Source of the DNA: Robertkochia aurantiaca
GTDB taxonomy: Bacteria; Bacteroidota; Bacteroidia; Flavobacteriales; Flavobacteriaceae
NCBI RefSeq assembly: GCF_020166495.1
Contig: NZ_JAINZS010000006.1
Span: 186,001 to 250,000, forward strand
Length of the DNA: 64,000 nucleotides
Direction of reading: 5' to 3'
The notes under the pieces are model-generated. The model ran no database searches, was not told the DNA's origin, and saw only the letters and a list, made by a program, of their open reading frames with translations. Of this stretch, positions 1 to 64,000 are shown piece by piece; the stretch's first letter is position 1; every line of letters starts with the position of its first letter. The position numbers and the translations under genes were made by a program.

Positions 1-1
1 T

Positions 2-100
2 TCATTGAAGTGGGCTGCCCGCACCTATGTGGTAGCCGCTATTGGTTCTTTAGCGACACTGCTTTACTGGGCCATGGCTGTTTTTGGTGGCAGAGAGTAA
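2..100 (+). CDS. C-terminal end of a membrane protein (5' truncated by window)
   Basis: Only the last 32 codons are in the window, ending with TAA at 98-100. The frame is open from the window edge and encodes a mostly hydrophobic stretch (TYVVAAIGSLATLLYWAMAV) followed by a short polar tail FGGRE. This fits a C-terminal transmembrane helix. The family cannot be told from this fragment. A strong hairpin terminator follows 22 bp downstream, which supports this being a real gene end. Confidence 0.55.
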   Translation, partial: SLKWAARTYVVAAIGSLATLLYWAMAVFGGRE

Positions 101-122
101 TTCAGGATTATAAAATATATTG

Positions 123-153
123 AAACCGGTAAATTGAATTTACCGGTTTTTTT
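123..153. terminator. Rho-independent terminator between convergent genes
   Basis: An almost perfect hairpin with 13-bp arms (AAACCGGTAAATT and its complement) around a single central base at 123-149 is followed on the + strand by a T run to 153. It ends the upstream + gene. It directly abuts the stop codon of the minus-strand Lrp gene, so it may also serve that gene, although the T run on the minus strand is weaker. Confidence 0.85.
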
Positions 154-622
154 ATACACTGATCTGTCGGTCGATCTGCTGGTTGAGAGATATGAAGGTC
201 TCCGTGCGGGAAACGCCGTCAATGGTCTGTATCTTATGGTTGAGCAGGTTCATCAAATGTTCATTGTCTTTACATAAGATCTTGATCAGAATTGACCAGT
301 TTCCGGTGGTGTAGTGACATTCGAGTACCTCCGGAATCTCCTTGAGCTGTTTCACGGCTTCGGGATTCCGCATGGCCTTATCCAGGTAGATGCCGATAAA
401 GGCCATAGTTGTATAACCCAGCAATCTCGGATTGATCATGAATTTAGAGCCTGTGATCAGGCCGGCCCCCTCAAGCTTTCTCAGACGCTGGTGAATCGCA
501 GCCCCGGAAATACCGATCTTACGCGCTATTTCAAGTATGGGCTTTCGGGCATCGTCCATCAGGTTTCTTAAGATCTCTTTGTCGATACCGTCGATCTCAA
601 CTGTTTCGTTGACAAATTTCAT
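152..622 (-). CDS. Lrp/AsnC family transcriptional regulator
   Basis: This 156-residue protein has the length and order of domains of Lrp/AsnC regulators: an N-terminal winged helix-turn-helix (about residues 10-58, with DARKPILEIARKIGISGAAI) followed by a RAM effector-binding domain (about 72-148). The family acts as amino-acid-responsive dimers or octamers on DNA. It lies 57 bp downstream of the saccharopine dehydrogenase gene on the same strand, so control of amino-acid (possibly lysine) metabolism is a reasonable inference, but the ligand cannot be read from sequence. The start is the ATG at 622. Confidence 0.93.
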   Translation of the reverse strand: MKFVNETVEIDGIDKEILRNLMDDARKPILEIARKIGISGAAIHQRLRKLEGAGLITGSKFMINPRLLGYTTMAFIGIYLDKAMRNPEAVKQLKEIPEVLECHYTTGNWSILIKILCKDNEHLMNLLNHKIQTIDGVSRTETFISLNQQIDRQISV

Positions 623-679
623 ATGTTGATAACGTATTGTAAGTAAAAGTAAGGAAAAAGCTTGAATAATGTTAGCATG

Positions 680-2050
680 CTATCCTGCTACGAAATCGGG
701 ATTATAGCCGAGATATGGCATTTCTTTTTCAACAAAACGAATCCCATGTTCCTCCAATTCATCTAATATGGGGTCATAAAGTTCTTTAATGATCGGAATA
801 TGTACTCCGCTGAGGTCGATCTCCTGGTTGAGGATCTTCAGGGCAGCGATAGCTACAGGTAGTCCCACTGTTTTTGCCATGGCCGTATAGGTGCGGTCTT
901 CACCTATAACCACCAGGCTTGAATCGATCTGCCGTCTTTCGCTCCCGTTCTTGTACCCGAATTTGTGATACATGACGATCATGTCTTTATCGTGATCCTT
1001 TAACGTCCACTTGTCTTCCAGTATCTTTTGAAGGGCCTGGGCGGGGGTGGCATTCGGTATTTCGATTTTCTTTTCTGCGTTGAACAGGTCAAGTTCCTCC
1101 AGTTTTTCCCACATGATATCATCCTGGTCGATCTTCAGGTAATGCCTGAGTTTGAGTTCGACTGAGTCGGTAGGATGGTATGGAAGGAAGGCATTGATAA
1201 AATCACGGTAGCTCATGTTTTCAGAGTCTTCCAGTTCAAAGCTGTCATCGGTCATTCCCAGTTGCACAAACATATTCCAGGCCTTTGAAAAACCGATGCG
1301 TCTCATGGTTCCCCTGTAAAGGGTAAGCGCATCCTGCAATCCGTAAGCTTCCCGGTATTTAAGGGAGTCTCTGTTTGCATAGCCTTCAAACCGCCCATAT
1401 CCCTCTATTTCGAGGAACTCGGTTCTTCTAAACAGCTTGTGATAGGGTATGTATTTGTATTTTCCTTCCTGAATGAACTTAGCCGTTCCGCCTTGTCCGG
1501 CTACAACCACGTTGCGCGGATTCCAGGTGAATTTATAGTTCCATAGGTTATCATCGCTCTCCGGTGCGACCAGCCCACCGGTGAATGATTCGAAAAGCAG
1601 CATCTTTCCTCCTTTTTCCCTGACCTGATCGATCACCCTCATGGCACTCATGTGATCGATTCCCGGGTCTACGCCCATTTCGTTCAGGAATAGTAAGCCT
1701 TTCTCCTTTACCTGTTTGTCAAGAGCAGCCATCTCCGGGCTTACGTAAGAAGCAGTTACCAGGTTCTTATTCAGTTCCAGGCAGTCTTCTGCTATATTGA
1801 TGTGCAGGCGGGCAGGAAGCATTGAGATCACGATGTCGGCCTTTTCTATGATCTTTCTGCGACCTTCCAGATCGAAAATATCGATTTCCTGCAGGGATAC
1901 ATGTTTGTTTTGGGCAGCAAGGGAACGTGCGTTTTCCAGGTTTTTGTCGGCCAGAATGAGATGTAATTGTTCTTTTTCTGCCTTTTCGGTAAGATATTGA
2001 ATAAGATAAGAGGTAGATTTGCCGGTACCAATGATCAGTATGTGTCGCAT
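680..2050 (-). CDS. Saccharopine dehydrogenase family protein (LYS9-like)
   Basis: The 456-residue protein begins with a Rossmann motif (ILIIGTGKSTSYL) and contains the saccharopine dehydrogenase signature region NEMGVDPGIDHMSA at about residue 122-135, followed by the long C-terminal domain of the glutamate-forming (LYS9-like) enzymes. Family members interconvert saccharopine, NAD(P)+ and water with glutamate and 2-aminoadipate semialdehyde. In bacteria this belongs either to lysine breakdown or to related amine or carboxynorspermidine chemistry, so the exact substrate is an inference. The divergent upstream space (2051-2115) must hold promoters for this gene and for the DUF423 gene. Confidence 0.88.
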   Translation of the reverse strand: MRHILIIGTGKSTSYLIQYLTEKAEKEQLHLILADKNLENARSLAAQNKHVSLQEIDIFDLEGRRKIIEKADIVISMLPARLHINIAEDCLELNKNLVTASYVSPEMAALDKQVKEKGLLFLNEMGVDPGIDHMSAMRVIDQVREKGGKMLLFESFTGGLVAPESDDNLWNYKFTWNPRNVVVAGQGGTAKFIQEGKYKYIPYHKLFRRTEFLEIEGYGRFEGYANRDSLKYREAYGLQDALTLYRGTMRRIGFSKAWNMFVQLGMTDDSFELEDSENMSYRDFINAFLPYHPTDSVELKLRHYLKIDQDDIMWEKLEELDLFNAEKKIEIPNATPAQALQKILEDKWTLKDHDKDMIVMYHKFGYKNGSERRQIDSSLVVIGEDRTYTAMAKTVGLPVAIAALKILNQEIDLSGVHIPIIKELYDPILDELEEHGIRFVEKEMPYLGYNPDFVAG

Positions 2051-2115
2051 AAATAGATTTATTTAACACGAATGTATAAAAATGTTATTTCTATAACAAT
2101 AATTCTTTATTTACT

Positions 2116-2502
2116 ATGGAAAGATCACTCTTAATCGCCGGGGGTATACTCGGTATGCTATCGGTTATCATCGGGGCTTTTGGAGCACATGCCCTTAAGG
2201 CAGCTCTTGATACAGAGGCACTCAAAAGTTTTGAAACGGGAGTAAAGTATCAGATGTATCATGCTCTTTTTCTGATGCTGGTAGCACAGGTGCAGTTGCT
2301 GACTCCCGGGGCCAAACAATGGATTTTTTACCTGGTCATTATCGGAGTGCTCTTGTTTTCAGGATCTATTTACCTGCTCACCACCACGCCTGTAACGGGT
2401 ATCAACATTAAAAAATTCGGTTTTATAACCCCTATTGGAGGAACCATGTTGATCGTTGCCTGGGGGGTATTCCTTTTTCAGTTATTCACCGGGAAAAAAT
2501 AA
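2116..2502 (+). CDS. DUF423 family small integral membrane protein
   Basis: The 128-residue protein starts with the typical DUF423 pattern (a first helix ending in IGAFGAHALK, then a conserved KSFETGVKYQMYHAL stretch) and has about four hydrophobic segments. DUF423 proteins are widespread inner-membrane proteins with no proven function. The gene is transcribed divergently from saccharopine dehydrogenase and is followed 72 bp later by pckA, which has its own promoter. Confidence 0.9.
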   Translation: MERSLLIAGGILGMLSVIIGAFGAHALKAALDTEALKSFETGVKYQMYHALFLMLVAQVQLLTPGAKQWIFYLVIIGVLLFSGSIYLLTTTPVTGINIKKFGFITPIGGTMLIVAWGVFLFQLFTGKK

Positions 2503-2514
2503 TCTACTCAAACG

Positions 2515-2542
2515 TTGTAGTTCTGAATTTTTCATACATTTG
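2515..2542 (+). promoter_or_regulatory. Bacteroidota-type promoter of pckA
   Basis: TACATTTG at 2535-2542 matches the TAnnTTTG -7 consensus of Bacteroidota sigma-ABfr promoters. A TTG at 2515-2517 sits at about the distance expected for the -33 element. The resulting leader to the pckA ATG would be about 25-30 nt. Confidence 0.65.
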
Positions 2543-2574
2543 CTTCAAGAAATTCTAGCACTAAAAGCAAATTT

Positions 2575-4182
2575 ATGTTGGACAAAACCATAAGTACGAA
2601 AACGATTTCGTTAAAAGATTATGGAATTCTCGATGCTGAGGTCAAATATCAGTTGGATCCTCAGGAATTACACGAAATTACAGTGAGTAAGGGGATGGGT
2701 GAAACGGTATCGTCAGGTGCCCTTGCGATTAACACGGGTGAATTTACAGGACGGTCTCCAAAAGACCGTTTCATCGTAAAAGATGATGTAACCAAAGACC
2801 AGGTTTGGTGGGGAAATATCAATATCCCCTTCGACCCTCAAAAGTTTGATGATCTGTATGACAAGGTAGTCGCCTACCTGAGTGGTAAGGAGCTCTTTGT
2901 AAGAGATTGTTATGCCTGTGCTCATGAAGATTATCGCATGAACATCAGGGTGGTCAATGAATACCCCTGGAGTAACCTCTTTGCGTATAACATGTTTCTC
3001 AGGCCTGATGAGTCTGAACTGGAAGATTTTGATCCGGAGTGGACGGTGATCAATGCCCCCGGATTTATGGCAGACCCTGAAACCGATGGTACCCGCCAGC
3101 ACAACTTTGCCATTCTTAACTTCAGCAGGAAGATTGCGCTTATTGGTGGAACCGGGTATACCGGTGAGATCAAAAAGGGTATATTCTCAGCGCTGAACTT
3201 TATACTCCCCGTAGATAAGAACACCCTTCCTATGCATTGCAGTGCCAATGTAGGTGAAGAAGGTGATACTTCGATTTTCTTCGGACTATCGGGTACGGGA
3301 AAGACGACCCTCTCTGCAGATCCGGACCGCAAGCTTATCGGCGATGATGAACACGGTTGGACGGCAGATGATGAGATCTTCAATTTCGAAGGTGGTTGCT
3401 ATGCAAAAGTGATCAACCTTAGCAGGGAAAATGAGCCTGATATCTACGACGCCATAAAACCCGGTGCCATTCTGGAGAACGTCATCACTAACGAAGACGG
3501 AGAAGTTGATTTTACTGATACTTCCATCACACAAAATACAAGGGTTAGTTATCCGATCTATCATATCAATAATATCAAGGAACCCAGTGTCGGAAAGGAT
3601 CCGAAGAATATATTTTTCCTTACCGCTGATGCGTTTGGGGTTTTACCTCCCATTTCGAAGCTGACGCCCGGCCAGGCAGCTTATCATTTTATTTCGGGTT
3701 ATACCGCAAAGGTGGCTGGTACTGAAGCCGGAGTCGATGAGCCCGTGCCTTCTTTTTCAGCTTGTTTTGGTGCGCCTTTCATGCCATTGCACCCTACACG
3801 GTACGCAGAAATGCTCAGTAAGAAGATGAAAGAAGCCAATGTAAACGTATGGCTGGTCAATACCGGTTGGACCGGAGGGCCTTATGGGGTAGGAAGCCGC
3901 ATGAAGCTGAAGTACACCCGGGCGATGATCGCTGCAGCCATGGAGGGTAAACTGGGAGAGTATTCGAAGGAAGATTATCATATACATTCGGTTTTTGGTG
4001 TGGCTCAACCACGAACCTGCCCGAATGTTCCTACCGAAGTACTCAGTCCGCGACAAACCTGGAACAATGATGAGGCTTATTATAAAAAAGCACATCAGCT
4101 GGCTGATGCCTTTAAAGAGAATTTCAAAAAGTTCGAAGATTACGCTAATGATGAAATACGGGCCGGAGGTCCGTTGGTGTAA
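2575..4182 (+). CDS. pckA: Phosphoenolpyruvate carboxykinase (ATP)
   Basis: The 535-residue length and motifs are those of ATP-dependent PEPCK, which converts oxaloacetate and ATP to PEP, CO2 and ADP at the entry to gluconeogenesis. Visible are the substrate loop RSPKDRF (60-66), GGTGYTGEIKKG (191-202), the P-loop GLSGTGKT (237-244), and the following Asp-rich metal-binding stretch DDEHGW (257-262). Replication of the usual family length suggests an intact enzyme. It has its own promoter upstream and a strong hairpin downstream, so it is probably monocistronic. Confidence 0.97.
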   Translation: MLDKTISTKTISLKDYGILDAEVKYQLDPQELHEITVSKGMGETVSSGALAINTGEFTGRSPKDRFIVKDDVTKDQVWWGNINIPFDPQKFDDLYDKVVAYLSGKELFVRDCYACAHEDYRMNIRVVNEYPWSNLFAYNMFLRPDESELEDFDPEWTVINAPGFMADPETDGTRQHNFAILNFSRKIALIGGTGYTGEIKKGIFSALNFILPVDKNTLPMHCSANVGEEGDTSIFFGLSGTGKTTLSADPDRKLIGDDEHGWTADDEIFNFEGGCYAKVINLSRENEPDIYDAIKPGAILENVITNEDGEVDFTDTSITQNTRVSYPIYHINNIKEPSVGKDPKNIFFLTADAFGVLPPISKLTPGQAAYHFISGYTAKVAGTEAGVDEPVPSFSACFGAPFMPLHPTRYAEMLSKKMKEANVNVWLVNTGWTGGPYGVGSRMKLKYTRAMIAAAMEGKLGEYSKEDYHIHSVFGVAQPRTCPNVPTEVLSPRQTWNNDEAYYKKAHQLADAFKENFKKFEDYANDEIRAGGPLV

Positions 4183-4239
4183 CAATAAAGGAGGAGCAAA
4201 CAGCCTCCTGCGCTTGCCAAATAGTTAGTTAAATGAAAG

Positions 4240-4276
4240 AGCCGCTCTGTTTCCTGCAGAGTGGCTTCTTCTTTTT
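4240..4276 (+). terminator. Terminator of pckA
   Basis: AGCCGCTCTG (4240-4249) pairs with CAGAGTGGCT (4257-4266) across a 7-nt loop, with one G-U pair, and is followed by a T/C-rich tail (4266-4276). It lies 57 bp after the pckA stop. The longest open frame of the next gene would begin inside this hairpin (4233), which argues for a later start of that gene. Confidence 0.75.
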
Positions 4277-4306
4277 AAGAACTGCTGAGGGACAGGGAAT
4301 TTTGGC

Positions 4307-4314
4307 TAATTTTG
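4307..4314 (+). promoter_or_regulatory. -7 promoter box of sua5
   Basis: TAATTTTG matches TAnnTTTG exactly and lies between the pckA terminator and the Sua5 coding region. The ATG at 4317 is only 2 nt further on, while the ATG at 4350 would leave a normal leader of roughly 30 nt. Confidence 0.5.
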
Positions 4315-4349
4315 CGATGGCCGTCCTGCACGGCACAGAAATAAGTCAT

Positions 4350-5318
4350 ATGGCCATTATAGATAAGGATATTGAAAAGGCGGCAGCCTTACTGCTACAG
4401 AACCAGGTGGTGGCGATTCCCACTGAAACGGTATACGGACTCGCAGGAAACGCCCTGAATGAAGAAGCCGTTTCACGTATTTACCAGGTAAAGAACCGCC
4501 CGGCTACCAATCCGCTTATCATGCATATCAAGGGCAAGGAAGAAATAGATACCTATGCTCATGATGTACCACAGGTAATATATGACCTCGCCGACCGGTT
4601 CTGGCCGGGACCTCTAACTGTGCTATTGCCCAAAAGATCGGTGGTTCCCGATACAACCACTTCCGGATCAGATAAGGTAGCTTTGCGAATGCCGGGTCAT
4701 CCGTTGACTTTGGAACTGTTGAAAAGCCTGCCTTTTCCCCTGGCCGCTCCAAGTGCAAATCCTTTTGGATACATCAGTCCTACACGCCCGGAACATGTAC
4801 AACAACAAATAGGAGAGCGTATCGAGATGATACTCGATGGAGGTGCTTGTGAAAGTGGAGTCGAATCTACCATAGTCGGCGTGGAAGGTGATACGGTTCT
4901 TATTTACAGGCTTGGCTATATTACTGCTGACGATATAAAGCGCGTGTTGCCTGAAGGGTATCAGGTGGCCCTGAATACCGATAGCAAACCGGTAGCTCCC
5001 GGGATGCTTCCTTATCATTATTCGCCCAATACGCCTTTGTTTCTTTTTGATGATATAGCAGAGGTGCGCAACAAGCTTACCAATGACCGCACAGGGCTTA
5101 TCAGGTTTTCACATGCCACCGCGGGTCATCAGCCTCAGGTGGTGCTCAGTCAGAAGGGTGATCTGAAAGAGGCGGCAAGAAAGCTTTATGCCAGCCTGAT
5201 CGATCTCGATGACCGTAAACTTGCGGCCATTTACTGCGAACGATTTCCTGAGACCGGCCTGGGACATACCCTTAATGAAAGACTTCAGAAGGCCTCCAGC
5301 AAGAAGCCTGATTCCTGA
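4350..5318 (+). CDS. sua5: L-threonylcarbamoyladenylate synthase, Sua5 type
   Basis: This enzyme makes threonylcarbamoyl-AMP from threonine, bicarbonate and ATP for the t6A37 modification of ANN-decoding tRNAs. The YrdC-like domain is clear (VAIPTETVYGLAGNA close to the N terminus, then VKNRPATNPL), and the C-terminal Sua5 domain follows a linker with the family motif APGMLPYHYSPNTPL. The start is set at 4350 (322 residues) because an upstream frame to 4233 runs into the pckA terminator and a TAnnTTTG box lies at 4307-4314. The ATG at 4317 is an alternative giving 11 more residues and a leaderless message. Confidence 0.93.
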   Translation: MAIIDKDIEKAAALLLQNQVVAIPTETVYGLAGNALNEEAVSRIYQVKNRPATNPLIMHIKGKEEIDTYAHDVPQVIYDLADRFWPGPLTVLLPKRSVVPDTTTSGSDKVALRMPGHPLTLELLKSLPFPLAAPSANPFGYISPTRPEHVQQQIGERIEMILDGGACESGVESTIVGVEGDTVLIYRLGYITADDIKRVLPEGYQVALNTDSKPVAPGMLPYHYSPNTPLFLFDDIAEVRNKLTNDRTGLIRFSHATAGHQPQVVLSQKGDLKEAARKLYASLIDLDDRKLAAIYCERFPETGLGHTLNERLQKASSKKPDS

Positions 5319-5343
5319 TGGTTGGTTCTCGTATATAAAAAAA

Positions 5344-5367
5344 GGCCGCTGAATGCGGCCATTTTCT
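5344..5367. terminator. Bidirectional terminator between sua5 and hemD
   Basis: GGCCGC (5344-5349) and GCGGCC (5355-5360) form a hairpin with a 5-nt loop, with an A run on its left and a T-rich tail on its right. It therefore can end transcription from both sides. It sits between the convergent sua5 and hemD-like genes. Confidence 0.8.
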
Positions 5368-5388
5368 TTATGTGTAAGTGTATGTGAT

Positions 5389-6135
5389 TTATTTTTTGTT
5401 CACTTTGGCGATATACTTTTCCAATGCCATTGTCATGGAAGGTGTATCGGGGGTCGGAGCTTCGATATCGATTCGCAGACCCGCCTGAGTGGCAGCCTTC
5501 ACAGTGGTATTCCCGAAAACAGCGATACGGGTATCATTCTGTTCGAAATCAGGGAAATTCTTCATGAGCGACTCTATTCCTGACGGACTGAAAAACACAA
5601 GTATATCATAATATACGTTTCTCAGGTCAGACAGGTCGCTGATCACGGTTTTATAAAGAATGGCTCTTTTCCAATCAACCTTGAGTTCATTAAGAATTTC
5701 CGGTACTGAAGGCTTCAGCACATCTGATGAAGGTAAAAGAAATTTCTCGTCCTTATATTTTTTGATCAGTGGAGCCAGGTCCTGGAATGTGCGTTTCCCT
5801 ACATAGATCTTACGCTTGCGGTATACTACATATTTCTGCAGGTAATAGGCGACAGCCTCAGACTGGCAAAAGTATTTCATGGTATCAGGAACCTTGAAGC
5901 GCATTTCTTCGGCTATCCTGAAAAAGTGATCGACCGCATTTCTGCTGGTCAGAATGATAGCAGTGTACTGATTGAGGTCGATCTTTTGTTGCCTCACCTC
6001 TTTTGCTTCCACGCCTTCGACATGAATAAATGGACGAAAATCAACTTTAATCTTTTGTTTTTCAACAAGTCTTGAATAAGGTGAATTTTCCACTTTAGGC
6101 TCGGGCTGGGAAACTAAGATGGTCTTAACTTTCAT
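5389..6135 (-). CDS. hemD: Uroporphyrinogen-III synthase (HemD family)
   Basis: The 248-residue protein has the two-lobed, weakly conserved HemD pattern: a mid-protein ILTSRNAVDHFF segment where the first lobe ends, a VFFSPSGIESLMKNF segment in the second lobe, and the C-terminal AVFGNTTVKAATQAGL typical of the family. The enzyme cyclises hydroxymethylbilane to uroporphyrinogen III in haem synthesis. The neighbouring DUF4271 membrane-protein gene lies 14 bp upstream on the same strand, a pairing common in Bacteroidota. Sequence divergence is normal in this family, so the assignment rests on pattern and context. Confidence 0.85.
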   Translation of the reverse strand: MKVKTILVSQPEPKVENSPYSRLVEKQKIKVDFRPFIHVEGVEAKEVRQQKIDLNQYTAIILTSRNAVDHFFRIAEEMRFKVPDTMKYFCQSEAVAYYLQKYVVYRKRKIYVGKRTFQDLAPLIKKYKDEKFLLPSSDVLKPSVPEILNELKVDWKRAILYKTVISDLSDLRNVYYDILVFFSPSGIESLMKNFPDFEQNDTRIAVFGNTTVKAATQAGLRIDIEAPTPDTPSMTMALEKYIAKVNKK

Positions 6136-6149
6136 AGGGTTCTATTAGT

Positions 6150-6806
6150 TTAAGCCTTATCTAAAAATAAAAATTTGATCAAAATTAAATAAGGGGCTAT
6201 TTCTAGCGCGCAAAGATACAAAATAAAATAAAAAACGTGCCTGGAAATTGATTTTTGATGATTTCGTAAAGTGAGTCCTAAAGTCAAGATATTTAGGCAG
6301 ATAAATGCAATAATCCCTCCTGAAATTATGAATTTATCATTCAGCTCGCTATACAGATAAAAGGCTGAAAATGGGAGCATGATCAGGGCCAGAAGATTGC
6401 GATAAGTAAGCTTGTGAAACTGATAGCTCTCTGCAAATGAGCTGATACTGAAGATGGCTGCAATGGTCTTTTCAAGGTAGGTTTTAAACAGGATGAAAAG
6501 CATCAGAAATGCGATGATCATGAGCGGACCGTAGGCAATGCTGATATCGAAATAATCAAGGCAGCAATAGAAAAAGAGGCCGAAACTGACCACCTGTGCC
6601 AGGAAAAGCAGGAGATTGAACCGATCGCTTACGGTAGAGCTTTCCTTGCTGTACAATTTCAAAAAACGATAGGAAAGAAAAAGGCCTATGAATGAATTGA
6701 ACTTGCTTTCGTTACTGCTCTTGGCAACTGCTATCAGGACCAGAGCTCCAACCAGAAGCAGGGTTTCAAGGGTGTGTGGTTCTATGTGCCGTATTGCCGG
6801 ATTCAT
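6150..6806 (-). CDS. DUF4271 integral membrane protein
   Basis: This 218-residue protein contains about six or seven hydrophobic segments and the conserved KTYLEKTIAAIF and SYQFHKLTYRNLLALIMLPF stretches of DUF4271, a Bacteroidota-restricted family of unknown function. The start codon overlaps the stop of the upstream glycosyltransferase gene by 4 nt (ATGA), and the hemD-like gene follows after 14 bp, so the three genes look like one transcription unit. No catalytic motif is visible. Confidence 0.85.
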   Translation of the reverse strand: MNPAIRHIEPHTLETLLLVGALVLIAVAKSSNESKFNSFIGLFLSYRFLKLYSKESSTVSDRFNLLLFLAQVVSFGLFFYCCLDYFDISIAYGPLMIIAFLMLFILFKTYLEKTIAAIFSISSFAESYQFHKLTYRNLLALIMLPFSAFYLYSELNDKFIISGGIIAFICLNILTLGLTLRNHQKSISRHVFYFILYLCALEIAPYLILIKFLFLDKA

Positions 6807-8485
6807 CTTACGGTATACTTTATGAGATTACCCTGAAAGCCTGCAGGAAACCCTAACTCTGCGATGCCAAATCTGAGAAATGCCGTTTCTTCGGGTACAG
6901 TTGATCCCTTAGGAAGCAGTGTAAAGGCTTTGCTTTCGCCGGGATTTAGTATGCCATCTCCTTCCGGGCTGACCGGGATAGACCGTATCGGGGTCTGGTA
7001 CTGATTCAGGGCAACGAGCTGAATGTTGAGATCGCTGAGATTTACGGAGCGGTCGTACGGATTGGATACCACTGCCTCAAAGCTTTCAGGCAGGGATCCA
7101 TTCGACCCTTCTGCCTCTTTGCTTTCGGTTACGAACTGAATTTTTTTATGGCTCTTAAAGTTAGTTATGACGGGGCCCTTCCAAATCGCATTTCTGAAAT
7201 CTCTTTTCACGCCTATCATGCTGTCAAGAGACACGCGTCGGCTCAGGAGTACCACCTCACGTCCCTGCAATGCGAATTCACTGCTGTCAAGGTCATACTG
7301 GTTTTTTCTGAAGTGCATATCATTGAAAGAGACCGCCTCGGCTTGTGCGTAATAACCATACATGCTGGCATCACGGTATGAATTATGAAAGATGACCGGC
7401 AGCTCACCTGCCTGAGCTTTCAGTTCGCCGGTCCATTCTTTATTATGATGTGTTTCGAATGGGAAGAAGGATAAAGAAGGGAAGGCGATGGCTAGTCGTA
7501 CGTAAAATAATATGATGACCGCTGCCAGACTGGTTCTCCAGAGCCATTTTCGATATCTGAGATGATCATAGGCATATCTGAAGCCAAAATAAATAAGGGG
7601 AAAGTACAACAGGTTCACCCATTGGGCCTGGGTTCTTCTTGAGAAGCTGGAGATCAGGAAAAAGACAAAGACCCCGTACCCCAGAAACCTCAGAGCTCTG
7701 TCGAATGCTTCTTTTCCCGGTTTTTTGAAAAACGCCCAGTATACCAAAGGAAAACTGAGACCGCCTATCGCGATGCAGTTCAACAGGTAATGCAGGGTAT
7801 ATTCGACTTTATAGCGGTTATTGGCGCGTTCTATGAGATGGTAGCGTACAGGGGCGAAATCATTTTCTATCAGCCACCAGAGATGGGGCAGATAGAGGGC
7901 AAGTGAAAGTGCTATGGCTGCCCAGAATTTGGACTTCCCAAGTATTTTAAGGTTTGAAAGTATCACCAGGCCTATCAACAAAACTCCGTGATATTTGCTG
8001 TACATCACCCCGGCCATGGCAATGGCGAGACAGATAACAGCTATTCGGTCTTCGGTTTGCAGGAACCTTTTGTAGCCGTACAGGAAAAGTGCGGCAAAGA
8101 ATAATAATGGGGTATCGGGAACCATAAAGAAGCCGTAGGCAGCAAGCAACGCCTGACTGCTAATAAAAAAGACGAACAGCCAGATATATTTGTATTTTCG
8201 TTCGTCATCAAAGAGTTTCCAGATCAGAAATACAGTGGCGCTGTAGAGAAAAGGAGCCAGTAGCCTGATGCCTGTTTCTGCTTCAGAGAAAAGCCTTCCC
8301 AGCCATACCATAAAAGCGGTCATGGGAGGGTGATCAAAATACCCCCAGCTGAGGTTTTCAGAGAAATACCAGTAGTAGGCTTCATCGAACAAAAGTTCTG
8401 TGATGCCTGTTTGTACCAGGTTAACCAGGGTGGCAATCATCAGGAAGCCGTAGAGAATGAATTCGGCAGATTTCTTCGTGGGCAT
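6803..8485 (-). CDS. Glycosyltransferase family 39 (PMT/ArnT-like) membrane protein
   Basis: The 560-residue protein has roughly ten to twelve transmembrane segments in the first 360 residues, then a soluble C-terminal part. The early loop carries FDEAYYWYFSENLSWGYFDH, the acidic motif of PMT/ArnT-type enzymes that transfer a sugar from a polyprenyl phosphate donor at the outer face of the inner membrane. The divergent neighbour at 8615 is a DPM1-like synthase that could make such a donor, so the two may act together in protein or envelope glycosylation. The acceptor is not predictable. Confidence 0.87.
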   Translation of the reverse strand: MPTKKSAEFILYGFLMIATLVNLVQTGITELLFDEAYYWYFSENLSWGYFDHPPMTAFMVWLGRLFSEAETGIRLLAPFLYSATVFLIWKLFDDERKYKYIWLFVFFISSQALLAAYGFFMVPDTPLLFFAALFLYGYKRFLQTEDRIAVICLAIAMAGVMYSKYHGVLLIGLVILSNLKILGKSKFWAAIALSLALYLPHLWWLIENDFAPVRYHLIERANNRYKVEYTLHYLLNCIAIGGLSFPLVYWAFFKKPGKEAFDRALRFLGYGVFVFFLISSFSRRTQAQWVNLLYFPLIYFGFRYAYDHLRYRKWLWRTSLAAVIILFYVRLAIAFPSLSFFPFETHHNKEWTGELKAQAGELPVIFHNSYRDASMYGYYAQAEAVSFNDMHFRKNQYDLDSSEFALQGREVVLLSRRVSLDSMIGVKRDFRNAIWKGPVITNFKSHKKIQFVTESKEAEGSNGSLPESFEAVVSNPYDRSVNLSDLNIQLVALNQYQTPIRSIPVSPEGDGILNPGESKAFTLLPKGSTVPEETAFLRFGIAELGFPAGFQGNLIKYTVR

Positions 8486-8586
8486 TTAACGCTTTTTAAG
8501 GGCAAAAGTACTCATTCTGACGTAATGGAAATCAGCTGAGGCTGTTGAAATTTTTAATTATGTAAGCCTTTACAGTGTATTAATGT

Positions 8587-8594
8587 TATTTTTG
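8587..8594 (+). promoter_or_regulatory. -7 promoter box of the polyprenol-mannose synthase gene
   Basis: TATTTTTG matches TAnnTTTG. It overlaps a possible GTG start at 8594, which makes the ATG at 8615 the better start, with about 15 nt of leader. Confidence 0.55.
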
Positions 8595-8614
8595 TGACGC
8601 AAATAATAACCGGA

Positions 8615-9397
8615 ATGTCATCAGATAGTTTAGTCATTATTCCCACCTATAACGAAATTGAAAACGCCGAGGATATTATCCGGGCGGTGTTTAAGTTGAA
8701 GAAAGACTTCCATATTCTTATAGTCGATGACAATTCGCCTGACGGGACCGCCGCTAAGGTCAGAGAACTGCAGGAAGAGTTTGCAGGGCGTCTTCACCTG
8801 GAGGTTCGCATGAAAAAGGAAGGCCTGGGTAAGGCTTATATTCATGGATTCAAATGGGCGCTTGAGCGGGATTATGAATACATCTTTGAGATGGATGCAG
8901 ATTTCTCGCACAACCCCGGAGATCTTCTGAGGCTATACCGGGCGATCATACAGCAGGAAGCGCATGTTGCCGTTGGCTCCAGGTATCTGAAAGGCGTGAT
9001 CAATGTGGTCAACTGGCCTTTAAAAAGGGTTTTGTTATCTTATGGAGCCTCCTTCTATGTGCGAACCCTGACCGGTATGCCTGTTTACGATCCTACAGCC
9101 GGTTTTATTTGTTATCACAGAGATGTGATCGCTTCACTTGATCTTGATAGTATTCAATTCGTTGGGTATGCCTTTCAGATCGAGATGAAGTTCAGGGCCT
9201 ATAAGAAGGGCTTCAAGATAATCGAGATCCCCATCATCTTTAAAGACCGCGAAAAAGGGCGTTCCAAAATGAGTGGGAAGATAATCAACGAGGCCATTTT
9301 CGGAGTGATCTCGATGAAATGGCATAGTATAATCGGTAAAAAATACAGTTGGAATCATGAGCAGCGTGCTGATAAAGAATGCGATCCTCATCAATGA
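8615..9397 (+). CDS. Polyprenol monophosphomannose synthase-like glycosyltransferase (GT2)
   Basis: The protein (260 residues from the ATG) is a single GT2 domain resembling DPM1: VIIPTYNEIENAEDI at the N terminus, the VDDNSPDGT nucleotide-sugar motif, the metal-binding MDADFSHNP, and the C-terminal KDREKGRSKMSGKI typical of DPM synthases. It would transfer mannose (or another hexose) from a nucleotide sugar to polyprenyl phosphate at the cytoplasmic face. There is no C-terminal membrane domain, as in the short DPM1 type. Its end overlaps the pyrC start by 41 nt, pointing to coupled translation. An in-frame GTG at 8594 was not chosen because it lies in the promoter box. Confidence 0.9.
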   Translation: MSSDSLVIIPTYNEIENAEDIIRAVFKLKKDFHILIVDDNSPDGTAAKVRELQEEFAGRLHLEVRMKKEGLGKAYIHGFKWALERDYEYIFEMDADFSHNPGDLLRLYRAIIQQEAHVAVGSRYLKGVINVVNWPLKRVLLSYGASFYVRTLTGMPVYDPTAGFICYHRDVIASLDLDSIQFVGYAFQIEMKFRAYKKGFKIIEIPIIFKDREKGRSKMSGKIINEAIFGVISMKWHSIIGKKYSWNHEQRADKECDPHQ

Positions 9398-10694
9398 GGG
9401 AGAAAAAAAGGAAGCTGACCTTCTCATTAAAGGTGAATATATCGAAAAAATTGGTTTGGGTCTCTCGGCAGAATCTGCCGACCGGGTGATCGATGCAGCG
9501 GGTTCTTACCTGATGCCCGGAATTATCGATGACCAGGTGCATTTCAGGGAACCGGGACTGACCCATAAGGGAAATATAGCCACTGAGAGCCGCGCCGCGG
9601 TGGGTGGAGGGGTAACCTCGTTTATGGAACAACCCAATACCAACCCCCAAACGGTAACCATTGAACGTCTGGAAGAAAAAATGGCCATTGCTGCCCGCAC
9701 TTCCTTTGCCAACTATTCCTTCAAGTTCGGCGGAACGAACGATAATCTGGAAGAGTTAAAGCGCCTTGATCCTAAAGCCTGTTCAGGGGTGAAGCTTTTT
9801 TTGGGGTCTTCAACCGGAAATATGCTGGTCGACGATGAAAAGGTGATAGAAAGTATTTTCAGCAATACCAATATGGTGATTTCGGCTCACTGTGAAGATG
9901 AAGAAACCATCAGGAAGAATCTGGAATATTATAAGGAGAAATATGGAGATGACATCCCGATCGGGCTCCACCCGGTTATAAGAAGTCATGAGGCTTGTTA
10001 CCTTTCTTCTTCAAGAGCCATTGCCCTGGCAAAAAAGACCGGAGCGAGATTACATGTATTCCATCTTTCCACGGCTGTGGAGACCGGTCTTTTTGACAAC
10101 AGTATTCCACTGAAAGATAAAAAGATCACAGCCGAAGTATGCACCCATCATTTATGGTTCAATGACCAGGATTACGCTGATAAAGGCACCCTTATTAAAT
10201 GGAACCCGGCAGTCAAGGGGGAAAAAGACCGCCTGGCCTTGTGGGCGGCTCTGTTAGATGACCGTATCGATGTGCTGGCGACCGATCACGCGCCCCATAC
10301 CCTGGAAGAAAAACAGAATCCCTATACCAAGGCTCCTTCAGGCGGACCCCTCGTTCAGCATACGCTCAATGCGATGATTCAGAAGCATAAGGAAGGAGTG
10401 ATCTCAATGGAGAAACTGGTTGAAAAAATGTGTCATAGCCCGGCTATCTTATTCGATGTTGAAAAGAGAGGGTATTTGCGGGAAGGGTATTTTGCCGACC
10501 TGGTGCTGGTAGATCCGAACAAAAGCTATACGGTTAGCAAAGATAATATCGCCTATAAATGCGGATGGTCACCTTTTGAAGGGGTCACCTTCGACTCTGT
10601 GGTTACACATACTTTTGTGAACGGACACCTGGCCTATGAAAACGGAAAATTCTCTGAAGAGCAGCATGGTAAACGACTAACCTTTGAACGTTAA
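9357..10694 (+). CDS. pyrC: Dihydroorotase
   Basis: The 445-residue amidohydrolase matches the Bacteroidota dihydroorotase type, which cyclises carbamoyl aspartate in pyrimidine synthesis. Visible are PGIIDDQVHFREPGLTHKG, GVKLFLGSSTGN with the likely carbamylated lysine, SAHCEDEE, HVFHLST and ATDHAPHTL. The usual first HxH histidine is Gln (DQVHF), as I recall for the Porphyromonas type of the enzyme, so it is not a defect of this copy. The gene overlaps the preceding GT2 gene and is followed within 4 bp by a DUF4296 lipoprotein gene, forming one operon. Confidence 0.94.
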   Translation: MSSVLIKNAILINEGEKKEADLLIKGEYIEKIGLGLSAESADRVIDAAGSYLMPGIIDDQVHFREPGLTHKGNIATESRAAVGGGVTSFMEQPNTNPQTVTIERLEEKMAIAARTSFANYSFKFGGTNDNLEELKRLDPKACSGVKLFLGSSTGNMLVDDEKVIESIFSNTNMVISAHCEDEETIRKNLEYYKEKYGDDIPIGLHPVIRSHEACYLSSSRAIALAKKTGARLHVFHLSTAVETGLFDNSIPLKDKKITAEVCTHHLWFNDQDYADKGTLIKWNPAVKGEKDRLALWAALLDDRIDVLATDHAPHTLEEKQNPYTKAPSGGPLVQHTLNAMIQKHKEGVISMEKLVEKMCHSPAILFDVEKRGYLREGYFADLVLVDPNKSYTVSKDNIAYKCGWSPFEGVTFDSVVTHTFVNGHLAYENGKFSEEQHGKRLTFER

Positions 10695-10698
10695 GCTG

Positions 10699-11112
10699 AT
10701 GAAACGATCGATCCTTTTAGGTCTGACGCTGATATTCGCCGCCTGTTCAGAACCTTTGGTGGAGAAACCGGAAAACCTGATTCCCCCCGATAAAATGACC
10801 GACATCCTGTACGACGTAGCCATACTCGATGCAGCAAAGGGTACAGGGCTTACCACTCTGGAAGAAAACAATATTGTACCTGATACCTATATCTATACGA
10901 AATACGATATAGACAGTCTGCAGTTTTCCAACAGCAGTGTTTATTACGCTTCGGTAAAACCTACCTTGTACGCCGGGATGTTCGAATCGGTCGAAAAACG
11001 GCTGGTTACTCTCAAAGACAGTATCGACCAGGCATCGGTGCAAAAAAGAGAAGAGAATCTTAAAAAGCGGGAAGAAGTGGATTTGCCCGAAATAAAAGAT
11101 TCTTTACAATAA
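10699..11112 (+). CDS. DUF4296 lipoprotein
   Basis: From the ATG at 10699 the protein has 137 residues, with a signal peptide and lipobox (LIFAAC, Cys16), then a compact domain with PDKMTDILYDVAILDAAKG typical of DUF4296, a Bacteroidota family of unknown function. An earlier TTG at 10684 was rejected because it overlaps pyrC and adds nothing to the signal peptide. The dihydroorotase - DUF4296 order is common in Flavobacteria. The protein is probably anchored in the periplasmic or outer membrane leaflet. Confidence 0.88.
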   Translation: MKRSILLGLTLIFAACSEPLVEKPENLIPPDKMTDILYDVAILDAAKGTGLTTLEENNIVPDTYIYTKYDIDSLQFSNSSVYYASVKPTLYAGMFESVEKRLVTLKDSIDQASVQKREENLKKREEVDLPEIKDSLQ

Positions 11113-11113
11113 G

Positions 11114-12106
11114 CTAAGAATGGCCTGCGATACGACGCAGGGTAAATGACAGGGGATTAAAAACGATCCCCGTCGCTTTTTTGAGTTTGAGGGAATCGTA
11201 GGCACTGGTAGTACTGAGGGCTTTAGCAGTATTACTGCTTATTTTGCGTTTGGTTCCGGTGAGTTTACTTCGCAGCCAGTCCAGTCGCCACATTATTGAT
11301 AACAGCCAGTCTGGCAAAGGTTTTTCAGGGGCAGGTTTCTCATATATTTCGGCTGCAAGGCTGAGGAATTCTTCGTAAGTACGGTTTTCACCAACAGCGA
11401 TAAAGCGTTCATTTTTGATCTCAGATTCGGTACAGTTCACCATAGCCCAGACCACATCTTTCACATCGACAAAGCCGGTGCCTCCTTTTGGATAGTACCG
11501 AATTCTTTTGTGTATTACATTTAAAATTCTATCAGTGCTGCTGTGTTTTCTGAAACTTTCTCCCAATACCACCCCGGGATTGATGATCACTGCGGGCAGA
11601 CCTTCCTGGGTACCGCGCCACACTTCCATTTCGGCGCCGTATTTTGTAATGGCATAGACGTTGTTTTCCTCCTCGGAGTTCCAATGCGATGACTCATCGA
11701 TAAAATCGCGGTTGGCAAGCTTGCCGAGGGTGGCGATCGAACTTACAAAACAGAGTTTCTTCACCCCGGCATCGAGGCAGCAATTCACAATATTCGCAGT
11801 ACCTTCGATATTGATCTTCCTAAGGGTATGATAGTCACCGGGATCAAAAGAAACAAGTGCGGCGCAATGGTAGCAATGGGTGACTCCCTGCAAGGCTTCC
11901 TGGAGGGTGATAATATCATTGAGATCAGCCCTGAACCATTCTACTTGTTGCAGGCTGGCTGTCTTTCCTTCTTTTTCGAACAAACGTTCTGTGTAGCTGA
12001 TATGTTCGCTGTTGCGGTAGATCGCCCTGACAGGGATCGATTTCTCTGTAAGTTCCAACAGCAGATGCGAGCCAATAAGCCCGGTTCCTCCGGTCACTAG
12101 AATCAT
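11114..12106 (-). CDS. NAD-dependent epimerase/dehydratase (extended SDR) family protein
   Basis: From the ATG at 12106 (330 residues) the protein opens directly with the Rossmann motif MILVTGGTGLIGSHLL, as is normal for this family, and carries the catalytic YAITK (YxxxK) motif at about residue 160. Extended SDRs act on nucleotide sugars or, as in dihydroflavonol reductase-like members, on small carbonyls; the substrate here is not predictable. A longer frame to 12223 was rejected because it would overlap the tyrS promoter and start codon. The 3' end lies 1 bp from the DUF4296 gene in convergent orientation. Confidence 0.88.
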   Translation of the reverse strand: MILVTGGTGLIGSHLLLELTEKSIPVRAIYRNSEHISYTERLFEKEGKTASLQQVEWFRADLNDIITLQEALQGVTHCYHCAALVSFDPGDYHTLRKINIEGTANIVNCCLDAGVKKLCFVSSIATLGKLANRDFIDESSHWNSEEENNVYAITKYGAEMEVWRGTQEGLPAVIINPGVVLGESFRKHSSTDRILNVIHKRIRYYPKGGTGFVDVKDVVWAMVNCTESEIKNERFIAVGENRTYEEFLSLAAEIYEKPAPEKPLPDWLLSIMWRLDWLRSKLTGTKRKISSNTAKALSTTSAYDSLKLKKATGIVFNPLSFTLRRIAGHS

Positions 12107-12186
12107 AGGAGCGAAAATACGAATATTTGTACGCATACCCAGCTCTAAAGGGAAGAAGTGAAACTTCTTCAATTGAGCAATTGTTT

Positions 12187-12194
12187 TATCTTTG
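12187..12194 (+). promoter_or_regulatory. -7 promoter box of tyrS
   Basis: TATCTTTG matches TAnnTTTG and lies 27 nt before the tyrS ATG. It supports starting TyrRS at 12222 and not at the in-frame ATG of 12192, which lies within the box. Confidence 0.6.
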
Positions 12195-12221
12195 CCCAAA
12201 TTCAAAAAATCGATCGTATTC

Positions 12222-13538
12222 ATGGCAGAAAATCTAGTAGAAGAATTGCGTTGGAGGGGACTGATTCACGATATCATGCCCGGAACTGAAGAATTGTTGA
12301 AATCGGAAGCAACGACCGCCTATATCGGTTTTGACCCCACCTCAGATTCTCTGCACATAGGGAGCCTGGTTCCAATTATTTTACTGGTGCACCTGAGAAA
12401 ATTCGGCCATAAGCCTATCGCCCTGGTTGGTGGCGCTACCGGAATGATCGGAGATCCAACCGGCAAATCTGATGAACGTCAGCTGCTGGATGAAGCGACC
12501 CTTGCCAACAATGTAGAAGGTATTAAGGGCGTGCTTTCGCGCTACCTCGATTTTCAGGCTGAAGACGCCCAGGCGCCTGTGCTGGTGAATAACTATGACT
12601 GGATGAAGGAGTTCAGTTTCATAGACTTTGTGAGAGATGTAGGAAAGCGCATCACCGTAAACTACATGATGGCCAAAGATTCAGTCAAAAAACGTCTTAG
12701 TGCCGATTCCGGGGTGGGCATGTCGTTCACAGAATTCACCTATCAGTTGATTCAGGGGTACGATTTCTACCACCTGTACAAGGAATATGATTGTAAGCTC
12801 CAGATGGGAGGAAGCGATCAGTGGGGCAATATCACCACCGGGACCGAACTGATAAGAAGGATGACGGCTGCGGAAGAAGGAGAAGAGTCTGCCAAGGCTT
12901 TTGCCATGACCTGTCCGCTGATCACCAAGGCAGACGGATCGAAGTTCGGGAAGTCTGAGGGAGGTAACGTCTGGCTGGATTCCGAAAAGACCTCTCCCTA
13001 CAAATTCTACCAGTTCTGGTTGAATACTTCTGATGAAGATGCAGAGAAGTACATTAAAATATTCACCTTTCTCGATCAGAAAACCGTTGAATCGCTTATT
13101 GAAGCTCACAGGGCAGAGCCGCACCTGAGACAATTACAACGCAGACTGGCCGAAGAGGTGACCACCTTCGTGCATTCGGAAGCCGATCTTGAGAATGCTG
13201 TCAAAGCCTCAAATATTCTTTTCGGAAAATCGACCTCCGAAGAATTAAAGACTCTGGATGAAAAGACCTTCCTCGATGTTTTTGAAGGAGTACCGCAAGC
13301 CGATATTGACCGTTCAGAGCTGGAAGAGGGGATCGATATGATCGCCGCTCTTGCGGTTAAAAGCGATTTTCTGAAATCGAATGGTGAGGCGCGAAGAGCT
13401 TTGAAAGAGAACTCTATTTCGGTCAATAAGGAAAAGGTGAAGGAAGATAAGATGCTTACGCCAACCGACCTGATCAACGATAAATTCATACTGCTGCAAC
13501 GCGGGAAGAAGAACTATTTTGTACTTAGAACAGTTTAA
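12222..13538 (+). CDS. tyrS: Tyrosine--tRNA ligase
   Basis: The 438-residue protein charges tRNA-Tyr. It has the class I signature HIGS (45-48, within SLHIGSLVP), the tyrosine and tRNA binding stretch [20 protein letters not shown], a KMSKS-like KFGKS, and a C-terminal S4 RNA-binding domain ([20 protein letters not shown]). The length is normal for bacterial TyrRS. The start at 12222 is supported by the promoter box at 12187-12194; an in-frame ATG 30 nt earlier was rejected. Confidence 0.97.
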
Positions 13539-13567
13539 TGTTGCTGAGTGAGGTAGTAGGGTAGATA

Positions 13568-13605
13568 CGTCTTTGCGAGCCCCGGACTTCCGGGGCGAAG
13601 CAATC
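13568..13605. repeat. Dispersed GTCTTTGCGAG...CGAAGCAATC hairpin element
   Basis: This copy has the flanks CGTCTTTGCGAG and CGAAGCAATCTTTTT that recur at 43950, 44123, 47753, 48031, 48296 and 48534. Its centre differs: GCCCCGG (13579-13585) pairs with CCGGGGC (13590-13596). With the following T run it could also act as the tyrS terminator. No coding sequence is seen in 13539-13790. Confidence 0.7.
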
Positions 13606-13753
13606 TTTTTGAAGAATAACGATACTCCGCTCCTGCAGAGCTTTTGCTCCGTGGTAAGCTAAGCACAAAAGAGTTGTTCTAATCCAATTAAGCTTTCCTT
13701 ACCGGTCGGAAGACAGGTTCCGGTATCCTATTCCTCATGGTATGCTGAGGCTG

Positions 13754-13770
13754 CGAAGTCGGAGACTTCG
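13754..13770. repeat. Short hairpin next to the MutS-like gene
   Basis: CGAAGTC and GACTTCG (7-bp arms, GGA loop) lie within a GC-rich mosaic of small palindromes that fills 13611-13790 and stops about 20 bp from the stop codon of the MutS-like gene. It looks like a REP-type element, although only one copy of this form is in the window. Confidence 0.45.
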
Positions 13771-13790
13771 TTGAGCGAAAAGACGAATGA

Positions 13791-15557
13791 TCAAACGATA
13801 CCCATCTTACTGAGCAGAAAAGAGGCATTCATGTTGGTACAGATGCCTTTTCGCAATTTATAATCAAAAGACAGCTCGTCGTTCTTGATAGTGGCATCAA
13901 AGAAATAATTCTTTACTTCTTCCCGGTCTTTTTCGATCTCGCACAGGCTCAGATCATGAGTGGCGATGATACCTGTTGAATGCGTATCGGAAAGATACTC
14001 GACGAACTTGCGGGAGCCGATCGCCTTGTCCTTACTGTTGGTACCCTTCAGGATTTCATCGAGTATTACGAAATAATCCTGATCCTTCAGTTTTTCACGT
14101 ATGCGTTTCAGGCGTTTGAGCTCGGCAAAGAAATAGGAGGCTTCGTCGCTGAGCGAATCACTGGTGCGCATACTTGTGATCAGTCTGATCGGATTATAGC
14201 TGAAGGAGCTGGCAAATACCGGCAGGCCTGTGTTAGCCATCACAATGGAAAGGGAGACGGTTCGCAGAAAGGTGCTTTTACCGGCCATATTGGCTCCTGT
14301 GATCACAAAGAATTCCCCGCGTTGAATCTCAATATCGTTCATTATCATTTTAGCTTCTGCTATCAGGGGATGTCCTAAAGTCGATGCACTTAATGTTATG
14401 GGTTCTCCGGTCAGTTCCGGAAAATGATAATGCTGATGGTTAAAAGCAAAGTTTCCAAAGCTGGAGTAGGTGTCGAACTCAGATACAGCTTCGAACCAGT
14501 TCAGTATCTCTTTCTGATGTTGCGATAGCCAGGACTCTATCCGGTAACCATTATAAAGGTCCATCTGGAAAAAAGCATTCCCAATGATTCCTACCAGCAG
14601 GTTGTTTCGCTGGTCAAGTGCATCAATGTATCGGGAGAGCTTTTTTAATAATATCCCGGCAGGATCACTTGCGTTCAGTTTTGCCTTCATTACAGTTAGT
14701 TTCTCAGCTTGGAAGCCGGTTTCTTCTATAAGGTTCAGCAGTTTGTAATACTGTGCAAAAATCTCCTGAGCAGCCGATACACGAAGGGATAAGGCAGTAA
14801 TACGTCTGAAAAAGCTTCCTGAGATGAGGATACCAAAAATGAACCAGTAAACGACATAACTAGCAGGAAGAACGCTTGATATGGCGAGACTCAGCATCAC
14901 GATACTTGCGATCGAGAATACCAGGGGAAGCCATTTGAGATTACCGGGCAGGGAAGGACTAAAACTTTTGATGCGCTCCAGAACTGCTTTCAGTTGCTCC
15001 TTGTTTTCCACCATCAGAGCAGTGGCCTGGAACTCTTGTCTCCAGTCTGATTTTTCTGAAAGTTCTTTTATGGCCTCCTGTCGATCAGCGATACCTGAGG
15101 GGTCATTCTTCAGTAAAAGTTCAGCCAGCCCTGATCTGCCGCTCAGGGTTGCGGTACGATTGAGATATTGAAAGAAGGAGGCTTTTCCGAAAAGATCGAT
15201 ATCATGACTGAAGTCATGAGAGGGGTCAATAAATTCCTCCCCGGCATCCAGATGGTGAAAGTTTTTCTGTAACACCTGCAGCTCGGTTTCATTGATGCGG
15301 ATGAGATGGTCGGTTTTGTCTCTCTCGTATTTCTGGGATTGGTAGCGCTTGACAAGGTACAGAAATATGCCTAAGCCGACAACGGCTCCCGGGATCCAGA
15401 AAGCCGGTAGGTCAAAGAAATAATAAACAAAAATGGCAGTGCCTGCAAAAACGAACAGTCGGAGAACACTGGTATATCGCAATGCTCTTCCGACTGTTTG
15501 TCTTTGTTTTTTGTAATGTTCCAGGCGTTGCTGGTAATATTCAGCGGGTATTTGCAT
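13791..15557 (-). CDS. Membrane-anchored MutS-like ATPase
   Basis: The 588-residue protein ends with a MutS-type ABC ATPase domain: Walker A TGANMAGKSTFLR, a SMRTSDSLSDEASYF stretch, and Walker B YFVILDEILKGTNS. It lacks the N-terminal mismatch-recognition domain of MutS1. In its place are two hydrophobic segments near residues 29-70 and two more near 205-250, so the protein is probably membrane-bound. Such MutS-like proteins are common in Bacteroidota and have no settled role; a classical mismatch repair function is unlikely. Its 3' end borders a mosaic of small palindromes. Confidence 0.85.
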   Translation of the reverse strand: MQIPAEYYQQRLEHYKKQRQTVGRALRYTSVLRLFVFAGTAIFVYYFFDLPAFWIPGAVVGLGIFLYLVKRYQSQKYERDKTDHLIRINETELQVLQKNFHHLDAGEEFIDPSHDFSHDIDLFGKASFFQYLNRTATLSGRSGLAELLLKNDPSGIADRQEAIKELSEKSDWRQEFQATALMVENKEQLKAVLERIKSFSPSLPGNLKWLPLVFSIASIVMLSLAISSVLPASYVVYWFIFGILISGSFFRRITALSLRVSAAQEIFAQYYKLLNLIEETGFQAEKLTVMKAKLNASDPAGILLKKLSRYIDALDQRNNLLVGIIGNAFFQMDLYNGYRIESWLSQHQKEILNWFEAVSEFDTYSSFGNFAFNHQHYHFPELTGEPITLSASTLGHPLIAEAKMIMNDIEIQRGEFFVITGANMAGKSTFLRTVSLSIVMANTGLPVFASSFSYNPIRLITSMRTSDSLSDEASYFFAELKRLKRIREKLKDQDYFVILDEILKGTNSKDKAIGSRKFVEYLSDTHSTGIIATHDLSLCEIEKDREEVKNYFFDATIKNDELSFDYKLRKGICTNMNASFLLSKMGIV

Positions 15558-15623
15558 TCAGCTTTGGCTTTTTAAGGCCTTAAAGCTAAATAATTTTCAG
15601 AATGTCACACCGCCAAATGCAGC

Positions 15624-15818
15624 TTATTCTTCCTGGTTTCTCAGGTATTCAGCACGGTAAGCCGCTTTTTGACGAGTTTGTCTTTTTTCTTCAGACGGCT
15701 TGGTGTATTGCTGACGCTCTCGCAGCTGCTGCAATACCTTGGTGCGCTTATATTTTCTTTTAAATCTTTTTAAGGCTCTTTCTATGCTTTCGCCTTCTTT
15801 TACAACGGTTTTTAACAT
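15624..15818 (-). CDS. rpsU: Small ribosomal subunit protein bS21
   Basis: The 64-residue basic protein beginning MLKTVVKEGESIERALKRF is S21, which sits near the 3' end of 16S rRNA in the 30S subunit. The start is placed at 15818 because this gives the usual Bacteroidota length and N terminus; a longer open frame to 15884 adds 22 hydrophobic residues not found in S21. It stands alone between the MutS-like gene (66 bp downstream) and a secreted-protein gene. Confidence 0.93.
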   Translation of the reverse strand: MLKTVVKEGESIERALKRFKRKYKRTKVLQQLRERQQYTKPSEEKRQTRQKAAYRAEYLRNQEE

Positions 15819-15934
15819 ATACGGATATTTCTGTTTAAGCACATTATAAAAAAATATCTGAATTAAACTGTTAAAAACAAGCAAATTTTGATTTTGAAAC
15901 TCGTAAACGAAGTCTTTACAGCCTGGTTTTCTCG

Positions 15935-16777
15935 CTATTTTCCTTCTTCAGTGGTAGATTGTAAAGGTTTTGATAGTTCATGTAAATATGAATAGAGATA
16001 GTCTTTATGTACTCCTGTGAAGTATTTTCTTCCCTTTTGATTCCAGGCTCTTCTTTCAGCTTCATCAGGCATAGCTTCCTCAAAAAGTTTTTCCTGATTT
16101 TCGGTAGCTTTATCCAGGTCAGCCATGGAAGCATATAGCCAGGCGTCTACCATTTCCCTTCGGTCGGCACCCCATGCATGCATGTGTGGGTAATAAGCCT
16201 TGACATAGTCGTTCTTTTTAACGAGGTTTTCGGTAAACCAATTGTGCATTTCCATGAATTCCTTTTGACTGCCATCCTCAGGGTAGGCCATATGATTAAC
16301 GCGTACATACAAGACCATATCTTCTGTAGGGGCTGCACTCAGGAATTTGGCACCCGGCAGCATGGCATAGATCTCATCTGAATGAAAATCGTCATAATTG
16401 GAATTCAGCTCTTGCATAAAGGCTTTCCGTGAAGCTTCATCAGGCCAGGCCGTTTGTACAAGTTCATTGTTTTTCTTTTGGGCCAGGTCAATATCATTCC
16501 AATTATCGTACATGGTCACAAATACCAGTTCACGACTGTCGGGAGTGTAAAGATGCTGATAGACGGCCGTAGCTTTGATCAGATCATTTTTATTGATCAC
16601 CTTATCGCGGTATTCTTTTTCCATCTCCATCCACTTGTCCATGCTAAAGTCTTCCTTATCCATGTTCCAATGCATGGTGGTAACCGTGATATACGGTTGA
16701 TCCTGGGCCTTAATAAGGCCGGTGGCAGTGAACAGTAAGAACGCTGTAAGAGCTGCCAGATACCTGTTTGTTTTCAT
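15935..16777 (-). CDS. Secreted protein with two tandem homologous domains, function unknown
   Basis: The 280-residue protein has a signal peptide (cleavage likely after IKA, near residue 24). The mature part is an internal duplication: residues about 28-140 and 150-262 share the same order of features. Each begins with a beta-strand-like segment (ITVTTMHW / LYVRVNHM), then a W/M-rich helix, then KNDL/KNDY, then a strand with Y-D-N-W or Y-A-S-M, and an MPDEAERRAW / WPDEASRKAF helix. This resembles two dimeric alpha/beta-barrel-like units, but I do not recognise a named family. It has its own space upstream (134 bp) from the hydroxyproline operon on the same strand. Confidence 0.7.
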   Translation of the reverse strand: MKTNRYLAALTAFLLFTATGLIKAQDQPYITVTTMHWNMDKEDFSMDKWMEMEKEYRDKVINKNDLIKATAVYQHLYTPDSRELVFVTMYDNWNDIDLAQKKNNELVQTAWPDEASRKAFMQELNSNYDDFHSDEIYAMLPGAKFLSAAPTEDMVLYVRVNHMAYPEDGSQKEFMEMHNWFTENLVKKNDYVKAYYPHMHAWGADRREMVDAWLYASMADLDKATENQEKLFEEAMPDEAERRAWNQKGRKYFTGVHKDYLYSYLHELSKPLQSTTEEGK

Positions 16778-16911
16778 CTTTCTGAAATTATGGTTTGTTA
16801 AAACGATTAAGTTTCAGGAAGAATCGAGGGGTTCTGTTACAATTCAGAGAAGAAATTAATGCTTAAGGAATTCTTAAAATTACGAAATTAACAGTTATAA
16901 AAGACTCTAAA

Positions 16912-18168
16912 TCAATAAAATGACCTTTCTGGGTGTAAGGCTTCCATGAAAAGAGGTGTTTCTTTATTATCGATGATCTCGCTTACCAGTTTCCCGGTGG
17001 CAGGCCCCAAACTCCAACCCATCATGGCATGTCCTGCAGCGACTACCAGGTTATTAATCTTACCGGGCCTCCCGACATAGGGGAGTCCGTCAGGGGTTAC
17101 AGGTCGCAGTCCGCATTCAGCTTTATTCATGGCTTCCTGACTGATCTGTAATTCGGGATAATACCGTTTGATGGCATCGGCAATGGCTTTCACCCGCTCT
17201 TTTCGTATGTAATGATTGATTCCTGAGAATTCCATGGTTCCTGCCAGGCGGGTAAATCCTTTCATGGGTGTCAGCGCCACTTTTGATTCCATCAGAACGG
17301 CAGGATAATGAATAGAATCGATACCGGGTTCATTGATACGATAACCTTTTCCGGCCTGTACGAGCAGCTTGACGCCGGTTAGCGAAGCCAACTCCTGTGT
17401 CCATGCACCGGAGGCCAGCACGAATTCATCAGCCTCAAAGCGTAAATTGTTTGCGGTGGAGACCGCGGTAATGTTCTTTCCCGACCGTTCCATCCCGGTG
17501 ACGGTCTCGTTTTTTACCAGGTTTACGCCCTTTTCTTCGAGATAGCTCGCCAGTTTTCCCATGATCTCACCCGGGGTGGTATGGGCGTCACATTCGTAAT
17601 GTATCGCACCTTTTACATTCATCTCGGTGTCGGGTTCCAGGGCCTGGGTCTGCTCTTTGTCAAGAAGCCTGACTTCCAGTCCTTCATGGGCAGCTCTTTC
17701 AGCGACTTGTTTTTCTTTGTCACCAACTTCGTCAGATTGATAGAGCATCAACAGTCCTTTGCGTTCCCACTGAAAATCTCCCAGTTCTCCCGAGCTGTGC
17801 CATTGATCGTAGATCTCCTTGCTGAGAAGATTAAAATCTTTGATAACAGGGATAGAGCGTTCTACTTTATGCGGAGTTGATGATTTGTAAAAGGCCCAGG
17901 ACCATTTGATGAATTCAGGGTCCAGGCGGGGTTTCATGTAAAACGGACTCGAAGAATTAAACATCCATTTCAATCCCTTGGTGATCATGCCCGGCGCAGC
18001 CAGGGAAATGATATGACTGGGAGTGATATACCCGGCGTTCACGAATGAAGCCCCCTGGTTTATCTCGCCTTTATCGATCACGGTCACCTGGTGTCCTTCG
18101 CGATTCAAAAAGTAGGCTGTAGAGAGGCCGACAATTCCGCCTCCGATAATGACAATTTTCTTTTGCAT
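16912..18168 (-). CDS. FAD-dependent D-amino-acid dehydrogenase, probable D-hydroxyproline dehydrogenase
   Basis: The 418-residue DadA-like protein starts with a dinucleotide-binding motif (IIGGGIVGLSTAYFLNREG) and ends with the FAD-family motif VVAAGHAMMGWSLGPATGK. DadA-type enzymes oxidise D-amino acids with electron transfer to the respiratory chain. As the last gene of an operon with 4-hydroxyproline epimerase (2 bp gap), semialdehyde dehydrogenase and a DapA-like deaminase, it most likely oxidises cis-4-hydroxy-D-proline to pyrroline-4-hydroxy-2-carboxylate. The family is clear; the substrate is inferred from context. Confidence 0.88.
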   Translation of the reverse strand: MQKKIVIIGGGIVGLSTAYFLNREGHQVTVIDKGEINQGASFVNAGYITPSHIISLAAPGMITKGLKWMFNSSSPFYMKPRLDPEFIKWSWAFYKSSTPHKVERSIPVIKDFNLLSKEIYDQWHSSGELGDFQWERKGLLMLYQSDEVGDKEKQVAERAAHEGLEVRLLDKEQTQALEPDTEMNVKGAIHYECDAHTTPGEIMGKLASYLEEKGVNLVKNETVTGMERSGKNITAVSTANNLRFEADEFVLASGAWTQELASLTGVKLLVQAGKGYRINEPGIDSIHYPAVLMESKVALTPMKGFTRLAGTMEFSGINHYIRKERVKAIADAIKRYYPELQISQEAMNKAECGLRPVTPDGLPYVGRPGKINNLVVAAGHAMMGWSLGPATGKLVSEIIDNKETPLFMEALHPERSFY

Positions 18169-18170
18169 GG

Positions 18171-19181
18171 TCAGATCACTTGAAATCCCTCAGCAAAAGG
18201 ATCATCATCGTCGATGATGATAGTGTTGAACCCGGTGATTCGGGCCCACCCCTTTATCGAAGGAATAATGGCTTTCTTTCCTGCTAAGATATATTCTTCT
18301 TTTATTTTTCCGGTAAAAACAGAGCCGATATAACTCTCATGAATAAATAAGTCTCCGGTTCTCAGCAGGTTGCGTTCATACCATTGTGCCATACGGGCTG
18401 AAGTGCCGGTACCACAAGGGGAGCGGTCGATCGCCTTATCGCCGTAAAACACGGCGTTTCTGCCTGATGAAGCGGTATCGAGAGGCTTTCCTGTCCACAT
18501 GAGGTGGGTAACCGACCGAATCTTATCATGTTCTGGATGAACAAACAAATCGGGATATTTTTCATTGATGAGAGGTCGCAACTCCTGGCTGAGGTGTACT
18601 AATTGAGCTGCTGAATATGACTCGATCCCGCTAAATGAAGGTTGCGGATCAATAATCGCATAAAAATTTCCTCCATAAGCTACATCGAAACGCAGAGTTC
18701 CCAGTTGCGGACTTTCTACCTCCAGGTCGGCAGCAGCCAGAAATGAAGGCACATTTACAAGGGTGACACTGCTCACCCGGTCACCGTCCATTTCATAGGT
18801 GGCCTTCACCAGGCCGGCCGGCGTTTCCAGTCTTACCTGCCCCGGTATCTGTGGCCTGATGAGTCCCTCCTGAATGGCTACCGTGAGCGTGCCGATAGTG
18901 CCATGACCACACATGGGTAAACAGCCGCTGGTTTCAATAAAGAGAATTCCGGCATCATTCTCGTCGTGTTCCGGCGGATAGATCAGGCTCCCGCTCATCA
19001 TATCATGACCCCGGGGTTCAAACATAAGTCCCTTTCTGATCCAGTCGTGGTGCTTCATGAATTCCAGACGCTTCTCACTGATTGATCTCGCCTTGAGGAA
19101 AGGCGCTCCCCCGGCAACCACCCTTACCGGGTTGCCACAGGTATGCGCGTCGATACAGAAAAATGATTTTTTATTCTTCAC
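18171..19181 (-). CDS. 4-hydroxyproline 2-epimerase (proline racemase family)
   Basis: The 336-residue protein has both catalytic cysteines of the epimerase subgroup: Cys91 in MCGHGTIG and Cys256 in SPCGTGTSARMA. Trans-3-hydroxyproline dehydratases carry Thr at the second site as I recall, so an epimerase turning trans-4-hydroxy-L-proline into cis-4-hydroxy-D-proline is favoured. The start is a GTG at 19181, 1 bp from the preceding stop, giving the usual N terminus (FFCIDAHTCGNPVR). Operon position with the rest of the hydroxyproline pathway supports the role. Confidence 0.93.
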   Translation of the reverse strand: MKNKKSFFCIDAHTCGNPVRVVAGGAPFLKARSISEKRLEFMKHHDWIRKGLMFEPRGHDMMSGSLIYPPEHDENDAGILFIETSGCLPMCGHGTIGTLTVAIQEGLIRPQIPGQVRLETPAGLVKATYEMDGDRVSSVTLVNVPSFLAAADLEVESPQLGTLRFDVAYGGNFYAIIDPQPSFSGIESYSAAQLVHLSQELRPLINEKYPDLFVHPEHDKIRSVTHLMWTGKPLDTASSGRNAVFYGDKAIDRSPCGTGTSARMAQWYERNLLRTGDLFIHESYIGSVFTGKIKEEYILAGKKAIIPSIKGWARITGFNTIIIDDDDPFAEGFQVI

Positions 19182-19182
19182 C

Positions 19183-20925
19183 TTAACCTTGTAATGGAGT
19201 TTGGGGTTGCTTTTTTTTGATGTAATCCTTCACCCGGTCTTCCAGGATCGGCAGCGTGACTGTGCCCTGCTCCAGGATGATCTCATGAAATTCTCTGATA
19301 TCAAAATTCTCTCCAAGAGCTTCTTCGGCAGACTTTCGTAATTCCCGGATCTTGAGTTCTCCCATTTTATAGGATAGTGCTTGTCCGGGCCAGGCGATAT
19401 AACGGTCGATCTCTGTGTTTACCTCATGCATGGAAAGGGCAGTATTTGAAGCCAGGTAATCGACAGCCTCCTGCCTTGACCATCCCATGGCATGTATTCC
19501 TGTATCGACCACCAGCCGGCAGGCACGCCACATCTCATAGGTAAGTTTTCCGAAATATTCATAGGGGGTTGTGTAAATACCCATCTCTTCAGCCAGGTTC
19601 TCGGTATACAGGGCCCAGCCCTCTCCATAGGCAGATAGGTACAGATTCTTTCTGAATTCCGGAATGCTGTCACCCAGTTCCCGGTTCAAAGACCCCTGAA
19701 GGTGATGCCCCGGTACCGCTTCATGAGCTGTGAGAGCTGGTAGTACGTACAGAGGACGACTATTCAGTTTATAGGTGTTGACCAGATAATATCCCGGTTG
19801 GGTGGGAGATGATGGCGGACTGTAACGACCGCCCGTATAGATCGGTGCCAGGGCGTCAGGAACTTTTTTTACCCCATAGGGCCTGCGGGGAAGTGTTTTA
19901 AAATAAGCCGGTAGTTTGGCATCGATGCGTTTTGCGATATCGCGTGCTTCCATTAACAGTGACTCCGGAGTTTCAGTGTAGAATTGCGGATCGGTGCGCA
20001 GCCAGGCAATGAACTGCTGAAGTCCTCCCTCGTATCCAAGAACGTTGATCACTGAATCCATGGCAGATCTTATACGGGCCACTTCACTGAGGCCTAATTG
20101 ATGGATATCATCAGCACTATACTGCCGGGTTGTGGTGTAATAATCGATGCGGTTCTGGTAAAAACTTTTACCGCCGGGGGTTTCAGATATACCTACAGTG
20201 GTTCGGGTACCCGGAATATATTCTTCTTCAAAAAATTCCTTGATCAATTTAAAGGAAGGGACCACACTATCGCGAATCAGTTCCCTGGCTGCAGCTATAA
20301 TGGAATCTTTTCTGACAGGACTTAAGGTGGACGGCAATTTTTGCACCGGTCTGAAAAAATCGCTGCTGTCAGGAATATCGACTATATGCCTGTCATAGGT
20401 AGGGGCGTAATTCTTAAAGATCACCTTTGGTTGTGAAAGACCCAGATGAAGTCCTTCTTTCAATAATACCAGGTGCTCTCTGGTAAATCTTGGAATGGCG
20501 GCAAGGACACTGAGGTATTCCTCAGCCTCCCCGGCTGTATTGATATCTCTGATGCGATAGTTGAGGTTCAGGTGAAATCCCTGGTCTGCCTGAATCGGAT
20601 TCAGGTGCATATTATGAGTGAAACGGTCGATACGGTTCTGCAAAACAAAATGCAGCAGCTTCCATGATATCAGCTCGGTTTCATCCAGAGAAGCGGTATC
20701 GATCTCCTCCAGCCTTTTTAATTGTGTTCCGGCAAAATCAGCATCTTTTTTATAGATGACACTGTCAAAGCGACCCAGAGGATATTCGTCCCTTTCGTAC
20801 AGTTTGAAGGTGTCGACCGTGGTGATCACACCTTTGAGCTCTTCTGCCGCATTGGAAGTTTTTTCAGCGTTGCAGCTGATGTATAAAAGGGTAAGAACTG
20901 CAAATGCAAAAACATATAACTTCAT
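19183..20925 (-). CDS. DUF885 family lipoprotein, probable metallopeptidase
   Basis: The 580-residue protein has a lipoprotein signal peptide (LLYISC, Cys18) and the DUF885 signature HEAVPGHHLQ at 401-410, an HExxxHH-type putative zinc site, followed by YGEGWALYTENLAEEMG and DTGIHAMGWSRQEAV. DUF885 proteins are thought to be peptidases with a gluzincin-like fold. It lies between semialdehyde dehydrogenase (2 bp) and hydroxyproline epimerase (1 bp), so it very likely releases hydroxyproline from peptides outside or in the periplasm. The family has no fully settled substrate, so that role is an inference from the operon. Confidence 0.87.
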   Translation of the reverse strand: MKLYVFAFAVLTLLYISCNAEKTSNAAEELKGVITTVDTFKLYERDEYPLGRFDSVIYKKDADFAGTQLKRLEEIDTASLDETELISWKLLHFVLQNRIDRFTHNMHLNPIQADQGFHLNLNYRIRDINTAGEAEEYLSVLAAIPRFTREHLVLLKEGLHLGLSQPKVIFKNYAPTYDRHIVDIPDSSDFFRPVQKLPSTLSPVRKDSIIAAARELIRDSVVPSFKLIKEFFEEEYIPGTRTTVGISETPGGKSFYQNRIDYYTTTRQYSADDIHQLGLSEVARIRSAMDSVINVLGYEGGLQQFIAWLRTDPQFYTETPESLLMEARDIAKRIDAKLPAYFKTLPRRPYGVKKVPDALAPIYTGGRYSPPSSPTQPGYYLVNTYKLNSRPLYVLPALTAHEAVPGHHLQGSLNRELGDSIPEFRKNLYLSAYGEGWALYTENLAEEMGIYTTPYEYFGKLTYEMWRACRLVVDTGIHAMGWSRQEAVDYLASNTALSMHEVNTEIDRYIAWPGQALSYKMGELKIRELRKSAEEALGENFDIREFHEIILEQGTVTLPILEDRVKDYIKKKQPQTPLQG

Positions 20926-20927
20926 AA

Positions 20928-22493
20928 TTAAACAGGATCTTTGGTTATCGTTCCATTGATATTTCTTAAAATTCCAAGAGGATTGGCATTCTTGAGTTCA
21001 GCAGGTAACAGTGAGTCAGGCCAGTCCTGATAGCTCAAAGGTCTTAGCCAGCGGTAGATGGCATCATGACCCACCGAAGTGAATTTATCATCGGTAGTGG
21101 CCGGGTAAGGGCCACCGTGGTGCATGGCTGCACAAACCTCAACTCCCGTAGGAACGCCGTTGAAAATGATACGCCCGGTACGGGCCTGTAATTTGCTGAT
21201 AAGGTTTTTATGCTCGGCAACACTTTGTTCGGTTCCTATCACGGTAGCGGTTAATTGTCCTTCGAGTTTATCTACGACCGATTCCATCTCCTGAATGTCC
21301 GTACACCTGATCAGCAATGAACTGGGACCAAATACTTCATTATCGAGGATTTCATTTAGAAGAAAATCCCGGCCGGAGACACTGAAAAATGCGGGAATGC
21401 CGTCATTTGAATCCGGAGCTTTTCCCTTATCAGTTATTACTGAAACTCCTTTTTGCAGGGAAAGTAATTCCTTGTCAGATTCATAAGTGCGTTTGATGTT
21501 GGGGTGCAACATGGTTTGACGCCCTGCGTTTTCAAGACGGGAAGCCAGGGATTTGGCAAAGGTGTCGGTATGCTGACTGTCGGGAGCGATGATCAGCCCC
21601 GGATTGGTACAGAACTGGCCGCACCCAAGACTTACGGAGCCTGCAAGCAGAGAGGCCCAGTGTTCTGAGTCGTTCTCCCAGGCTCCCGGCAGCATTACCA
21701 CGGGATTCACGCTTCCCATTTCGGCATAAACGGGAATCGGAGTGCTGCGCTTTTGGGCCAGTTCCTTAAGGCTTTTTCCGCCTTTGAAACTACCCGTAAA
21801 TCCGACTGCCTTAATACCTTCATGGAGTACCAGTTTTTCGCCGACTTTATGACCTGAACTGTGCAGGTGTGAAAAAGTACCAAGAGGCAAGCCTGTTTCG
21901 GTGATGGCTTTTGAGATACAATGAGCCACTTTTTCAGAAGTGGCGGCATGGTACGGGTGACCCTTCACGATCACGGGACAACCGGCGGCCAGAGCGCTGG
22001 CTGTATCCCCGCCGGCCGTGGAAAAGGCAAAAGGAAAGTTACTTGCTCCGAATACAGCTACAGGACCAAGGGGAGCCAGGGTTTTTCTGATGTCGGGTTT
22101 TGATTCAGCCGTGTTGATGACTGCTCTTACCCAGGAACCTTCCCTTAACAATTCAGCGAATAAGCGAAGCTGGTTGATGGTTCGGTTCAGTTCGCCCGTG
22201 GCACGCCCTTCCGGCAGGCCGGTTTCCTGCATATACAGGTTACAGAGCTCCTTTTGTTGATCCTGTAATTCTTTCGCTATGTTCTCCAGCAGTAATGCCT
22301 TTTTCTCCCCGGTTGTTTCCCTGAGGATGTCAAAGGCCTTACCGGCCTCTTCAACGGCTTTTTCTATTTCGCTTTCCGTGGCTTCGCTGAACTCGTATTC
22401 CAGGGTGTCATTACTCGCCGCGTTTAGGGTTTGAAAACGAGTATTACCCCTGGCTGAAAGTTCTCCTGCAATATGATTTTTTCCCGTGATCAT
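20928..22493 (-). CDS. Aldehyde dehydrogenase, probable 2,5-dioxovalerate (alpha-ketoglutarate semialdehyde) dehydrogenase
   Basis: The 521-residue protein has the ALDH catalytic pair Glu258 (VYAEMGSVNP) and Cys295 (LGCGQFCTNPGL). The GQFCTNPG form and the length are those of alpha-ketoglutarate semialdehyde dehydrogenases, which make 2-oxoglutarate in the last step of hydroxyproline and pentonate breakdown. The gene sits 11 bp after the DapA-like deaminase gene and 2 bp before the DUF885 gene, which fits that role. Confidence 0.9.
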   Translation of the reverse strand: MITGKNHIAGELSARGNTRFQTLNAASNDTLEYEFSEATESEIEKAVEEAGKAFDILRETTGEKKALLLENIAKELQDQQKELCNLYMQETGLPEGRATGELNRTINQLRLFAELLREGSWVRAVINTAESKPDIRKTLAPLGPVAVFGASNFPFAFSTAGGDTASALAAGCPVIVKGHPYHAATSEKVAHCISKAITETGLPLGTFSHLHSSGHKVGEKLVLHEGIKAVGFTGSFKGGKSLKELAQKRSTPIPVYAEMGSVNPVVMLPGAWENDSEHWASLLAGSVSLGCGQFCTNPGLIIAPDSQHTDTFAKSLASRLENAGRQTMLHPNIKRTYESDKELLSLQKGVSVITDKGKAPDSNDGIPAFFSVSGRDFLLNEILDNEVFGPSSLLIRCTDIQEMESVVDKLEGQLTATVIGTEQSVAEHKNLISKLQARTGRIIFNGVPTGVEVCAAMHHGGPYPATTDDKFTSVGHDAIYRWLRPLSYQDWPDSLLPAELKNANPLGILRNINGTITKDPV

Positions 22494-22504
22494 GTGTTGA
22501 ATAT

Positions 22505-23425
22505 TTAACTTCTAATGTAACGATAATCAGGTAATTCAGGTCTGGCTTTCAGCGCTGAATCGATAATGTGTTGTACCCGTTCTTTTTCAGGTCCTTCCAA
22601 CGGCAGGCGGGGCGGTCTTACTGTTTCAGAACCCAACCCGACGGCTGCTTCTGCCATTTTTATGTTTTGAACCAATTGCGGATTGATGTCCAGTTCAAGC
22701 AGTGGGAGAAACCATCGGTAGATGGAAAGGGCTTCTTCATTTCTGTTCTGTTTAATAAGTTCGTAAATGGCTACGGTTTCCCGCGGGAAGGCACAGACCA
22801 GTCCTGCCACCCATCCATCGGCTCCCATCAACAGACTTTCCATCGCCAGGGTGTCGACACCACAGAGTATTTTCAACCGATCTCCAAACCGATTCTTGAT
22901 GCGGGTGATGTTTGAGATGTCACGTGTAGACTCCTTTACTGCCTGTATGTTTTCCAGTTTCAGCAGGGTGTCGAACATATCAAGGGTCACTTCGATCTTA
23001 TAATCGACCGGATTGTTATAGACCATAATGGGGAGGGAAGTGCATTGAGCAACCGCCTGAAAATAAGCAACGGTCTCCCGGTCGGTTGATTTGTAACGCA
23101 TGGGGGGAAGCATCATAAGGGCATTGGCGCCTTCCTTTTCGGCTTTTTGTGCCGAATCGACGGCTTCAGCGGTGCTGGACTCAGCAATATTTATGATCAC
23201 GGGAATCCGTTCACTTACCACCTCCAGAGTGGTTTCCAGAAGGGTTGATTTTTCATCAGGTCTCAGGGTGCTGGCTTCCCCAAGGGTACCTCCTAATATA
23301 ATCCCGTGTACTCCTGCCTCGAGCTGCGCTTCGATATTTTTTCGGAACAAAGGGAGATCCAGTTTGTCATCTGTGGTAAACTTGGTGGTTACCGCCGGCA
23401 TCACGCCTTTCCAATCGATCTTCAT
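22505..23425 (-). CDS. DapA/NAL superfamily lyase, probable pyrroline-4-hydroxy-2-carboxylate deaminase
   Basis: The 306-residue TIM-barrel protein has the Schiff-base lysine Lys164 (IQAVKESTRDIS), the catalytic tyrosine in VYNNP (Tyr136), and a GGTLGEASTL motif near residue 45. The superfamily includes dihydrodipicolinate synthase, N-acetylneuraminate lyase and the hydroxyproline-pathway deaminase, which makes alpha-ketoglutarate semialdehyde. As first gene of the hydroxyproline operon, the deaminase is the best call. A biosynthetic DapA role is less likely in this context. Confidence 0.88.
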   Translation of the reverse strand: MKIDWKGVMPAVTTKFTTDDKLDLPLFRKNIEAQLEAGVHGIILGGTLGEASTLRPDEKSTLLETTLEVVSERIPVIINIAESSTAEAVDSAQKAEKEGANALMMLPPMRYKSTDRETVAYFQAVAQCTSLPIMVYNNPVDYKIEVTLDMFDTLLKLENIQAVKESTRDISNITRIKNRFGDRLKILCGVDTLAMESLLMGADGWVAGLVCAFPRETVAIYELIKQNRNEEALSIYRWFLPLLELDINPQLVQNIKMAEAAVGLGSETVRPPRLPLEGPEKERVQHIIDSALKARPELPDYRYIRS

Positions 23426-23561
23426 ATTGTTGAGTTTTGTAATTACGAAATTAGGAGGGTGTAAGCCGAATTTTTGTCTTCAAATTAGCCATGAATGACT
23501 AAATATTAACTTGTTTGTTTGTGTTAAATCTTATATTAGTGTAATATTCAGATAGAGTTGA
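23426..23561. promoter_or_regulatory. Divergent control region of the hydroxyproline operon and AraC gene
   Basis: This 136-bp AT-rich gap separates the divergent operon and the araC-type gene, so it must hold both promoters and the likely regulator sites. CTAATTTG on the minus strand (near 23484) is close to the TAnnTTTG box but one base short. No clear repeated operator was recognised. Confidence 0.5.
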
Positions 23562-24425
23562 ATGAAGATCTATCCCTTTAAAATCCCGAAACCCTCTGAG
23601 GAAAACCTGGTGATACAGGTTGATAAAGAGCGGGTGTTCTATGACAGGTTGCATCAGCACCCTGAGATACAGGTGAGCTACCTAAAGGAGGGGTACGGGA
23701 AATTATTGCTGAAGGATAACGTTCTCAGTTACCGTTCCGGGGACCTGTTTTTGATAGGAAGTGAGGTGCCGCACTTATTTCGTTCAGAACCCAGAGGTGA
23801 TGAGGTATCTCATATGATCTCTTTTTTCCTGACGGAAGATGCTTTTGGAAAAGACTTTTTCAAGCAGTTGGAATTACGCGAACTCACGACCTTTTTTGAG
23901 AGAAGCAGGGAAGGTATGGTCCTGAGGAAGGAAGAGCACGAATTGGGAAGTGTTTTTGAAGGTTTGCCGGAAGGCGGTAGTCTCGATCAGTTTATAAATG
24001 TTTTACAGCTCATGAAGTCGCTAAGTAAACTGGAGGGAAAGCCGTTGAGTTTTTTGGGAAAAGGAAAGGGGCTTTCCAGTGTGGAAGGGAAGCGGCTTCA
24101 ATTGGTTTTTGATCATGTGGTTCGTTATTTCAGGGAACCTATTTCACTCAGTGAGATCGCTAAGGTGGTACACATGACCCCTCATGCATTTTGCCGCTAT
24201 TTTAAAAGCCGCACTAACAGGACCTTTTTTGAATACCTCATCCAGGTGCGTATTGAACACGCGCGGGAATTGTTGCTGGCAGGCGAGGAAAGTACGATAG
24301 CTGAGGTTGCTTATGCCTGTGGGTTCCGAACCCTGTCTAATTTCAATGGAAAATTTAAGGCACTCAATGGGATCACACCCCGGGAATTCCGAAGACGAAA
24401 TTCCCATTTAAGAGGGGACGATTGA
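23562..24425 (+). CDS. AraC family transcriptional regulator
   Basis: The 287-residue protein has an N-terminal cupin-like sensor (HQHPEIQVSYLKEGYGKLLL, with SGDLFLIGSEVPHLF) and a C-terminal double helix-turn-helix domain (about 188-285) containing SLSEIAKVVHMTPHAFCRYF and AEVAYACGFRTLSNFNGKFK. It is divergent from the hydroxyproline operon and is the natural candidate to activate it in response to hydroxyproline or an intermediate. The ligand is inferred from position. Confidence 0.92.
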   Translation: MKIYPFKIPKPSEENLVIQVDKERVFYDRLHQHPEIQVSYLKEGYGKLLLKDNVLSYRSGDLFLIGSEVPHLFRSEPRGDEVSHMISFFLTEDAFGKDFFKQLELRELTTFFERSREGMVLRKEEHELGSVFEGLPEGGSLDQFINVLQLMKSLSKLEGKPLSFLGKGKGLSSVEGKRLQLVFDHVVRYFREPISLSEIAKVVHMTPHAFCRYFKSRTNRTFFEYLIQVRIEHARELLLAGEESTIAEVAYACGFRTLSNFNGKFKALNGITPREFRRRNSHLRGDD

Positions 24426-24515
24426 TTCGCCTCTAAGTTGCTTGCTGCAGGCTCGGCATGGTTTTAACTGATAACCCTTTTAAGTTTCCTCTTTGGTTGA
24501 AATTCAATTTTGGAT

Positions 24516-24884
24516 TCAAGGGGAAAATTCCCTGTTCTCCCGTATTTTTCGGGGAAGACTGTCTACTATGAGCCTGTAGGAGTGATCGATCAGCTCTAAA
24601 ATGAGTTTCTGTGGAACATCAGCATTCAGGCTTACCGTATTCCAGTGAACCTTACTCATATGATAGCCGGGAACGATGCCTTCGTATTCCTCGCGAAGTT
24701 GCAGGGCTCTCTCCGGATCGCATTTCAGGTTGACCGATGCTTCTCCCGCCTCCCATTTTTTAAGAGAGGTCAGGGCGAACATCTTTCCGCCGACCTTAAA
24801 GACCAGGGTGTCGTTGTCAAAAGGAAACGATTCGGTGACTTCCTTTTTTTGCAGACAGTAGTCTCTGTAACTTTCGATGTTCAT
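24516..24884 (-). CDS. MmcQ/YjbR family protein
   Basis: The 122-residue protein matches the YjbR-like fold: N-terminal YRDYCLQKKEVTESFPFD, a central FKVGGKMFALTSL, and C-terminal PGYHMSKVHWNTVSL. Family members adopt a CyaY-like fold. They are often annotated as DNA-binding, but their biological role is unknown. The gene is the last of a compact minus-strand run (3 bp after the DUF4230 gene). It faces the AraC gene across 90 bp in which no terminator was recognised. Confidence 0.88.
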   Translation of the reverse strand: MNIESYRDYCLQKKEVTESFPFDNDTLVFKVGGKMFALTSLKKWEAGEASVNLKCDPERALQLREEYEGIVPGYHMSKVHWNTVSLNADVPQKLILELIDHSYRLIVDSLPRKIRENREFSP

Positions 24885-24887
24885 CTT

Positions 24888-25544
24888 CTATTCCTTTTCT
24901 ATACTCTGAGCTTCTTTCCTGATCGCATCGATCTTCAGGTCGGTTTTTTCATCCAGCTCCAGGGCTGAATAATCGAGTTTCCATCCAATCGCCTGTACCA
25001 TATTTTCGATCATCAATACCGCATCCAGGGCTTCCTTTTTGGCAGAATCGAGTAATCCGCTCTCAGGGATCTTGCTTAAAATATGTTCCTTGGCTTCCTG
25101 GTGCAGGGCCGACAGGTCATCGGTTTTGAACCAATTGAAAAGGCCTTCCTTGATATCATAATATTTTACATCGGGCTCGATGCTGATCACTTCAGGCTCG
25201 GGGAATGATTCCATGACGATGCGTTTTTGTGCCGCATCAGACCGCATTTCGATTTTCTTCAGATCAAAGCCTACATGAACCTTGGCGTTGATCACCACCA
25301 GGGCCTTTTTCTTGCTGCTGATGAGTCTGAGAAAACGTTCCTTTACATTTTCATATTGGTAGATCTCGGCAAACTCGCCCTCAACGGTGACCAGTTTACA
25401 AACGTTACGAATCTTTTCCAGCAAGATCACCGACTGCTTTTCGGTGATATCTCGTGAGCGTTTTTTTCTCAGCAACGAAAATAACCAGTACATGCCCAGC
25501 GCACCGAGCAGTAAACCGATCAGGATTTCTACTATATCATTCAT
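24888..25544 (-). CDS. DUF4230 membrane-anchored protein
   Basis: The 218-residue protein has one N-terminal transmembrane helix (EILIGLLLGALGMYWLFSLL) followed by a basic stretch and a soluble domain with VEGEFAEIYQYENVK and KALVVINAKVHVGFDL, typical of DUF4230. The function is unknown. Its ATG overlaps the stop of the DUF4260 gene by 4 nt (ATGA), so the two are translationally coupled. Confidence 0.87.
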   Translation of the reverse strand: MNDIVEILIGLLLGALGMYWLFSLLRKKRSRDITEKQSVILLEKIRNVCKLVTVEGEFAEIYQYENVKERFLRLISSKKKALVVINAKVHVGFDLKKIEMRSDAAQKRIVMESFPEPEVISIEPDVKYYDIKEGLFNWFKTDDLSALHQEAKEHILSKIPESGLLDSAKKEALDAVLMIENMVQAIGWKLDYSALELDEKTDLKIDAIRKEAQSIEKE

Positions 25545-25894
25545 TCACGTCCGATTTTCCCAAGATGGGTATTCTTAAAACTGTCGGGGTATTTGAGTCC
25601 GTAACCCAACATCCGGTCGAAGCAGCTATGACAGAAAATGATGAGTCCTGCCAGTTGCCATCCCCGGGATTCGAAATATAAACCTACGAAATATAGTAAA
25701 ATGCCCAAACCTTTATGGTGCAGGATATTATAGGTAATGGCTCCTTTTCTGGTTCCGAAGGCATATCCGATCATTCCCATGTCGGGGAGCAGGAACAGTC
25801 CGGCGAACCACCACCAGGAGTAAGATAAGTGAGTGAAGAGGTACATGCCCAGGAGAAGCATGAACAGTTCTTCAATCTTAATGGTTGCTTTCAT
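25541..25894 (-). CDS. DUF4260 membrane protein
   Basis: From the ATG at 25894 the protein has 117 residues with three or four hydrophobic segments and the family stretches FLLPDMGMIGYAFG and YNILHHKGLG. The function is unknown. A longer frame to 25936 was rejected because it lies inside the upstream cyclase gene and adds residues not typical of the family. The start still overlaps the cyclase end by 17 nt, and the stop overlaps the next gene by 4 nt. Confidence 0.85.
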   Translation of the reverse strand: MKATIKIEELFMLLLGMYLFTHLSYSWWWFAGLFLLPDMGMIGYAFGTRKGAITYNILHHKGLGILLYFVGLYFESRGWQLAGLIIFCHSCFDRMLGYGLKYPDSFKNTHLGKIGRE

Positions 25895-26642
25895 GGGTAA
25901 GGATTTTATATAGTAAAGGGCGGCTGGGGGCAGCATCGTTCTCGAAGGCTGCAGTCTGAAGGTTCAGCAAATAATTGCCGTCGATCACCTGGTCAGGCAC
26001 AAAAACGAATTCAGTGATGGTGGCGTCCAGTCGCGGATTGCCCTCAACATCCCAGAATGCCTTATGCGCAACCAGCCTTCCTTCATCGCGTTCTTTATCT
26101 ACTGAGGGAAGATCGACCAGGAGGTGTTTGATACCTTTTTCTCTTATAAATTCTGCGGCCGGACCTGAAAGGTAAGGCGGATTGGTATGAGAGTAGTGTC
26201 GTTGTTTTTTGTTTTCCTCGTTGGGCAGGGTACGGATGATCAGGGCTTCTGTCTCGACGTTTTCCAAAGCCTTCTTCAATTGGGAACGGGTAATGACTTT
26301 ATCATCATCTTTGTTTTCCGGGGCAAGACTGATAAGCCGGGCTGTGAAGAAATACTGCTTCAGTAGCTGGTTGACCGAATAACTGGTCTCGGTAATGTGT
26401 CCGAGGCATTCTGTATGGGTGCCATGGGCGTGTGGATTGAACTTGATGCTGTTGAAATTGACAGAAGCTCCTTTTTTAACACTGCCTACAAAATCACCGT
26501 CGATCACCGGGCTGATCTCGGGAACCCCCACATACCAGGCGCTGAGGTTTTCATCTCCGTTCCTGATCGCGATCGAAATGTCGATAGGCTCTGAGAGGTC
26601 GGTTATAAATACTTTATTGTTGTGTTTGATGCTGGTTTTCAA
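25878..26642 (-). CDS. Cyclase family protein (kynurenine formamidase-like)
   Basis: The 254-residue protein carries the cyclase-family metal motif HAHGTHTECLGH, with a following HTNPPYLSGPAAEFI. The family includes arylformamidases and other metal-dependent hydrolases, so hydrolysis of an amide or ester is likely, but the substrate is not predictable. The frame begins with TTG at 26642, 14 bp after the hemW stop. No ATG gives a proper N terminus, and the following KVFITDLSEPIDISIAI is the usual family start, so TTG is accepted. Confidence 0.83.
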   Translation of the reverse strand: MKTSIKHNNKVFITDLSEPIDISIAIRNGDENLSAWYVGVPEISPVIDGDFVGSVKKGASVNFNSIKFNPHAHGTHTECLGHITETSYSVNQLLKQYFFTARLISLAPENKDDDKVITRSQLKKALENVETEALIIRTLPNEENKKQRHYSHTNPPYLSGPAAEFIREKGIKHLLVDLPSVDKERDEGRLVAHKAFWDVEGNPRLDATITEFVFVPDQVIDGNYLLNLQTAAFENDAAPSRPLLYKILTHESNH

Positions 26643-26656
26643 GACGCTGCTTTTTC

Positions 26657-27814
26657 TTACTGTAAATTTAACAGAAAAAGATCAGAGGCGAGCCCGTCTG
26701 CGAGGAACTTTCCTTTGTCGGTGGTTTTAAGCACTTGTTCTCCCGCATTTTCTTCCAGTATTAACAAGTCTCGTTCAAGGTGCTCTTTGGCCTGTTCAAG
26801 CAGGTAAGCTTTGTAAGTGGGGCCGAATTCCTTTTCCACTCTTTCCAGTGAAACACCCCAGATGGTGCGCAGTCCGGTCATCAGGTATTCATTGTAGCGG
26901 TCTTTCGCACTCAGGATTTCCCGTTCCAGGGGCAGTTCTCCCTTGTTAAGTTGCCTGATATATGTCGGATTGTTGGCGATATTCCATGATCGGGTTGTGC
27001 CGTCATAGCTGTGAGCGGAAGGTCCGATGCCCAGATATTTTTTGCCCTGCCAGTATGCTGTATTGTTTTTGCTGAAATAGCCCGGCTTGCCGAAATTCGA
27101 GAGTTCGTAATGGATGAATCCGGCGGTTTTCAGTCGTTGTGTCAGTATATCAAACTGCCTGGCAGCCTGCTCTTCCCCGGGTTCTTCGATCAGTCCTTTT
27201 TCTATGAAGCTCTTCAAGGCTGTTTTGGGCTCGACGGTGAGGGCATAACTCGAGATATGCGGAATGCCAAACGAAAGGGCGGTTTCTATATTCTTTTTCC
27301 AGGCTTCATCACTGAGTCCGGGGATCCCATAGATCAGGTCAACAGAGATATTGTCGAAATAGCGGGTGGCGGTCTCCAGGCACTTTAAAGCTTCCGCTGA
27401 ATTATGAGCGCGGTTCATCAATTTGAGATCTTCTTCCCTGAATGATTGTATGCCTATACTTAAGCGATTGATTCCTATATCGCGGTATTGCTGCAACAGG
27501 GCTTCTGTGTCTGTTTGTACCAGGTCGTCAGGGTTGACTTCGATGGTGAGCTCGATCTCTTCCGCAACCGGATGGTGATTATAAACTCCACGGATAAGTC
27601 CGGATAATTCTTCAGGGGTTAATCGGCTGGGGGTGCCGCCTCCAAAATAAATAGTTCTGACAGGCTCTTGCTTTAACTCATCTTTACGAAGTTCCATTTC
27701 GGTAAGCAGGGCACCGATCATCTCATCTTTCTTCTTCAGGGAGGTTGAAAAATGAAAGTCGCAGTAGTGGCAGGCCTGCCGGCAAAAAGGGATATGGATG
27801 TATATTCCGGCCAT
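26657..27814 (-). CDS. hemW: HemW, radical SAM haem chaperone
   Basis: The 385-residue protein has the radical SAM cluster motif at the very start (Cys11, Cys15, Cys18 in CRQACHYCDF), then YFGGGTPSRL and the SIGIQSF motif, and a C-terminal HemN-type domain. HemW lacks the extra N-terminal part of true coproporphyrinogen III dehydrogenase (HemN), and this protein begins directly at MAGIYIHIPF. That points to haem trafficking and not to a biosynthetic enzyme. Just upstream of its start begins a G-rich octamer array. Confidence 0.93.
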   Translation of the reverse strand: MAGIYIHIPFCRQACHYCDFHFSTSLKKKDEMIGALLTEMELRKDELKQEPVRTIYFGGGTPSRLTPEELSGLIRGVYNHHPVAEEIELTIEVNPDDLVQTDTEALLQQYRDIGINRLSIGIQSFREEDLKLMNRAHNSAEALKCLETATRYFDNISVDLIYGIPGLSDEAWKKNIETALSFGIPHISSYALTVEPKTALKSFIEKGLIEEPGEEQAARQFDILTQRLKTAGFIHYELSNFGKPGYFSKNNTAYWQGKKYLGIGPSAHSYDGTTRSWNIANNPTYIRQLNKGELPLEREILSAKDRYNEYLMTGLRTIWGVSLERVEKEFGPTYKAYLLEQAKEHLERDLLILEENAGEQVLKTTDKGKFLADGLASDLFLLNLQ

Positions 27815-27819
27815 TTATA

Positions 27820-27851
27820 GTGATGGAGTTATGAGGTTACGAAGTTACGAA
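27820..27851. repeat. G-rich octamer array at the hemW 5' border
   Basis: Four 8-bp units follow one another: GTGATGGA, GTTATGAG, GTTACGAA and GTTACGAA. The array begins 5 bp outside the hemW start codon. Very similar units occur at 40559 and 43836. Confidence 0.75.
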
Positions 27852-28101
27852 GAATCGGGTTTGTTAGTCGTCAGGGGTTAATCGGGAATTAGAAATTAAA
27901 AAGTACGGTGTCTTCGCGAGGCTTGTTCAAAAGCCGGGCGATCTTTCTGAAACTTTCAGAGGGTTATTTTTTGAATAAGGAATTGCCAGATGGATTTTAC
28001 TGCATCAGGATTAAGGTGCTCCATTCGGCATCACCTTTTGATAGGTTATCAAAGATTTGTGTTTGGTCTTTTGGTCAATTTGCGAGAAAGGATTCATTTT
28101 A
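27852..28101. other. Non-coding stretch between two border arrays
   Basis: No gene is supported here. The sequence is AT-rich with loosely repeated pieces such as GGGTTAATC and GGGAATTAG in its first 60 bp. The rest shows no recognisable motif. It is bracketed by the G-rich array at 27820 and the C-rich array at 28102. Confidence 0.5.
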
Positions 28102-28188
28102 CACGACTCACGACTCACGACTCACGACTCACGACTCACGACTCACGACTCACGACTCACGACTCACGACTCACGACTCACGACTCAC
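28102..28188. repeat. CACGACT heptamer tandem array, about 12.4 copies
   Basis: The 7-bp unit CACGACT repeats without error from 28102 to 28188. On the minus strand the unit reads AGTCGTG and contains TGA once per 7 bp, so all three minus frames hit a stop within 21 bp. The pdeM gene (minus strand) takes its last codons and its stop from this array. The plus strand has no stop in any frame, which creates a false repetitive open frame. Confidence 0.95.
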
Positions 28189-28821
28189 CAAAATCACCTC
28201 CTCGGGGGTTACGGCAAATACCTTGTCTTTTTTACCGGGACGTAAAATGTATTTCCCGGTAAAATCACCAAAGGCAGGAAGGATCAAACGTTTTTCAGTT
28301 TTATAAAAGCAGGGCAGCCGGAGCTTTTGCCTTCCCAATCCCTTCAGGCTGATGCCGGGATGAACGTGACCACAGATATTAAAAAAATCCTCTTCCTCGG
28401 TGGGATGATGTGTCAGCAGGAAGCCTTTGCTGCGTATCTCTTCTGTAAGATTGAACCCCAGCGATTCCAGTTTGTGGTGGGGTACGATGTCGTGATTACC
28501 CACCACCAGGGTAAAATTAACAGGCGTATTTCTTACCCATGATTCGAACAGTTCGAACTCGCTGTTGATCACTGAGTGAAAGAGGTCCCCTAAAAAGCAA
28601 ATATCTTCTGGCCGGAACAGGTCGAGCATGGCTGACAGCCGCTCATATGCTCTGAGGGCTGTGTCTCCCGGAACGGGAATCCCGTGTTTCCTGAAATGCT
28701 GGGTCTTTCCCAGATGCACATCGGCTACCAGCAGCTGTTTTTTTTCTTCCCAGAAAGCGACCCCACTGGGATGGAGTGTAAAATGTTGTCCGGATATCTC
28801 TAATTTCTGGGTGCCTTTCAT
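28171..28821 (-). CDS. pdeM: Ligase-associated DNA damage response endonuclease PdeM
   Basis: The protein (216 residues from the ATG at 28821) is a calcineurin-like metallophosphoesterase with the standard metal motifs DVHLGK (34-39), GDLFHS, GNHD and GHVHPG. This subgroup accompanies an ATP-dependent ligase, a DEXH helicase and an MBL exonuclease, all three of which lie directly upstream here (helicase stop 26 bp away). The final residues (VSRES) and the stop codon are encoded by the CACGACT tandem array, so the original C terminus seems to have been replaced or extended by repeat DNA. A TTG 9 nt upstream is an alternative start. Confidence 0.92.
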   Translation of the reverse strand: MKGTQKLEISGQHFTLHPSGVAFWEEKKQLLVADVHLGKTQHFRKHGIPVPGDTALRAYERLSAMLDLFRPEDICFLGDLFHSVINSEFELFESWVRNTPVNFTLVVGNHDIVPHHKLESLGFNLTEEIRSKGFLLTHHPTEEEDFFNICGHVHPGISLKGLGRQKLRLPCFYKTEKRLILPAFGDFTGKYILRPGKKDKVFAVTPEEVILVSRES

Positions 28822-28847
28822 CAGCGGCAAAAATAGTTAATTCCCGT

Positions 28848-31301
28848 CTATTTAAGCAGTTGCAGTTGCATGCGTTTGATGCGGTCTGCCAGTTTTTCTG
28901 AGGAGAGTTTTTCACGCAGGCGGTCGGTGATGATCGGAAAGGAGAAGGGGGTGGGTTTTTCGAGTGCCTTCCATATTATGGTCTGTTGCGCGATACGTTC
29001 CAGCGCCTGTATCAATCGTCCCTCTTCCAGTGAATGTTCAAAGGTTTCTCTGAAGGCCTGCAGGTAGAGCAGATTATCGGGCTCAAAATCCCTGAAGACA
29101 TTGAAAAGGAGCTGGGAGCTGCTTTGCAGGTGTTTGCTTTTGAGCTGTTTGTCAGGATATCCCTGGAAAACCAGTCCGGCGATTACCGCGATATCTCTGA
29201 ACTTCCGGCGAGCCATTTCGGTTGCGTTCAGACTTTTCTGAAGGTCATCGTGCATGTAAGCGGTGGTGAACAGTTCGTTGTCCAGTACCTGCTGCATGTC
29301 GATTTCCTGGTCAGAAAGCAGTTCAAATCCATAGTCATTAAAGGCAATGGAGAAGGTGATGGGTTGCAGCAGGCTGATACGATAGGCCAGCAGGCTGCCC
29401 ATGGCTTCGTGTACGAACCGGCCTTCGAACGGATAAAAAACGGCGTGGTATCCCTCCCGGGTTTTAAAGGTTTCGATCAGAAATTCATCAGGGCCCGGAA
29501 TTACCGAAGTCTCCCTTTGCTTTTCGAATACCGGGGCGAGAGCGGTGATCTCTTCTCCTTCATCTTGCCCACGCGCGGTGTAGAGTTCCTGTCTGAGCAA
29601 TTCGCTCATCTGTGATGAAAGGGTCATGCGACCTCCCATCCAGCTGGGAACCTTGGCAGTTTTTCTTTTTGATTTTCGAACCAGTACCTGCATATTCTTG
29701 ATCTTGAACAGTTCCAGGTTTCTTCCGGCAAAGGTGAACACATCACCGGGATTGAGCTTTGAGATGAACCATTCTTCTATGGTGCCGATATAGCCACCTT
29801 TCAGGTATTTGACACTGAGCATGGCATCGCTGACAATGGTGCCAACCGACAGGCGGTGTCGCATTGCCACCCCGCGGTTGTTCACTACAAAGCGACCATC
29901 TTCATCGATACTCACCTTGTGGTACTCATCGTAATGCTGCAGGGTCTGGCTGCCTTTGGTGATGAAGTTGAGCACCCAGTTCCAGGAATCTTCATCGAGC
30001 CCCTGAAAACAGAAGGTCGAACGCACTTCAGGATAGATTTCTTTCGGGTGGAAACCATTGGAAACGGCCAGGGTAACCAGGTATTGTACCAGGACATCGA
30101 AACTCATCAGGTAGGGGATGCGATCTTCTACCACCCGCTGCTCAACCGCTTTTTTCAGGGCCGAGGCTTCAACCAGTTCAATGGCATGGGTCGGGAGAAA
30201 CCAGATCACACTTTCTTTCCCGGGTTGGTGCCCGCTTCGCCCGGCCCGTTGCATAAAGCGCGCCACTCCTTTCGGACCGCCGATCTGGATAATGGTTTCA
30301 ACCGGAGCAAAATCGACCCCCAGGTCAAGACTTGAGGTGCATACCACGGCTTTAAGGCTTTCGTGTCGTATGGCATTCTCAACCCAGATACGGGTTTCTT
30401 TATTAATGGATCCGTGATGCATGGCGATCTCTCCGGCGAATTCCGGGTATTTGGCAAGGATCGCCTGGAACCAGATCTCACATTGAGACCGGGTGTTGGT
30501 AAAGAGCAGGGTGGTTTTGCTTTCCCTGAGAATAGGAATTACCGCATCGAGCAGATGCAGCCCGAGATGTCCCCGCCAGGGAAAGGTGTCCATCTTTTCG
30601 GGGATGATCGATCGAACGCTGATCTTCTTTTGTAATTCTGCGCGAATCAATACAGAATTTTCAAGGGCCGGTGAATCCGGTCCCAGTAATACTTCCCGTG
30701 CCTGCTCCAGGTTGCCGATGGTGGCAGAGATGCCCCAGATACGCAGCGAGGGTGCCAGGGTCTTAAGCCGGGAGAGGGCGAGCTCGGTCTGAACGCCTCT
30801 TTTAGAGCCTAAAAGTTCATGCCATTCGTCGGCGACCACCGCATAACAGTCTTTAAAGGTCTTGTCATAATTTTTGGAAGCCAGCAGCAAATGCAGACTT
30901 TCAGGGGTGGTGATCAAAAGATCAGGCATGGAGCGTTTCTGGGCAGCTCTTTCTTTTTGTGAAGTGTCTCCGGTACGTATACCCACCGTTAGCGGGATTT
31001 CCAGGTCGTCGCAAAGCTGCTGGGTGGCCCGTTGTATTTCGAGGGAAAGCGCACGCAGGGGTGTGACCCATACTGCTTTCAGTCCTTTCTTTTTTTTGGC
31101 ATCCTTTCCCTGTTTCATCAGGTAAATCATCACGATGGGCACCCAAAGCGCATAGGTTTTACCACTTCCTGTAGGGGCATTCAGCAATCCGTTTTTACCC
31201 GACAGGAAAGCTTCCCAGGTCTTCCGTTGAAAGGGGAAGGGCGTCCATTCTTTGTGTTGGAACCAGTTCTCAACCAGTTTTAGAGCTTGCTTTTCATTCA
31301 T
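28848..31301 (-). CDS. Ligase-associated DEXH-box DNA helicase (Lhr-like)
   Basis: The 817-residue protein is an SF2 helicase of the Lhr type: Walker A APTGSGKT (near 42-49), DEWH box (158-161), SAT motif, a helicase C domain with MQRAGRSGH, and a C-terminal Lhr-type extension. It is the DEXH member of the four-gene ligase-associated repair set. Proteins of this set are linked to DNA damage response by conserved association; direct biochemical roles are known mainly for Lhr in other bacteria. It lies 9 bp from the ligase gene on the same strand. Confidence 0.95.
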   Translation of the reverse strand: MNEKQALKLVENWFQHKEWTPFPFQRKTWEAFLSGKNGLLNAPTGSGKTYALWVPIVMIYLMKQGKDAKKKKGLKAVWVTPLRALSLEIQRATQQLCDDLEIPLTVGIRTGDTSQKERAAQKRSMPDLLITTPESLHLLLASKNYDKTFKDCYAVVADEWHELLGSKRGVQTELALSRLKTLAPSLRIWGISATIGNLEQAREVLLGPDSPALENSVLIRAELQKKISVRSIIPEKMDTFPWRGHLGLHLLDAVIPILRESKTTLLFTNTRSQCEIWFQAILAKYPEFAGEIAMHHGSINKETRIWVENAIRHESLKAVVCTSSLDLGVDFAPVETIIQIGGPKGVARFMQRAGRSGHQPGKESVIWFLPTHAIELVEASALKKAVEQRVVEDRIPYLMSFDVLVQYLVTLAVSNGFHPKEIYPEVRSTFCFQGLDEDSWNWVLNFITKGSQTLQHYDEYHKVSIDEDGRFVVNNRGVAMRHRLSVGTIVSDAMLSVKYLKGGYIGTIEEWFISKLNPGDVFTFAGRNLELFKIKNMQVLVRKSKRKTAKVPSWMGGRMTLSSQMSELLRQELYTARGQDEGEEITALAPVFEKQRETSVIPGPDEFLIETFKTREGYHAVFYPFEGRFVHEAMGSLLAYRISLLQPITFSIAFNDYGFELLSDQEIDMQQVLDNELFTTAYMHDDLQKSLNATEMARRKFRDIAVIAGLVFQGYPDKQLKSKHLQSSSQLLFNVFRDFEPDNLLYLQAFRETFEHSLEEGRLIQALERIAQQTIIWKALEKPTPFSFPIITDRLREKLSSEKLADRIKRMQLQLLK

Positions 31302-31310
31302 GGGAATACG

Positions 31311-32900
31311 TTATTCAGGCAACAGGTCTTTCAGGTCATCAAGGGTGTTGGCTTCTTCTATCTTTTTGTCTTTCCGCCAGCGCAGCATTCGCGGAAAGCG
31401 TACGGCGATTCCGCTTTTGTGCCGGCTGCTTCGGGCGATTCCCTCGAAGGCGATCTCAAAGACCAGTTCAGGGGTGACCTGTCTCACGGGACCAAAGCGG
31501 TCGATGGTATTTTTCTTGACAAAGTTATCGACCTGTCTGAACTCTGCATCGGTAAGACCTGAATAGGCTTTGGCAAAGGTTACCAGCTCACCGTCATCCC
31601 ACAGACCAAAGGTGTAATCGGTATAGAGGTTGGTGCGGCGGCCATGGCCTCTCATGGCATAGGTCAGTACAGCATCAATGGTAAGGGGATCGACTTTCCA
31701 TTTCCACCAGTCTCCTTTTTTGCGCCCGACCAGGTAGGGCGAATCTTTCCGCTTCAGCATGAGTCCTTCGCTGAACTTGTCCCGGGAAATTTCACGCTCA
31801 CCGGCAGCTTCTTCCCAGGTTTTAAAGCTCATCAGTTCTGAAAGATGCAGTATACCGGTTTCCCCGGCATGGTCTTTCATGAGTTGATGCAAGAGATCCC
31901 GCCGCCTGGAAAAGGCCTGATCCCTGATATCTTTGCCCTGCCATTCGATGAGGTCATAGGCTTTGAGAATGACGGGGGTGCGCTCAAGCAGTTTTTTCGT
32001 GATGTTCTTTCTTCCTATGCGGGTTTGCAATTCGTGAAAGGTGCCTATTACGCCGTCGGCATAAGGAAGTATCTCTCCATCGATTACGGTGCCATCAGGG
32101 ATATGCCGTGTAAGCACTTCGAATTCGGGATATTTATCGGTTACCAGTTCCTCACCGCGGCTCCAGACAAAAAGCTCCCCGTTGCGTATGATCACCTGTG
32201 CCCTGATGCCGTCCCATTTATGTTCAAAAAACCAGTCTTGTATATCTCCCAGCTCTTCCGGTTCACTGTCTAGCGCGTAAGCCAGGTAAAAGGGATAGGG
32301 TTTGCTTTGCAGGTCTGCTTTATCTTCTTTCAATACCAGAGATTCGAAAGAGATCTCTGAAGGATCCCAGTTTCCCATGAGCTTATAGGCCAGGATATCT
32401 TCATCCATCCCGGTAGCCTGAGCCAGGGCCCGTGTCATAAGTTTCTGGCTTACCCCGATACGGAAGCCTCCGGTTATGATCTTATTAAAAACGAATCGTT
32501 CGTAGAAATCCATTTCCTTCCAACGCGCGGTGACATAGGCTTTTTTTTGAGGCTCTTCGAGCTCTCTGAGTTCTATCAGCTCTTCGATGATGTTTTGAAG
32601 GCTGCGGGTAATTTTACTTTCTCCTTCCCTCATCACCAGGGCTATGGTTTCGGCCAGGTCACCTACAATGTGATACGATTCTTCGAATAACCAAAGTGGA
32701 ATTCCGGCTGCTTCAGCAGCCCATTCCCGAAGTAAGGTGGTGTTGACGGGTCGTTTCGGGCGTCGGTGAGAAAGCAGGGCAATGGCCCAGACCTTATCAG
32801 GGTCTTCTGCAGTTTTGAAATAGTCTCCAAGCGCCGCTACTTTGGCGTTGGTCTTATTGGTGCTGTCAAGGGTTTTTATGAGCTGTGAAAATCGTTTCAT
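31311..32900 (-). CDS. ATP-dependent DNA ligase
   Basis: The 529-residue protein has the adenylation motif FEHKWDG with the nucleophilic Lys228, followed by SRGEELVTDKYPE, GTVIDGEIL (motif III-like) and a C-terminal OB domain with WWKWKVDP. It is a second ligase beside the NAD-dependent replicative one expected elsewhere in the genome. Its genes for helicase, nuclease and exonuclease partners are adjacent: it overlaps the exonuclease gene by 4 nt and is followed 9 bp later by the helicase. A role in DNA end or nick repair is inferred. Confidence 0.95.
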   Translation of the reverse strand: MKRFSQLIKTLDSTNKTNAKVAALGDYFKTAEDPDKVWAIALLSHRRPKRPVNTTLLREWAAEAAGIPLWLFEESYHIVGDLAETIALVMREGESKITRSLQNIIEELIELRELEEPQKKAYVTARWKEMDFYERFVFNKIITGGFRIGVSQKLMTRALAQATGMDEDILAYKLMGNWDPSEISFESLVLKEDKADLQSKPYPFYLAYALDSEPEELGDIQDWFFEHKWDGIRAQVIIRNGELFVWSRGEELVTDKYPEFEVLTRHIPDGTVIDGEILPYADGVIGTFHELQTRIGRKNITKKLLERTPVILKAYDLIEWQGKDIRDQAFSRRRDLLHQLMKDHAGETGILHLSELMSFKTWEEAAGEREISRDKFSEGLMLKRKDSPYLVGRKKGDWWKWKVDPLTIDAVLTYAMRGHGRRTNLYTDYTFGLWDDGELVTFAKAYSGLTDAEFRQVDNFVKKNTIDRFGPVRQVTPELVFEIAFEGIARSSRHKSGIAVRFPRMLRWRKDKKIEEANTLDDLKDLLPE

Positions 32901-33904
32901 TCGGTTTCGTTTGCTTCCAGGTTCTCCCCTTCGTATTGAGTAGCTTCAGGGTGAGCATCGTAACCCTGTTCTCGGAGGTATCGGGAAAAGATCTCGGTAT
33001 AGCCGTGAGTGGTGATCACTTTTTCGCATCCTGTGGCTTTAACGGCATCCAGCAGGCCGTGCCAGTCGGCATGGTCAGAAAGCACAAAACCTTTATCTAC
33101 AGCCCTTCTTCGTCTTGCTCCGCGAAAGGCCATCCATCCGCTTGCCGTGCCAGTCACAAAGGGTGCAAAGCGGCGCAGCCAAACGGTTCCATGTGTACTG
33201 GGAGGAGCGAGTATAAGGTTGCCCTTCACCTCTTTCTTGTCGGTTTCCCTGGTGATGAGGTGGGTTTCCGGGAGTTCGAGCTGCTCCCGCAGCACGGCGG
33301 TCATTTTTTCCACCGCTCCATGGGTGTATATTTTTCCGATGGAAGTGTCAAGGTGTTTCAATACCCGCTGTGCCTTTCCGAGGGTATAGGCAAATATCAC
33401 CGAGGTGCGACCCTCCTTTTGGTTGGCAGCCCACCAAGTGTTCATGTCATCAAAAACCTCTTTCTGGGGGCGCCAGTTAAAGGCAGGAATGCCAAAGGTG
33501 CATTCCGTGATAAAAGAATGGCAGCGTACCGGTTCAAAGGGGGTGGAGATGTGATCGTCAGTGACCTTGTAGTCTCCGGTAAAAACCCAGGTTTCTCCTT
33601 TATGGGATACCCTGATCTGTGAGGCGCCCGGAATATGGCCGGCGGGATGGAAAGAGAATTCGACATTGTTGATGCGAAAGCTTTCTCCATAATTGTATCC
33701 GCTTACCGAAATATCGCCTAAACGGTGTTTTATGATCGGAATATTGTTGTGCTGGGTGATATATTGCTTATGGCCCCAACGCGAGTGATCGGCATGGCCG
33801 TGTGTTATAAGTGCTTTCTTCACAGGCCGCCAGGGATCGAGGTAAACCCCTGCAGGTTTACAATAGATGCCGCGGGGTGTAAATGATAAAAGATTCTTAT
33901 TCAT
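32897..33904 (-). CDS. Ligase-associated DNA damage response exonuclease (MBL fold)
   Basis: The 335-residue protein is a metallo-beta-lactamase/beta-CASP-like nuclease with the metal motif THGHADHS (34-41), GHIPGASQI, and FTGDYKVT. It is the first gene of the four-gene repair operon (exonuclease, ligase, helicase, PdeM). Related proteins process nucleic-acid ends, as in mRNA 3'-end processing factors. The ATG at 33904 lies just after the terminator of the DUF2383-like gene, so a promoter must sit in 33905-33935, but no exact TAnnTTTG was seen there. Confidence 0.92.
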   Translation of the reverse strand: MNKNLLSFTPRGIYCKPAGVYLDPWRPVKKALITHGHADHSRWGHKQYITQHNNIPIIKHRLGDISVSGYNYGESFRINNVEFSFHPAGHIPGASQIRVSHKGETWVFTGDYKVTDDHISTPFEPVRCHSFITECTFGIPAFNWRPQKEVFDDMNTWWAANQKEGRTSVIFAYTLGKAQRVLKHLDTSIGKIYTHGAVEKMTAVLREQLELPETHLITRETDKKEVKGNLILAPPSTHGTVWLRRFAPFVTGTASGWMAFRGARRRRAVDKGFVLSDHADWHGLLDAVKATGCEKVITTHGYTEIFSRYLREQGYDAHPEATQYEGENLEANETE

Positions 33905-33936
33905 AGCAGGCTGAAAATACGAATTTTAGCATAAAA

Positions 33937-33959
33937 AAACCCGGAATAAATCCGGGTTT
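33937..33959 (-). terminator. Terminator of the PA2169-family gene
   Basis: AAACCCGGA (33937-33945) and TCCGGGTTT (33951-33959) form a 9-bp hairpin with a 5-nt loop. On the minus strand a T run follows (complement of the A run at 33933-33939). It lies 22 bp after the stop codon of the minus-strand gene at 33982. Confidence 0.85.
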
Positions 33960-33981
33960 CTTGCTGTTTATCTATACGAGG

Positions 33982-34449
33982 TTAGGATACCAGTTCCTCA
34001 AAGGTCTTCAATCTGTTCATCGAATTCCTTATCTTGTCTTTATGCTTTTCCAGTAAGGCTACTGTACTTGGCGGAAGGGTACTTCTATCTTCAAGGATTT
34101 CATTGTACTCTTCAATGGCTTTCTCTTCACCTCTTAGACATTCTTCTAAAACGGCCTCTTCAGAATTGCTGGATAACATACTCTTTAAGTTCATCCAGAC
34201 TCTGTGGGTGTCTCCTTTGAGACTGCCGCTATCTTCGGGGATTTCGCCATAGCTGATGATTTCTCTTCTCAGATCTTTGGCGAATTCGCTGCGTTGGTCA
34301 GCTTGTCTTTTAAAGAACATTTTGATTTCGTTGTTCTCAATATTATCGATTGCCTCTAAATATCCTTTTTCGGCATCATACGATTTCTCAAGTAATTCAT
34401 TTAGTCTTTTCGACATTTTCTCAGTATACTTCATAATATCTCTCTTCAT
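33982..34449 (-). CDS. PA2169/DUF2383 family four-helix protein
   Basis: The 155-residue, charged, helical protein resembles the PA2169/DUF2383 family of ferritin-like four-helix bundles: YDAEKGYLEAIDNIENNEIK, then ADQRSEFAKDLRREI and CLRGEEKAIEEYNEIL. Members are small proteins often linked to stress; no function is proven. A second ATG 15 nt inside is an alternative start. It is monocistronic with a clear terminator and is divergent from rpsP. Confidence 0.85.
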   Translation of the reverse strand: MKRDIMKYTEKMSKRLNELLEKSYDAEKGYLEAIDNIENNEIKMFFKRQADQRSEFAKDLRREIISYGEIPEDSGSLKGDTHRVWMNLKSMLSSNSEEAVLEECLRGEEKAIEEYNEILEDRSTLPPSTVALLEKHKDKIRNSMNRLKTFEELVS

Positions 34450-34632
34450 TGTTTTGATTAGTTAGTAATCAAAGACTGTCGATTCTCAACAGTACATCTA
34501 CAATATAGCAGAAAATACCTCTGAAGTCAAGTATTTACGGGGGTTTGTGCTGGATTTAACAGGAAATCTTAAAGCATGTTAAATACCCCTGTCATCAGGT
34601 CAGAACTCTTAATGAATTTTAACATTAACAGA

Positions 34633-34658
34633 TCATTTCGGGGTGCTCAACGAAATGA
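34633..34658. promoter_or_regulatory. Inverted repeat upstream of the rpsP promoter
   Basis: TCATTTCG (34633-34640) and CGAAATGA (34651-34658) are perfect 8-bp arms around a 10-nt loop. They lie about 45 bp before the rpsP -7 box, so an operator or an attenuating hairpin of an upstream transcript are both possible. No T run follows, so it is not an obvious terminator. Confidence 0.4.
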
Positions 34659-34704
34659 GAAGAGAATATTACTAAGGCATTCAGTATCAAATCGGAAAAT
34701 AATG

Positions 34705-34712
34705 TATATTTG
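34705..34712 (+). promoter_or_regulatory. -7 promoter box of rpsP
   Basis: TATATTTG matches TAnnTTTG. The transcript leader to the rpsP ATG would be about 45-50 nt. Confidence 0.6.
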
Positions 34713-34763
34713 CAGCCTTAAAAATTAATAATCGGGTACGCGTACCCACCTAATTAATGTCAT

Positions 34764-35339
34764 ATGCCTGTAAAAATCAGATTACAACGACATGGTAAGA
34801 AAGGGAAGCCTTTCTTCTGGATTGTAGCCGCCGACGCGCGTGCGAAAAGAGATGGTAAATTCCTTGAGAAACTTGGAATTTACAATCCAACTGTTAATCC
34901 TGCTCAGATCGAGCTGGACGTGGACAGTTCAGTAAAATGGTTGCAAAATGGTGCCCAGCCTACTGAAACTGCCCGCAGACTGCTTTCTTACAAGGGAGCA
35001 CTTCTAAAGCATCACCTGCTTGGAGGGGTCGCTAAAGGTGCCCTTTCTGAAGAGGAGGCTGAAAAGAAATTTGCAGCCTGGCTGGAGGAGAAAACCGGTA
35101 AGGTAGAGGCTAAGAAAGAAGACCTCGCCAAACTAGAGGCTGAAGAAAGAGCCAAAGCTTTGGAAGCCGAAAAAGAGATCAACGAAAAGCGTAAGGCTGA
35201 GGCCGCTGCTGCTGAAGCTGAGCTGAAAGCAGAAGCCGAAGCTGAAAATGCAGAGGAAACTGAAGCAGCTGCTCAAGAAGGAGCTGCCGACACTGAGGCG
35301 TCTGCCGAAGGTGAAGAAGAGAAATCTGCTGAAGCTTAA
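34764..35339 (+). CDS. rpsP: Small ribosomal subunit protein bS16 with long acidic C-terminal extension
   Basis: The first 80 residues are a typical S16 (MPVKIRLQRHGKKGKPFFWI and the GIYNP motif), a 30S assembly protein. The total of 191 residues is over twice the E. coli length: residues 110-191 form an Ala/Glu/Lys-rich, probably helical tail that becomes strongly acidic at the end. Such tails are usual in Bacteroidota S16. rimM follows 12 bp later, the standard pairing for 30S maturation. Confidence 0.96.
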   Translation: MPVKIRLQRHGKKGKPFFWIVAADARAKRDGKFLEKLGIYNPTVNPAQIELDVDSSVKWLQNGAQPTETARRLLSYKGALLKHHLLGGVAKGALSEEEAEKKFAAWLEEKTGKVEAKKEDLAKLEAEERAKALEAEKEINEKRKAEAAAAEAELKAEAEAENAEETEAAAQEGAADTEASAEGEEEKSAEA

Positions 35340-35351
35340 TTTTTTGTTCCC

Positions 35352-35876
35352 ATGAAAAAGGAAGATTGCTTTTATCTGGGAACGATCGTTAAGAAATACA
35401 GCTTTAAAGGCGAGTTGCTGATCAAATTAGATACAGACGAGCCTGAACTCTACGAAAATCTGGAATCAGTGTTTATTGCCTTGGGCAATAACCTGGTTCC
35501 TTTTTTTATTGAATCTTCTTCCCTTCATAAATCAACCCTGTTGCGTGTTCGGTTCGAAGATGTCAATGATGAAGCCGATGCCGATGCGCTGTTGAAAAGC
35601 GAAGTATACCTGCCGTTGGAATTTCTTCCCGAACTCAGCGGAACCCAGTTCTACTTTCACGAGGTAATCGGATTTATACTTAAAGACAAGGAATTCGGAG
35701 AAGTGGGGGTGATCACCGGGATTAATGACAGAAGTGCCCAGGCTCTCTTTGAGGTAGACCGTGACGGAAAGGAGCTTCTCATACCGCTTCATGATGAATT
35801 CATCATTGGGGTAGACCGGGATCATAAGCGTATTATTGTCGACCTGCCGGAAGGGCTGATCGATATCTTCCTCTGA
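35352..35876 (+). CDS. rimM: Ribosome maturation factor RimM
   Basis: The 174-residue protein has the RimM N-terminal domain (YLGTIVKKYSFKGELLIKL) and a PRC-barrel C-terminal half ending in LIPLHDEFIIGVDRDHKRI and VDLPEGLIDIF, the family hallmark. It assists 16S rRNA processing and 30S head assembly, and binds S19. The gene is 12 bp behind rpsP, so both are co-transcribed. Confidence 0.95.
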   Translation: MKKEDCFYLGTIVKKYSFKGELLIKLDTDEPELYENLESVFIALGNNLVPFFIESSSLHKSTLLRVRFEDVNDEADADALLKSEVYLPLEFLPELSGTQFYFHEVIGFILKDKEFGEVGVITGINDRSAQALFEVDRDGKELLIPLHDEFIIGVDRDHKRIIVDLPEGLIDIFL

Positions 35877-35965
35877 AAACCTGCCTTTCTTCATTTAAGA
35901 GCCCGTACCTGATCAATTCCGCTCTCTTTCAATAGCCATTATCTCACTATCTTTGAACCCTAAAT

Positions 35966-36691
35966 ATGATTGTTTTGGGGAATAAGCCTTTTCATTTCAA
36001 ACAATTTACCGTTCACCAGGATCGCTGTGCCATGAAGATCGGCACTGATGGTGTATTGCTCGGAGCGTGGGCTTCGGTCGATCATTTTCCAGGCAGTGTG
36101 CTTGATATCGGAGCCGGAACGGGACTTGTCGCTCTCATGCTGGCCCAGCGTACAGAAGCGCCGGTCATCGATGCGCTTGAGATCGATGAAGATGCTTATG
36201 AGCAATGTGTTGAGAATTTTGAACGTTCACCCTGGAATGACCGCTTGTTCTGTTATCATGCCGGTTGGGATGAATTCGTGGCTGAAATGGATGAACAGTA
36301 CGACCTGATCGTTTCCAATCCCCCTTTTTTCAGCGAAGACAATCCTTCAGATAACACCTCCAGAGCCCTGGCCCGATCTGATTTTGCTCTTCCTCTTCCG
36401 GAACTGATAGAAGGAGTTCCTGCTTTTCTGACTGAAACCGGTAAGTTCGCGCTTATCGTTCCCTTCCGCAGGGAAAATGAAGTAAGCGATCTGGCCCGGG
36501 AACAAGGTTTGTTTCTGCAACGTATTACCCGCATCAAAGGCAGTCCGCAGACCCCCTATAAACGCAGTCTGATGGAGTTTGGAAAGACCGGAAATGAAGC
36601 GGTGAAAGATGAACTGATCATCGAGCTGGAGCGGCATCGCTACACAGAGGCCTATACACGACTCACTGAAGCTTTTTACCTCAATATGTGA
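35966..36691 (+). CDS. tRNA1(Val) (adenine(37)-N6)-methyltransferase
   Basis: The 241-residue SAM-dependent enzyme shows motif I VLDIGAGTGLVAL (45-57) and the N6-adenine catalytic motif NPPF (118-121, within DLIVSNPPFFSE). The N-terminal FHFKQFTVHQDRCAMKIGTD is typical of the TrmN6 (YfiC) group, which methylates A37 of tRNA1-Val. It stands 89 bp after rimM with no obvious own promoter box, so it could be co-transcribed. The family is sure; the exact tRNA is from family knowledge. Confidence 0.92.
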   Translation: MIVLGNKPFHFKQFTVHQDRCAMKIGTDGVLLGAWASVDHFPGSVLDIGAGTGLVALMLAQRTEAPVIDALEIDEDAYEQCVENFERSPWNDRLFCYHAGWDEFVAEMDEQYDLIVSNPPFFSEDNPSDNTSRALARSDFALPLPELIEGVPAFLTETGKFALIVPFRRENEVSDLAREQGLFLQRITRIKGSPQTPYKRSLMEFGKTGNEAVKDELIIELERHRYTEAYTRLTEAFYLNM

Positions 36692-36815
36692 CAGTGCTAT
36701 GCTGTTAAATTCACAGACATTCTGTTAAAATACTGAAAGAGTTGTATCGGTCACTTGGTATGGCTTGGTGAAAAATCCTATTTTTAGTGAGTTATCTTAT
36801 CAGAACTTACTAGAT

Positions 36816-38558
36816 ATGTCTTTTCAGATCAAAAAGAATGCCTCGGTTTATGATATCTGTATCGTTGGCTCAGGCGCGGGAGGTGGAATGGCCGCGAAAG
36901 TGCTTTCAGAAGCCGGTTATAAAATAGCCCTGATGGAGGCCGGTCCGCATTTCGACCCTGCCAATCCCGAACAGCAAACACAATTTAAATGGCCTTACGA
37001 ATCGCCCCGGAGAGGAGCCGGCACCACCCGTCCATTCGGAGACTTCGATATGGCCTACGGCGGCTGGGAGATCGATGGCGAGCCCTACACCCAAAAGAAT
37101 GGCAGTCGTTTCGACTGGTTCCGGTCGATCATGCTGGGGGGTCGTACCAATCACTGGGGCAGGATATCTCTTCGTTTTGGTCCGCTTGATTTTAAAAGAA
37201 AAGATTTTGACGGAAAGGGCGATAACTGGCCTATCGGTTATGATGATGTAAAGCCCTATTACGATAAGGTTGATAAACTCATCGGTGTATTCGGAACCAG
37301 GGAGGGCTTGCCCAATGAGCCTGACGGCTATTTTCTGCCGCCCCCCAAACCCAGGCTCCACGAGATGTATCTTAAAAAATACGGGGAGAAGATGGGGTTG
37401 CCCGTGATCCCATCCAGACTTTCGATACTTACCAAGCGTATAGATAGTCGCAGGGGAGCTTGTTTTTACTGTAACCAGTGTTCGCGTTCCTGTACAATTT
37501 ACGGAGACTTTTCTTCATCCTCTGTTTTGGTGAAACCTGCCCTGGAATATGATAATGTAGATCTTTTTGTCAATGCCATGGTCAAAGAGGTCCTTACCGA
37601 CAATGAGGGAAAAGCGACCGGGGTGAGCTTCATAAACAAGACCGATCTGCAGGAGTATGAGGTGAAGGCCAAGGTGGTGATCCTGGCTGCCAGCGCTTGC
37701 TCGTCGGCACGTATCCTGCTGAATTCCAAATCCGGTCGTTTTCCGAACGGACTCGCAAACAGCAGCGGGGTGGTAGGGCGTTACCTCCACGATTCGACCG
37801 GGGCCGACAGGGCAGCCCTGATTCCTTCCCTGATGGATCGTAAGAGATATAACGAAGACGGAGTCGGCGGCTTACATCTGTATGTTCCCTGGTGGCTCAA
37901 TGACAGTAAAAAGCATGGTTTCACCCGGGGGTACCATATAGAATTCTGGGGCGGCATGGGCATGCCTTCCTATGGAACCGGTTTCGGAATGGAAAACCTT
38001 AACGGACTGGTACCGGGTGCCGATGGTAAGATGAAAAGGGCCGGGGGTTATGGTGCAGACCTCAAGAACGATGTGCGCAGGTTCTATGGAGCCGTCGTGG
38101 GCATGTCAGGAAGGGGAGAAAGCATTCCGCAGAAAGATAATTACTGTGAGATCGACCCCGATGTGGTCGATAAGTTCGGTATTCCGGTATTGCGCTTTAA
38201 TTATAAATGGAGTGATGAGGAGCGCATGCAGGCGAAACACATGCATGAAACCTTTGAAGAGCTGCTGAGCAGCATGGGTGGGATCTTATTAGGCGATAAG
38301 CCCGGGAAAGAGCGAGATTACGGATTGCACAATCCGGGAAGGATCATTCATGAGGTGGGTACAACCCGCATGGGCGATGATCCTAAAGAATCGGTGGTCA
38401 ACCGATATAACCAGGCGCACGATGTGCCCAACCTGTTTGTGATGGATGGTGGTCCATTTGTATCTCAGGCAGACAAGAACCCAACCTGGACCATCCTGGC
38501 ACTGGCATGGAGAGCTTCAGAATATCTCGATCAGGAGATTAAAAAAATGAACGTTTAA
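36816..38558 (+). CDS. GMC family oxidoreductase
   Basis: The protein (580 residues from the ATG at 36816) has an N-terminal FAD motif (CIVGSGAGGGMAAKVL), a Cys-rich CFYCNQCSRSCTIYG stretch near residue 217-231, and the GMC C-terminal motif SQADKNPTWTILALAWRAS. Together with the gluconate 2-dehydrogenase subunit 3-like gene 11 bp downstream it resembles Bacteroidota sugar or alcohol dehydrogenase pairs that pass electrons to cytochromes. A TTG 51 nt upstream was rejected since the ATG start leaves a normal N terminus. The substrate is unknown. Confidence 0.92.
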   Translation: MSFQIKKNASVYDICIVGSGAGGGMAAKVLSEAGYKIALMEAGPHFDPANPEQQTQFKWPYESPRRGAGTTRPFGDFDMAYGGWEIDGEPYTQKNGSRFDWFRSIMLGGRTNHWGRISLRFGPLDFKRKDFDGKGDNWPIGYDDVKPYYDKVDKLIGVFGTREGLPNEPDGYFLPPPKPRLHEMYLKKYGEKMGLPVIPSRLSILTKRIDSRRGACFYCNQCSRSCTIYGDFSSSSVLVKPALEYDNVDLFVNAMVKEVLTDNEGKATGVSFINKTDLQEYEVKAKVVILAASACSSARILLNSKSGRFPNGLANSSGVVGRYLHDSTGADRAALIPSLMDRKRYNEDGVGGLHLYVPWWLNDSKKHGFTRGYHIEFWGGMGMPSYGTGFGMENLNGLVPGADGKMKRAGGYGADLKNDVRRFYGAVVGMSGRGESIPQKDNYCEIDPDVVDKFGIPVLRFNYKWSDEERMQAKHMHETFEELLSSMGGILLGDKPGKERDYGLHNPGRIIHEVGTTRMGDDPKESVVNRYNQAHDVPNLFVMDGGPFVSQADKNPTWTILALAWRASEYLDQEIKKMNV

Positions 38559-38569
38559 ATCAAGTAGTG

Positions 38570-39271
38570 ATGGACAGAAGAAAAAGTTTAAAGGCGATGA
38601 TCGCCGGAACAGTAACCTCCGGTTTTATGTTTTCAGGATGTCTCACTGACGGGGAGTCTGAGACTACAGGTCTGCAACCGGTGGCACCGACTCCGGGCTA
38701 TGGCCGCACTCCGGAAGAAGCTTCCCGCGACCGTGAAATCATGAGCGGGCATTTCTTTAATCAGCACGAAATGGCTACCATCACCGTGCTGGCAGACCTT
38801 ATCATCCCTAAAGATGAACACTCCGGTTCGGCCAGCGAGGCAGGGGTGCCTGACTTCATCGAGTTTATCGTTAAAGATATTCCTTCTTATCAACTGCCGC
38901 TCAGAGGTGGTTTGATGTGGATCGACCAGGAAAGTCGTAAAAGGTTCAATCTGGATTTCAAAGACCTGGAGGCTGCCAGGCAAAAGGAAATATTGGATGA
39001 TATCGCCTATCCTGATGAGGTGAAGCCGGAATTCACACACGGAGCCCGGTTCTTTTCAAACCTTCGCAACCTGGTGGCAACCGGATTCTTTACCAGTAAA
39101 ATGGGAATTGAAGACCTGGGCTATGTGGGGAATACCCCGAACGTCTGGGATGGTGTTCCTGAAGATGTGCTCAAGGCTCACGGACTGGCCTACGATGAGA
39201 AGATCCTGAAACAGAGCATCAAACCCGAAGAGCGCAACCAAATCATGGATTGGGAGGGATATGACCTATGA
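38570..39271 (+). CDS. Gluconate 2-dehydrogenase subunit 3 family lipoprotein
   Basis: The 233-residue protein starts MDRRKSLKAM with a twin-arginine-like motif and then a lipobox FSGC (Cys24), suggesting a Tat-exported lipoprotein that would help export and anchor its FAD partner. The body has the family elements ITVLADLIIPKDEHSGSA and GVPDFIEFI. It follows the GMC oxidoreductase gene by 11 bp. The ATG at 38570 was chosen over a GTG 3 nt earlier. Confidence 0.9.
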   Translation: MDRRKSLKAMIAGTVTSGFMFSGCLTDGESETTGLQPVAPTPGYGRTPEEASRDREIMSGHFFNQHEMATITVLADLIIPKDEHSGSASEAGVPDFIEFIVKDIPSYQLPLRGGLMWIDQESRKRFNLDFKDLEAARQKEILDDIAYPDEVKPEFTHGARFFSNLRNLVATGFFTSKMGIEDLGYVGNTPNVWDGVPEDVLKAHGLAYDEKILKQSIKPEERNQIMDWEGYDL

Positions 39272-39304
39272 GAAAAGTTTTATGAATTTAACAAATCACC
39301 GTTG

Positions 39305-39332
39305 TTTTGTTATATTTCATTAATTACATTTG
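39305..39332 (+). promoter_or_regulatory. Promoter of the glutaryl-CoA dehydrogenase-like gene
   Basis: TACATTTG at 39325-39332 fits TAnnTTTG, with TTTTG at 39305-39309 at the distance expected for the -33 element. The leader to the ATG at 39350 is short (about 12 nt). Confidence 0.65.
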
Positions 39333-39349
39333 AGAACCAAATTTAGATT

Positions 39350-40528
39350 ATGAAACCTGATTTATTCGAAGCTCCTGACTATTACAACATAGATGACCTG
39401 TTAAGCGATGAGCACAAGCTGGTTCGCGATGCTACCCGTCAATGGGTGAAGCGCGAGGTCTCTCCTATTATAGAAGATCACGCCCAACGTGCCGAATTTC
39501 CCAAGCAATTGCTGGGGGGGCTGGCTGAGATCGGGGCCTTTGGTCCGTATATCCCTGAGGAATACGGAGGTGCCGGCCTGGATCAGATCAGCTACGGTCT
39601 GATTATGCAGGAGATCGAAAGGGGTGATAGCGGGATACGTTCTACCGCTTCAGTACAATCGTCGCTGGTGATGTTTCCTATCTTCAAATACGGAAGTGAG
39701 GAACAAAAGAAAAAATACCTTCCCAAACTGGCATCAGGTGAATATATCGGTTGCTTTGGGTTGACCGAGCCGAATCACGGTTCGAATCCCGGAGGAATGG
39801 AGACTCGTTTTAAAGATGAAGGAGATCATTACCTGCTGAACGGGGCGAAACTCTGGATCTCCAATTCCCCTTTTGCTGATATCGCGGTTGTTTGGGCCAA
39901 GAATGAGGAAGGGCGTATACACGGACTCATCGTGGAAAGAGGAATGGAAGGATTTACCACTCCTGAAACACATAACAAATGGTCTTTACGGGCGTCAGCT
40001 ACCGGTGAGCTGATCTTTGATGATGTAAAGGTGCCTAAGGAAAACCTGCTGCCCGGGCGCAGCGGACTGGGTGCTCCATTAAGCTGTCTGGACTCAGCGC
40101 GTTATGGAATTGCCTGGGGGGCAATAGGTGCTGCCATGGATTGCTATGATACGGCATTGAGGTATGCCAAGGAAAGAGAACAGTTCGGAAAGCCTATCGC
40201 GGCTTATCAGTTACAACAAAAGAAGCTGGCTGAGATGATCACTGAGATCACCAAGGCGCAATTGCTTGCCCTGAGGTTGGGTCAGCTGAAAAATGAAGAC
40301 AAGGCGACTACTGCACAGATATCAATGGCCAAAAGGAACAACGTTGAGATGGCTATCAAGATCGCCAGGGAAGCCCGACAGGTATTGGGCGGTATGGGAA
40401 TCACAGGAGAATACAGCATTATGAGACATATGATGAATCTCGAAAGTGTGATCACCTATGAGGGAACCCACGATATTCACCTGCTCATTACCGGAGCAGA
40501 TATTACCGGAATACAGGCATTCAAATAA
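39350..40528 (+). CDS. Acyl-CoA dehydrogenase, glutaryl-CoA dehydrogenase type
   Basis: The 392-residue flavoprotein is closest in motif to glutaryl-CoA dehydrogenase, which oxidises and decarboxylates glutaryl-CoA to crotonyl-CoA in lysine and tryptophan breakdown. The stretch ERGDSGIRSTASVQSSLVM carries residues (E90, R97, S98) matching the substrate carboxylate-binding positions of the family, and TYEGTHDIH near the end contains the catalytic Glu371 next to Tyr370. It is monocistronic with its own promoter and terminator. With the saccharopine dehydrogenase at 680 it hints at lysine degradation. Confidence 0.92.
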   Translation: MKPDLFEAPDYYNIDDLLSDEHKLVRDATRQWVKREVSPIIEDHAQRAEFPKQLLGGLAEIGAFGPYIPEEYGGAGLDQISYGLIMQEIERGDSGIRSTASVQSSLVMFPIFKYGSEEQKKKYLPKLASGEYIGCFGLTEPNHGSNPGGMETRFKDEGDHYLLNGAKLWISNSPFADIAVVWAKNEEGRIHGLIVERGMEGFTTPETHNKWSLRASATGELIFDDVKVPKENLLPGRSGLGAPLSCLDSARYGIAWGAIGAAMDCYDTALRYAKEREQFGKPIAAYQLQQKKLAEMITEITKAQLLALRLGQLKNEDKATTAQISMAKRNNVEMAIKIAREARQVLGGMGITGEYSIMRHMMNLESVITYEGTHDIHLLITGADITGIQAFK

Positions 40529-40530
40529 AA

Positions 40531-40557
40531 AAAGCGGCTTCTAAGCCGCTTTTTTTA
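40531..40557 (+). terminator. Terminator of the glutaryl-CoA dehydrogenase-like gene
   Basis: AAAGCGGCTT (40531-40540) pairs with AAGCCGCTTT (40543-40552) and a T run continues to 40556. It begins 2 bp after the stop codon. Confidence 0.9.
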
Positions 40558-40558
40558 T

Positions 40559-40590
40559 GGTATGAGGTTACGGAGTTATGAGGTTATGAC
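40559..40590. repeat. G-rich octamer array after the acd terminator
   Basis: Four 8-bp units (GGTATGAG, GTTACGGA, GTTATGAG, GTTATGAC) start right after the terminator T run. They match the arrays at 27820 and 43836. The C-rich partner array lies on the other side of the CHRD gene at 41988-42141. Confidence 0.7.
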
Positions 40591-40599
40591 CCCTTCCGT

Positions 40600-40647
40600 C
40601 AGCAGTATACTGCTGGTGCCCTCCCCTTCCCCTTGCCAAGGGGAAGG
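40600..40647. repeat. Double-hairpin repeat element, copy 1
   Basis: A perfect 16-bp palindrome CAGCAGTATACTGCTG (40600-40615) is followed by a 10-bp hairpin CCTTCCCCTT / AAGGGGAAGG (40625-40647). Both are joined by C-rich linkers. The same layout with other stem sequences occurs at 40722, 41840, 44323 and 44491. The remaining intergenic sequence of 40529-40888 shows no gene. Confidence 0.7.
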
Positions 40648-40721
40648 AGATGTTCCCATTAATTGAATGTTGTAGAAATAACACCTTCTTGTAACTATTC
40701 CCATTCTGAAAATGTTATTAT

Positions 40722-40773
40722 CCCCTCCTTCCCAAGGAGGGGTGTCTCATGGCAAGGACATGAGACGGGGAGG
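40722..40773. repeat. Double-hairpin repeat element, copy 2 (reverse orientation)
   Basis: CCCCTCCTT (40722-40730) and AAGGAGGGG (40734-40742) form the constant hairpin, followed by a variable hairpin GTCTCATG / CATGAGAC (40744-40766) and GGGGAGG. Read on the minus strand it has the same order as the other copies. Confidence 0.7.
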
Positions 40774-40888
40774 TTCTTAAGGGGGGGCACTTGCCCGAAT
40801 GGAAGGCTTATTGTATATGTTTAAACCACAATACATTGATAATCAATACGTTTTTGTATATTATTATCAAACTAAAAATCAAAAAGTG

Positions 40889-41740
40889 ATGAAAGCATGT
40901 AGTAACTATTTAAAAATTTCAACTCTGATTCTGGCCTTTCTTTTCCTGGGTTGTGACTCTGATGACGACGGCGACCTGGTCATTGATGACCCTGTTGAAG
41001 TGAATGCGATCGTATATGATCTCAATGAAGTGGGAGAGTCTGGTGTGAACGGAACCGCCACCTTTATCGAATTAAGCGATGGTACCGTAACCATAGAGCT
41101 CGATCTGACAGGTACCCCCGATGGCGGACAACACCCGGCACACATCCATTTCAATACCGCAGCTGAGGGAGGAGATATCGCTCTGACTCTCGGGACTGTC
41201 GACGGAAACACCGGGGAAAGCACTATAAACGTCACGGAGTTTGACGATGGTACCCCTCTTACTTACGAGGAGCTAATTCTCTATGATGGATATATCAACG
41301 TGCACTTAAGCAGTGAAGAATTGGCTACCATCGTTGCCCAGGGCGACATCGGACAGAACGATCTCACCGGGGATTTCGTAGCCTATGATCTTCTGGAGGT
41401 CGACGGATCAGGAGTTTCGGGTGAAGTGATCTTTGAGGAAAGAGTTAATGGTACAGCATTGGCGACCATTGCACTCACAGGAACCCCTGAAGGCGGAATG
41501 CATCCGGCACATATTCATGAGAACGACATTGTTGAAGGCGGTGGCATCATCGTAAGCTTCAATATGGTTGACGGAGATACCGGCATGAGCAAAACACAAA
41601 TATCCCAATTCGATGATGGCAGTCCGTTGGGTTACCTGGACATCCTGGTGCTTGACGGCTACGTCAACATACACCTCAGCGCCGATCAGCTGGAGGTGGT
41701 TGTCGCCCAGGGGAACATTGGGATCAATGAAACCCTATAG
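40889..41740 (+). CDS. CHRD domain lipoprotein with two CHRD repeats
   Basis: From the ATG at 40889 the protein has 283 residues with a lipoprotein signal (LAFLFLGC, Cys22) and an acidic linker. It then carries two CHRD-type domains (about 38-150 and 160-275), each with a GHPAHIH-like motif (GGQHPAHIH, GGMHPAHIH) and a closing DGYINVHLSSEEL / DGYVNIHLSADQL. CHRD domains occur in chordin and in bacterial extracellular proteins; the bacterial role is unknown. A frame upstream to 40799 lacks a signal peptide and was rejected. The gene lies alone inside a repeat-bracketed region. Confidence 0.88.
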   Translation: MKACSNYLKISTLILAFLFLGCDSDDDGDLVIDDPVEVNAIVYDLNEVGESGVNGTATFIELSDGTVTIELDLTGTPDGGQHPAHIHFNTAAEGGDIALTLGTVDGNTGESTINVTEFDDGTPLTYEELILYDGYINVHLSSEELATIVAQGDIGQNDLTGDFVAYDLLEVDGSGVSGEVIFEERVNGTALATIALTGTPEGGMHPAHIHENDIVEGGGIIVSFNMVDGDTGMSKTQISQFDDGSPLGYLDILVLDGYVNIHLSADQLEVVVAQGNIGINETL

Positions 41741-41762
41741 AATACGTTGATTGTATATTACG

Positions 41763-41789
41763 AAAACCGGCCACCTGGCCGGTTTTTTT
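41763..41789 (+). terminator. Terminator of the CHRD lipoprotein gene
   Basis: AAAACCGGCC (41763-41772) pairs with GGCCGGTTTT (41777-41786) around a 4-nt loop and continues in a T run. It lies 23 bp behind the stop codon. Confidence 0.9.
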
Positions 41790-41828
41790 ATTAATAGGTA
41801 TTATATAAGATCTAATGGTCTTAAACAG

Positions 41829-41893
41829 GCGACCCCTCAGCTCTACCGATAAAAAATCGGTAGAGCAGCTCCCCCTGAAAGGGGAAGGTGGTT
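41829..41893. repeat. Double-hairpin repeat element, copy 3
   Basis: The variable stem is GCTCTACCGAT (41840-41850) with ATCGGTAGAGC (41856-41866), 11 bp with a 5-nt loop. The constant part is CCCCT / AGGGG (41872-41884) followed by AAGGTGG. It lies in the 405-bp gap 41741-42145, in which no gene is seen. Confidence 0.7.
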
Positions 41894-41987
41894 TTGCGGG
41901 GCAAAAGCGGAATGGGTTACTGTTGCTTCGTAGGTTGCTGATCCGGGGATGGAATGAGACCCATATGATGGCTGTTTTCGTAATTTT

Positions 41988-42141
41988 ATAACCCATAACT
42001 TATAACTCATAACTCATAACTCATAACTCATAACTCATAACTCATAACCCATAACCCATAACCCATAACCCATAACCCATAACTCATAACCCATAACTCA
42101 TAACCCATAACTCATAACCCATAACTCATAACTCATAACCC
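41988..42141. repeat. ATAACYC heptamer tandem array, 22 copies, ending at the VOC gene
   Basis: Exactly 22 units of 7 bp (ATAACTC or ATAACCC, one ATAACTT) run from 41988 to 42141. The last unit ends 4 nt before the ATG of the VOC gene, so the leader and upstream region of that gene consist of repeat. Units contain TAA, so the array stops translation in every forward frame. Confidence 0.95.
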
Positions 42142-42145
42142 AATC

Positions 42146-42508
42146 ATGAAACTCCAGCAACTCACTCCTAATCTATATACCCGTGAGATCGAGAAAACCA
42201 TCGAATTCTACGTAAACAATCTGGGTTTTAACTGCACCGATTACCACAAAGATCTCGGCTGGGCCATGCTGGAACGGGAAGGCGTGTCCATCATGCTGAG
42301 CCTGCCTAATGATCACCTGCCTTTTGATAAACCGGCTTTTACCGGCTCTTTTTATTTCTATATGGAAGGGGTGCACAAATACTGGGAAGCTGTTAAAGAT
42401 GAGGTGGAGGTGGCCTATCCCCTGGAAAGCTTCGATTACGGCATGACCGAATTTGCTATCTATGATAACAACGGGTATATGCTGCAGTTCGGGGAGGCAG
42501 CAGAATAG
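42146..42508 (+). CDS. VOC superfamily (glyoxalase/bleomycin resistance-like) protein
   Basis: The 120-residue protein has the VOC pattern: TPNLYTREIEKTIEFYVNNL, GWAMLEREGVSIMLS and a C-terminal FAIYDNNGYMLQFGE with the usual metal-ligand Glu. The superfamily includes metal-dependent lyases, dioxygenases and antibiotic-binding proteins, so the reaction is open. Its ATG follows a 22-copy heptamer array by only 4 nt, so no ordinary promoter or ribosome site is visible. The dinB gene comes 96 bp later. Confidence 0.87.
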   Translation: MKLQQLTPNLYTREIEKTIEFYVNNLGFNCTDYHKDLGWAMLEREGVSIMLSLPNDHLPFDKPAFTGSFYFYMEGVHKYWEAVKDEVEVAYPLESFDYGMTEFAIYDNNGYMLQFGEAAE

Positions 42509-42567
42509 AGAATTGAATTTCTCCCATATCCCTATCATTTTTAACAAAATCTCCACTCTATCATATT

Positions 42568-42597
42568 GGAATAATTCCTAATTTTGGGAAAAATTCC
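42568..42597 (+). promoter_or_regulatory. Candidate dinB operator: two GGAAWAATTCC sites around the -7 box
   Basis: GGAATAATTCC (42568-42578) and GGAAAAATTCC (42587-42597) are two near-identical 11-bp inverted repeats, 19 bp apart centre to centre. Between them lies TAATTTTG (42579-42586), an exact TAnnTTTG box. A dimeric repressor on both sites would cover the promoter. The second site ends 7 bp before the dinB ATG. Confidence 0.6.
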
Positions 42598-42604
42598 AAA
42601 ACAA

Positions 42605-43819
42605 ATGAACAGGACCATTCTCCATCTCGATCTTGACACTTTTTATGTGTCGGTCGAACGGCTGATCGACAGCCGGCTCAAGAAGCGTCCGTTGCTGGTA
42701 GGCGGTACCAGCGACCGGGGAGTGGTGGCTGCCTGCAGTTATGAGACCCGGGCTTTCGGGGTGCATTCGGGCATGCCGATGAAGATGGCCAAAGAACTCT
42801 GTCCGGAAGCCGTGGTTATCAGGGGAAACGCCGGGGTGTACAGCAAGCATTCCGATAATGTGACCGAGATCATCAAAGAGAAAGTGCCTCTGTTTGAAAA
42901 GTCGAGCATCGACGAGTTCTATGCCGACCTGTCGGGCATGGATCGCTTTTTTGGCTGCTACAAATACGCCTCGGAACTGCGGCATACCATTATCAAAGAA
43001 ACAGGGCTGCCGATCTCCTTTGGGCTTTCGGTGAACAAAGTGGTGTCGAAAGTGGCGACCAATGAGGCGAAACCCAATAACCAGCTGAAGATCGATTTCG
43101 GTTTTGAAAAACCGTTTCTGGCTCCGCTCTCAGTGAAGAAGATTCCTATGGTGGGCGATAAGACCTACCAGACCCTCCGCAACCTGGGGGTGAAGCAGGT
43201 GCGCACCATACAGGAGATGCCCAAGGATATGATGCAGCAGGTGCTGGGTGCTAACGGACTCACCATCTGGGACCGGGCCAACGGGATCGATACCACCCCG
43301 GTGATTCCTTTTTGCGAGCGGAAGTCTATCTCGACAGAACGTACCTTCGACCGGGATACCATCGATGTGGCACGACTGCGTGGTATTTTGGTGGCCATGA
43401 CCGAGAACCTGGCCTACCAGTTGCGGCGGGGTGATAAACTCACGGCCTGCATTGCGGTGAAACTGCGTTATTCCGACTTCAATACCTATTCAAAGCAAAT
43501 GCGTATTCCTTATACCTCGGCCGATCATGTGCTGATCCCTGCGATCCTGGAACTCTTTGATAAGCTTTATAACCGGCGACTGCTGGTCAGGCTGATCGGG
43601 ATCAGGTTCAGCCACCTGGTCGGCGGACATTACCAGATCAATCTTTTCGATGATACGGAAGAACAACTGAGCTTATACAATGCTATGGATAAGATCAGGA
43701 ATCGTTTCGGGGAACGCAGTGTGCTGAGAGCCTCTTCCATGGGCGCCAAAACCATCGGTCGCATGTACAATCCGTTTAACGGACAGCCACCGCCGGTGCT
43801 GGCGCACAGGAAGCAGTGA
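42605..43819 (+). CDS. dinB: DNA polymerase IV (DinB, Y family)
   Basis: The protein (404 residues from the ATG at 42605) is a Y-family translesion polymerase with the catalytic acids in ILHLDLD (Asp9, Asp11) and SSIDE (Asp103, Glu104), the CSYETRAFGVHSGMPM finger region, and a C-terminal QINLF that looks like a beta-clamp binding motif. It can copy damaged DNA at low fidelity. The dnaE2 gene follows after an 854-bp repeat region, a partner set seen in mutagenesis cassettes. A TTG 21 nt earlier was rejected because it lies in the -7 box. Confidence 0.95.
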   Translation: MNRTILHLDLDTFYVSVERLIDSRLKKRPLLVGGTSDRGVVAACSYETRAFGVHSGMPMKMAKELCPEAVVIRGNAGVYSKHSDNVTEIIKEKVPLFEKSSIDEFYADLSGMDRFFGCYKYASELRHTIIKETGLPISFGLSVNKVVSKVATNEAKPNNQLKIDFGFEKPFLAPLSVKKIPMVGDKTYQTLRNLGVKQVRTIQEMPKDMMQQVLGANGLTIWDRANGIDTTPVIPFCERKSISTERTFDRDTIDVARLRGILVAMTENLAYQLRRGDKLTACIAVKLRYSDFNTYSKQMRIPYTSADHVLIPAILELFDKLYNRRLLVRLIGIRFSHLVGGHYQINLFDDTEEQLSLYNAMDKIRNRFGERSVLRASSMGAKTIGRMYNPFNGQPPPVLAHRKQ

Positions 43820-43835
43820 TGTCGGTCTGGGGCAG

Positions 43836-43899
43836 GTTATGGAGTTATGAAGTTATGGAGTTATGAGGTTATGGAGTTATGAAGTTATGAAGTGATGGG
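43836..43899. repeat. G-rich octamer array after dinB, 8 units
   Basis: Eight contiguous 8-bp units of the form GTTATGRA (last one GTGATGGG) begin 16 bp after the dinB stop. The unit is the same as at 27820 and 40559. It opens an 854-bp gap (43820-44673) that contains only repeats. Confidence 0.85.
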
Positions 43900-43910
43900 G
43901 GTGGAGAATT

Positions 43911-43945
43911 GTGGATTGTGGATTGTGGATTGTGAATGATGAATG
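43911..43945. repeat. GTGGATT heptamer array, 5 units
   Basis: GTGGATT occurs three times, followed by GTGAATG and ATGAATG, all in 7-bp register. The same GTGAATGATGAATG pair precedes the hairpin element in every copy at 44123, 47753, 48031, 48296 and 48534. Confidence 0.75.
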
Positions 43946-43949
43946 GGAT

Positions 43950-43992
43950 CGTCTTTGCGAGGAGCGAAGCGACGAAGCAATCTTTTTAAGAG
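43950..43992. repeat. Dispersed GTCTTTGCGAG hairpin element
   Basis: CGTCTTTGCGAGGAGCGAAG continues to CGACGAAGCAATCTTTTTAA. The same core recurs at 13568, 44123, 47753, 48031, 48296 and 48534, each time next to heptamer units. Confidence 0.75.
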
Positions 43993-44122
43993 AGTAGAGA
44001 GTGGAGAATAGAGAGTAGTTTTAATGGTAATTATCATGCAGCTATTGTCACACTGAGCATGTCGAAGTGAGACTATCCCAATGCTGAATTATGAATTGTG
44101 GATTGTGAATGATGAATGAAAA

Positions 44123-44165
44123 CGTCTTTGCGAGGAGCGAAGCGACGAAGCAATCTTTTTAAGAG
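44123..44165. repeat. Dispersed GTCTTTGCGAG hairpin element, second copy in this gap
   Basis: It is identical in its core to the copy at 43950, 173 bp away. Between them lies a GTCACACTGAGCATGTCGAA module (near 44046) and further 7-bp-phase sequence. After it come GATTAGG-like heptamers and a nonamer block of the CTCATACCA type (44221-44258). Confidence 0.75.
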
Positions 44166-44322
44166 AGTAGAGAATAGGGATTAGGGATTTGTGACTGGTT
44201 ATTAGTTATTAGCCGATAATCCATCATACCCTCATACCACCATACCTTCATACCCTGTTTTGAGAATAGAGAGTAGAGAATGGGGAAGCCCGCGATGCGG
44301 GATTAATTGTGCATGATGGATG

Positions 44323-44376
44323 CCCTCCCCCTGCAAAACCATTGGTTTTGCTTCCCCCCTCCCAGAGGGAGAGGGG
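44323..44376. repeat. Double-hairpin repeat element, copy 4
   Basis: The variable stem is GCAAAACC / GGTTTTGC (44333-44351) with an ATT loop. The constant part is a C-rich/G-rich hairpin CTCCC / GGGAG (44359-44371) flanked by CCCC and GGGG. Confidence 0.65.
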
Positions 44377-44483
44377 TTACTGCATATAGAGGATATGTGA
44401 AAAATAAAAGGAGCCAGCCGGCGCTTGAATGACAATGCCAACGGCGTTGATGGAAGGGGTGGATGGCATAGTCTCTTAAGACA

Positions 44484-44535
44484 ACCCACTCCGTCAGCGA
44501 TTTCATCGCTGTCACCCCTCCCTGACCAGGGCGGA
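44484..44535. repeat. Double-hairpin repeat element, copy 5
   Basis: CAGCGAT / ATCGCTG (44495-44511) is the variable stem; CCCT / AGGG (44520-44531) is the shorter constant hairpin. The flank CTCCGTCAGC is nearly the same as in copy 1 (TTCCGTCAGC), but the inner stem bases differ on both arms together. Confidence 0.65.
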
Positions 44536-44580
44536 GAGCCCGAAACCCGGAACTTTGGAGCTATCAAAAAAAATCAATTT

Positions 44581-44671
44581 CCTTAACCCTTAACCCTTAA
44601 CCCTTAACCCTTAACCCTTAACCCTTAACCCTTAACCCTTAACCCTTAACCACTAACCACTAACCAGTAAC
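44581..44671. repeat. CCTTAAC heptamer array, 13 units, ending at dnaE2
   Basis: Ten CCTTAAC units are followed by CACTAAC, CACTAAC and CAGTAAC, then two bases and the dnaE2 ATG at 44674. The unit on the other strand (GTTAAGG) resembles telomere-type repeats by chance. The left flank CAATTT is like the left flank CATTTC of the array at 48859. Confidence 0.95.
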
Positions 44672-44673
44672 CC

Positions 44674-47637
44674 ATGTACCTGAATTGTCACACATATTAC
44701 AGCCTTCGTTTCGGAACCTTTTCCGAGACCGAGCTTTTGGAGCTTGCCGTGGCCAATGAGGTCAGTTGCCTGGCATTGACCGATATCAACAACACTTCGG
44801 CCTGCCTGAACTTTGTGCGGAAAGCTCCGGAGTACGGGGTGCGGCCGGTGCTGGGAATCGATTTTCGAAATGGGGTGGAACAGGAATTCGTGGCATTGGC
44901 CGAAAATAACGAAGGGTTTTATGAGCTCAATAGTTTTTTGTCGGATCACCTGCACAGCAAGAAGCCTTTCGGGAAACGCCCGCCTGCTTTTGACCATGCC
45001 TTCGTGGTCTATCCTTTTGAAAAAGTGCTGGCGGAAGAGATGACCGACTTCAGCGAGCGGGAGTTTATCGGAATCTCGGTGGCCGACTTGCGTAAACTGC
45101 CCTTCTCCTGCTATATAAAGAACTACCGGGATCGCCTTGTGGTACAGCAGCCGGTCACCTTTCGAAACAAACGGGATTTCAATGCCCACCGGCTGCTTCG
45201 GGCTATCGACAACAATATTCTTCTCAGTAAACTATCAAAAGATGAAGAAGCCGATGAGAACGAGAAGATGTTTCCCGTAACCAACCTGGTGCAGGCCTTT
45301 TCAGAGTACAGCTTTATCCTGGAGAACACCGATCGCCTGCTGCGATCCTGCTCCATTGAATTCGACTTCTCTTCCGATGATAAGATGCAGAATCAGCGTA
45401 CCTATACCGGAGATCCTGAAAAAGATGTACAGTTGCTGGAAGAACTTTGCGAAAAAGGACTTCCATACCGCTACCCCGATGCCGGTCCGGAGATCAGGGA
45501 ACGTATTGACAAGGAACTTTCGGTGATCAGGCAGATGAATTTTGTCGCCTACTTCCTGATCAACTGGGATATTATCAGTTACGCCAAAAGGCAGGGGTAT
45601 TTTCATGTAGGCCGCGGAAGCGGTGCCAACAGTGTGGTCGCTTACCTGCTGGGAATTACAGATGTCGACCCCATGGAGCTCGACCTCTATTTTGAACGGT
45701 TTATCAACCTGTACCGAACCAGTCCGCCGGACTTCGACATCGATTTTTCCTGGCGTGACCGTGAAGATATGACCCGCTATATCTTTGAGCGTTTTCCGAA
45801 TGTAGCCCTGCTGGGGGCTTATGTCACTTTCCAGTACCGGGGAGTGATCAGGGAGCTGGGAAAAGTGTTCGGACTGCCTAAGGAAGAGATCGATAAGCTC
45901 AGCGAAGACCGGCTCCGTACTGATGAGCTGGATCAGACGGCCCTGCTGGTATTAAAATACGGGAAGCTCATACACGGTATGCCTAACTATGTGAGCATCC
46001 ATTCCAGCGGAATCCTGATCAGCCAGAAACCCCTGCACTGGTTCTCGGCGACCAACCTTCCGCCCAAGGGATTTCCGACCGTACAGTTCGATATGCATAT
46101 CGCCGAAGATGCAGGGTTGTACAAGTTCGATATACTCGGGCAACGCGGCCTGGCAAAGATCAAGGAGGCGATCGCCATTATTCATGAGAACCGGCCCGAC
46201 GCAGCCGATTTTGATATTCATGATATACGGTCGCTGAAACAGGATCCAAAGATCAATGGGATCATAAAGACCGCCCAGTGTATGGGATGTTTTTATGTAG
46301 AGTCACCTGCTATGCGGATGCTGCTGAAAAAGCTGGAGGTCGATAATTATCTGAGCCTGGTGGCAGCCAGTTCGATCATCAGACCGGGTGTCTCGAAGAG
46401 CGGGATGATGCGGGAATATATACTGCGTCACCGTCACCCTGAACGACGCAAACAGGCACATCCGGTGCTGTGGGAGATTATGCCTGATACCTACGGGGTG
46501 ATGGTCTACCAGGAAGACGTGATCAAGGTGGCTCACCACTTCGCCGGCCTGACACTGGGAGAGGCCGATGTGTTACGAAGGGGAATGAGCGGGAAATATC
46601 GTTCACGGGAAGAGTTCAAACGGGTGGAAGATAAGTTCATCAGCAACTGTCGCGAGAAGGGGTATGATGATAAACTGGTCAAAGACGTATGGCACCAGGT
46701 GGCGAGCTTTGCCGGTTATGCGTTTGCCAAGGGGCACTCGGCATCGTATGCGGTCGAAAGTTATCAGAGCCTTTTCCTGCGGGCTTATTTCCCACTGGAA
46801 TATATGGTGGCCGTGATCAATAATGGCGGCGGATTTTACCGGACAGAGATCTATGTGCATGAAGCCCGTATGCTGGGTGCCGGGATACATGCGCCTTGTG
46901 TGAATCGAAGTGGGATAGCGCATCGCATTATAGGGTGTGATATCTACCTGGGACTGGCTGCTCTGCGGGAACTGGAAGAGCGTTCTGCCATGCTGATCGT
47001 GAAAGAGCGGCAGGCAGGAGGCGTGTTTCGGTCGCTTGATGATTTCGTAGACCGGGTGCGTATCGGGATCGAACAGCTGAGTATCCTGATACGTATCGAT
47101 GCCTTCAGGTTTACGGGAATCGATAAATACGAACTGCTGTGGCAGGCACATTTCAAACTGGGAGTTAGCAAGAAACCCGAACCCCAGCAGAAACTGTTTC
47201 GTCCGCCTCACCGGAACTTTGAGATTCCGGCCTTGTCGACCACCCGGTTGGAGGCCGCTTTCGATCAGCTGGAATTGCTGGGTTACTGCCTCTGCAGTCC
47301 GTTCGAGCTTTTAAAGGAAGCGCCGCTCAATACGAACGGAGCGGCAGATCTGGAAGCTTACCTGGACCGGCACATCGATATCTATGGCTACCTGGTGACC
47401 GTGAAACGCACCAAAACCCACCGGAAAGAGGAGATGAACTTTGCCACCTTTATCGATCAGCGGGGGGAGGTCTTCGACTGTGTGCTTTTTCCGCCCGTGG
47501 CCCGTAAATATTATTTCAGGGGGAAGGGCATCTATCGCCTCTACGGAAAGGTCGTCAGTGAATTTGGTTTTTTGAGTGTGGAGGTCAAAAGGATGCGAAA
47601 GGAAGATTATATCGCAGATCCGAGGTATAGTGATTAG
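44674..47637 (+). CDS. dnaE2: DNA polymerase III alpha subunit, error-prone DnaE2 type
   Basis: The 987-residue C-family polymerase is short compared with the replicative DnaE (over 1,100 residues), as is typical of DnaE2. It has an N-terminal PHP domain with partly altered metal residues (NCHTYYSLRFGTF), the palm motifs VGRGSGANSVVAY (312-324) and PDFDIDF (352-358) with the catalytic aspartates, and a C-terminal OB fold (IYGYLVTVKRTKTHRKEEM). It probably works with DinB in damage-induced mutagenesis. Its ATG follows a CCTTAAC array by 2 nt. Its last codons (Ser-Asp-stop) lie in a GTGATTAG motif that starts the next array. Confidence 0.93.
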   Translation: MYLNCHTYYSLRFGTFSETELLELAVANEVSCLALTDINNTSACLNFVRKAPEYGVRPVLGIDFRNGVEQEFVALAENNEGFYELNSFLSDHLHSKKPFGKRPPAFDHAFVVYPFEKVLAEEMTDFSEREFIGISVADLRKLPFSCYIKNYRDRLVVQQPVTFRNKRDFNAHRLLRAIDNNILLSKLSKDEEADENEKMFPVTNLVQAFSEYSFILENTDRLLRSCSIEFDFSSDDKMQNQRTYTGDPEKDVQLLEELCEKGLPYRYPDAGPEIRERIDKELSVIRQMNFVAYFLINWDIISYAKRQGYFHVGRGSGANSVVAYLLGITDVDPMELDLYFERFINLYRTSPPDFDIDFSWRDREDMTRYIFERFPNVALLGAYVTFQYRGVIRELGKVFGLPKEEIDKLSEDRLRTDELDQTALLVLKYGKLIHGMPNYVSIHSSGILISQKPLHWFSATNLPPKGFPTVQFDMHIAEDAGLYKFDILGQRGLAKIKEAIAIIHENRPDAADFDIHDIRSLKQDPKINGIIKTAQCMGCFYVESPAMRMLLKKLEVDNYLSLVAASSIIRPGVSKSGMMREYILRHRHPERRKQAHPVLWEIMPDTYGVMVYQEDVIKVAHHFAGLTLGEADVLRRGMSGKYRSREEFKRVEDKFISNCREKGYDDKLVKDVWHQVASFAGYAFAKGHSASYAVESYQSLFLRAYFPLEYMVAVINNGGGFYRTEIYVHEARMLGAGIHAPCVNRSGIAHRIIGCDIYLGLAALRELEERSAMLIVKERQAGGVFRSLDDFVDRVRIGIEQLSILIRIDAFRFTGIDKYELLWQAHFKLGVSKKPEPQQKLFRPPHRNFEIPALSTTRLEAAFDQLELLGYCLCSPFELLKEAPLNTNGAADLEAYLDRHIDIYGYLVTVKRTKTHRKEEMNFATFIDQRGEVFDCVLFPPVARKYYFRGKGIYRLYGKVVSEFGFLSVEVKRMRKEDYIADPRYSD

Positions 47638-47749
47638 TTATTAGTTATTAGTGAGTCGGGAGTTGTGAGTTGTGAGTTGTGAATGGAGAGTGGAGAATAG
47701 AGAATGGAAAACCCTGAATTATGAATTATGGATTGTGAATGATGAATGG
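47628..47749. repeat. G-rich heptamer array starting inside the dnaE2 stop region
   Basis: From GTGATTA at 47629 the sequence keeps 7-bp phase through GTTATTA, GTTATTA, GTGAGTC, GGGAGTT, GTGAGTT (twice), GTGAATG, GAGAGTG, GAGAATA and on to GTGAATG, ATGAATG. The dnaE2 stop TAG is part of the first unit. GTGAGTC is the exact complement of the GACTCAC phase of the array at 28102. Confidence 0.8.
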
Positions 47750-48690
47750 AAGCGTCTTTGCGAGGAGCGAAGCGACGAAGCAATCTGCTGAAGAGATTAG
47801 GGATTAGGGATTTGTCACTGGTTATTAGTTATTTGCCGATATACCAGAATCTCATCATACCCTCATACCCTCATACCACAATACCTCCATAGCACAAAAT
47901 GTCACACTGCTCCGGAGGGTCGGGAGTCGGGAGTCGGGAGTCGTGAGTGGTGAGTTGTGAATGGAGAGTGGAGAATAGAGAATGGAATATCCTGAATTAT
48001 GAATTATGGATTGTGAATGATGAATGGAAACGTCTTTGCGAGGTAGCGAAGCGACGAAGCAATCTTTTTAAAAGAATAGGGATTAGGGATTTGTGACTGG
48101 TTATTAGTTAGTTGCCGATATACCAGAATCTCATCATACCCTCATACCCTCATACCACCATACCTCCATAGCACAAAATGTCACACTGCCCCGGAGGGTG
48201 GGGAGTCGGGAGTCGGGAGTTGTGAATGGAGAGTGGAGAATAGAGAATGGAATATCCTGAATTATGAATTATGGATTGTGAATGATGAATGGATTCGTTT
48301 TAGCGAGAAGCGAAGCGACGAAGCAATCTGCTGAAGAGAATAGGGATTAGGGATTTGTGACTGGTTATTTGTTATTTGCCGATATACCAGAATCTCATCA
48401 TACCCTCATACCACCATACCCTCATACCACAATACCTCCATAGCACAAAATGTCACACTGCCCCGAAGTATCGGGGTTGTCGAAGTGAGACTATCCGAAT
48501 GCTGAATTATGGCTTGTGAATGATGAATGGAAACGTCTTTGCGAGAGGGGAAGCGACGAAGCAATCTGCTGAAGAGATTAGGGATTAGGGATTTGTGACT
48601 GGTTATTAGTTATTTGCCGATATACCCCCATACCCCCATACCTTCACACCCTGTTTTGAGAACAGAGAACAGGCTGATGCTGAATTATAA
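47638..48690. repeat. Higher-order repeat of about 240-280 bp, about four copies
   Basis: The 1,354-bp gap 47638-48991 holds no gene. It repeats modules in fixed order: G-rich heptamers, a GTGAATGATGAATG pair, the GTCTTTGCGAG hairpin (47753, 48031, 48296, 48534), GATTAGG heptamers with GGTTATTAGTTATT, a CTCATACCC nonamer block, and a TGTCACACTG module. Spacing between hairpins is 278, 265 and 238 bp. The dinB-dnaE2 gap has two shorter versions of the same unit. Confidence 0.88.
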
Positions 48691-48751
48691 ATAAGGTTTA
48701 AGTTCTGATTATTTCAACCATCATCAGATTAACAGAGTCATCCAGAACGGA

Positions 48752-48766
48752 GGTGGCTTCGCCACC
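48752..48766. repeat. Short hairpin in the dnaE2-DUF456 gap
   Basis: GGTGGC and GCCACC with a TTC loop form a 6-bp hairpin, followed by a GATCTGCCGGATC stretch. It lies between the higher-order repeats and the CCTTAAT array. Confidence 0.5.
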
Positions 48767-48858
48767 GTAGTGAAGGATCTGCCGGATCGTGGAAGTACCG
48801 GACATATATTATAACTGCAAAATGATGGATTGAGAATCGCACAAAAATATGTTCATTT

Positions 48859-48992
48859 CCTTAATCCTTAATCCTTAATCCTTAATCCTTAATCCTTAAT
48901 CCTTAATCCTTAACCTTTAACCCTTAACCCTTAACCCTTAACCCTTAGCCCTTAGCCCTTAGCCGCATAACCACTAACCATTAACCCCTAAT
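48859..48992. repeat. CCTTAAT/CCTTAAC/CCTTAGC heptamer array ending in the DUF456 stop codon
   Basis: Seven CCTTAAT units, then five CCTTAAC-type units, three CCTTAGC units and degenerate units (CACTAAC, CATTAAC) run up to 48992, where the minus-strand DUF456 stop codon (48992-48994) overlaps. Variants occur in blocks, which points to growth by local duplication. Confidence 0.9.
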
Positions 48993-49501
48993 CACCATGT
49001 AAATAATGCCTCCCGATACTCCCAGACGCGGTAGATAAAGATCCCCAGAAATGCCATAGCCACTATGAACTTTAGCAGGGTGCCGGTAAGAAACCCCATA
49101 AAGGAACCGAAGGCGGCACGCATGGCGGTTTTATTGTCGGCCTTATTGGTGTACTCGCCCACCAGGGCTCCGATAAAAGGCCAGATGATGATACCGAAGA
49201 TCCCAAAAATGGGGAAGACCAGGGATATGATCAGGCCGATGGTGGTTCCTATGACGCCATTTCTGCTGCCGCCATATCTTTTGGTGCCGGCAGCCGGAAT
49301 GATGTAATCAAGTACCACTACCAGCACCGCCAGGAACAAGGTAATCCCCAGTGTGACCCAATTGAAGGGCACTGCCTTGGTAAGGTACAGAAGTAAGAGG
49401 CCGAACCAACTGAGAGGCGGACCAGGCAGTACAGGGAGAAAACTCCCCAGTATACCCGTGATGATCAGAATAAATCCAAGAACAAGTAAAAGTATGTCCA
49501 T
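48992..49501 (-). CDS. DUF456 membrane protein
   Basis: The 169-residue hydrophobic protein has the DUF456 layout: an N-terminal pair of helices with LGSFLPVLPGPPLSWFGLLL, a central GTKRYGGSRNGVIGTTIGLI and IWPFIGALVGEY. The function is unknown. Its stop codon TGA is part of a heptamer (GTGATTA) at the right edge of the 48859 array, the same motif that ends dnaE2. Confidence 0.9.
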   Translation of the reverse strand: MDILLLVLGFILIITGILGSFLPVLPGPPLSWFGLLLLYLTKAVPFNWVTLGITLFLAVLVVVLDYIIPAAGTKRYGGSRNGVIGTTIGLIISLVFPIFGIFGIIIWPFIGALVGEYTNKADNKTAMRAAFGSFMGFLTGTLLKFIVAMAFLGIFIYRVWEYREALFTW

Positions 49502-49581
49502 AATTGGCAGGTTTTCTACGAATATAGCTAATCTTATTGTGGTAAAGTTCTCATAAAAACCACCTTTAGCAATATTTTAAA

Positions 49582-49615
49582 AACTAAAAGATTAGTTTAA
49601 ACTAAAGTTTTAGTT
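49582..49615 (+). promoter_or_regulatory. Tandem palindromic operator, probable BlaI-type site
   Basis: AACTAAAAGATTAGTT (49582-49597) and AACTAAAGTTTTAGTT (49600-49615) each have perfect AACTAA-N4-TTAGTT arms and lie 18 bp apart centre to centre. Together they make a 34-bp near-palindrome. It ends 27 bp before the start of an operon that encodes a BlaI-type repressor, so autoregulation is likely. Confidence 0.7.
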
Positions 49616-49642
49616 ATATTTATGATCTGAAACATTATATTC

Positions 49643-50980
49643 ATGGGTTGCAGCAGTAAAATATGGAGCCGATTGTGGATTGTGGTCGTATTGCTATACG
49701 GCACGACCATGTATGCGCAACAACGGCCTGATACGACCTTTACCTACCAGCCAAGACAGGCTGCTTACCCTGCCGGCGAAGGTCCGCTGGTGTTGATAGA
49801 TGAAGGGCATGAGAACCTTCATGCGGCGGGCGGAAATTTCGCTCCTTTCGCAAAGTTGCTTCGGGAAGACGGTTACCGTGTAGCGCCCCATAAAGGTGCT
49901 TTAACTGCCGGATCACTATCTGGGGCAGATATACTTGTGATCGCCAATGCATTGCATCCGTCCAATAAAGGAAACTGGGTTTTACCCAATCCATCAGCTT
50001 TTAGCAAAGAGGAGATTCAAGCAGCCAGAGATTGGGTCGCTGATGGAGGCAAACTATTGCTGATCGCCGATCATATGCCTTTTGCAGGAGCCGCCGGGGA
50101 GCTTGCTTCAGCTTTCGGAATAGCGTTTCTGAATGGTTTTGCCATGACATCTAATGCCTTTTGGCCCCCTTCTGTTTTTAGCCGCTCTGAAGCGGGACTT
50201 TTGGCTCATCCTGTGACCGAAGGGCTTCAGGAGTACGAAAGCATAGATGAGATAGCCACCTTTACAGGCTCTGCCTTTACGTTGCCGGATGGGGCCGAAC
50301 CCATTCTTGCCTTTAAGAAAGAACACCGATCGCTTCTGCCCGACACGGCCTGGGCCTTCAATTCGAAAACTCCGAACCTCTCTTTGGATGGGTATTACCA
50401 GGGCGGTATTGTGCAGCATGGGAAAGGAAAAGTTGCTGTCTTTGGTGAGGCTGCCATGTTCACGGCTCAGGTGACCGGGCAGGGAATCAAAGCAGGTTTT
50501 AATTCTGAATTTGCCCCTCAAAACGCTCAGTTCATACTAAACTTGATTCATTACCTGGAAGGACCGAAAATTTACACCGGGGAACTTTCCTCAGCAGAAA
50601 AGGAAGAGATGTCAGGGATGGAGGCAGAGATTCTGCAAGTGAATCACGAAATGGAATCGGCTTTTAACAGAAAGGATTATAAGGCCGTGGCTGAATATTA
50701 TTCAGATGATGCCGTACTTGTTTCAGAAGGGATAGAGTTGCATGGGAGAGAGGCTATCGATGCGTACTGGATGGCCATGGAAGACCGCGGCATCGCCTGG
50801 GAGCTTGAAAATACCGAGATCATTCCTGATGTCACCACTGCAGTTCAAAGAGGAATCTCCCGTCTTACCTATTTGGACTATTCAGGAACCGAAGTGGTTT
50901 CCAGGGTGAAGTTCACTCTGCTATGGGTGAAAAGCAATGAGCAATGGAAAATTAGAATCGATCATTATTCAAAACTATAA
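49643..50980 (+). CDS. Secreted DUF4350-like / SnoaL-like two-domain protein
   Basis: The 445-residue protein has a signal peptide (cleavage near MYAQQ). Residues about 45-310 resemble a DUF4350/glutamine-amidotransferase-like fold (GPLVLIDEGHENLHAAGGNF, GKLLLIADHMPFAGAAGELA and a GKGKVAVFGEAAMF strand). Residues about 325-445 are a SnoaL/DUF4440-type cone domain (EMESAFNRKDYKAVAEYYSD). The combination is unusual, and the role is not known. It is the first gene of an operon with a BlaI repressor and a BlaR1-like protease, behind a tandem operator, so it is probably an induced effector. Confidence 0.75.
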   Translation: MGCSSKIWSRLWIVVVLLYGTTMYAQQRPDTTFTYQPRQAAYPAGEGPLVLIDEGHENLHAAGGNFAPFAKLLREDGYRVAPHKGALTAGSLSGADILVIANALHPSNKGNWVLPNPSAFSKEEIQAARDWVADGGKLLLIADHMPFAGAAGELASAFGIAFLNGFAMTSNAFWPPSVFSRSEAGLLAHPVTEGLQEYESIDEIATFTGSAFTLPDGAEPILAFKKEHRSLLPDTAWAFNSKTPNLSLDGYYQGGIVQHGKGKVAVFGEAAMFTAQVTGQGIKAGFNSEFAPQNAQFILNLIHYLEGPKIYTGELSSAEKEEMSGMEAEILQVNHEMESAFNRKDYKAVAEYYSDDAVLVSEGIELHGREAIDAYWMAMEDRGIAWELENTEIIPDVTTAVQRGISRLTYLDYSGTEVVSRVKFTLLWVKSNEQWKIRIDHYSKL

Positions 50981-50981
50981 A

Positions 50982-51347
50982 ATGAAACAACTGACCAAGG
51001 CAGAAGAAGAGGTAATGCAAATCCTCTGGAAGTTAAAAAAGGCCAATGTAAAGGCTGTTATCAAGGAACTGCCCGAACCCAAACCGGCATACAATACCAT
51101 CTCTACGATCATCCGGATACTGGAAAGCAAAGGATTCGTCGATCATGAGCAGAAAGGGAAAGGTTATTTGTATTATCCAATGGTACAACGGGAAGAATAC
51201 AGCAGCCAATCGATCAACTCTTTTGTAGATAAATACTTTCAGGGGTCTTTTAAAAGTATGGTCTCATTCTTTGTGCGGAAGAACGATCTAAGCCTGAAAG
51301 AGATGGAAGATATAATGAAAGACATTGAAAAAAATAATAAATCATGA
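50982..51347 (+). CDS. BlaI/MecI/CopY family transcriptional repressor
   Basis: From the ATG at 50982 the protein has 121 residues with the BlaI winged-helix domain (LTKAEEEVMQILWKLKKANV, then KPAYNTISTIIRILESKGFV) and a dimerisation helix. In the family the partner BlaR1 protease removes the repressor from DNA. The start lies 1 bp after the stop of the preceding gene; a frame to 50937 would overlap that gene and was rejected. Its stop overlaps the blaR1-like start (ATGA). Confidence 0.95.
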   Translation: MKQLTKAEEEVMQILWKLKKANVKAVIKELPEPKPAYNTISTIIRILESKGFVDHEQKGKGYLYYPMVQREEYSSQSINSFVDKYFQGSFKSMVSFFVRKNDLSLKEMEDIMKDIEKNNKS

Positions 51348-52636
51348 TACGGTATCTAATCATCATGTTGAGCTGCCAGCTGCTTTTTCTGCTGGTGTAC
51401 GATTTGTGGTTGAAAAAGGAAACTTTTTTTAACTGGAACCGGGTGTATCTGCTGCTTACCCCCTTGATCTCAGTATTTCTGCCATTTATTAAGATGGATG
51501 TCCTGAGAACCACCGCTCCTGAGCCCCTGGTAAAGGCTGTTCCGGTAATTTTTCCGGAGCCGGCCCAGGTGGTTACAGCAACCGTGCCTCAGGCCGATGG
51601 CCTTTCCTTGACGCCTTGGGAATGGCTCCTGCTGTCTGGAGGGATTATTGCATTGGGATTCTTCTTTTACAAGCTCTTTCTGATCTTCAGATTGCGACAG
51701 AAAGGAGTGAAAAGATATTTCAAAGAATACCTGCAGATCGAAGTTGCTGACAGCGAAATTGCATTTTCATTCTTCAGGCAGGTTTTTCTGGGGCAAAGAA
51801 TACTGGAGCGTAGTCATCGCCATATCCTTGATCACGAACTGGTGCATATAAGAGAAGGGCATTCTTGGGATCTCATTTATTTTGAAATATTGCGCATCCT
51901 TTTCTGGTTCAATCCCCTGGTGTATGTGTTCCAGGCCCGCATGACCGAATTACATGAATTCATAGCCGACGAAAAAATGTCGGGCAAGCACAAGAAAGAT
52001 ACCTACGAGCACCTGTTGCAGGAGGTTTTTCATACCCGTGAGATTTCATTCATCAACTCATTTTTTAATCATTCATTAATCAAAAAACGAATAATTATGT
52101 TACATCGATCAAGATCCAATCCGCTCAGAAAATTCAAGTACTTGTTTATTGCACCCCTTGTGCTGGGAATGCTCATGTATACTTCCTGCGAGGGTGAAAA
52201 GCCAGAAATTGAAAATTCTTCTGTCAATGCAGGTGAACACCTGGAAACTTCCGCCGAATCTAAAGGTCCCGGTCCTGCTAAAGATGTCGCTTTTAGCAAG
52301 ATACCCGTTAAACCTGCATTTAAGTCACCCTGTGAAGACGGACAGGAAGCCTTCGCTTGCTTCCGGAGCAAACTCGATGAACATGTAATAGCGACATTCC
52401 GTTATCCCGCTGAAGCCCTGGAAAAAGGTATGCAGGGAAAGGTATATGTTAACTTCCGAATCAATACAGATGGCAGTATAACCGTAATGGAAACACGCGC
52501 AGAGCACGAATTGCTCGCACAGGAAGGTCGCAGAATTATCGAAGCCTTGCCGGAACTTCACCCCGGTGGTGATGAAGATGGAAACCCGGTACCCGTAACC
52601 TTTGCCTACCCTATTATTTTTAAACTTAAAAGCTGA
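51344..52636 (+). CDS. BlaR1-like M56 peptidase with C-terminal TonB-like domain
   Basis: The 430-residue protein has several N-terminal transmembrane helices and the M56 zinc site HELVH (164-168) with a downstream HEFIADE as third-ligand region. After a further hydrophobic segment (near 260-275), a Pro/Glu-rich linker leads to a C-terminal TonB-like domain (about 345-430, RYPAEALEKGMQGKVYVNFR). Bacteroidota often replace the penicillin-sensing domain of BlaR1 with TonB-like modules, so the inducer is not necessarily a beta-lactam. It is translationally coupled to blaI. Confidence 0.92.
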   Translation: MIRYLIIMLSCQLLFLLVYDLWLKKETFFNWNRVYLLLTPLISVFLPFIKMDVLRTTAPEPLVKAVPVIFPEPAQVVTATVPQADGLSLTPWEWLLLSGGIIALGFFFYKLFLIFRLRQKGVKRYFKEYLQIEVADSEIAFSFFRQVFLGQRILERSHRHILDHELVHIREGHSWDLIYFEILRILFWFNPLVYVFQARMTELHEFIADEKMSGKHKKDTYEHLLQEVFHTREISFINSFFNHSLIKKRIIMLHRSRSNPLRKFKYLFIAPLVLGMLMYTSCEGEKPEIENSSVNAGEHLETSAESKGPGPAKDVAFSKIPVKPAFKSPCEDGQEAFACFRSKLDEHVIATFRYPAEALEKGMQGKVYVNFRINTDGSITVMETRAEHELLAQEGRRIIEALPELHPGGDEDGNPVPVTFAYPIIFKLKS

Positions 52637-52669
52637 TGTCTGAAAATCCAATCAAGTAATAGAATCAAT

Positions 52670-53827
52670 ATGTGGAATTCTAAAAATCTCAACAGTATTT
52701 TGCAAAAGGCACTGGGGGTAGGGTTCGTGATTTGTACATTTTCCCTGTATTCTCAAATGGAAGTTCCCGGTTCTAAGGCGGATAGTTTGTTTGAATCAGG
52801 TAATTTCAGCGCAGCTATCAATGCTTATGCCGCTAATAATGATCTGTATTCACAGGAACGAATTGCCAGGGCATATCGCGCCCTCGGCAACTACGGCAAA
52901 GCGACCGATCAGTACGAATACCTGGTCGGAAGATTTCCGGCTAATCTGGAGTTTAAGCATGCTCTTGCATCCCTGCTTTACAAAACAAGGGCTTATGAAA
53001 GATCGGTTGCGGTATATGACTCCCTTTTGCTTTCAGATACCCTTAATCCCGGACCCTGGTATCAGCACGGACTGGCTCTTAAAAAAATGCGAAGAGACAG
53101 CATGGCCGGAAAGTCTTTCTTTCGTGCTTATCAGTTGGATAGCAGTCATGTAAAATCAATCATAGAATTGGGTGAGTATTACCTGAAGAGAAGGCAGTTG
53201 GATTCGGCACATTTCTTTGCAGAGAGAGGGCTGGCGATCGCGCCCGAACATGCAGAGCTGCTCAATATCAAAGCTCTTGCCTGGTATAATGATCATCAAT
53301 ATCGTCAGTCCATACCTTACTTTGAGCGGTTAATTGCTTCTAATTATAACGAGTTCTATATAGTCGCTTCTCTGGGGCATGCCTACACTGAAAACTGGCA
53401 GAAGGAAGAAGCCTTTGAATTGTATAAAAAATTTCTTCCTGTTTACAATGACCAGCCTGAGATCTGGTATGCTATTGGTAACTTATACCGGCACGAACGC
53501 AGGGAGCAGGATTCGGCAGATGTATGCTTTCGCAAGGCGATTGAATTAAAGCAAACCGACCTTAGCCGGGAATACGTGGCGCTGGCAGGATTGAAAAGAG
53601 AACAAAACCGGTTATCAGAAGCCTATGAATACTACCAGCAGGCTTTTGAAGATGATTCTGATAATATGTTGATCATGTACAATATCTGTGAGCTCACCGA
53701 TCAACTCTACCGGGATCAGGACATAAAGAAGTCCTGTTATGAGAAGTTTCTGGAGCTTTTCTCTCAGAAGAATTACGGGAGAAGATATGTTAGAAGAGTG
53801 AAGGAGCGTGTGGCCGCACTGGAGTAA
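52670..53827 (+). CDS. Tetratricopeptide repeat protein, probably exported
   Basis: The 385-residue protein has an N-terminal hydrophobic stretch (ALGVGFVICTFSLYSQ) and is then almost wholly TPR-like, about nine helical hairpins from residue 36 to 370 with typical A..Y..LG and Y.KA spacing. TPR arrays serve protein binding. It lies 33 bp behind the blaR1-like gene and is probably the last gene of that operon. The partner is unknown. Confidence 0.85.
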   Translation: MWNSKNLNSILQKALGVGFVICTFSLYSQMEVPGSKADSLFESGNFSAAINAYAANNDLYSQERIARAYRALGNYGKATDQYEYLVGRFPANLEFKHALASLLYKTRAYERSVAVYDSLLLSDTLNPGPWYQHGLALKKMRRDSMAGKSFFRAYQLDSSHVKSIIELGEYYLKRRQLDSAHFFAERGLAIAPEHAELLNIKALAWYNDHQYRQSIPYFERLIASNYNEFYIVASLGHAYTENWQKEEAFELYKKFLPVYNDQPEIWYAIGNLYRHERREQDSADVCFRKAIELKQTDLSREYVALAGLKREQNRLSEAYEYYQQAFEDDSDNMLIMYNICELTDQLYRDQDIKKSCYEKFLELFSQKNYGRRYVRRVKERVAALE

Positions 53828-53883
53828 GATTCTCTTTGTGCCCTTGGCCAAAAAGTCGTATTTTCCCCGCGTAAATCTATGAC

Positions 53884-54360
53884 ATGCAACGATTCGGGGC
53901 TTTACTGTTGCTGCTTACACTGGTCTCCTGCCAGTTCTTCGGTTCCACTGAAACGGCAAAGAAAGAGCTGGTTCAGAAGGAGCTCGAGAGTATGAACTGG
54001 AATGAGGTAGACAGGTATCCCTTGTTCGAAGACTGTGACGAAACGGCCGATAAGGCAGCTCAGCGACAGTGCTTCCAAATGGCCTTTACTTCTCATTTTT
54101 TCTCGACCCTTCAACAGCATCGTATTGAAGTCAGGGGCAATCTGAACGATACGGTTAAGGTTGAGCTGCTGATCGATAAATACGGCAGTATCATTTACCT
54201 CGATTCTGATATTAATGAGAATGTCAAAAAGGAGATTCCCGAATTCGAAGATATGGTTGAACGATCCCTGCAGACGCTTCCGCAGGTGTATCCGGCTTTG
54301 AAACGCGATATTCCGGTGAGTACCAAGGTGGTGCTTCCCATCGTGTTAAAGGTCGATTGA
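53884..54360 (+). CDS. Conserved flavobacterial lipoprotein, TonB-C-like
   Basis: The 158-residue protein has a lipoprotein signal (LTLVSC, Cys16). The mature part resembles a TonB-C-like fold (YPLFEDCDETADKAAQRQCF then VKVELLIDKYGSIIYLDSD and VVLPIVLKVD), with a conserved Cys pair. I do not know its role. It is separated by 56 bp from the TPR gene and precedes ruvC by 75 bp, which has its own promoter. Confidence 0.75.
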   Translation: MQRFGALLLLLTLVSCQFFGSTETAKKELVQKELESMNWNEVDRYPLFEDCDETADKAAQRQCFQMAFTSHFFSTLQQHRIEVRGNLNDTVKVELLIDKYGSIIYLDSDINENVKKEIPEFEDMVERSLQTLPQVYPALKRDIPVSTKVVLPIVLKVD

Positions 54361-54395
54361 TGTCTTATCATTCTGATGAAAGCCTTTTAATTTGA

Positions 54396-54403
54396 TACAT
54401 TTG
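54396..54403 (+). promoter_or_regulatory. -7 promoter box of ruvC
   Basis: TACATTTG matches TAnnTTTG, 32 nt before the TTG start of ruvC. Confidence 0.55.
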
Positions 54404-54435
54404 TCACGGGCAGTAGTGCTCAAAAATCCTTGTTT

Positions 54436-54990
54436 TTGAAAAAAGAAAAGATCATACTAGGGGTCGATCCCGGAACCACCATCATGGGATTCGGATTGCT
54501 GAAATGTACCGGGCAAAAGCTCGAACTGCTGCAGCTCGATGAATTGATCCTGAAAAAATACACCGATCATTACCTGAAGCTCAAAAAGATCTTTGAGCAT
54601 ACCGTGGCGTTGATCGATCAATATAATCCTGATGAACTGGCTATCGAAGCTCCGTTTTTTGGTAAAAACGTACAGTCGATGCTGAAACTTGGCCGGGCGC
54701 AGGGAGTGGCCATGGCGGCAGGGCTCTCCAGGGAGGTCCCTATCACAGAATATTCTCCGAGAAAGATCAAAATGGCCATCACGGGTAACGGAAATGCCAG
54801 TAAAGAACAGGTGGCCAAGATGCTTCAGAACCTGGTGGGTCTTAAAAAACTTCCCAAGAACCTTGACGCTACAGACGGTCTTGCTGTAGCGGTATGTCAT
54901 TTTTATAACAGTGGGAAGCCCAGCAGCGATAAGAACTATACCGGCTGGGCATCTTTTGTGAGCCAGAACCAGTCAAGAATAAAGAAATGA
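54436..54990 (+). CDS. ruvC: Crossover junction endodeoxyribonuclease RuvC
   Basis: The 184-residue protein resolves Holliday junctions. Visible are the catalytic acids in ILGVDPGTTIMGFG, AIEAPFFGKNVQS and DATDGLAVAVCHF. No ATG stands at the expected N terminus; a TTG at 54436 gives MKKEKIILGVDPGT, which fits the family, and a TTG at 54430 is the alternative. The next gene overlaps the stop by 4 nt (ATGA). Confidence 0.94.
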   Translation: MKKEKIILGVDPGTTIMGFGLLKCTGQKLELLQLDELILKKYTDHYLKLKKIFEHTVALIDQYNPDELAIEAPFFGKNVQSMLKLGRAQGVAMAAGLSREVPITEYSPRKIKMAITGNGNASKEQVAKMLQNLVGLKKLPKNLDATDGLAVAVCHFYNSGKPSSDKNYTGWASFVSQNQSRIKK

Positions 54991-55343
54991 CCCGTTTTCA
55001 CCCTCCAAACGATTTCAGCGGTCTGACACAACAGGCTCAAAAAGAGGATCTCTATGCAAAATTGCTGGAACAGCTCAATAAGGATCTGCAATTTGCAAAC
55101 CTGTCGGAGCAGTTTTCTGAAAATACCTCACCCGAAAAGCTTCAAAGAGACTTGCATGAACTGGTCTACCGGCTTATCAGTGAAAAATTCGGGGATTATT
55201 TGAATCTCTTGTATATCATTGATGTTTCAGAGGCTCAGATAAGGTCGCTTGACGGATCAGATGTGGTCAGGTTATCTGAGCAGGTGGCATTTCTGATTTT
55301 AAAAAGAGAGTGGCAGAAGGTGTGGTTTAAAAATAGACTCTGA
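54987..55343 (+). CDS. Hypothetical protein coupled to ruvC
   Basis: The 118-residue protein is mostly helical and charged (EDLYAKLLEQLNKDLQFANL, then LHELVYRLISEKFGDYLNLL, then RLSEQVAFLILKREWQKVWF). No motif is recognised. The ATG overlaps the ruvC stop by 4 nt, so it is translated with RuvC. Its 3' end overlaps the convergent barrel-protein gene by 17 bp. Confidence 0.7.
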   Translation: MTRFHPPNDFSGLTQQAQKEDLYAKLLEQLNKDLQFANLSEQFSENTSPEKLQRDLHELVYRLISEKFGDYLNLLYIIDVSEAQIRSLDGSDVVRLSEQVAFLILKREWQKVWFKNRL

Positions 55344-55860
55344 CAAAAGGCATCAGGGCACTGCCGTAAATACTCCGGGCTTCGTCATAAAGTACATCAT
55401 AGCGCGCTCCAATGGTTACAGGGCCGGTGTTATAACCTGCTCCCAGGAATAGTGCAGGGTACCAGTATTGTTCATCTTCAATGATCAGCCGGTCATCGAA
55501 GCGGCGGTTGACATGAAGTTCTTCAAGTTCGGCAGAGAGCTGTATTTCTCTTATGGGAGAGTACAAGCCGATCAGGGAACCACCTATAACGGTCGAGTTA
55601 TAAAAATCCCGCTCACTGGCATAGGTGAAATTCAAACCCAGTCCGACTGCAAGCTTAGGGTTTACATTATATATGCCACTCGGGGCCAGGGTGGCGCTAA
55701 AGAAGTCATTCCCGAATCCCAGGCCAATATTACCTCCCCAGCTCACATTGCTCCATATAGGATGAGCGTCAGCCTGTTGAGCGCTGGTTTTTGAAAATGG
55801 AAGGCAGGTTAATAGAAGGGTGAGGGAAACGATTATGAGAAAAGAACTTTCTTTTTGCAT
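55327..55860 (-). CDS. Outer-membrane beta-barrel-like protein
   Basis: From the ATG at 55860 the protein has 177 residues with a signal peptide (FSKTSAQQ) and alternating strand-like segments (GNIGLGFGNDFFSATLAPSG, KLAVGLGLNFTYASERDFYN, ALFLGAGYNTGPVTIGARYD) ending in Phe, as in outer-membrane barrels. In flavobacterial annotations such proteins next to sucA are sometimes called alpha-ketoglutarate decarboxylase, which is a carry-over from the neighbour gene. The frame to 56001 was rejected because it overlaps the sucA promoter and start. Confidence 0.8.
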   Translation of the reverse strand: MQKESSFLIIVSLTLLLTCLPFSKTSAQQADAHPIWSNVSWGGNIGLGFGNDFFSATLAPSGIYNVNPKLAVGLGLNFTYASERDFYNSTVIGGSLIGLYSPIREIQLSAELEELHVNRRFDDRLIIEDEQYWYPALFLGAGYNTGPVTIGARYDVLYDEARSIYGSALMPFVRVYF

Positions 55861-55919
55861 AGCTGTCAATATCTTCTTATAAATATAATAAAAGCTCACG
55901 GCGTTTTTCTTAAAAATTG

Positions 55920-55927
55920 TACTTTTG
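55920..55927 (+). promoter_or_regulatory. -7 promoter box of sucA
   Basis: TACTTTTG matches TAnnTTTG, 39 nt before the sucA ATG. Confidence 0.5.
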
Positions 55928-55966
55928 TATAAATTTTGCCCTGTTGTGGGGTAGCTAACAAGAAAC

Positions 55967-58771
55967 ATGGATAAATATTCCTTTTTAAATGCGGCACACA
56001 CCGCTTTTTTTGCGGAGTTATACGACCAGTATTTAATTAGCCCTGATAGTGTTGAACCGAGTTGGAGGGCGTTTTTTCAAGGATTTGATTTCGGGATGGA
56101 GAGTGCTTCATCAAACGGGTATACTGAAAACCACGAGAACGGAACCGTAAGCGTGGAGCTGCCTGAATTGGGCAAGACCGTAGAGATTTCCCAGGATGTT
56201 CTTAAAGAATTCCAGGTGGTGCGTCTTATTGACGGATACCGCAGCAGAGGTCATCTCTTTACCAAGACCAATCCCGTCAGGGAACGAAGACAATATTCGC
56301 CCACTCTTGACAAAGAGAACTTCGGGCTGGAAGATAACGACCTTGATAAAGTGTTCAAAGCCGGGGAGATACTGGGTATTGGGGCTGCCAGTCTCAGAGA
56401 TATCATTTCTCACCTGCAGGCGATCTATTGCGATGCCATCGGAGTGGAGTACATGTATATCAGAGATCCTGAACGCATACAGTGGATACAGGATTGGCTC
56501 AATGTCAACGATAACCACCCCAGATTCTCTGAAGAACAGAAAAAACACATTCTGAGAAAACTTACCGAAGCCGTTTCCTTCGAAGCTTTTCTTCACCGGA
56601 AATATGTCGGGCAAAAACGATTCTCCTTAGAGGGGAACGAATCCCTGATTCCTGCCCTTGACGCGATGGTCGAGCAGGCTGCTGCCAAAGGAGTAAAGCA
56701 GTTTGTCATGGGAATGGCCCACCGTGGTCGTTTGAACGTGCTTACCAATATCTTCGGGAAATCAGCCCGTGATATATTCAGTGAGTTCGAGGGGAAAGAC
56801 TATGAGCAGCCTATTTTCGATGGTGATGTGAAATACCACCTGGGCTGGACCAGTGACCGCGTTACCGATAACGGGAATAAGATAAGTATGAATATTGCGC
56901 CCAACCCTTCTCACCTGGAAACCGTAGGTGCCGTGGTAGAAGGTATCACCCGGGCCAAACAAGATAGAAATCACCCCGAAGATTTTTCAAAAGTATTGCC
57001 GATAGTTGTACACGGTGATGCTGCCATCGCAGGACAGGGCATCGCCTATGAAGTGGTGCAAATGGCCGGGCTGGAAGCATATAAAACCGGAGGTACCATT
57101 CATATAGTGGTTAACAACCAGATCGGTTTTACCACCAATTACCTTGACGGAAGAACGTCGACCTACTGTACAGATGTGGGTAAGGTAACCTTGTCGCCGG
57201 TATTGCATGTGAATGCAGATGATGTGGAGGCTGTGGTGCATGCTGCTACTTTTGCTCTCGAATATCGTATGCGTTATGGACGGGATGTGTTTATCGATCT
57301 GTTGGGATACCGTAAATACGGTCACAATGAAGGAGATGAGCCTCGCTTTACACAGCCTAAACTGTACAAGGCGATAGCCAAACACCAGAACCCAAGAGAT
57401 ATTTATGCCGAGAAGTTGCTGAGCGAAGGAGTTGTTGAAGAGTCTTTCGTGAATCAGATCGAGGCAGACTACAAGGATGTGCTGGAGGAGAATCTTGAAG
57501 ATTCAAGGAAACAGGAGACTACGGTGATCACTCCTTTCATGGCAGATGAGTGGAAAGGCTTTAAAGTGGCGCTCGAAGATGAGATGCTTAAAACCGTAGA
57601 TACGACCTATTCGAAGGAGAAGCTGGATAAGATCGCCGAGGTCATTACCAACCTGCCGTCCGATAAGAAGTTTCTGCGCAAGATAGAGAAGCTGATCGCC
57701 GACAGGCATGAGCAATATTTTGAAAAAGATAAACTCGACTGGGCCATGGGAGAATTGCTGGCCTATGCTACACTGATCGAAGAGGGTTATGATGTTCGAA
57801 TGTCGGGACAGGATGTGGAGAGGGGTACCTTTTCTCACCGTCACGCTGTGATCAAAGTAGAAGATTCTGAAGAGGAGATCGTGCTTCACAACAAGATGGG
57901 TGAGATGCAGAACGGTCACTTCTATATCTATAATTCACTGCTTTCTGAGTACGGAGTAGTAGGATTTGATTATGGGTATGCCATGGCAAGTCCGAATACA
58001 CTCACCATCTGGGAGGCACAGTTCGGAGACTTCAGCAACGGAGCTCAGATCATGATCGATCAGTATATCTCTGCTGCAGAAGATAAATGGAAATTGCAGA
58101 ACGGACTGGTGATGCTTCTGCCGCATGGATACGAAGGGCAGGGTGCAGAGCACTCTTCCGCAAGAATGGAGCGTTACCTGCAGCTGTGTGCGAAAGATAA
58201 TATGTTTGTAGCCGATGTCACCACGCCGGCAAACCTTTTTCATCTCTTCCGCAGACAAATGAAGGCCGCCTACAGAAAGCCGCTCATCGTTTTCACTCCG
58301 AAGAGCTTGCTGAGACACCCTAAAGTGGTTTCGACCGTTAAGGATTTTACCGAAGGAAAGTTCATGGAAGTGATCGACGATCAGGAAGTGAAAGCTTCCA
58401 AAGTGAAGTCGCTGGTGTTCTGTACAGGGAAGTTCTATTATGACCTGCTTGATGCCAGGGAAGAAAAGGAACGCGATGATGTCGCTCTTGTTCGTATCGA
58501 ACAGTTGTTCCCGCTTCCTACACAGCAGATACGTAAGATCATAAAGAAATACAGCAAAGCTGAAGAGGTGGTCTGGGCACAGGAAGAACCCCGTAATATG
58601 GGAGCCTGGAGCTTTTTATTGCTTCATCTGGAGGAGGCGCGATCTTTCAGGGTGGCTTCACGAAGGTTCTATGCCGCACCGGCGGCCGGAAGCGCTACCC
58701 GTTCGAAGAGAAGGCATGAACAGGTGATCGAGTACGTATTTGACAAATCTAAAGACAATATGGTGCGTTGA
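55967..58771 (+). CDS. sucA: 2-oxoglutarate dehydrogenase E1 component
   Basis: The 934-residue thiamine-diphosphate enzyme decarboxylates 2-oxoglutarate and passes the succinyl group to E2 lipoate in the TCA cycle. The N-terminal E1 leader (YSFLNAAHTAFFAELYDQYL), GMAHRGRLNVLTN, HGDAAIAGQGIAYEV and the later GQGAEHSSARMERYLQL are diagnostic. The length is normal, so the enzyme is intact. The E2 gene follows 82 bp later with its own promoter. Confidence 0.97.
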   Translation: MDKYSFLNAAHTAFFAELYDQYLISPDSVEPSWRAFFQGFDFGMESASSNGYTENHENGTVSVELPELGKTVEISQDVLKEFQVVRLIDGYRSRGHLFTKTNPVRERRQYSPTLDKENFGLEDNDLDKVFKAGEILGIGAASLRDIISHLQAIYCDAIGVEYMYIRDPERIQWIQDWLNVNDNHPRFSEEQKKHILRKLTEAVSFEAFLHRKYVGQKRFSLEGNESLIPALDAMVEQAAAKGVKQFVMGMAHRGRLNVLTNIFGKSARDIFSEFEGKDYEQPIFDGDVKYHLGWTSDRVTDNGNKISMNIAPNPSHLETVGAVVEGITRAKQDRNHPEDFSKVLPIVVHGDAAIAGQGIAYEVVQMAGLEAYKTGGTIHIVVNNQIGFTTNYLDGRTSTYCTDVGKVTLSPVLHVNADDVEAVVHAATFALEYRMRYGRDVFIDLLGYRKYGHNEGDEPRFTQPKLYKAIAKHQNPRDIYAEKLLSEGVVEESFVNQIEADYKDVLEENLEDSRKQETTVITPFMADEWKGFKVALEDEMLKTVDTTYSKEKLDKIAEVITNLPSDKKFLRKIEKLIADRHEQYFEKDKLDWAMGELLAYATLIEEGYDVRMSGQDVERGTFSHRHAVIKVEDSEEEIVLHNKMGEMQNGHFYIYNSLLSEYGVVGFDYGYAMASPNTLTIWEAQFGDFSNGAQIMIDQYISAAEDKWKLQNGLVMLLPHGYEGQGAEHSSARMERYLQLCAKDNMFVADVTTPANLFHLFRRQMKAAYRKPLIVFTPKSLLRHPKVVSTVKDFTEGKFMEVIDDQEVKASKVKSLVFCTGKFYYDLLDAREEKERDDVALVRIEQLFPLPTQQIRKIIKKYSKAEEVVWAQEEPRNMGAWSFLLLHLEEARSFRVASRRFYAAPAAGSATRSKRRHEQVIEYVFDKSKDNMVR

Positions 58772-58797
58772 TACCATGCCGATTATAAATATATTTG
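58768..58797 (+). promoter_or_regulatory. Promoter of sucB in the sucA-sucB gap
   Basis: TATATTTG at 58790-58797 matches TAnnTTTG, with TTG at 58768-58770 near the -33 position. It overlaps the last codons of sucA and would give E2 extra transcription. Confidence 0.55.
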
Positions 58798-58853
58798 TAG
58801 AGCTGATAGGAAATCAAACACAACAATAGCATTACCAAACTAAATTAAACACA

Positions 58854-60113
58854 ATGGTTTTAGAAATGAAAGTCCCTTCGCCGGGAGAATCTATCACAGA
58901 AGTAGAAATTGCAGAATGGTTGGTCGCAGACGGAGATTATGTTGAGAAAGACCAGGCCATTGCAGAGGTAGATTCAGATAAGGCGACACTTGAATTGCCT
59001 GCGGAGGCCAGCGGGGTGATCACCCTGAAGGCTGAGGAAGGTGATGCGGTGGCCGTGGGTGAGGTCGTTTGTCTTATCGATACCGATGCCGCAAAGCCAG
59101 AGGGGACCGATAAGGCCGATAAAAAAGATAAAAAGGAAGAGCAGTCTTCTGATAAAAAGGAGGAAAGCAAGAAGGAAGCGCCATCTGAAAAGAAGGAAGA
59201 AAAGAAAACAGAGTCTTCAGACGATAAAAAGACCTACGCTACCGGCTCTGCCAGTCCTGCAGCCCGCAAGATTCTTGCTGAGAAAGATATCGATCCCAGT
59301 GAGGTGAAAGGTTCCGGAAAAGACGGACGTATTACCAAACACGATGCTGAGAACGCGGTTCCTTCCATGGGAACTCCGGGTGGTGGCAGTCGTGGTACCG
59401 AGCGCAAGAAATTATCGATGCTCAGAAGGAAGGTGGCCGAGCGCCTCGTTTCTGCTAAAAATGAGACAGCGATGCTAACTACCTTCAACGAGGTGGATAT
59501 GAGTCCGATTTTTGCCCTCCGAAGCAAGTACAAGGAAGATTTTAAATCAAAGCACGGGGTAAGCCTCGGGTTTATGAGTTTCTTTACAAAGGCAGTGGTG
59601 AGAGCGTTGCAGGAGTACCCTGCGGTGAATTCGATGATCGACGGTAAGGAAATGATCACCTATGATTTCTGTGATATTTCTGTGGCAGTATCAGGACCTA
59701 AAGGCCTGATGGTGCCCGTAATGCGGAATGCTGAGAATCTCAGTTTCAGAGGTATCGAGTCTGAGATCAAGCGCCTGGCAACAAGGGCCAGAGACGGAAA
59801 GATCACGGTTGATGAGATGACCGGAGGTACCTTTACCATTTCGAACGGAGGGGTATTTGGATCAATGCTTTCCACTCCCATTATCAATCCGCCGCAGTCG
59901 GGTATATTAGGTATGCACAATATCGTTGAGCGCCCGGTTGCTGTTGACGGAAAGGTGGAAATAAGGCCGATCATGTATGTAGCCTTGTCTTACGATCACC
60001 GCATCATTGATGGGAAAGAGTCGGTTGGATTTTTAGTGGCAGTAAAAGAAGCTCTCGAGAATCCCGAAGAACTGCTCATGGATAACAATGTTAAGAAAGC
60101 CCTGGAGCTTTAA
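58854..60113 (+). CDS. sucB: Dihydrolipoyllysine succinyltransferase (2-oxoglutarate dehydrogenase E2)
   Basis: The 419-residue protein has one lipoyl domain with the lipoylated Lys43 ([17 protein letters not shown]), a Lys/Glu-rich flexible linker (about 80-125), an E3-binding domain ([20 protein letters not shown]) and a C-terminal acyltransferase domain with the active-site [15 protein letters not shown]. It transfers the succinyl group to CoA. The gene follows sucA; E3 (lipoamide dehydrogenase) must be elsewhere. Confidence 0.96.
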
Positions 60114-60137
60114 TCATATCAAAGCAAACTTAATAAG

Positions 60138-60163
60138 CGCCCGGTTTTACCGGGCGTTTTTTT
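60138..60163 (+). terminator. Terminator of sucAB
   Basis: CGCCCGG (60138-60144) pairs with CCGGGCG (60150-60156) around a 5-nt loop and a T run follows to 60163. It lies 24 bp behind the sucB stop. Confidence 0.9.
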
Positions 60164-60164
60164 G

Positions 60165-60284
60165 CTATATGCATTGTACAAAGGCAAACACGGCTATGGC
60201 GAAAGCCATAAAACTCAGTATATACACAACTACTCCCAGCTTTGAGTCGTCAGGGTTGGTGGTGACTTTTTCTTTCTTTCTCAT
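60165..60284 (-). CDS. Small single-span membrane protein, 39 residues
   Basis: On the minus strand the ATG at 60284 opens a 39-codon frame ending with TAG at 60165. It begins MRKKEKVTTNPDDSKLG (basic, then acidic) and then has one clean hydrophobic helix (VVVYILSFMAFAIAVFAFVQ), ending CI. The charge pattern is that of a small single-span membrane protein. It sits right behind the sucAB terminator and fills an otherwise empty gap. No homologue is recalled, so the call rests on the frame and the hydrophobic profile alone. Confidence 0.5.
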   Translation of the reverse strand: MRKKEKVTTNPDDSKLGVVVYILSFMAFAIAVFAFVQCI

Positions 60285-60349
60285 CAGGTTGGTATTGGAC
60301 AAATAAAATTGATGAAAAGACCGGGTGGTTACAAGAGGGTTTTTCCCCT

Positions 60350-60805
60350 TTATTTTTTTCTTTTGGAATTTTTAAGGTAGAGCTTTTTGCCTTTATAGTC
60401 GATGATCGATCGGGATCTTGAGAGGATGTCGGCCCCCAGAATGCCGTGAACGGGCAGGGCGTTATGCATGGTAAGTGCTGCATTGACATGAGTAAGGTCG
60501 AAGAGTACGAACTTTACTTTTTTTCGCTGCCAATCGCCGATCTTAAGGCTGTTCTTTTTCGCGATTTGGGTAACCATATTAGTGGCCCCTGCTCCGGCTG
60601 CTCTGATGTCTGAATCTTCAGCGATGAGGTCGAAATGTTCGATACAATCTCTGCCGATACAGGTGCTGGAAGCCCCGGTGTCGACGATGAAGCGCCCCTG
60701 TATATCATTTATAATAACCTCTACTTCAAAGTGATTGGTATTCGTAAGAGTAAGGGGAACGGCTGTATATCCCTTTTCAAGCAGAAAATTTTTCAGGCTC
60801 GCCAT
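60350..60805 (-). CDS. Retropepsin-like aspartyl protease family protein
   Basis: From the ATG at 60805 the protein has 151 residues with the single aspartic motif FIVDTGASSTCI (Asp42) and the later HGILGADIL, as in clan AA proteases of the retropepsin type, which act as dimers. There is no signal peptide, so it is probably cytoplasmic. The substrate is unknown. A frame to 60826 was rejected because it reaches into the short divergent promoter gap with tatD. Confidence 0.85.
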   Translation of the reverse strand: MASLKNFLLEKGYTAVPLTLTNTNHFEVEVIINDIQGRFIVDTGASSTCIGRDCIEHFDLIAEDSDIRAAGAGATNMVTQIAKKNSLKIGDWQRKKVKFVLFDLTHVNAALTMHNALPVHGILGADILSRSRSIIDYKGKKLYLKNSKRKK

Positions 60806-60845
60806 GTTCTGTTGCGGTTTGTGCAAATATACTCAGTTAAACCCT

Positions 60846-60853
60846 TACTTTTG
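60846..60853 (+). promoter_or_regulatory. -7 promoter box of tatD
   Basis: TACTTTTG matches TAnnTTTG but ends only 4 nt before the tatD ATG. Transcription would start at or next to the ATG, so the tatD message may be leaderless. Confidence 0.45.
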
Positions 60854-60857
60854 CGCC

Positions 60858-61625
60858 ATGAATTTAATCGATACCCATACACATTTATATGTAGAGGCCT
60901 TTGATGAAGATCGTAAGCAGGTCATCGAGAGGGCTGTTGAAGAAGGTGTGCAAAAGTTTTTTATTCCTGCCATCGATTCAGCGTATGTTGCCTCTATGTA
61001 TGAGTTGGAGCAATTATTTCCTGATCGCATTCACCTGATGGCCGGACTTCATCCGACTCATGTGAAAGAAAATTTCGAAGAAGAGCTTGAGCTGGTCGAG
61101 AAGCAACTCAGGCAAAGACGTTTTTATGGCGTTGGAGAAACCGGTATTGACCTGTATTGGGATGACACATTTATCGGGCAGCAAAAAATCGCTTTCGCCA
61201 GGCAGATCAGAATGGCAAAGGAGCATGAGTTGCCCGTGATCATTCATTGCAGGGATGCATTTGACGAGGTGTTCGAGGTTCTGGAGGAGGAAAAGAGTGA
61301 CGAAATGTTCGGGATCTTTCACTGCTTTACAGGTAATAAAGAGCAGGCAGAGCTGGCCATAGGTTATGGATTAAAACTTGGAATCGGCGGAGTGGCTACC
61401 TTTAAGAACGGGAAGATCGATAAATTTCTCGATCAGATCGATCTGAATCATATAGTTTTGGAAACTGATGCCCCGTACCTGGCCCCCAAGCCGCATCGCG
61501 GAAAAAGAAATGAGAGTGCGTACCTTACTCTGGTGGCACAAAAGCTGGCAGAGATCTATGGGGTGGAAAAAGAAGAGATCGCAAGGATTACCACTGAAAA
61601 TGCTTGTGAGGTTTTCAAAATTTAA
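60858..61625 (+). CDS. tatD: TatD family metal-dependent hydrolase/DNase
   Basis: The 255-residue TIM-barrel protein starts MNLIDTHTHLY with the metal pair His7/His9 and has GETGIDLYWD, IIHCRDAFDE, GIFHCFTGN and LETDAPYLAPKPHRGKRNE, all TatD hallmarks. TatD proteins are 3'-5' exonucleases or DNases for repair and turnover. The frame upstream to 60735 was rejected because it overlaps the divergent protease gene. The next gene starts 11 bp later, so the operon probably includes the acyltransferase and asparaginase genes. Confidence 0.94.
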   Translation: MNLIDTHTHLYVEAFDEDRKQVIERAVEEGVQKFFIPAIDSAYVASMYELEQLFPDRIHLMAGLHPTHVKENFEEELELVEKQLRQRRFYGVGETGIDLYWDDTFIGQQKIAFARQIRMAKEHELPVIIHCRDAFDEVFEVLEEEKSDEMFGIFHCFTGNKEQAELAIGYGLKLGIGGVATFKNGKIDKFLDQIDLNHIVLETDAPYLAPKPHRGKRNESAYLTLVAQKLAEIYGVEKEEIARITTENACEVFKI

Positions 61626-61636
61626 GCAATTTTAAG

Positions 61637-62788
61637 TTGACACAACCAAAGCCAGCCCAATTGATAACAAAAGAAGATATACGTCCGTACCGCGACGAAG
61701 AGGTGCATGATGCTCTTATGCAATATGAGTCTCATCCTCTTTTTTCAGCCTTGTTGAACTTTACCTTTCCTGAAAAATCTTCAGAGGAGATCAGTGAGTT
61801 GCTCGACTCCTGCCGGTCGATTCACGATTTTCAGACCCGGGTGGTATACCACAGTATACAGGTCATTCTTGACAAGTCATCTGAAGGATTCAGTCACAGA
61901 GGCTTTAATAAACTCGACAAAGACCGGCCTTATCTCTTTATATCGAATCATCGCGATATCGTTCTCGATACTTCATTGCTGAATGTGGTATTGATCGATG
62001 AGGGAATGATCACCACGGCATCTGCGATAGGAGATAACCTGGTGCGCAAGTCATTTCTGATGGCTTTATCGCGGCTGAATCGCAATTTTCTCATCAAAAG
62101 AGACCAAAGCCCCAGAGAGCGACTTCGAAGTTCCATGGTGGTGTCTGACTATATTCGGGAGTTATTGCTTGAGAAGCAGCGTTCAGTTTGGATAGCACAA
62201 AGAGAGGGGAGAACCAAAGACGGCGATGATCGCACGCAACAGGGGGTGCTTAAAATGCTGGGTCTGGCCAATAAAGATCAGGCTGCTGCAGATTATTTCA
62301 GGGAATTGAGAATTGTACCTGTCTCCATTTCATACGAATACGACCCTACCGATATATTAAAGATGCCGGAGCTGATGGCCCGTCATTATGATCAGGAATA
62401 TGTGAAATCTTCCAATGAAGACTTCAACAGCATACTGAAAGGAGCTGCCGGGAATAAGAAACGAATACACATCGAGGCCGGACCTGTATTGGATTCAGAG
62501 CTCGACCGGATCTTTCCTCAAAAGGAGGCAAGCAACGTGCAATACCAGGAACTTGCCGAGTATATCGATCATCAGATCTACCGGCATTACCGGCTTTGGC
62601 CTTCGAATTATATCGCTTATGACCTTCTGCACGATACCGCAGAATTCCAGGCCCGTTATGATGAAAAGGAAAAGCGGCAGTTCGAACGCAGAATACTACG
62701 AAGAGTTGACCAGGAGGATCCGGCTGCTATCAGGAATTTTCTGAGAATGTATGCGAACCCGGTTATAAATAAACTTCACAACGGCTGA
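61637..62788 (+). CDS. PlsC-like glycerolipid acyltransferase
   Basis: The 383-residue protein has an acyltransferase core with FISNHRDIVLDTSLL (an H-x5-D variant of the usual HX4D) and an IAQREGRTKDGDD motif that fits the downstream EGTR region. The N-terminal RPYRDEEVHDAL and a long C-terminal part are shared with Bacteroidota proteins called 1-acylglycerol-3-phosphate acyltransferase. The start is TTG at 61637, as no earlier ATG is in frame. It follows tatD by 11 bp and precedes asparaginase by 2 bp. Confidence 0.85.
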   Translation: MTQPKPAQLITKEDIRPYRDEEVHDALMQYESHPLFSALLNFTFPEKSSEEISELLDSCRSIHDFQTRVVYHSIQVILDKSSEGFSHRGFNKLDKDRPYLFISNHRDIVLDTSLLNVVLIDEGMITTASAIGDNLVRKSFLMALSRLNRNFLIKRDQSPRERLRSSMVVSDYIRELLLEKQRSVWIAQREGRTKDGDDRTQQGVLKMLGLANKDQAAADYFRELRIVPVSISYEYDPTDILKMPELMARHYDQEYVKSSNEDFNSILKGAAGNKKRIHIEAGPVLDSELDRIFPQKEASNVQYQELAEYIDHQIYRHYRLWPSNYIAYDLLHDTAEFQARYDEKEKRQFERRILRRVDQEDPAAIRNFLRMYANPVINKLHNG

Positions 62789-62790
62789 AA

Positions 62791-63810
62791 ATGAGCGTTA
62801 AGATACTTTTGATCTATACAGGGGGAACGATCGGAATGATCAAAGATTATGAGACCGGGGCATTGCGAGCCTTTGATTTTGATAAACTGTTAAGCCGTAT
62901 ACCCGAATTGTCCCATCTGAATTGTGATATCCAATCGGTTTCTTTTGAAAAGCCGATTGATTCATCGAATATGAACCCGCAGTACTGGGTCAGGCTTCTG
63001 GAGATCATAGAGTCTAATTATAAGGAATTTGATGGCTTTGTGATCCTTCACGGCAGTGATACGATGAGCTATACCGCTTCAGCCTTAAGTTTCATGCTGG
63101 AGAACCTGGGTAAGCCTGTCATATTCACGGGATCGCAACTTCCTATAGGTGACCTGAGAACAGATGCCAAGGAGAATCTTATCACTTCGATAGAGATCGC
63201 TTCCCTGCAAAAGAACAGACAGCCTGTTATCAGGGAGGTATGCCTGTACTTCGAATACAAATTATACCGTGCGAATCGCACCACCAAGATCAATGCCGAG
63301 CATTTTGAGGCCTTTGCCTCTCCGAACTATCCGCCCCTGGCAGAAAGCGGTGTTCATCTCAAGATCAATCATGATATGCTGATCAGGCCTGCCAGAAGAA
63401 AGATAAAGTTTCACAAAGATCTCGACCCTTCTATAGGTTTGATCAAGTTATTCCCCGGTATTGACCGGGAGTTCATGGCAAGTATTCTGTTAAATGAACG
63501 CATCAGGGCGGTGATCATAGAAACTTACGGGGCCGGGAATGCCCCTACCGAAGAATGGTTTGGGGAGGTAGTGCGACAGGCCGTAAAACAGGGCAAGCAT
63601 GTGGTCAACGTCACCCAGTGCAGCGGAGGCAGGGTGATGATGGGTACCTATGAGACCAGTACACATTTAAAAAAGGCCGGAGTGATCAACGGTTCGAATA
63701 TCACGACAGAAGCTGCCATTGCTAAACTGATGTACCTCATGGGGAATGGCGTCGGGGCCAAAGTCTTCAGGACCATTTTCGAAACACCGTTGCGCGGTGA
63801 GATGGACTAA
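62791..63810 (+). CDS. ansA: Type I L-asparaginase
   Basis: The 339-residue protein has the catalytic motifs YTGGTIGM (Thr10 and Thr13) and HGSDTMSYTA (87-96). It has no signal peptide, so it is the cytoplasmic type I enzyme that turns asparagine into aspartate and ammonia. It begins 2 bp after the acyltransferase gene, ending the tatD operon. No hairpin terminator is clear in the 68 bp before the tRNA gene. Confidence 0.95.
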   Translation: MSVKILLIYTGGTIGMIKDYETGALRAFDFDKLLSRIPELSHLNCDIQSVSFEKPIDSSNMNPQYWVRLLEIIESNYKEFDGFVILHGSDTMSYTASALSFMLENLGKPVIFTGSQLPIGDLRTDAKENLITSIEIASLQKNRQPVIREVCLYFEYKLYRANRTTKINAEHFEAFASPNYPPLAESGVHLKINHDMLIRPARRKIKFHKDLDPSIGLIKLFPGIDREFMASILLNERIRAVIIETYGAGNAPTEEWFGEVVRQAVKQGKHVVNVTQCSGGRVMMGTYETSTHLKKAGVINGSNITTEAAIAKLMYLMGNGVGAKVFRTIFETPLRGEMD

Positions 63811-63878
63811 AATTAGGAGTATAAATTTTTAGGACTAAAAAAAAATTCGTTATTTGCCGCTCCAAAGCTATAAGAATT

Positions 63879-63966
63879 AGAGAGGTGGCCGAGTGGTCGA
63901 AGGCGCACGCCTGGAAAGTGTGTATACGGTAACCCCGTATCGAGGGTTCGAATCCCTTCCTCTCTG
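63879..63966 (+). tRNA. tRNA-Ser (anticodon GGA)
   Basis: The 7-bp acceptor stem AGAGAGG / CCTCTCT (63879-63885, 63959-63965) with discriminator G, the anticodon stem CACGC / GTGTG around the loop with GGA at 63913-63915, a long variable arm (TATACGG..CCGTAT type) and the T loop GGTTCGAATCC show a class II tRNA-Ser. The CCA end is not encoded. It reads UCC and UCU codons. Confidence 0.96.
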
Positions 63967-64000
63967 CTGTAGTTTTAACTATAAATAACAATTTTTTTTT

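Follow-up and report, generated by a model that had tools for sequence, protein, structure and literature searches.

Why should tandem arrays of 7- to 9-base units at the two ends of an intergenic gap run in opposite directions? The question is raised by a window of 64,000 nucleotides from Robertkochia aurantiaca (the term covers the whole stretch of DNA analyzed), in which several gaps are bordered on the left by arrays of G-type units and on the right by arrays of C-type units. It clearly exemplifies an arrangement known from two other repeat families, GGGAATC and GGGGAYT.

Related repeats in other bacteria

Heptanucleotide repeats of cyanobacteria are known as STRR. Rehm et al. (2015, PMC4692102) state an orientation rule for GGGAATC in Xanthomonas and GGGGAYT in Nostoc PCC 7120, both of which form G-quadruplexes (G4). 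Intergenic heptamers lie on average 28 nt from a 5' ORF and 160 nt from a 3' ORF, and convergent pairs number 70 in Xcc and 75 in Xac (few in Nostoc). In relatives, mostly the same gene pairs surround the repeats, which have other lengths and sequence; the neighboring ORFs of Xanthomonas repeat gaps are the same in 90% of cases, compared with about 70% in controls. The Robertkochia arrays are likewise intergenic heptamers close to ORF borders with the G-type strand running from gene to gap. However, the units of Rehm et al. contain G-runs, whereas Robertkochia has 59 consensus units across 99 arms, with periods of mostly 7 or 8, has REP-like filler, and lacks GGG in the majority of conforming arms; 68% of the Nostoc repeats are intergenic, as against 109 of 113 Robertkochia arrays. 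Calothrix resembles these genomes in its three tandem heptanucleotides, whose mention in the same paper gives no polarity relative to genes. The earlier note on this DNA knew of no description of such brackets in Bacteroidota; this may hold for the paired arrangement, but the orientation rule is in print for Xanthomonas and Nostoc (PMC4692102).

TAACTGA direct repeats occur in Beggiatoaceae, Cyanobacteria, and five Bacteroidetes (MacGregor 2015, PMC4679880). Most sets in F. litoralis and in the orange Guaymas genome lie directly ahead of start codons; a single F. litoralis set is reversed and follows a stop, and other heptamers occupy the same gaps in G. forsetii and A. sublithincola. Among 24 sets sampled in M. 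aeruginosa, 6 are forward and 8 reverse to the start codon and 8 lie between stop codons; the reverse sets, as described there without nearest-gene distances, may include cases against the rule. MacGregor reads these repeats as a possible translational signal before starts. They resemble the Robertkochia units as TAACNNN-type heptamers, but TAACTGA arrays obey the rule at stops too, and the arms in the window consist of other units.

Border arrays in the window

The border arrays, the inner arrays, and the genes around them are as follows (TRF, our own scan, and Pfam).

27819..27852, +: G-type octamer array (AGTTACGA family) at the hemW start border, 4 bp off the start codon (TRF)
28102..28188, - (G strand on -): C-type heptamer array CACGACT x12.4, identical copies, at the pdeM stop border (TRF, 100% matches)
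40561..40589, +: G-type octamers, starting 32 bp downstream of the acd stop (TRF; below the threshold of our scan)
41988..42142, -: C-type heptamers (TCATAAC/CCATAAC), up to 3 bp short of the VOC start codon (our scan, TRF)
43836..43897, +: G-type octamers (GTTATGRA), starting 16 bp downstream of the dinB stop (TRF, our scan)
43908-43945, 43989-44018, 44085-44119, 44162-44212, +: four more G-type heptamer arrays, two REP-like copies among them (our scan)
44221..44254, -: inner C-type octamer array (our scan)
44581..44672, -: C-type heptamers (CCTTAAC), up to 1 bp short of the dnaE2 start codon (our scan, TRF)
47628..47711, +: G-type heptamer array (GTTATTA/GTGAGTT), including the dnaE2 stop codon (our scan, TRF)
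47653..48465, no strand: 279-bp unit in 3.0 copies, combining a REP-like copy with G-type heptamers and C-type octamers (TRF)
48858..48991, -: C-type heptamer array (CCTTAAT/CCTTAAC, degenerate rightward) at the DUF456 stop border (TRF, our scan)
26657..27814, -: hemW (Radical_SAM, HemN_C; Pfam)
28171..28821, -: pdeM, as named in the earlier note (Metallophos; Pfam)
39350..40528, +: acyl-CoA dehydrogenase, acd (Pfam)
40889..41740, +: CHRD-domain protein, flanked by a G-type and a C-type array (Pfam)
42146..42508, +: glyoxalase/VOC protein (Pfam)
42605..43819, +: dinB (IMS; Pfam)
44674..47637, +: dnaE2 (DNA_pol3_alpha, finger, PHP; Pfam)
48992..49501, -: DUF456 protein (Pfam)

Arrays are present at all the places first claimed: TRF lists 8 of 8 border arrays and our scan 7 of 8, missing that at 40561 at its threshold. 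The period is 8 in the arrays at 27819, 40561, and 43836 and 7 in 47628-47711 and the four C-type border arrays. That each array stops within a few bases of a gene border is not exact. The array at 40561 begins 32 bp from acd, with a terminator-like hairpin (seen by eye) in between; the periodic part of that at 48858 stops at 48964, 27 bp short of DUF456, and the units nearer to the gene are degenerate; and arrays overlap the called ORFs of pdeM by 18 bp (the 28188 end) and of dnaE2 by 10 bp (47628). REP-like cores sit between the arms, and the gaps contain further C-type octamers (44221, 47855, 48134, 48398, and 48622 among others, by our scan) that are missing from the earlier note. No Rfam match at gathering scores was found from 26000 to 50000.

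Detection and sampling

The systematic sample of the R. aurantiaca genome (G000) comprises 58 stretches of 20 kb, or 1.16 Mb, from contigs C2, C3, C7, and C8 (4 of 11 contigs; 34% of 3.43 Mb). Two stretches picked for known arrays (L089 and L090) are outside the systematic counts, and the window is reported separately; the replichore, arm-similarity, duplex, and unit counts include all three. Genes were called by a codon-based script of our own, and a border array is one within 60 bp of a gene. In 1,264,000 sampled bases, 113 arrays scored at least 12; removal of 4 coding arrays and of 4 with no gene call to one side within their stretch left 105. One set of order-1 Markov shuffles of the sample yielded zero arrays, and shuffled Marinifilum sequence yielded one. 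Within 20 bp of a gene lie 15 of 64 intergenic arrays, compared with 7.1 +/- 2.3 expected by random placement (15 or more in 2 of 5000 simulations). A pattern survey across the family matched 46 of 100 genomes, a rough prevalence figure only, since a reversed-pattern control, which also fits tandem arrays, matched largely the same genomes.

Polarity at gene borders

An array conforms to the rule when its G-type unit runs from the gene outward into the gap. The systematic border arrays of R. aurantiaca include 18 that conform, 1 that violates, and 2 that are neutral (n=21); in the window, 7 of 7 conform. Start borders (3:0, conforming to violating) and stop borders (15:1) conform alike, which bears out the claim that polarity is set by the side of the gap and not by gene strand. 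With polarity non-random and arrays enriched within 20 bp of genes on the sampled 34%, the pattern therefore withstood the scan that the earlier note had called for. Arrays more than 100 bp from genes are weakly ordered, at 31 G-to-C against 16 C-to-G neighbor pairs, counts inflated by tandem duplication. Of 4 arrays that lie up to 120 bp from tRNA genes, 3 conform and the nearest does not, too few to decide.

Two general causes of polarity were rejected. By replichore sign, the 105 arrays divide into 20 G-type and 15 C-type versus 39 G-type and 25 C-type, with 6 neutral; both polarities occur in both replichores, which speaks against a replication-strand effect. Array-free stop borders have an outward G skew of only -0.06 to 0.01 (n=339), as against 0.25 to 0.54 at the stop borders of array gaps (n=32), so ordinary base composition beside genes does not seed polarity there. 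Array-free start borders have a skew of 0.20 over the first 20 bp (n=509).

The rule extends to at least 111 TAACTGA loci, mostly cyanobacterial, which were chosen for one motif and are non-independent (many are from Okeania and Microcystis). TAACTGA was assigned to the C-type before counting, by its likeness to TAACCCT. Of 218 borders, 173 conform, 19 violate, and 26 are neutral. TAACTGA-type arrays stand at 51:1 at starts and 40:7 at stops, and other arrays at these loci at 14:3 and 68:8, respectively. By taxon, the counts are 112:7 in cyanobacteria, 15:4 in all non-cyanobacteria together, and 46:8 at loci without a taxon. Conforming borders outnumber violating ones in 21 of 25 groups among 80 taxon-assigned loci (Microcystis 21:0), many groups having one to three borders; the exceptions are Flavobacteriaceae (0:1), Gracilibacter (0:1), Marinifilum (1:1), and Chloroflexi (1:1). 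A first pass on 80 loci gave 74:8 for TAACTGA runs, with 1 coding, and 95:30 for other arrays, with 41 neutral and 18 coding.

Of 33 borders in a sample from Scytonema, judged on 28-bp ends, 22 conform, 6 violate, and 5 are neutral. Whole-array skew gave 13:6 near borders and 14:12 farther in, because it merged abutting arms of opposite polarity; at least one of the remaining violations is such a merged arm (L266). Marinifilum and Christiangramia (200 kb each) have one intergenic array each, both polarity-neutral and uninformative on the rule.

Independence of the two arms

The arrays had been likened to terminal inverted repeats. Paired arms are not inverted copies: 6-mer sharing is no greater within a gap than between gaps (21 pairs; the observed value was reached in 6072 of 20000 permutations), and the duplex energy of arms from one gap is lower than that of other-gap arms in only 6 of 17 and 25 of 63 comparisons. 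One polarity alone is present in 20 of 36 array gaps at a lower threshold. Since the arms neither match nor anneal above the between-gap level and one-polarity gaps are common, terminal inverted repeats and palindromes are not supported. A 7-mer arm faces an 8-mer arm in 18 of 27 G-to-C neighbors (7 to 8 in 15, 8 to 7 in 3); this pairing resembles an oriented element, but the count is inflated by tandem duplicates.

Gaps in sister species and Microcystis

In sister species, the units and periods at equivalent gaps are different ones, whereas polarity is mostly unchanged. Conforming and violating arrays in sister stretches number 3:0 in G001, 1:0 in G002, 2:2 in G003, and 1:0 plus one neutral in G004, with zero border arrays in G015; both violating arrays fill small gaps (127 and 44 bp). 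By eye, G001, G003, and G004 have a like array at the place of 40561 and, between conserved flanks, a cassette in the w30/w31 gap that is absent in R. aurantiaca, where cassette-like modules with an alike AT-rich center recur on contig C3. No counterpart of the VOC gene was found in the sister stretches examined.

In one Microcystis gap (L168 1114-1241), four genomes have common flanks and a common TATCAGT array. From a junction within the array onward, the interior differs: one filling is common to G042 (75 bp) and G038 (87 bp) and another, unrelated to it, to G039 (106 bp) and G040 (165 bp), before the common flank resumes. A 7.6-kb query has 79-188 matches per Microcystis genome among the matches listed, many of them short (about 60-160 bp, 73-99% identity), on both strands, and on its three cassette stretches. 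In the Microcystis comparisons, no target-site duplication or clean empty/occupied pair was recognized.

Enzymes searched in the genome

The R. aurantiaca genome has no match to Ku (PF02735; present in 7 of 100 family genomes), to the Y1 transposase Y1_Tnp (PF01797; control matches in 5 of 14 named genomes), or to the reverse transcriptase RVT_1 (PF00078 model only; control matches in 3 of 14), so no dedicated end-joiner, reverse transcriptase, or RAYT appears to be at hand. An NHEJ (Ku/LigD) scar, RT-made or telomerase-like repeats, and a RAYT system were rejected accordingly. The REP-like cores between the window's arms resemble REP elements and TnpA-REP (RAYT) systems, but the arms are non-palindromic. 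In head-to-head interstitial telomere repeats, the G strand runs 3' toward the joint from both sides, as it does here; the units in Robertkochia, however, vary by locus.

Two PDDEXK_1 matches lie about 5 kb apart in R. aurantiaca, and the domain is common (12 of 14 control genomes). AddB belongs to this nuclease family, which would suit an improbable reading in which oriented border satellites in several phyla delimit resection and recombination. In this reading, the outward G-type strand would have the orientation of a Chi site that shields the gene from degradation begun at a break in the gap, and the array would offer the protected 3' end homology to arrays elsewhere, letting gap interiors swap with the genes left intact. 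A fixed Chi-like core was rejected: GTTA or GTGA is present in 73 of 99 arms, and no single core is common to all.

Origin of the border arrays

The weakly favored explanation, put forward tentatively, is that gene-border satellites are made and remade as the interiors of intergenic gaps break and are rewritten. Selection would retain both gene ends, leaving the DNA between them disposable. After a break in the gap, the 3'-ended strand on each side would be the one running outward from the gene, and this strand could grow through slippage, in units of 7-9 bases, or could invade and copy another array. Each gene end would thus gain an array on the outward strand, irrespective of gene direction, and repeated events would nest new arrays within old and import REP-like and other filler. 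The mutual independence of the arms of one gap, as expected of two separately treated ends, supports this explanation. So do the like polarity at starts and stops and in both replichores, the skew at stop borders of array gaps only, the 59 consensus units among 99 arms, the other units at the same gaps of sister species, the changed interior of the Microcystis gap, and the lack of Ku, RVT_1, and Y1_Tnp matches in the genome. The model does not account for the G-type nature of the outward strand, and the weak order deep in gaps tells against it. The Microcystis swap concerns one site and could be strain exchange, and the short Microcystis matches look like unit spreading. Xanthomonas repeat gaps lie at more conserved places than controls (PMC4692102), which hardly points to frequent breaks.

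It is possible, if rather doubtful, that the arrays are the ends of mobile cassettes, MITE- or REP-like units with opposite-polarity termini spread by some agent; insertion either way would give a G-type left and a C-type right border, and single arms would be decayed copies. The numerous Microcystis matches, the recurring modules on contig C3, the filled w30/w31 gap, and the convergent pairs in Xcc and Xac (PMC4692102) are in keeping with this, but the arms are not complementary above background, units differ among gaps of one genome, one-polarity gaps are common, and neither target duplications nor Y1 or RT matches were found in the comparisons and genome described above; pairs are also few in Nostoc (PMC4692102). 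Selection on RNA is fairly unlikely: arrays would arise both ways, and those with the G-type reading into a gene would be weeded out as harmful to translation or transcription. TAACTGA-type arrays are indeed cleanest at starts, array-free starts are already skewed outward, and order is weak deep within gaps. Stops, however, obey nearly as well or better, and do so where array-free stops have no skew. Avoidance of start codons was rejected, as TAACTGA, by inspection free of ATG, GTG, and TTG on either strand, still obeys. A version acting through Rho sites would fail if cyanobacteria lack Rho.

A role for G-quadruplexes, as discussed for Xanthomonas and Nostoc, is very improbable as the reason that the G strand is put outward. 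The GGGAATC and GGGGAYT repeats combine G4 formation with the same orientation rule (PMC4692102), but 12 of 18 conforming R. aurantiaca border arms have no GGG, and hence no quadruplex-capable G-runs, in the outward 28 bp. Borders of this kind conform at 139:19 (TAACTGA loci), 12:1 (R. aurantiaca), and 18:5 (Scytonema); polarity does not require G-runs, and quadruplexes were rejected as a general cause. Equally improbable are long imperfect hairpins, in which left and right arms would pair and be generated or maintained as palindromes, in connection with terminators, REPs, or SbcCD. The arms are complementary in composition, with a mean duplex energy below that of shuffled arms, but pairing is no better within than between gaps, 7-mer arms often face 8-mer arms, and many gaps have one polarity only.

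Significance

What is new is that units lacking G-runs and arrays of period 8 follow the rule as well, that sister species have other units at the same gaps, and that this occurs in a genome with no Ku, RVT_1, or Y1 transposase found. Heptamer arrays have so far been explained piecemeal, by G-quadruplexes in Xanthomonas and Nostoc and, for Beggiatoaceae, by translational signaling. A single orientation rule applies in more than one phylum to both kinds, to G-run-free units, and to starts and stops, which points to a common process at the level of DNA where genes end. The shared rule makes an old pattern testable in a laboratory strain, and it bears on how intergenic DNA changes while genes remain whole.

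Arrays at gene borders

The genome of Robertkochia aurantiaca comprises 3.43 Mb in 11 contigs, and the gene content of the window fits the earlier note's assignment to the Bacteroidota. Arrays are labeled G-type where G is well above C on the + strand, and C-type in the reverse case. The arrays that the note described were located in the window in all four of the gaps it named (hemW/pdeM, acd/CHRD/VOC, dinB/dnaE2 and dnaE2/DUF456), which also contain further arrays of both types and REP-like cores.

Border arrays and REP-like cores in the window
27819, 40561, 43836: left-border arrays, G-type, period 8
47628: left-border array, G-type, period 7
28102, 41988, 44581, 48858: right-border arrays, C-type, period 7
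43964, 44137, 47767, 48046, 48310, 48548, + strand: six copies of the REP-like core GCGAAGCGACGAAGCAATC, in both gaps flanking dnaE2

Only seven copies of GCGAAGCGACGAAGCAATC occur when the entire genome is searched with one mismatch tolerated. Because six of these lie in the two dnaE2-flanking gaps and all seven are on the + strand of contig C8, the core is locally amplified rather than a dispersed REP. A 279-bp unit containing G-type heptamers, a REP-like core and C-type octamers is present three times in tandem at 47653-48465; this is a whole cassette duplicated locally. At 28171-28188, a CACGACT array encodes the final codons and stop of a pdeM-like ORF, and has thus replaced or extended the C-terminus of the protein.

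Orientation and sequence of the arms

A border conforms when the G-type unit reads out of the nearer gene into the gap and violates when it reads the opposite way (ratios below are conform:violate). Among 21 R. aurantiaca arrays at most 60 bp from a gene, scored by their gene-side 28 bases, 18 conform, one violates and two are neutral; all seven such arrays in the window conform. By whole-array skew within 100 bp, left sides are G in 17 cases, C in one and neutral in two, and right sides are C in 11, G in one and neutral in one; the sole right-side G array is a single one, whose left-hand gene lies 4 bp away. Order is lower when all 64 arrays are taken at any distance (left, G 27 and C 13; right, C 14 and G 4; neutral, 6). 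The rule holds at start and stop borders alike; polarity is therefore set by which side of the gap an array is on, as the earlier note had claimed.

The likening of the arms (the border arrays of a gap) to terminal inverted repeats did not survive comparison: arms of the same gap resemble each other no more closely, and anneal no better, than arms taken from different gaps. At a lower threshold, 20 of 36 array gaps in a systematic sample (58 stretches of 20 kb on contigs C2, C3, C7 and C8; 1.16 Mb) have only one polarity, and 99 arms yield 59 consensus units. The arms therefore have polarity in common, not sequence.

Abundance and placement

Our own gene caller and array finder (score at least 12), applied to the window and 60 further stretches (1.264 Mb in all), found 113 arrays, 109 intergenic and four coding; the same finder recovered none from one set of shuffled sequence. 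The border enrichment that the note had proposed as a check was found, with 15 of 64 arrays within 20 bp of a gene versus 7.1 expected. In the systematic sample, arrays occupy 23 of 366 gaps of at least 100 bp, and the median length of array gaps is 522 bp versus 209 bp otherwise.

Arrays cluster regionally over the four contigs: 43 of the 58 systematic stretches lack them, 14 of 24 array gaps are on C3, seven on C8 and three on C7, and the 15 stretches of C2 hold none, one array being known near its far end. The sign of third-position GC skew on C3 flips near 226-262 kb. In one C7 stretch (417001-437000), 15,506 of 20,000 bases lack a gene called by our caller, which may reflect unusual codon usage, RNA genes or DNA of foreign origin.

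Sister species

Synteny with the window extends to three same-genus genomes (G001, G003 and G004) and partially to a fourth (G002). By eye, several sisters have arms at matching places at hemW/pdeM, acd/dinB, dinB/dnaE2 and dnaE2/DUF456, with different units and periods, including nonamer-like units at the G003 DUF456 border. R. aurantiaca and the three same-genus genomes share, also by eye, a short G-type octamer array 3' of the acd terminator-like hairpin and C-rich sequence ahead of a conserved pre-dinB stretch. In another gap between window genes (w30/w31), visual comparison finds a G-to-C cassette between conserved flanks in three sisters and none in R. aurantiaca. Sister border arrays comprise seven that conform, two that violate and one neutral; both violations are G003 arrays filling small gaps.

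Gene content varies within the bracketed acd-dinB gap. Of the sister stretches examined, only that of G003 has CHRD between acd and dinB, and none has VOC (window 40889-42508). Beside dnaE2, inspection by eye of stretches L092 (G004) and L093 (G001) reveals an ORF-like stretch of ~300 bp between REP-like sequences, which occurs at two similar positions in G004 and once in G001.

Other phyla

Exact matching of four TAACTGA units identified at least 111 stretches; the 80 titled ones, among matches listed, are mainly cyanobacterial, with some Bacteroidota, Beggiatoaceae, Chloroflexi and others. Among matches listed, 173 of 218 array-bearing borders conform, 19 violate and 26 are neutral. TAACTGA-type arrays account for 91:8 (starts 51:1, stops 40:7) and other arrays of the same loci for 82:11 with 26 neutral; borders whose outward strand lacks GGG still give 139:19. 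The rule agrees with 21 of 25 titled groups among these matches, in which non-cyanobacterial borders are few (15:4), so evidence that the rule crosses phyla comes largely from cyanobacteria and R. aurantiaca.

In one Scytonema genome, a single contig sampled systematically gave 22:6 with five neutral. In several Scytonema gaps (stretches L252-L271), visual inspection finds ACAGTGA-type arrays meeting TAACTGA arrays head to head, nearly or wholly without a spacer, in both orientations.

Possible causes

Ordinary composition may help at starts, where the skew of array-free borders is 0.20 over the first 20 bp and close to nil further out. It cannot explain stops: G/C skew is absent from array-free stop borders (n=339) and is 0.25 to 0.54 at the stop borders of array gaps (n=32). 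Replichore had no effect on polarity and was rejected as its cause. The R. aurantiaca genome has no match to Ku, RVT_1 or Y1 transposase and two to the PDDEXK_1 nuclease. The second of these (C8:31110-31628, ~5 kb from the first) spans one TGA, from either a gene break or a match overrunning the gene end.

The cause ranked first, tentatively, is that gap interiors would be broken and then rewritten. In one Microcystis gap compared across four genomes ~95% alike, the flanks and a TATCAGT array are common to all; past the array the filling differs, one version being present in two genomes and another in the other two, until the shared flank begins again. This looks like an interior rewritten with a single junction inside the array, or like exchange between strains. 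Passages of Rehm et al. (PMC4692102) report that Xanthomonas genes around such repeats are steadier than controls, which fits poorly with frequent breaks. A mobile cassette armed with satellite units, ranked a close second, is equally tentative; in its favor, cassette stretches have, among matches listed, many short matches per Microcystis genome on both strands, as a spreading unit would. Selection at the RNA level ranks third and is the least probable of these.

Relation to described repeats

The border arrays of R. aurantiaca mostly obey the orientation rule already stated in passages of Rehm et al. (PMC4692102). Sections of MacGregor (2015; PMC4679880) describe TAACTGA arrays mostly ahead of start codons in some genomes and placed otherwise in M. 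aeruginosa, and report other heptamers in G. forsetii gaps. A fuller account uniting the two sets of repeats was not found in the portions covered of the open-licence PMC literature, including PMC4060949. What is new is that the rule embraces many units and periods besides 7, that G-runs are unnecessary, and that relatives carry different units at the same borders.
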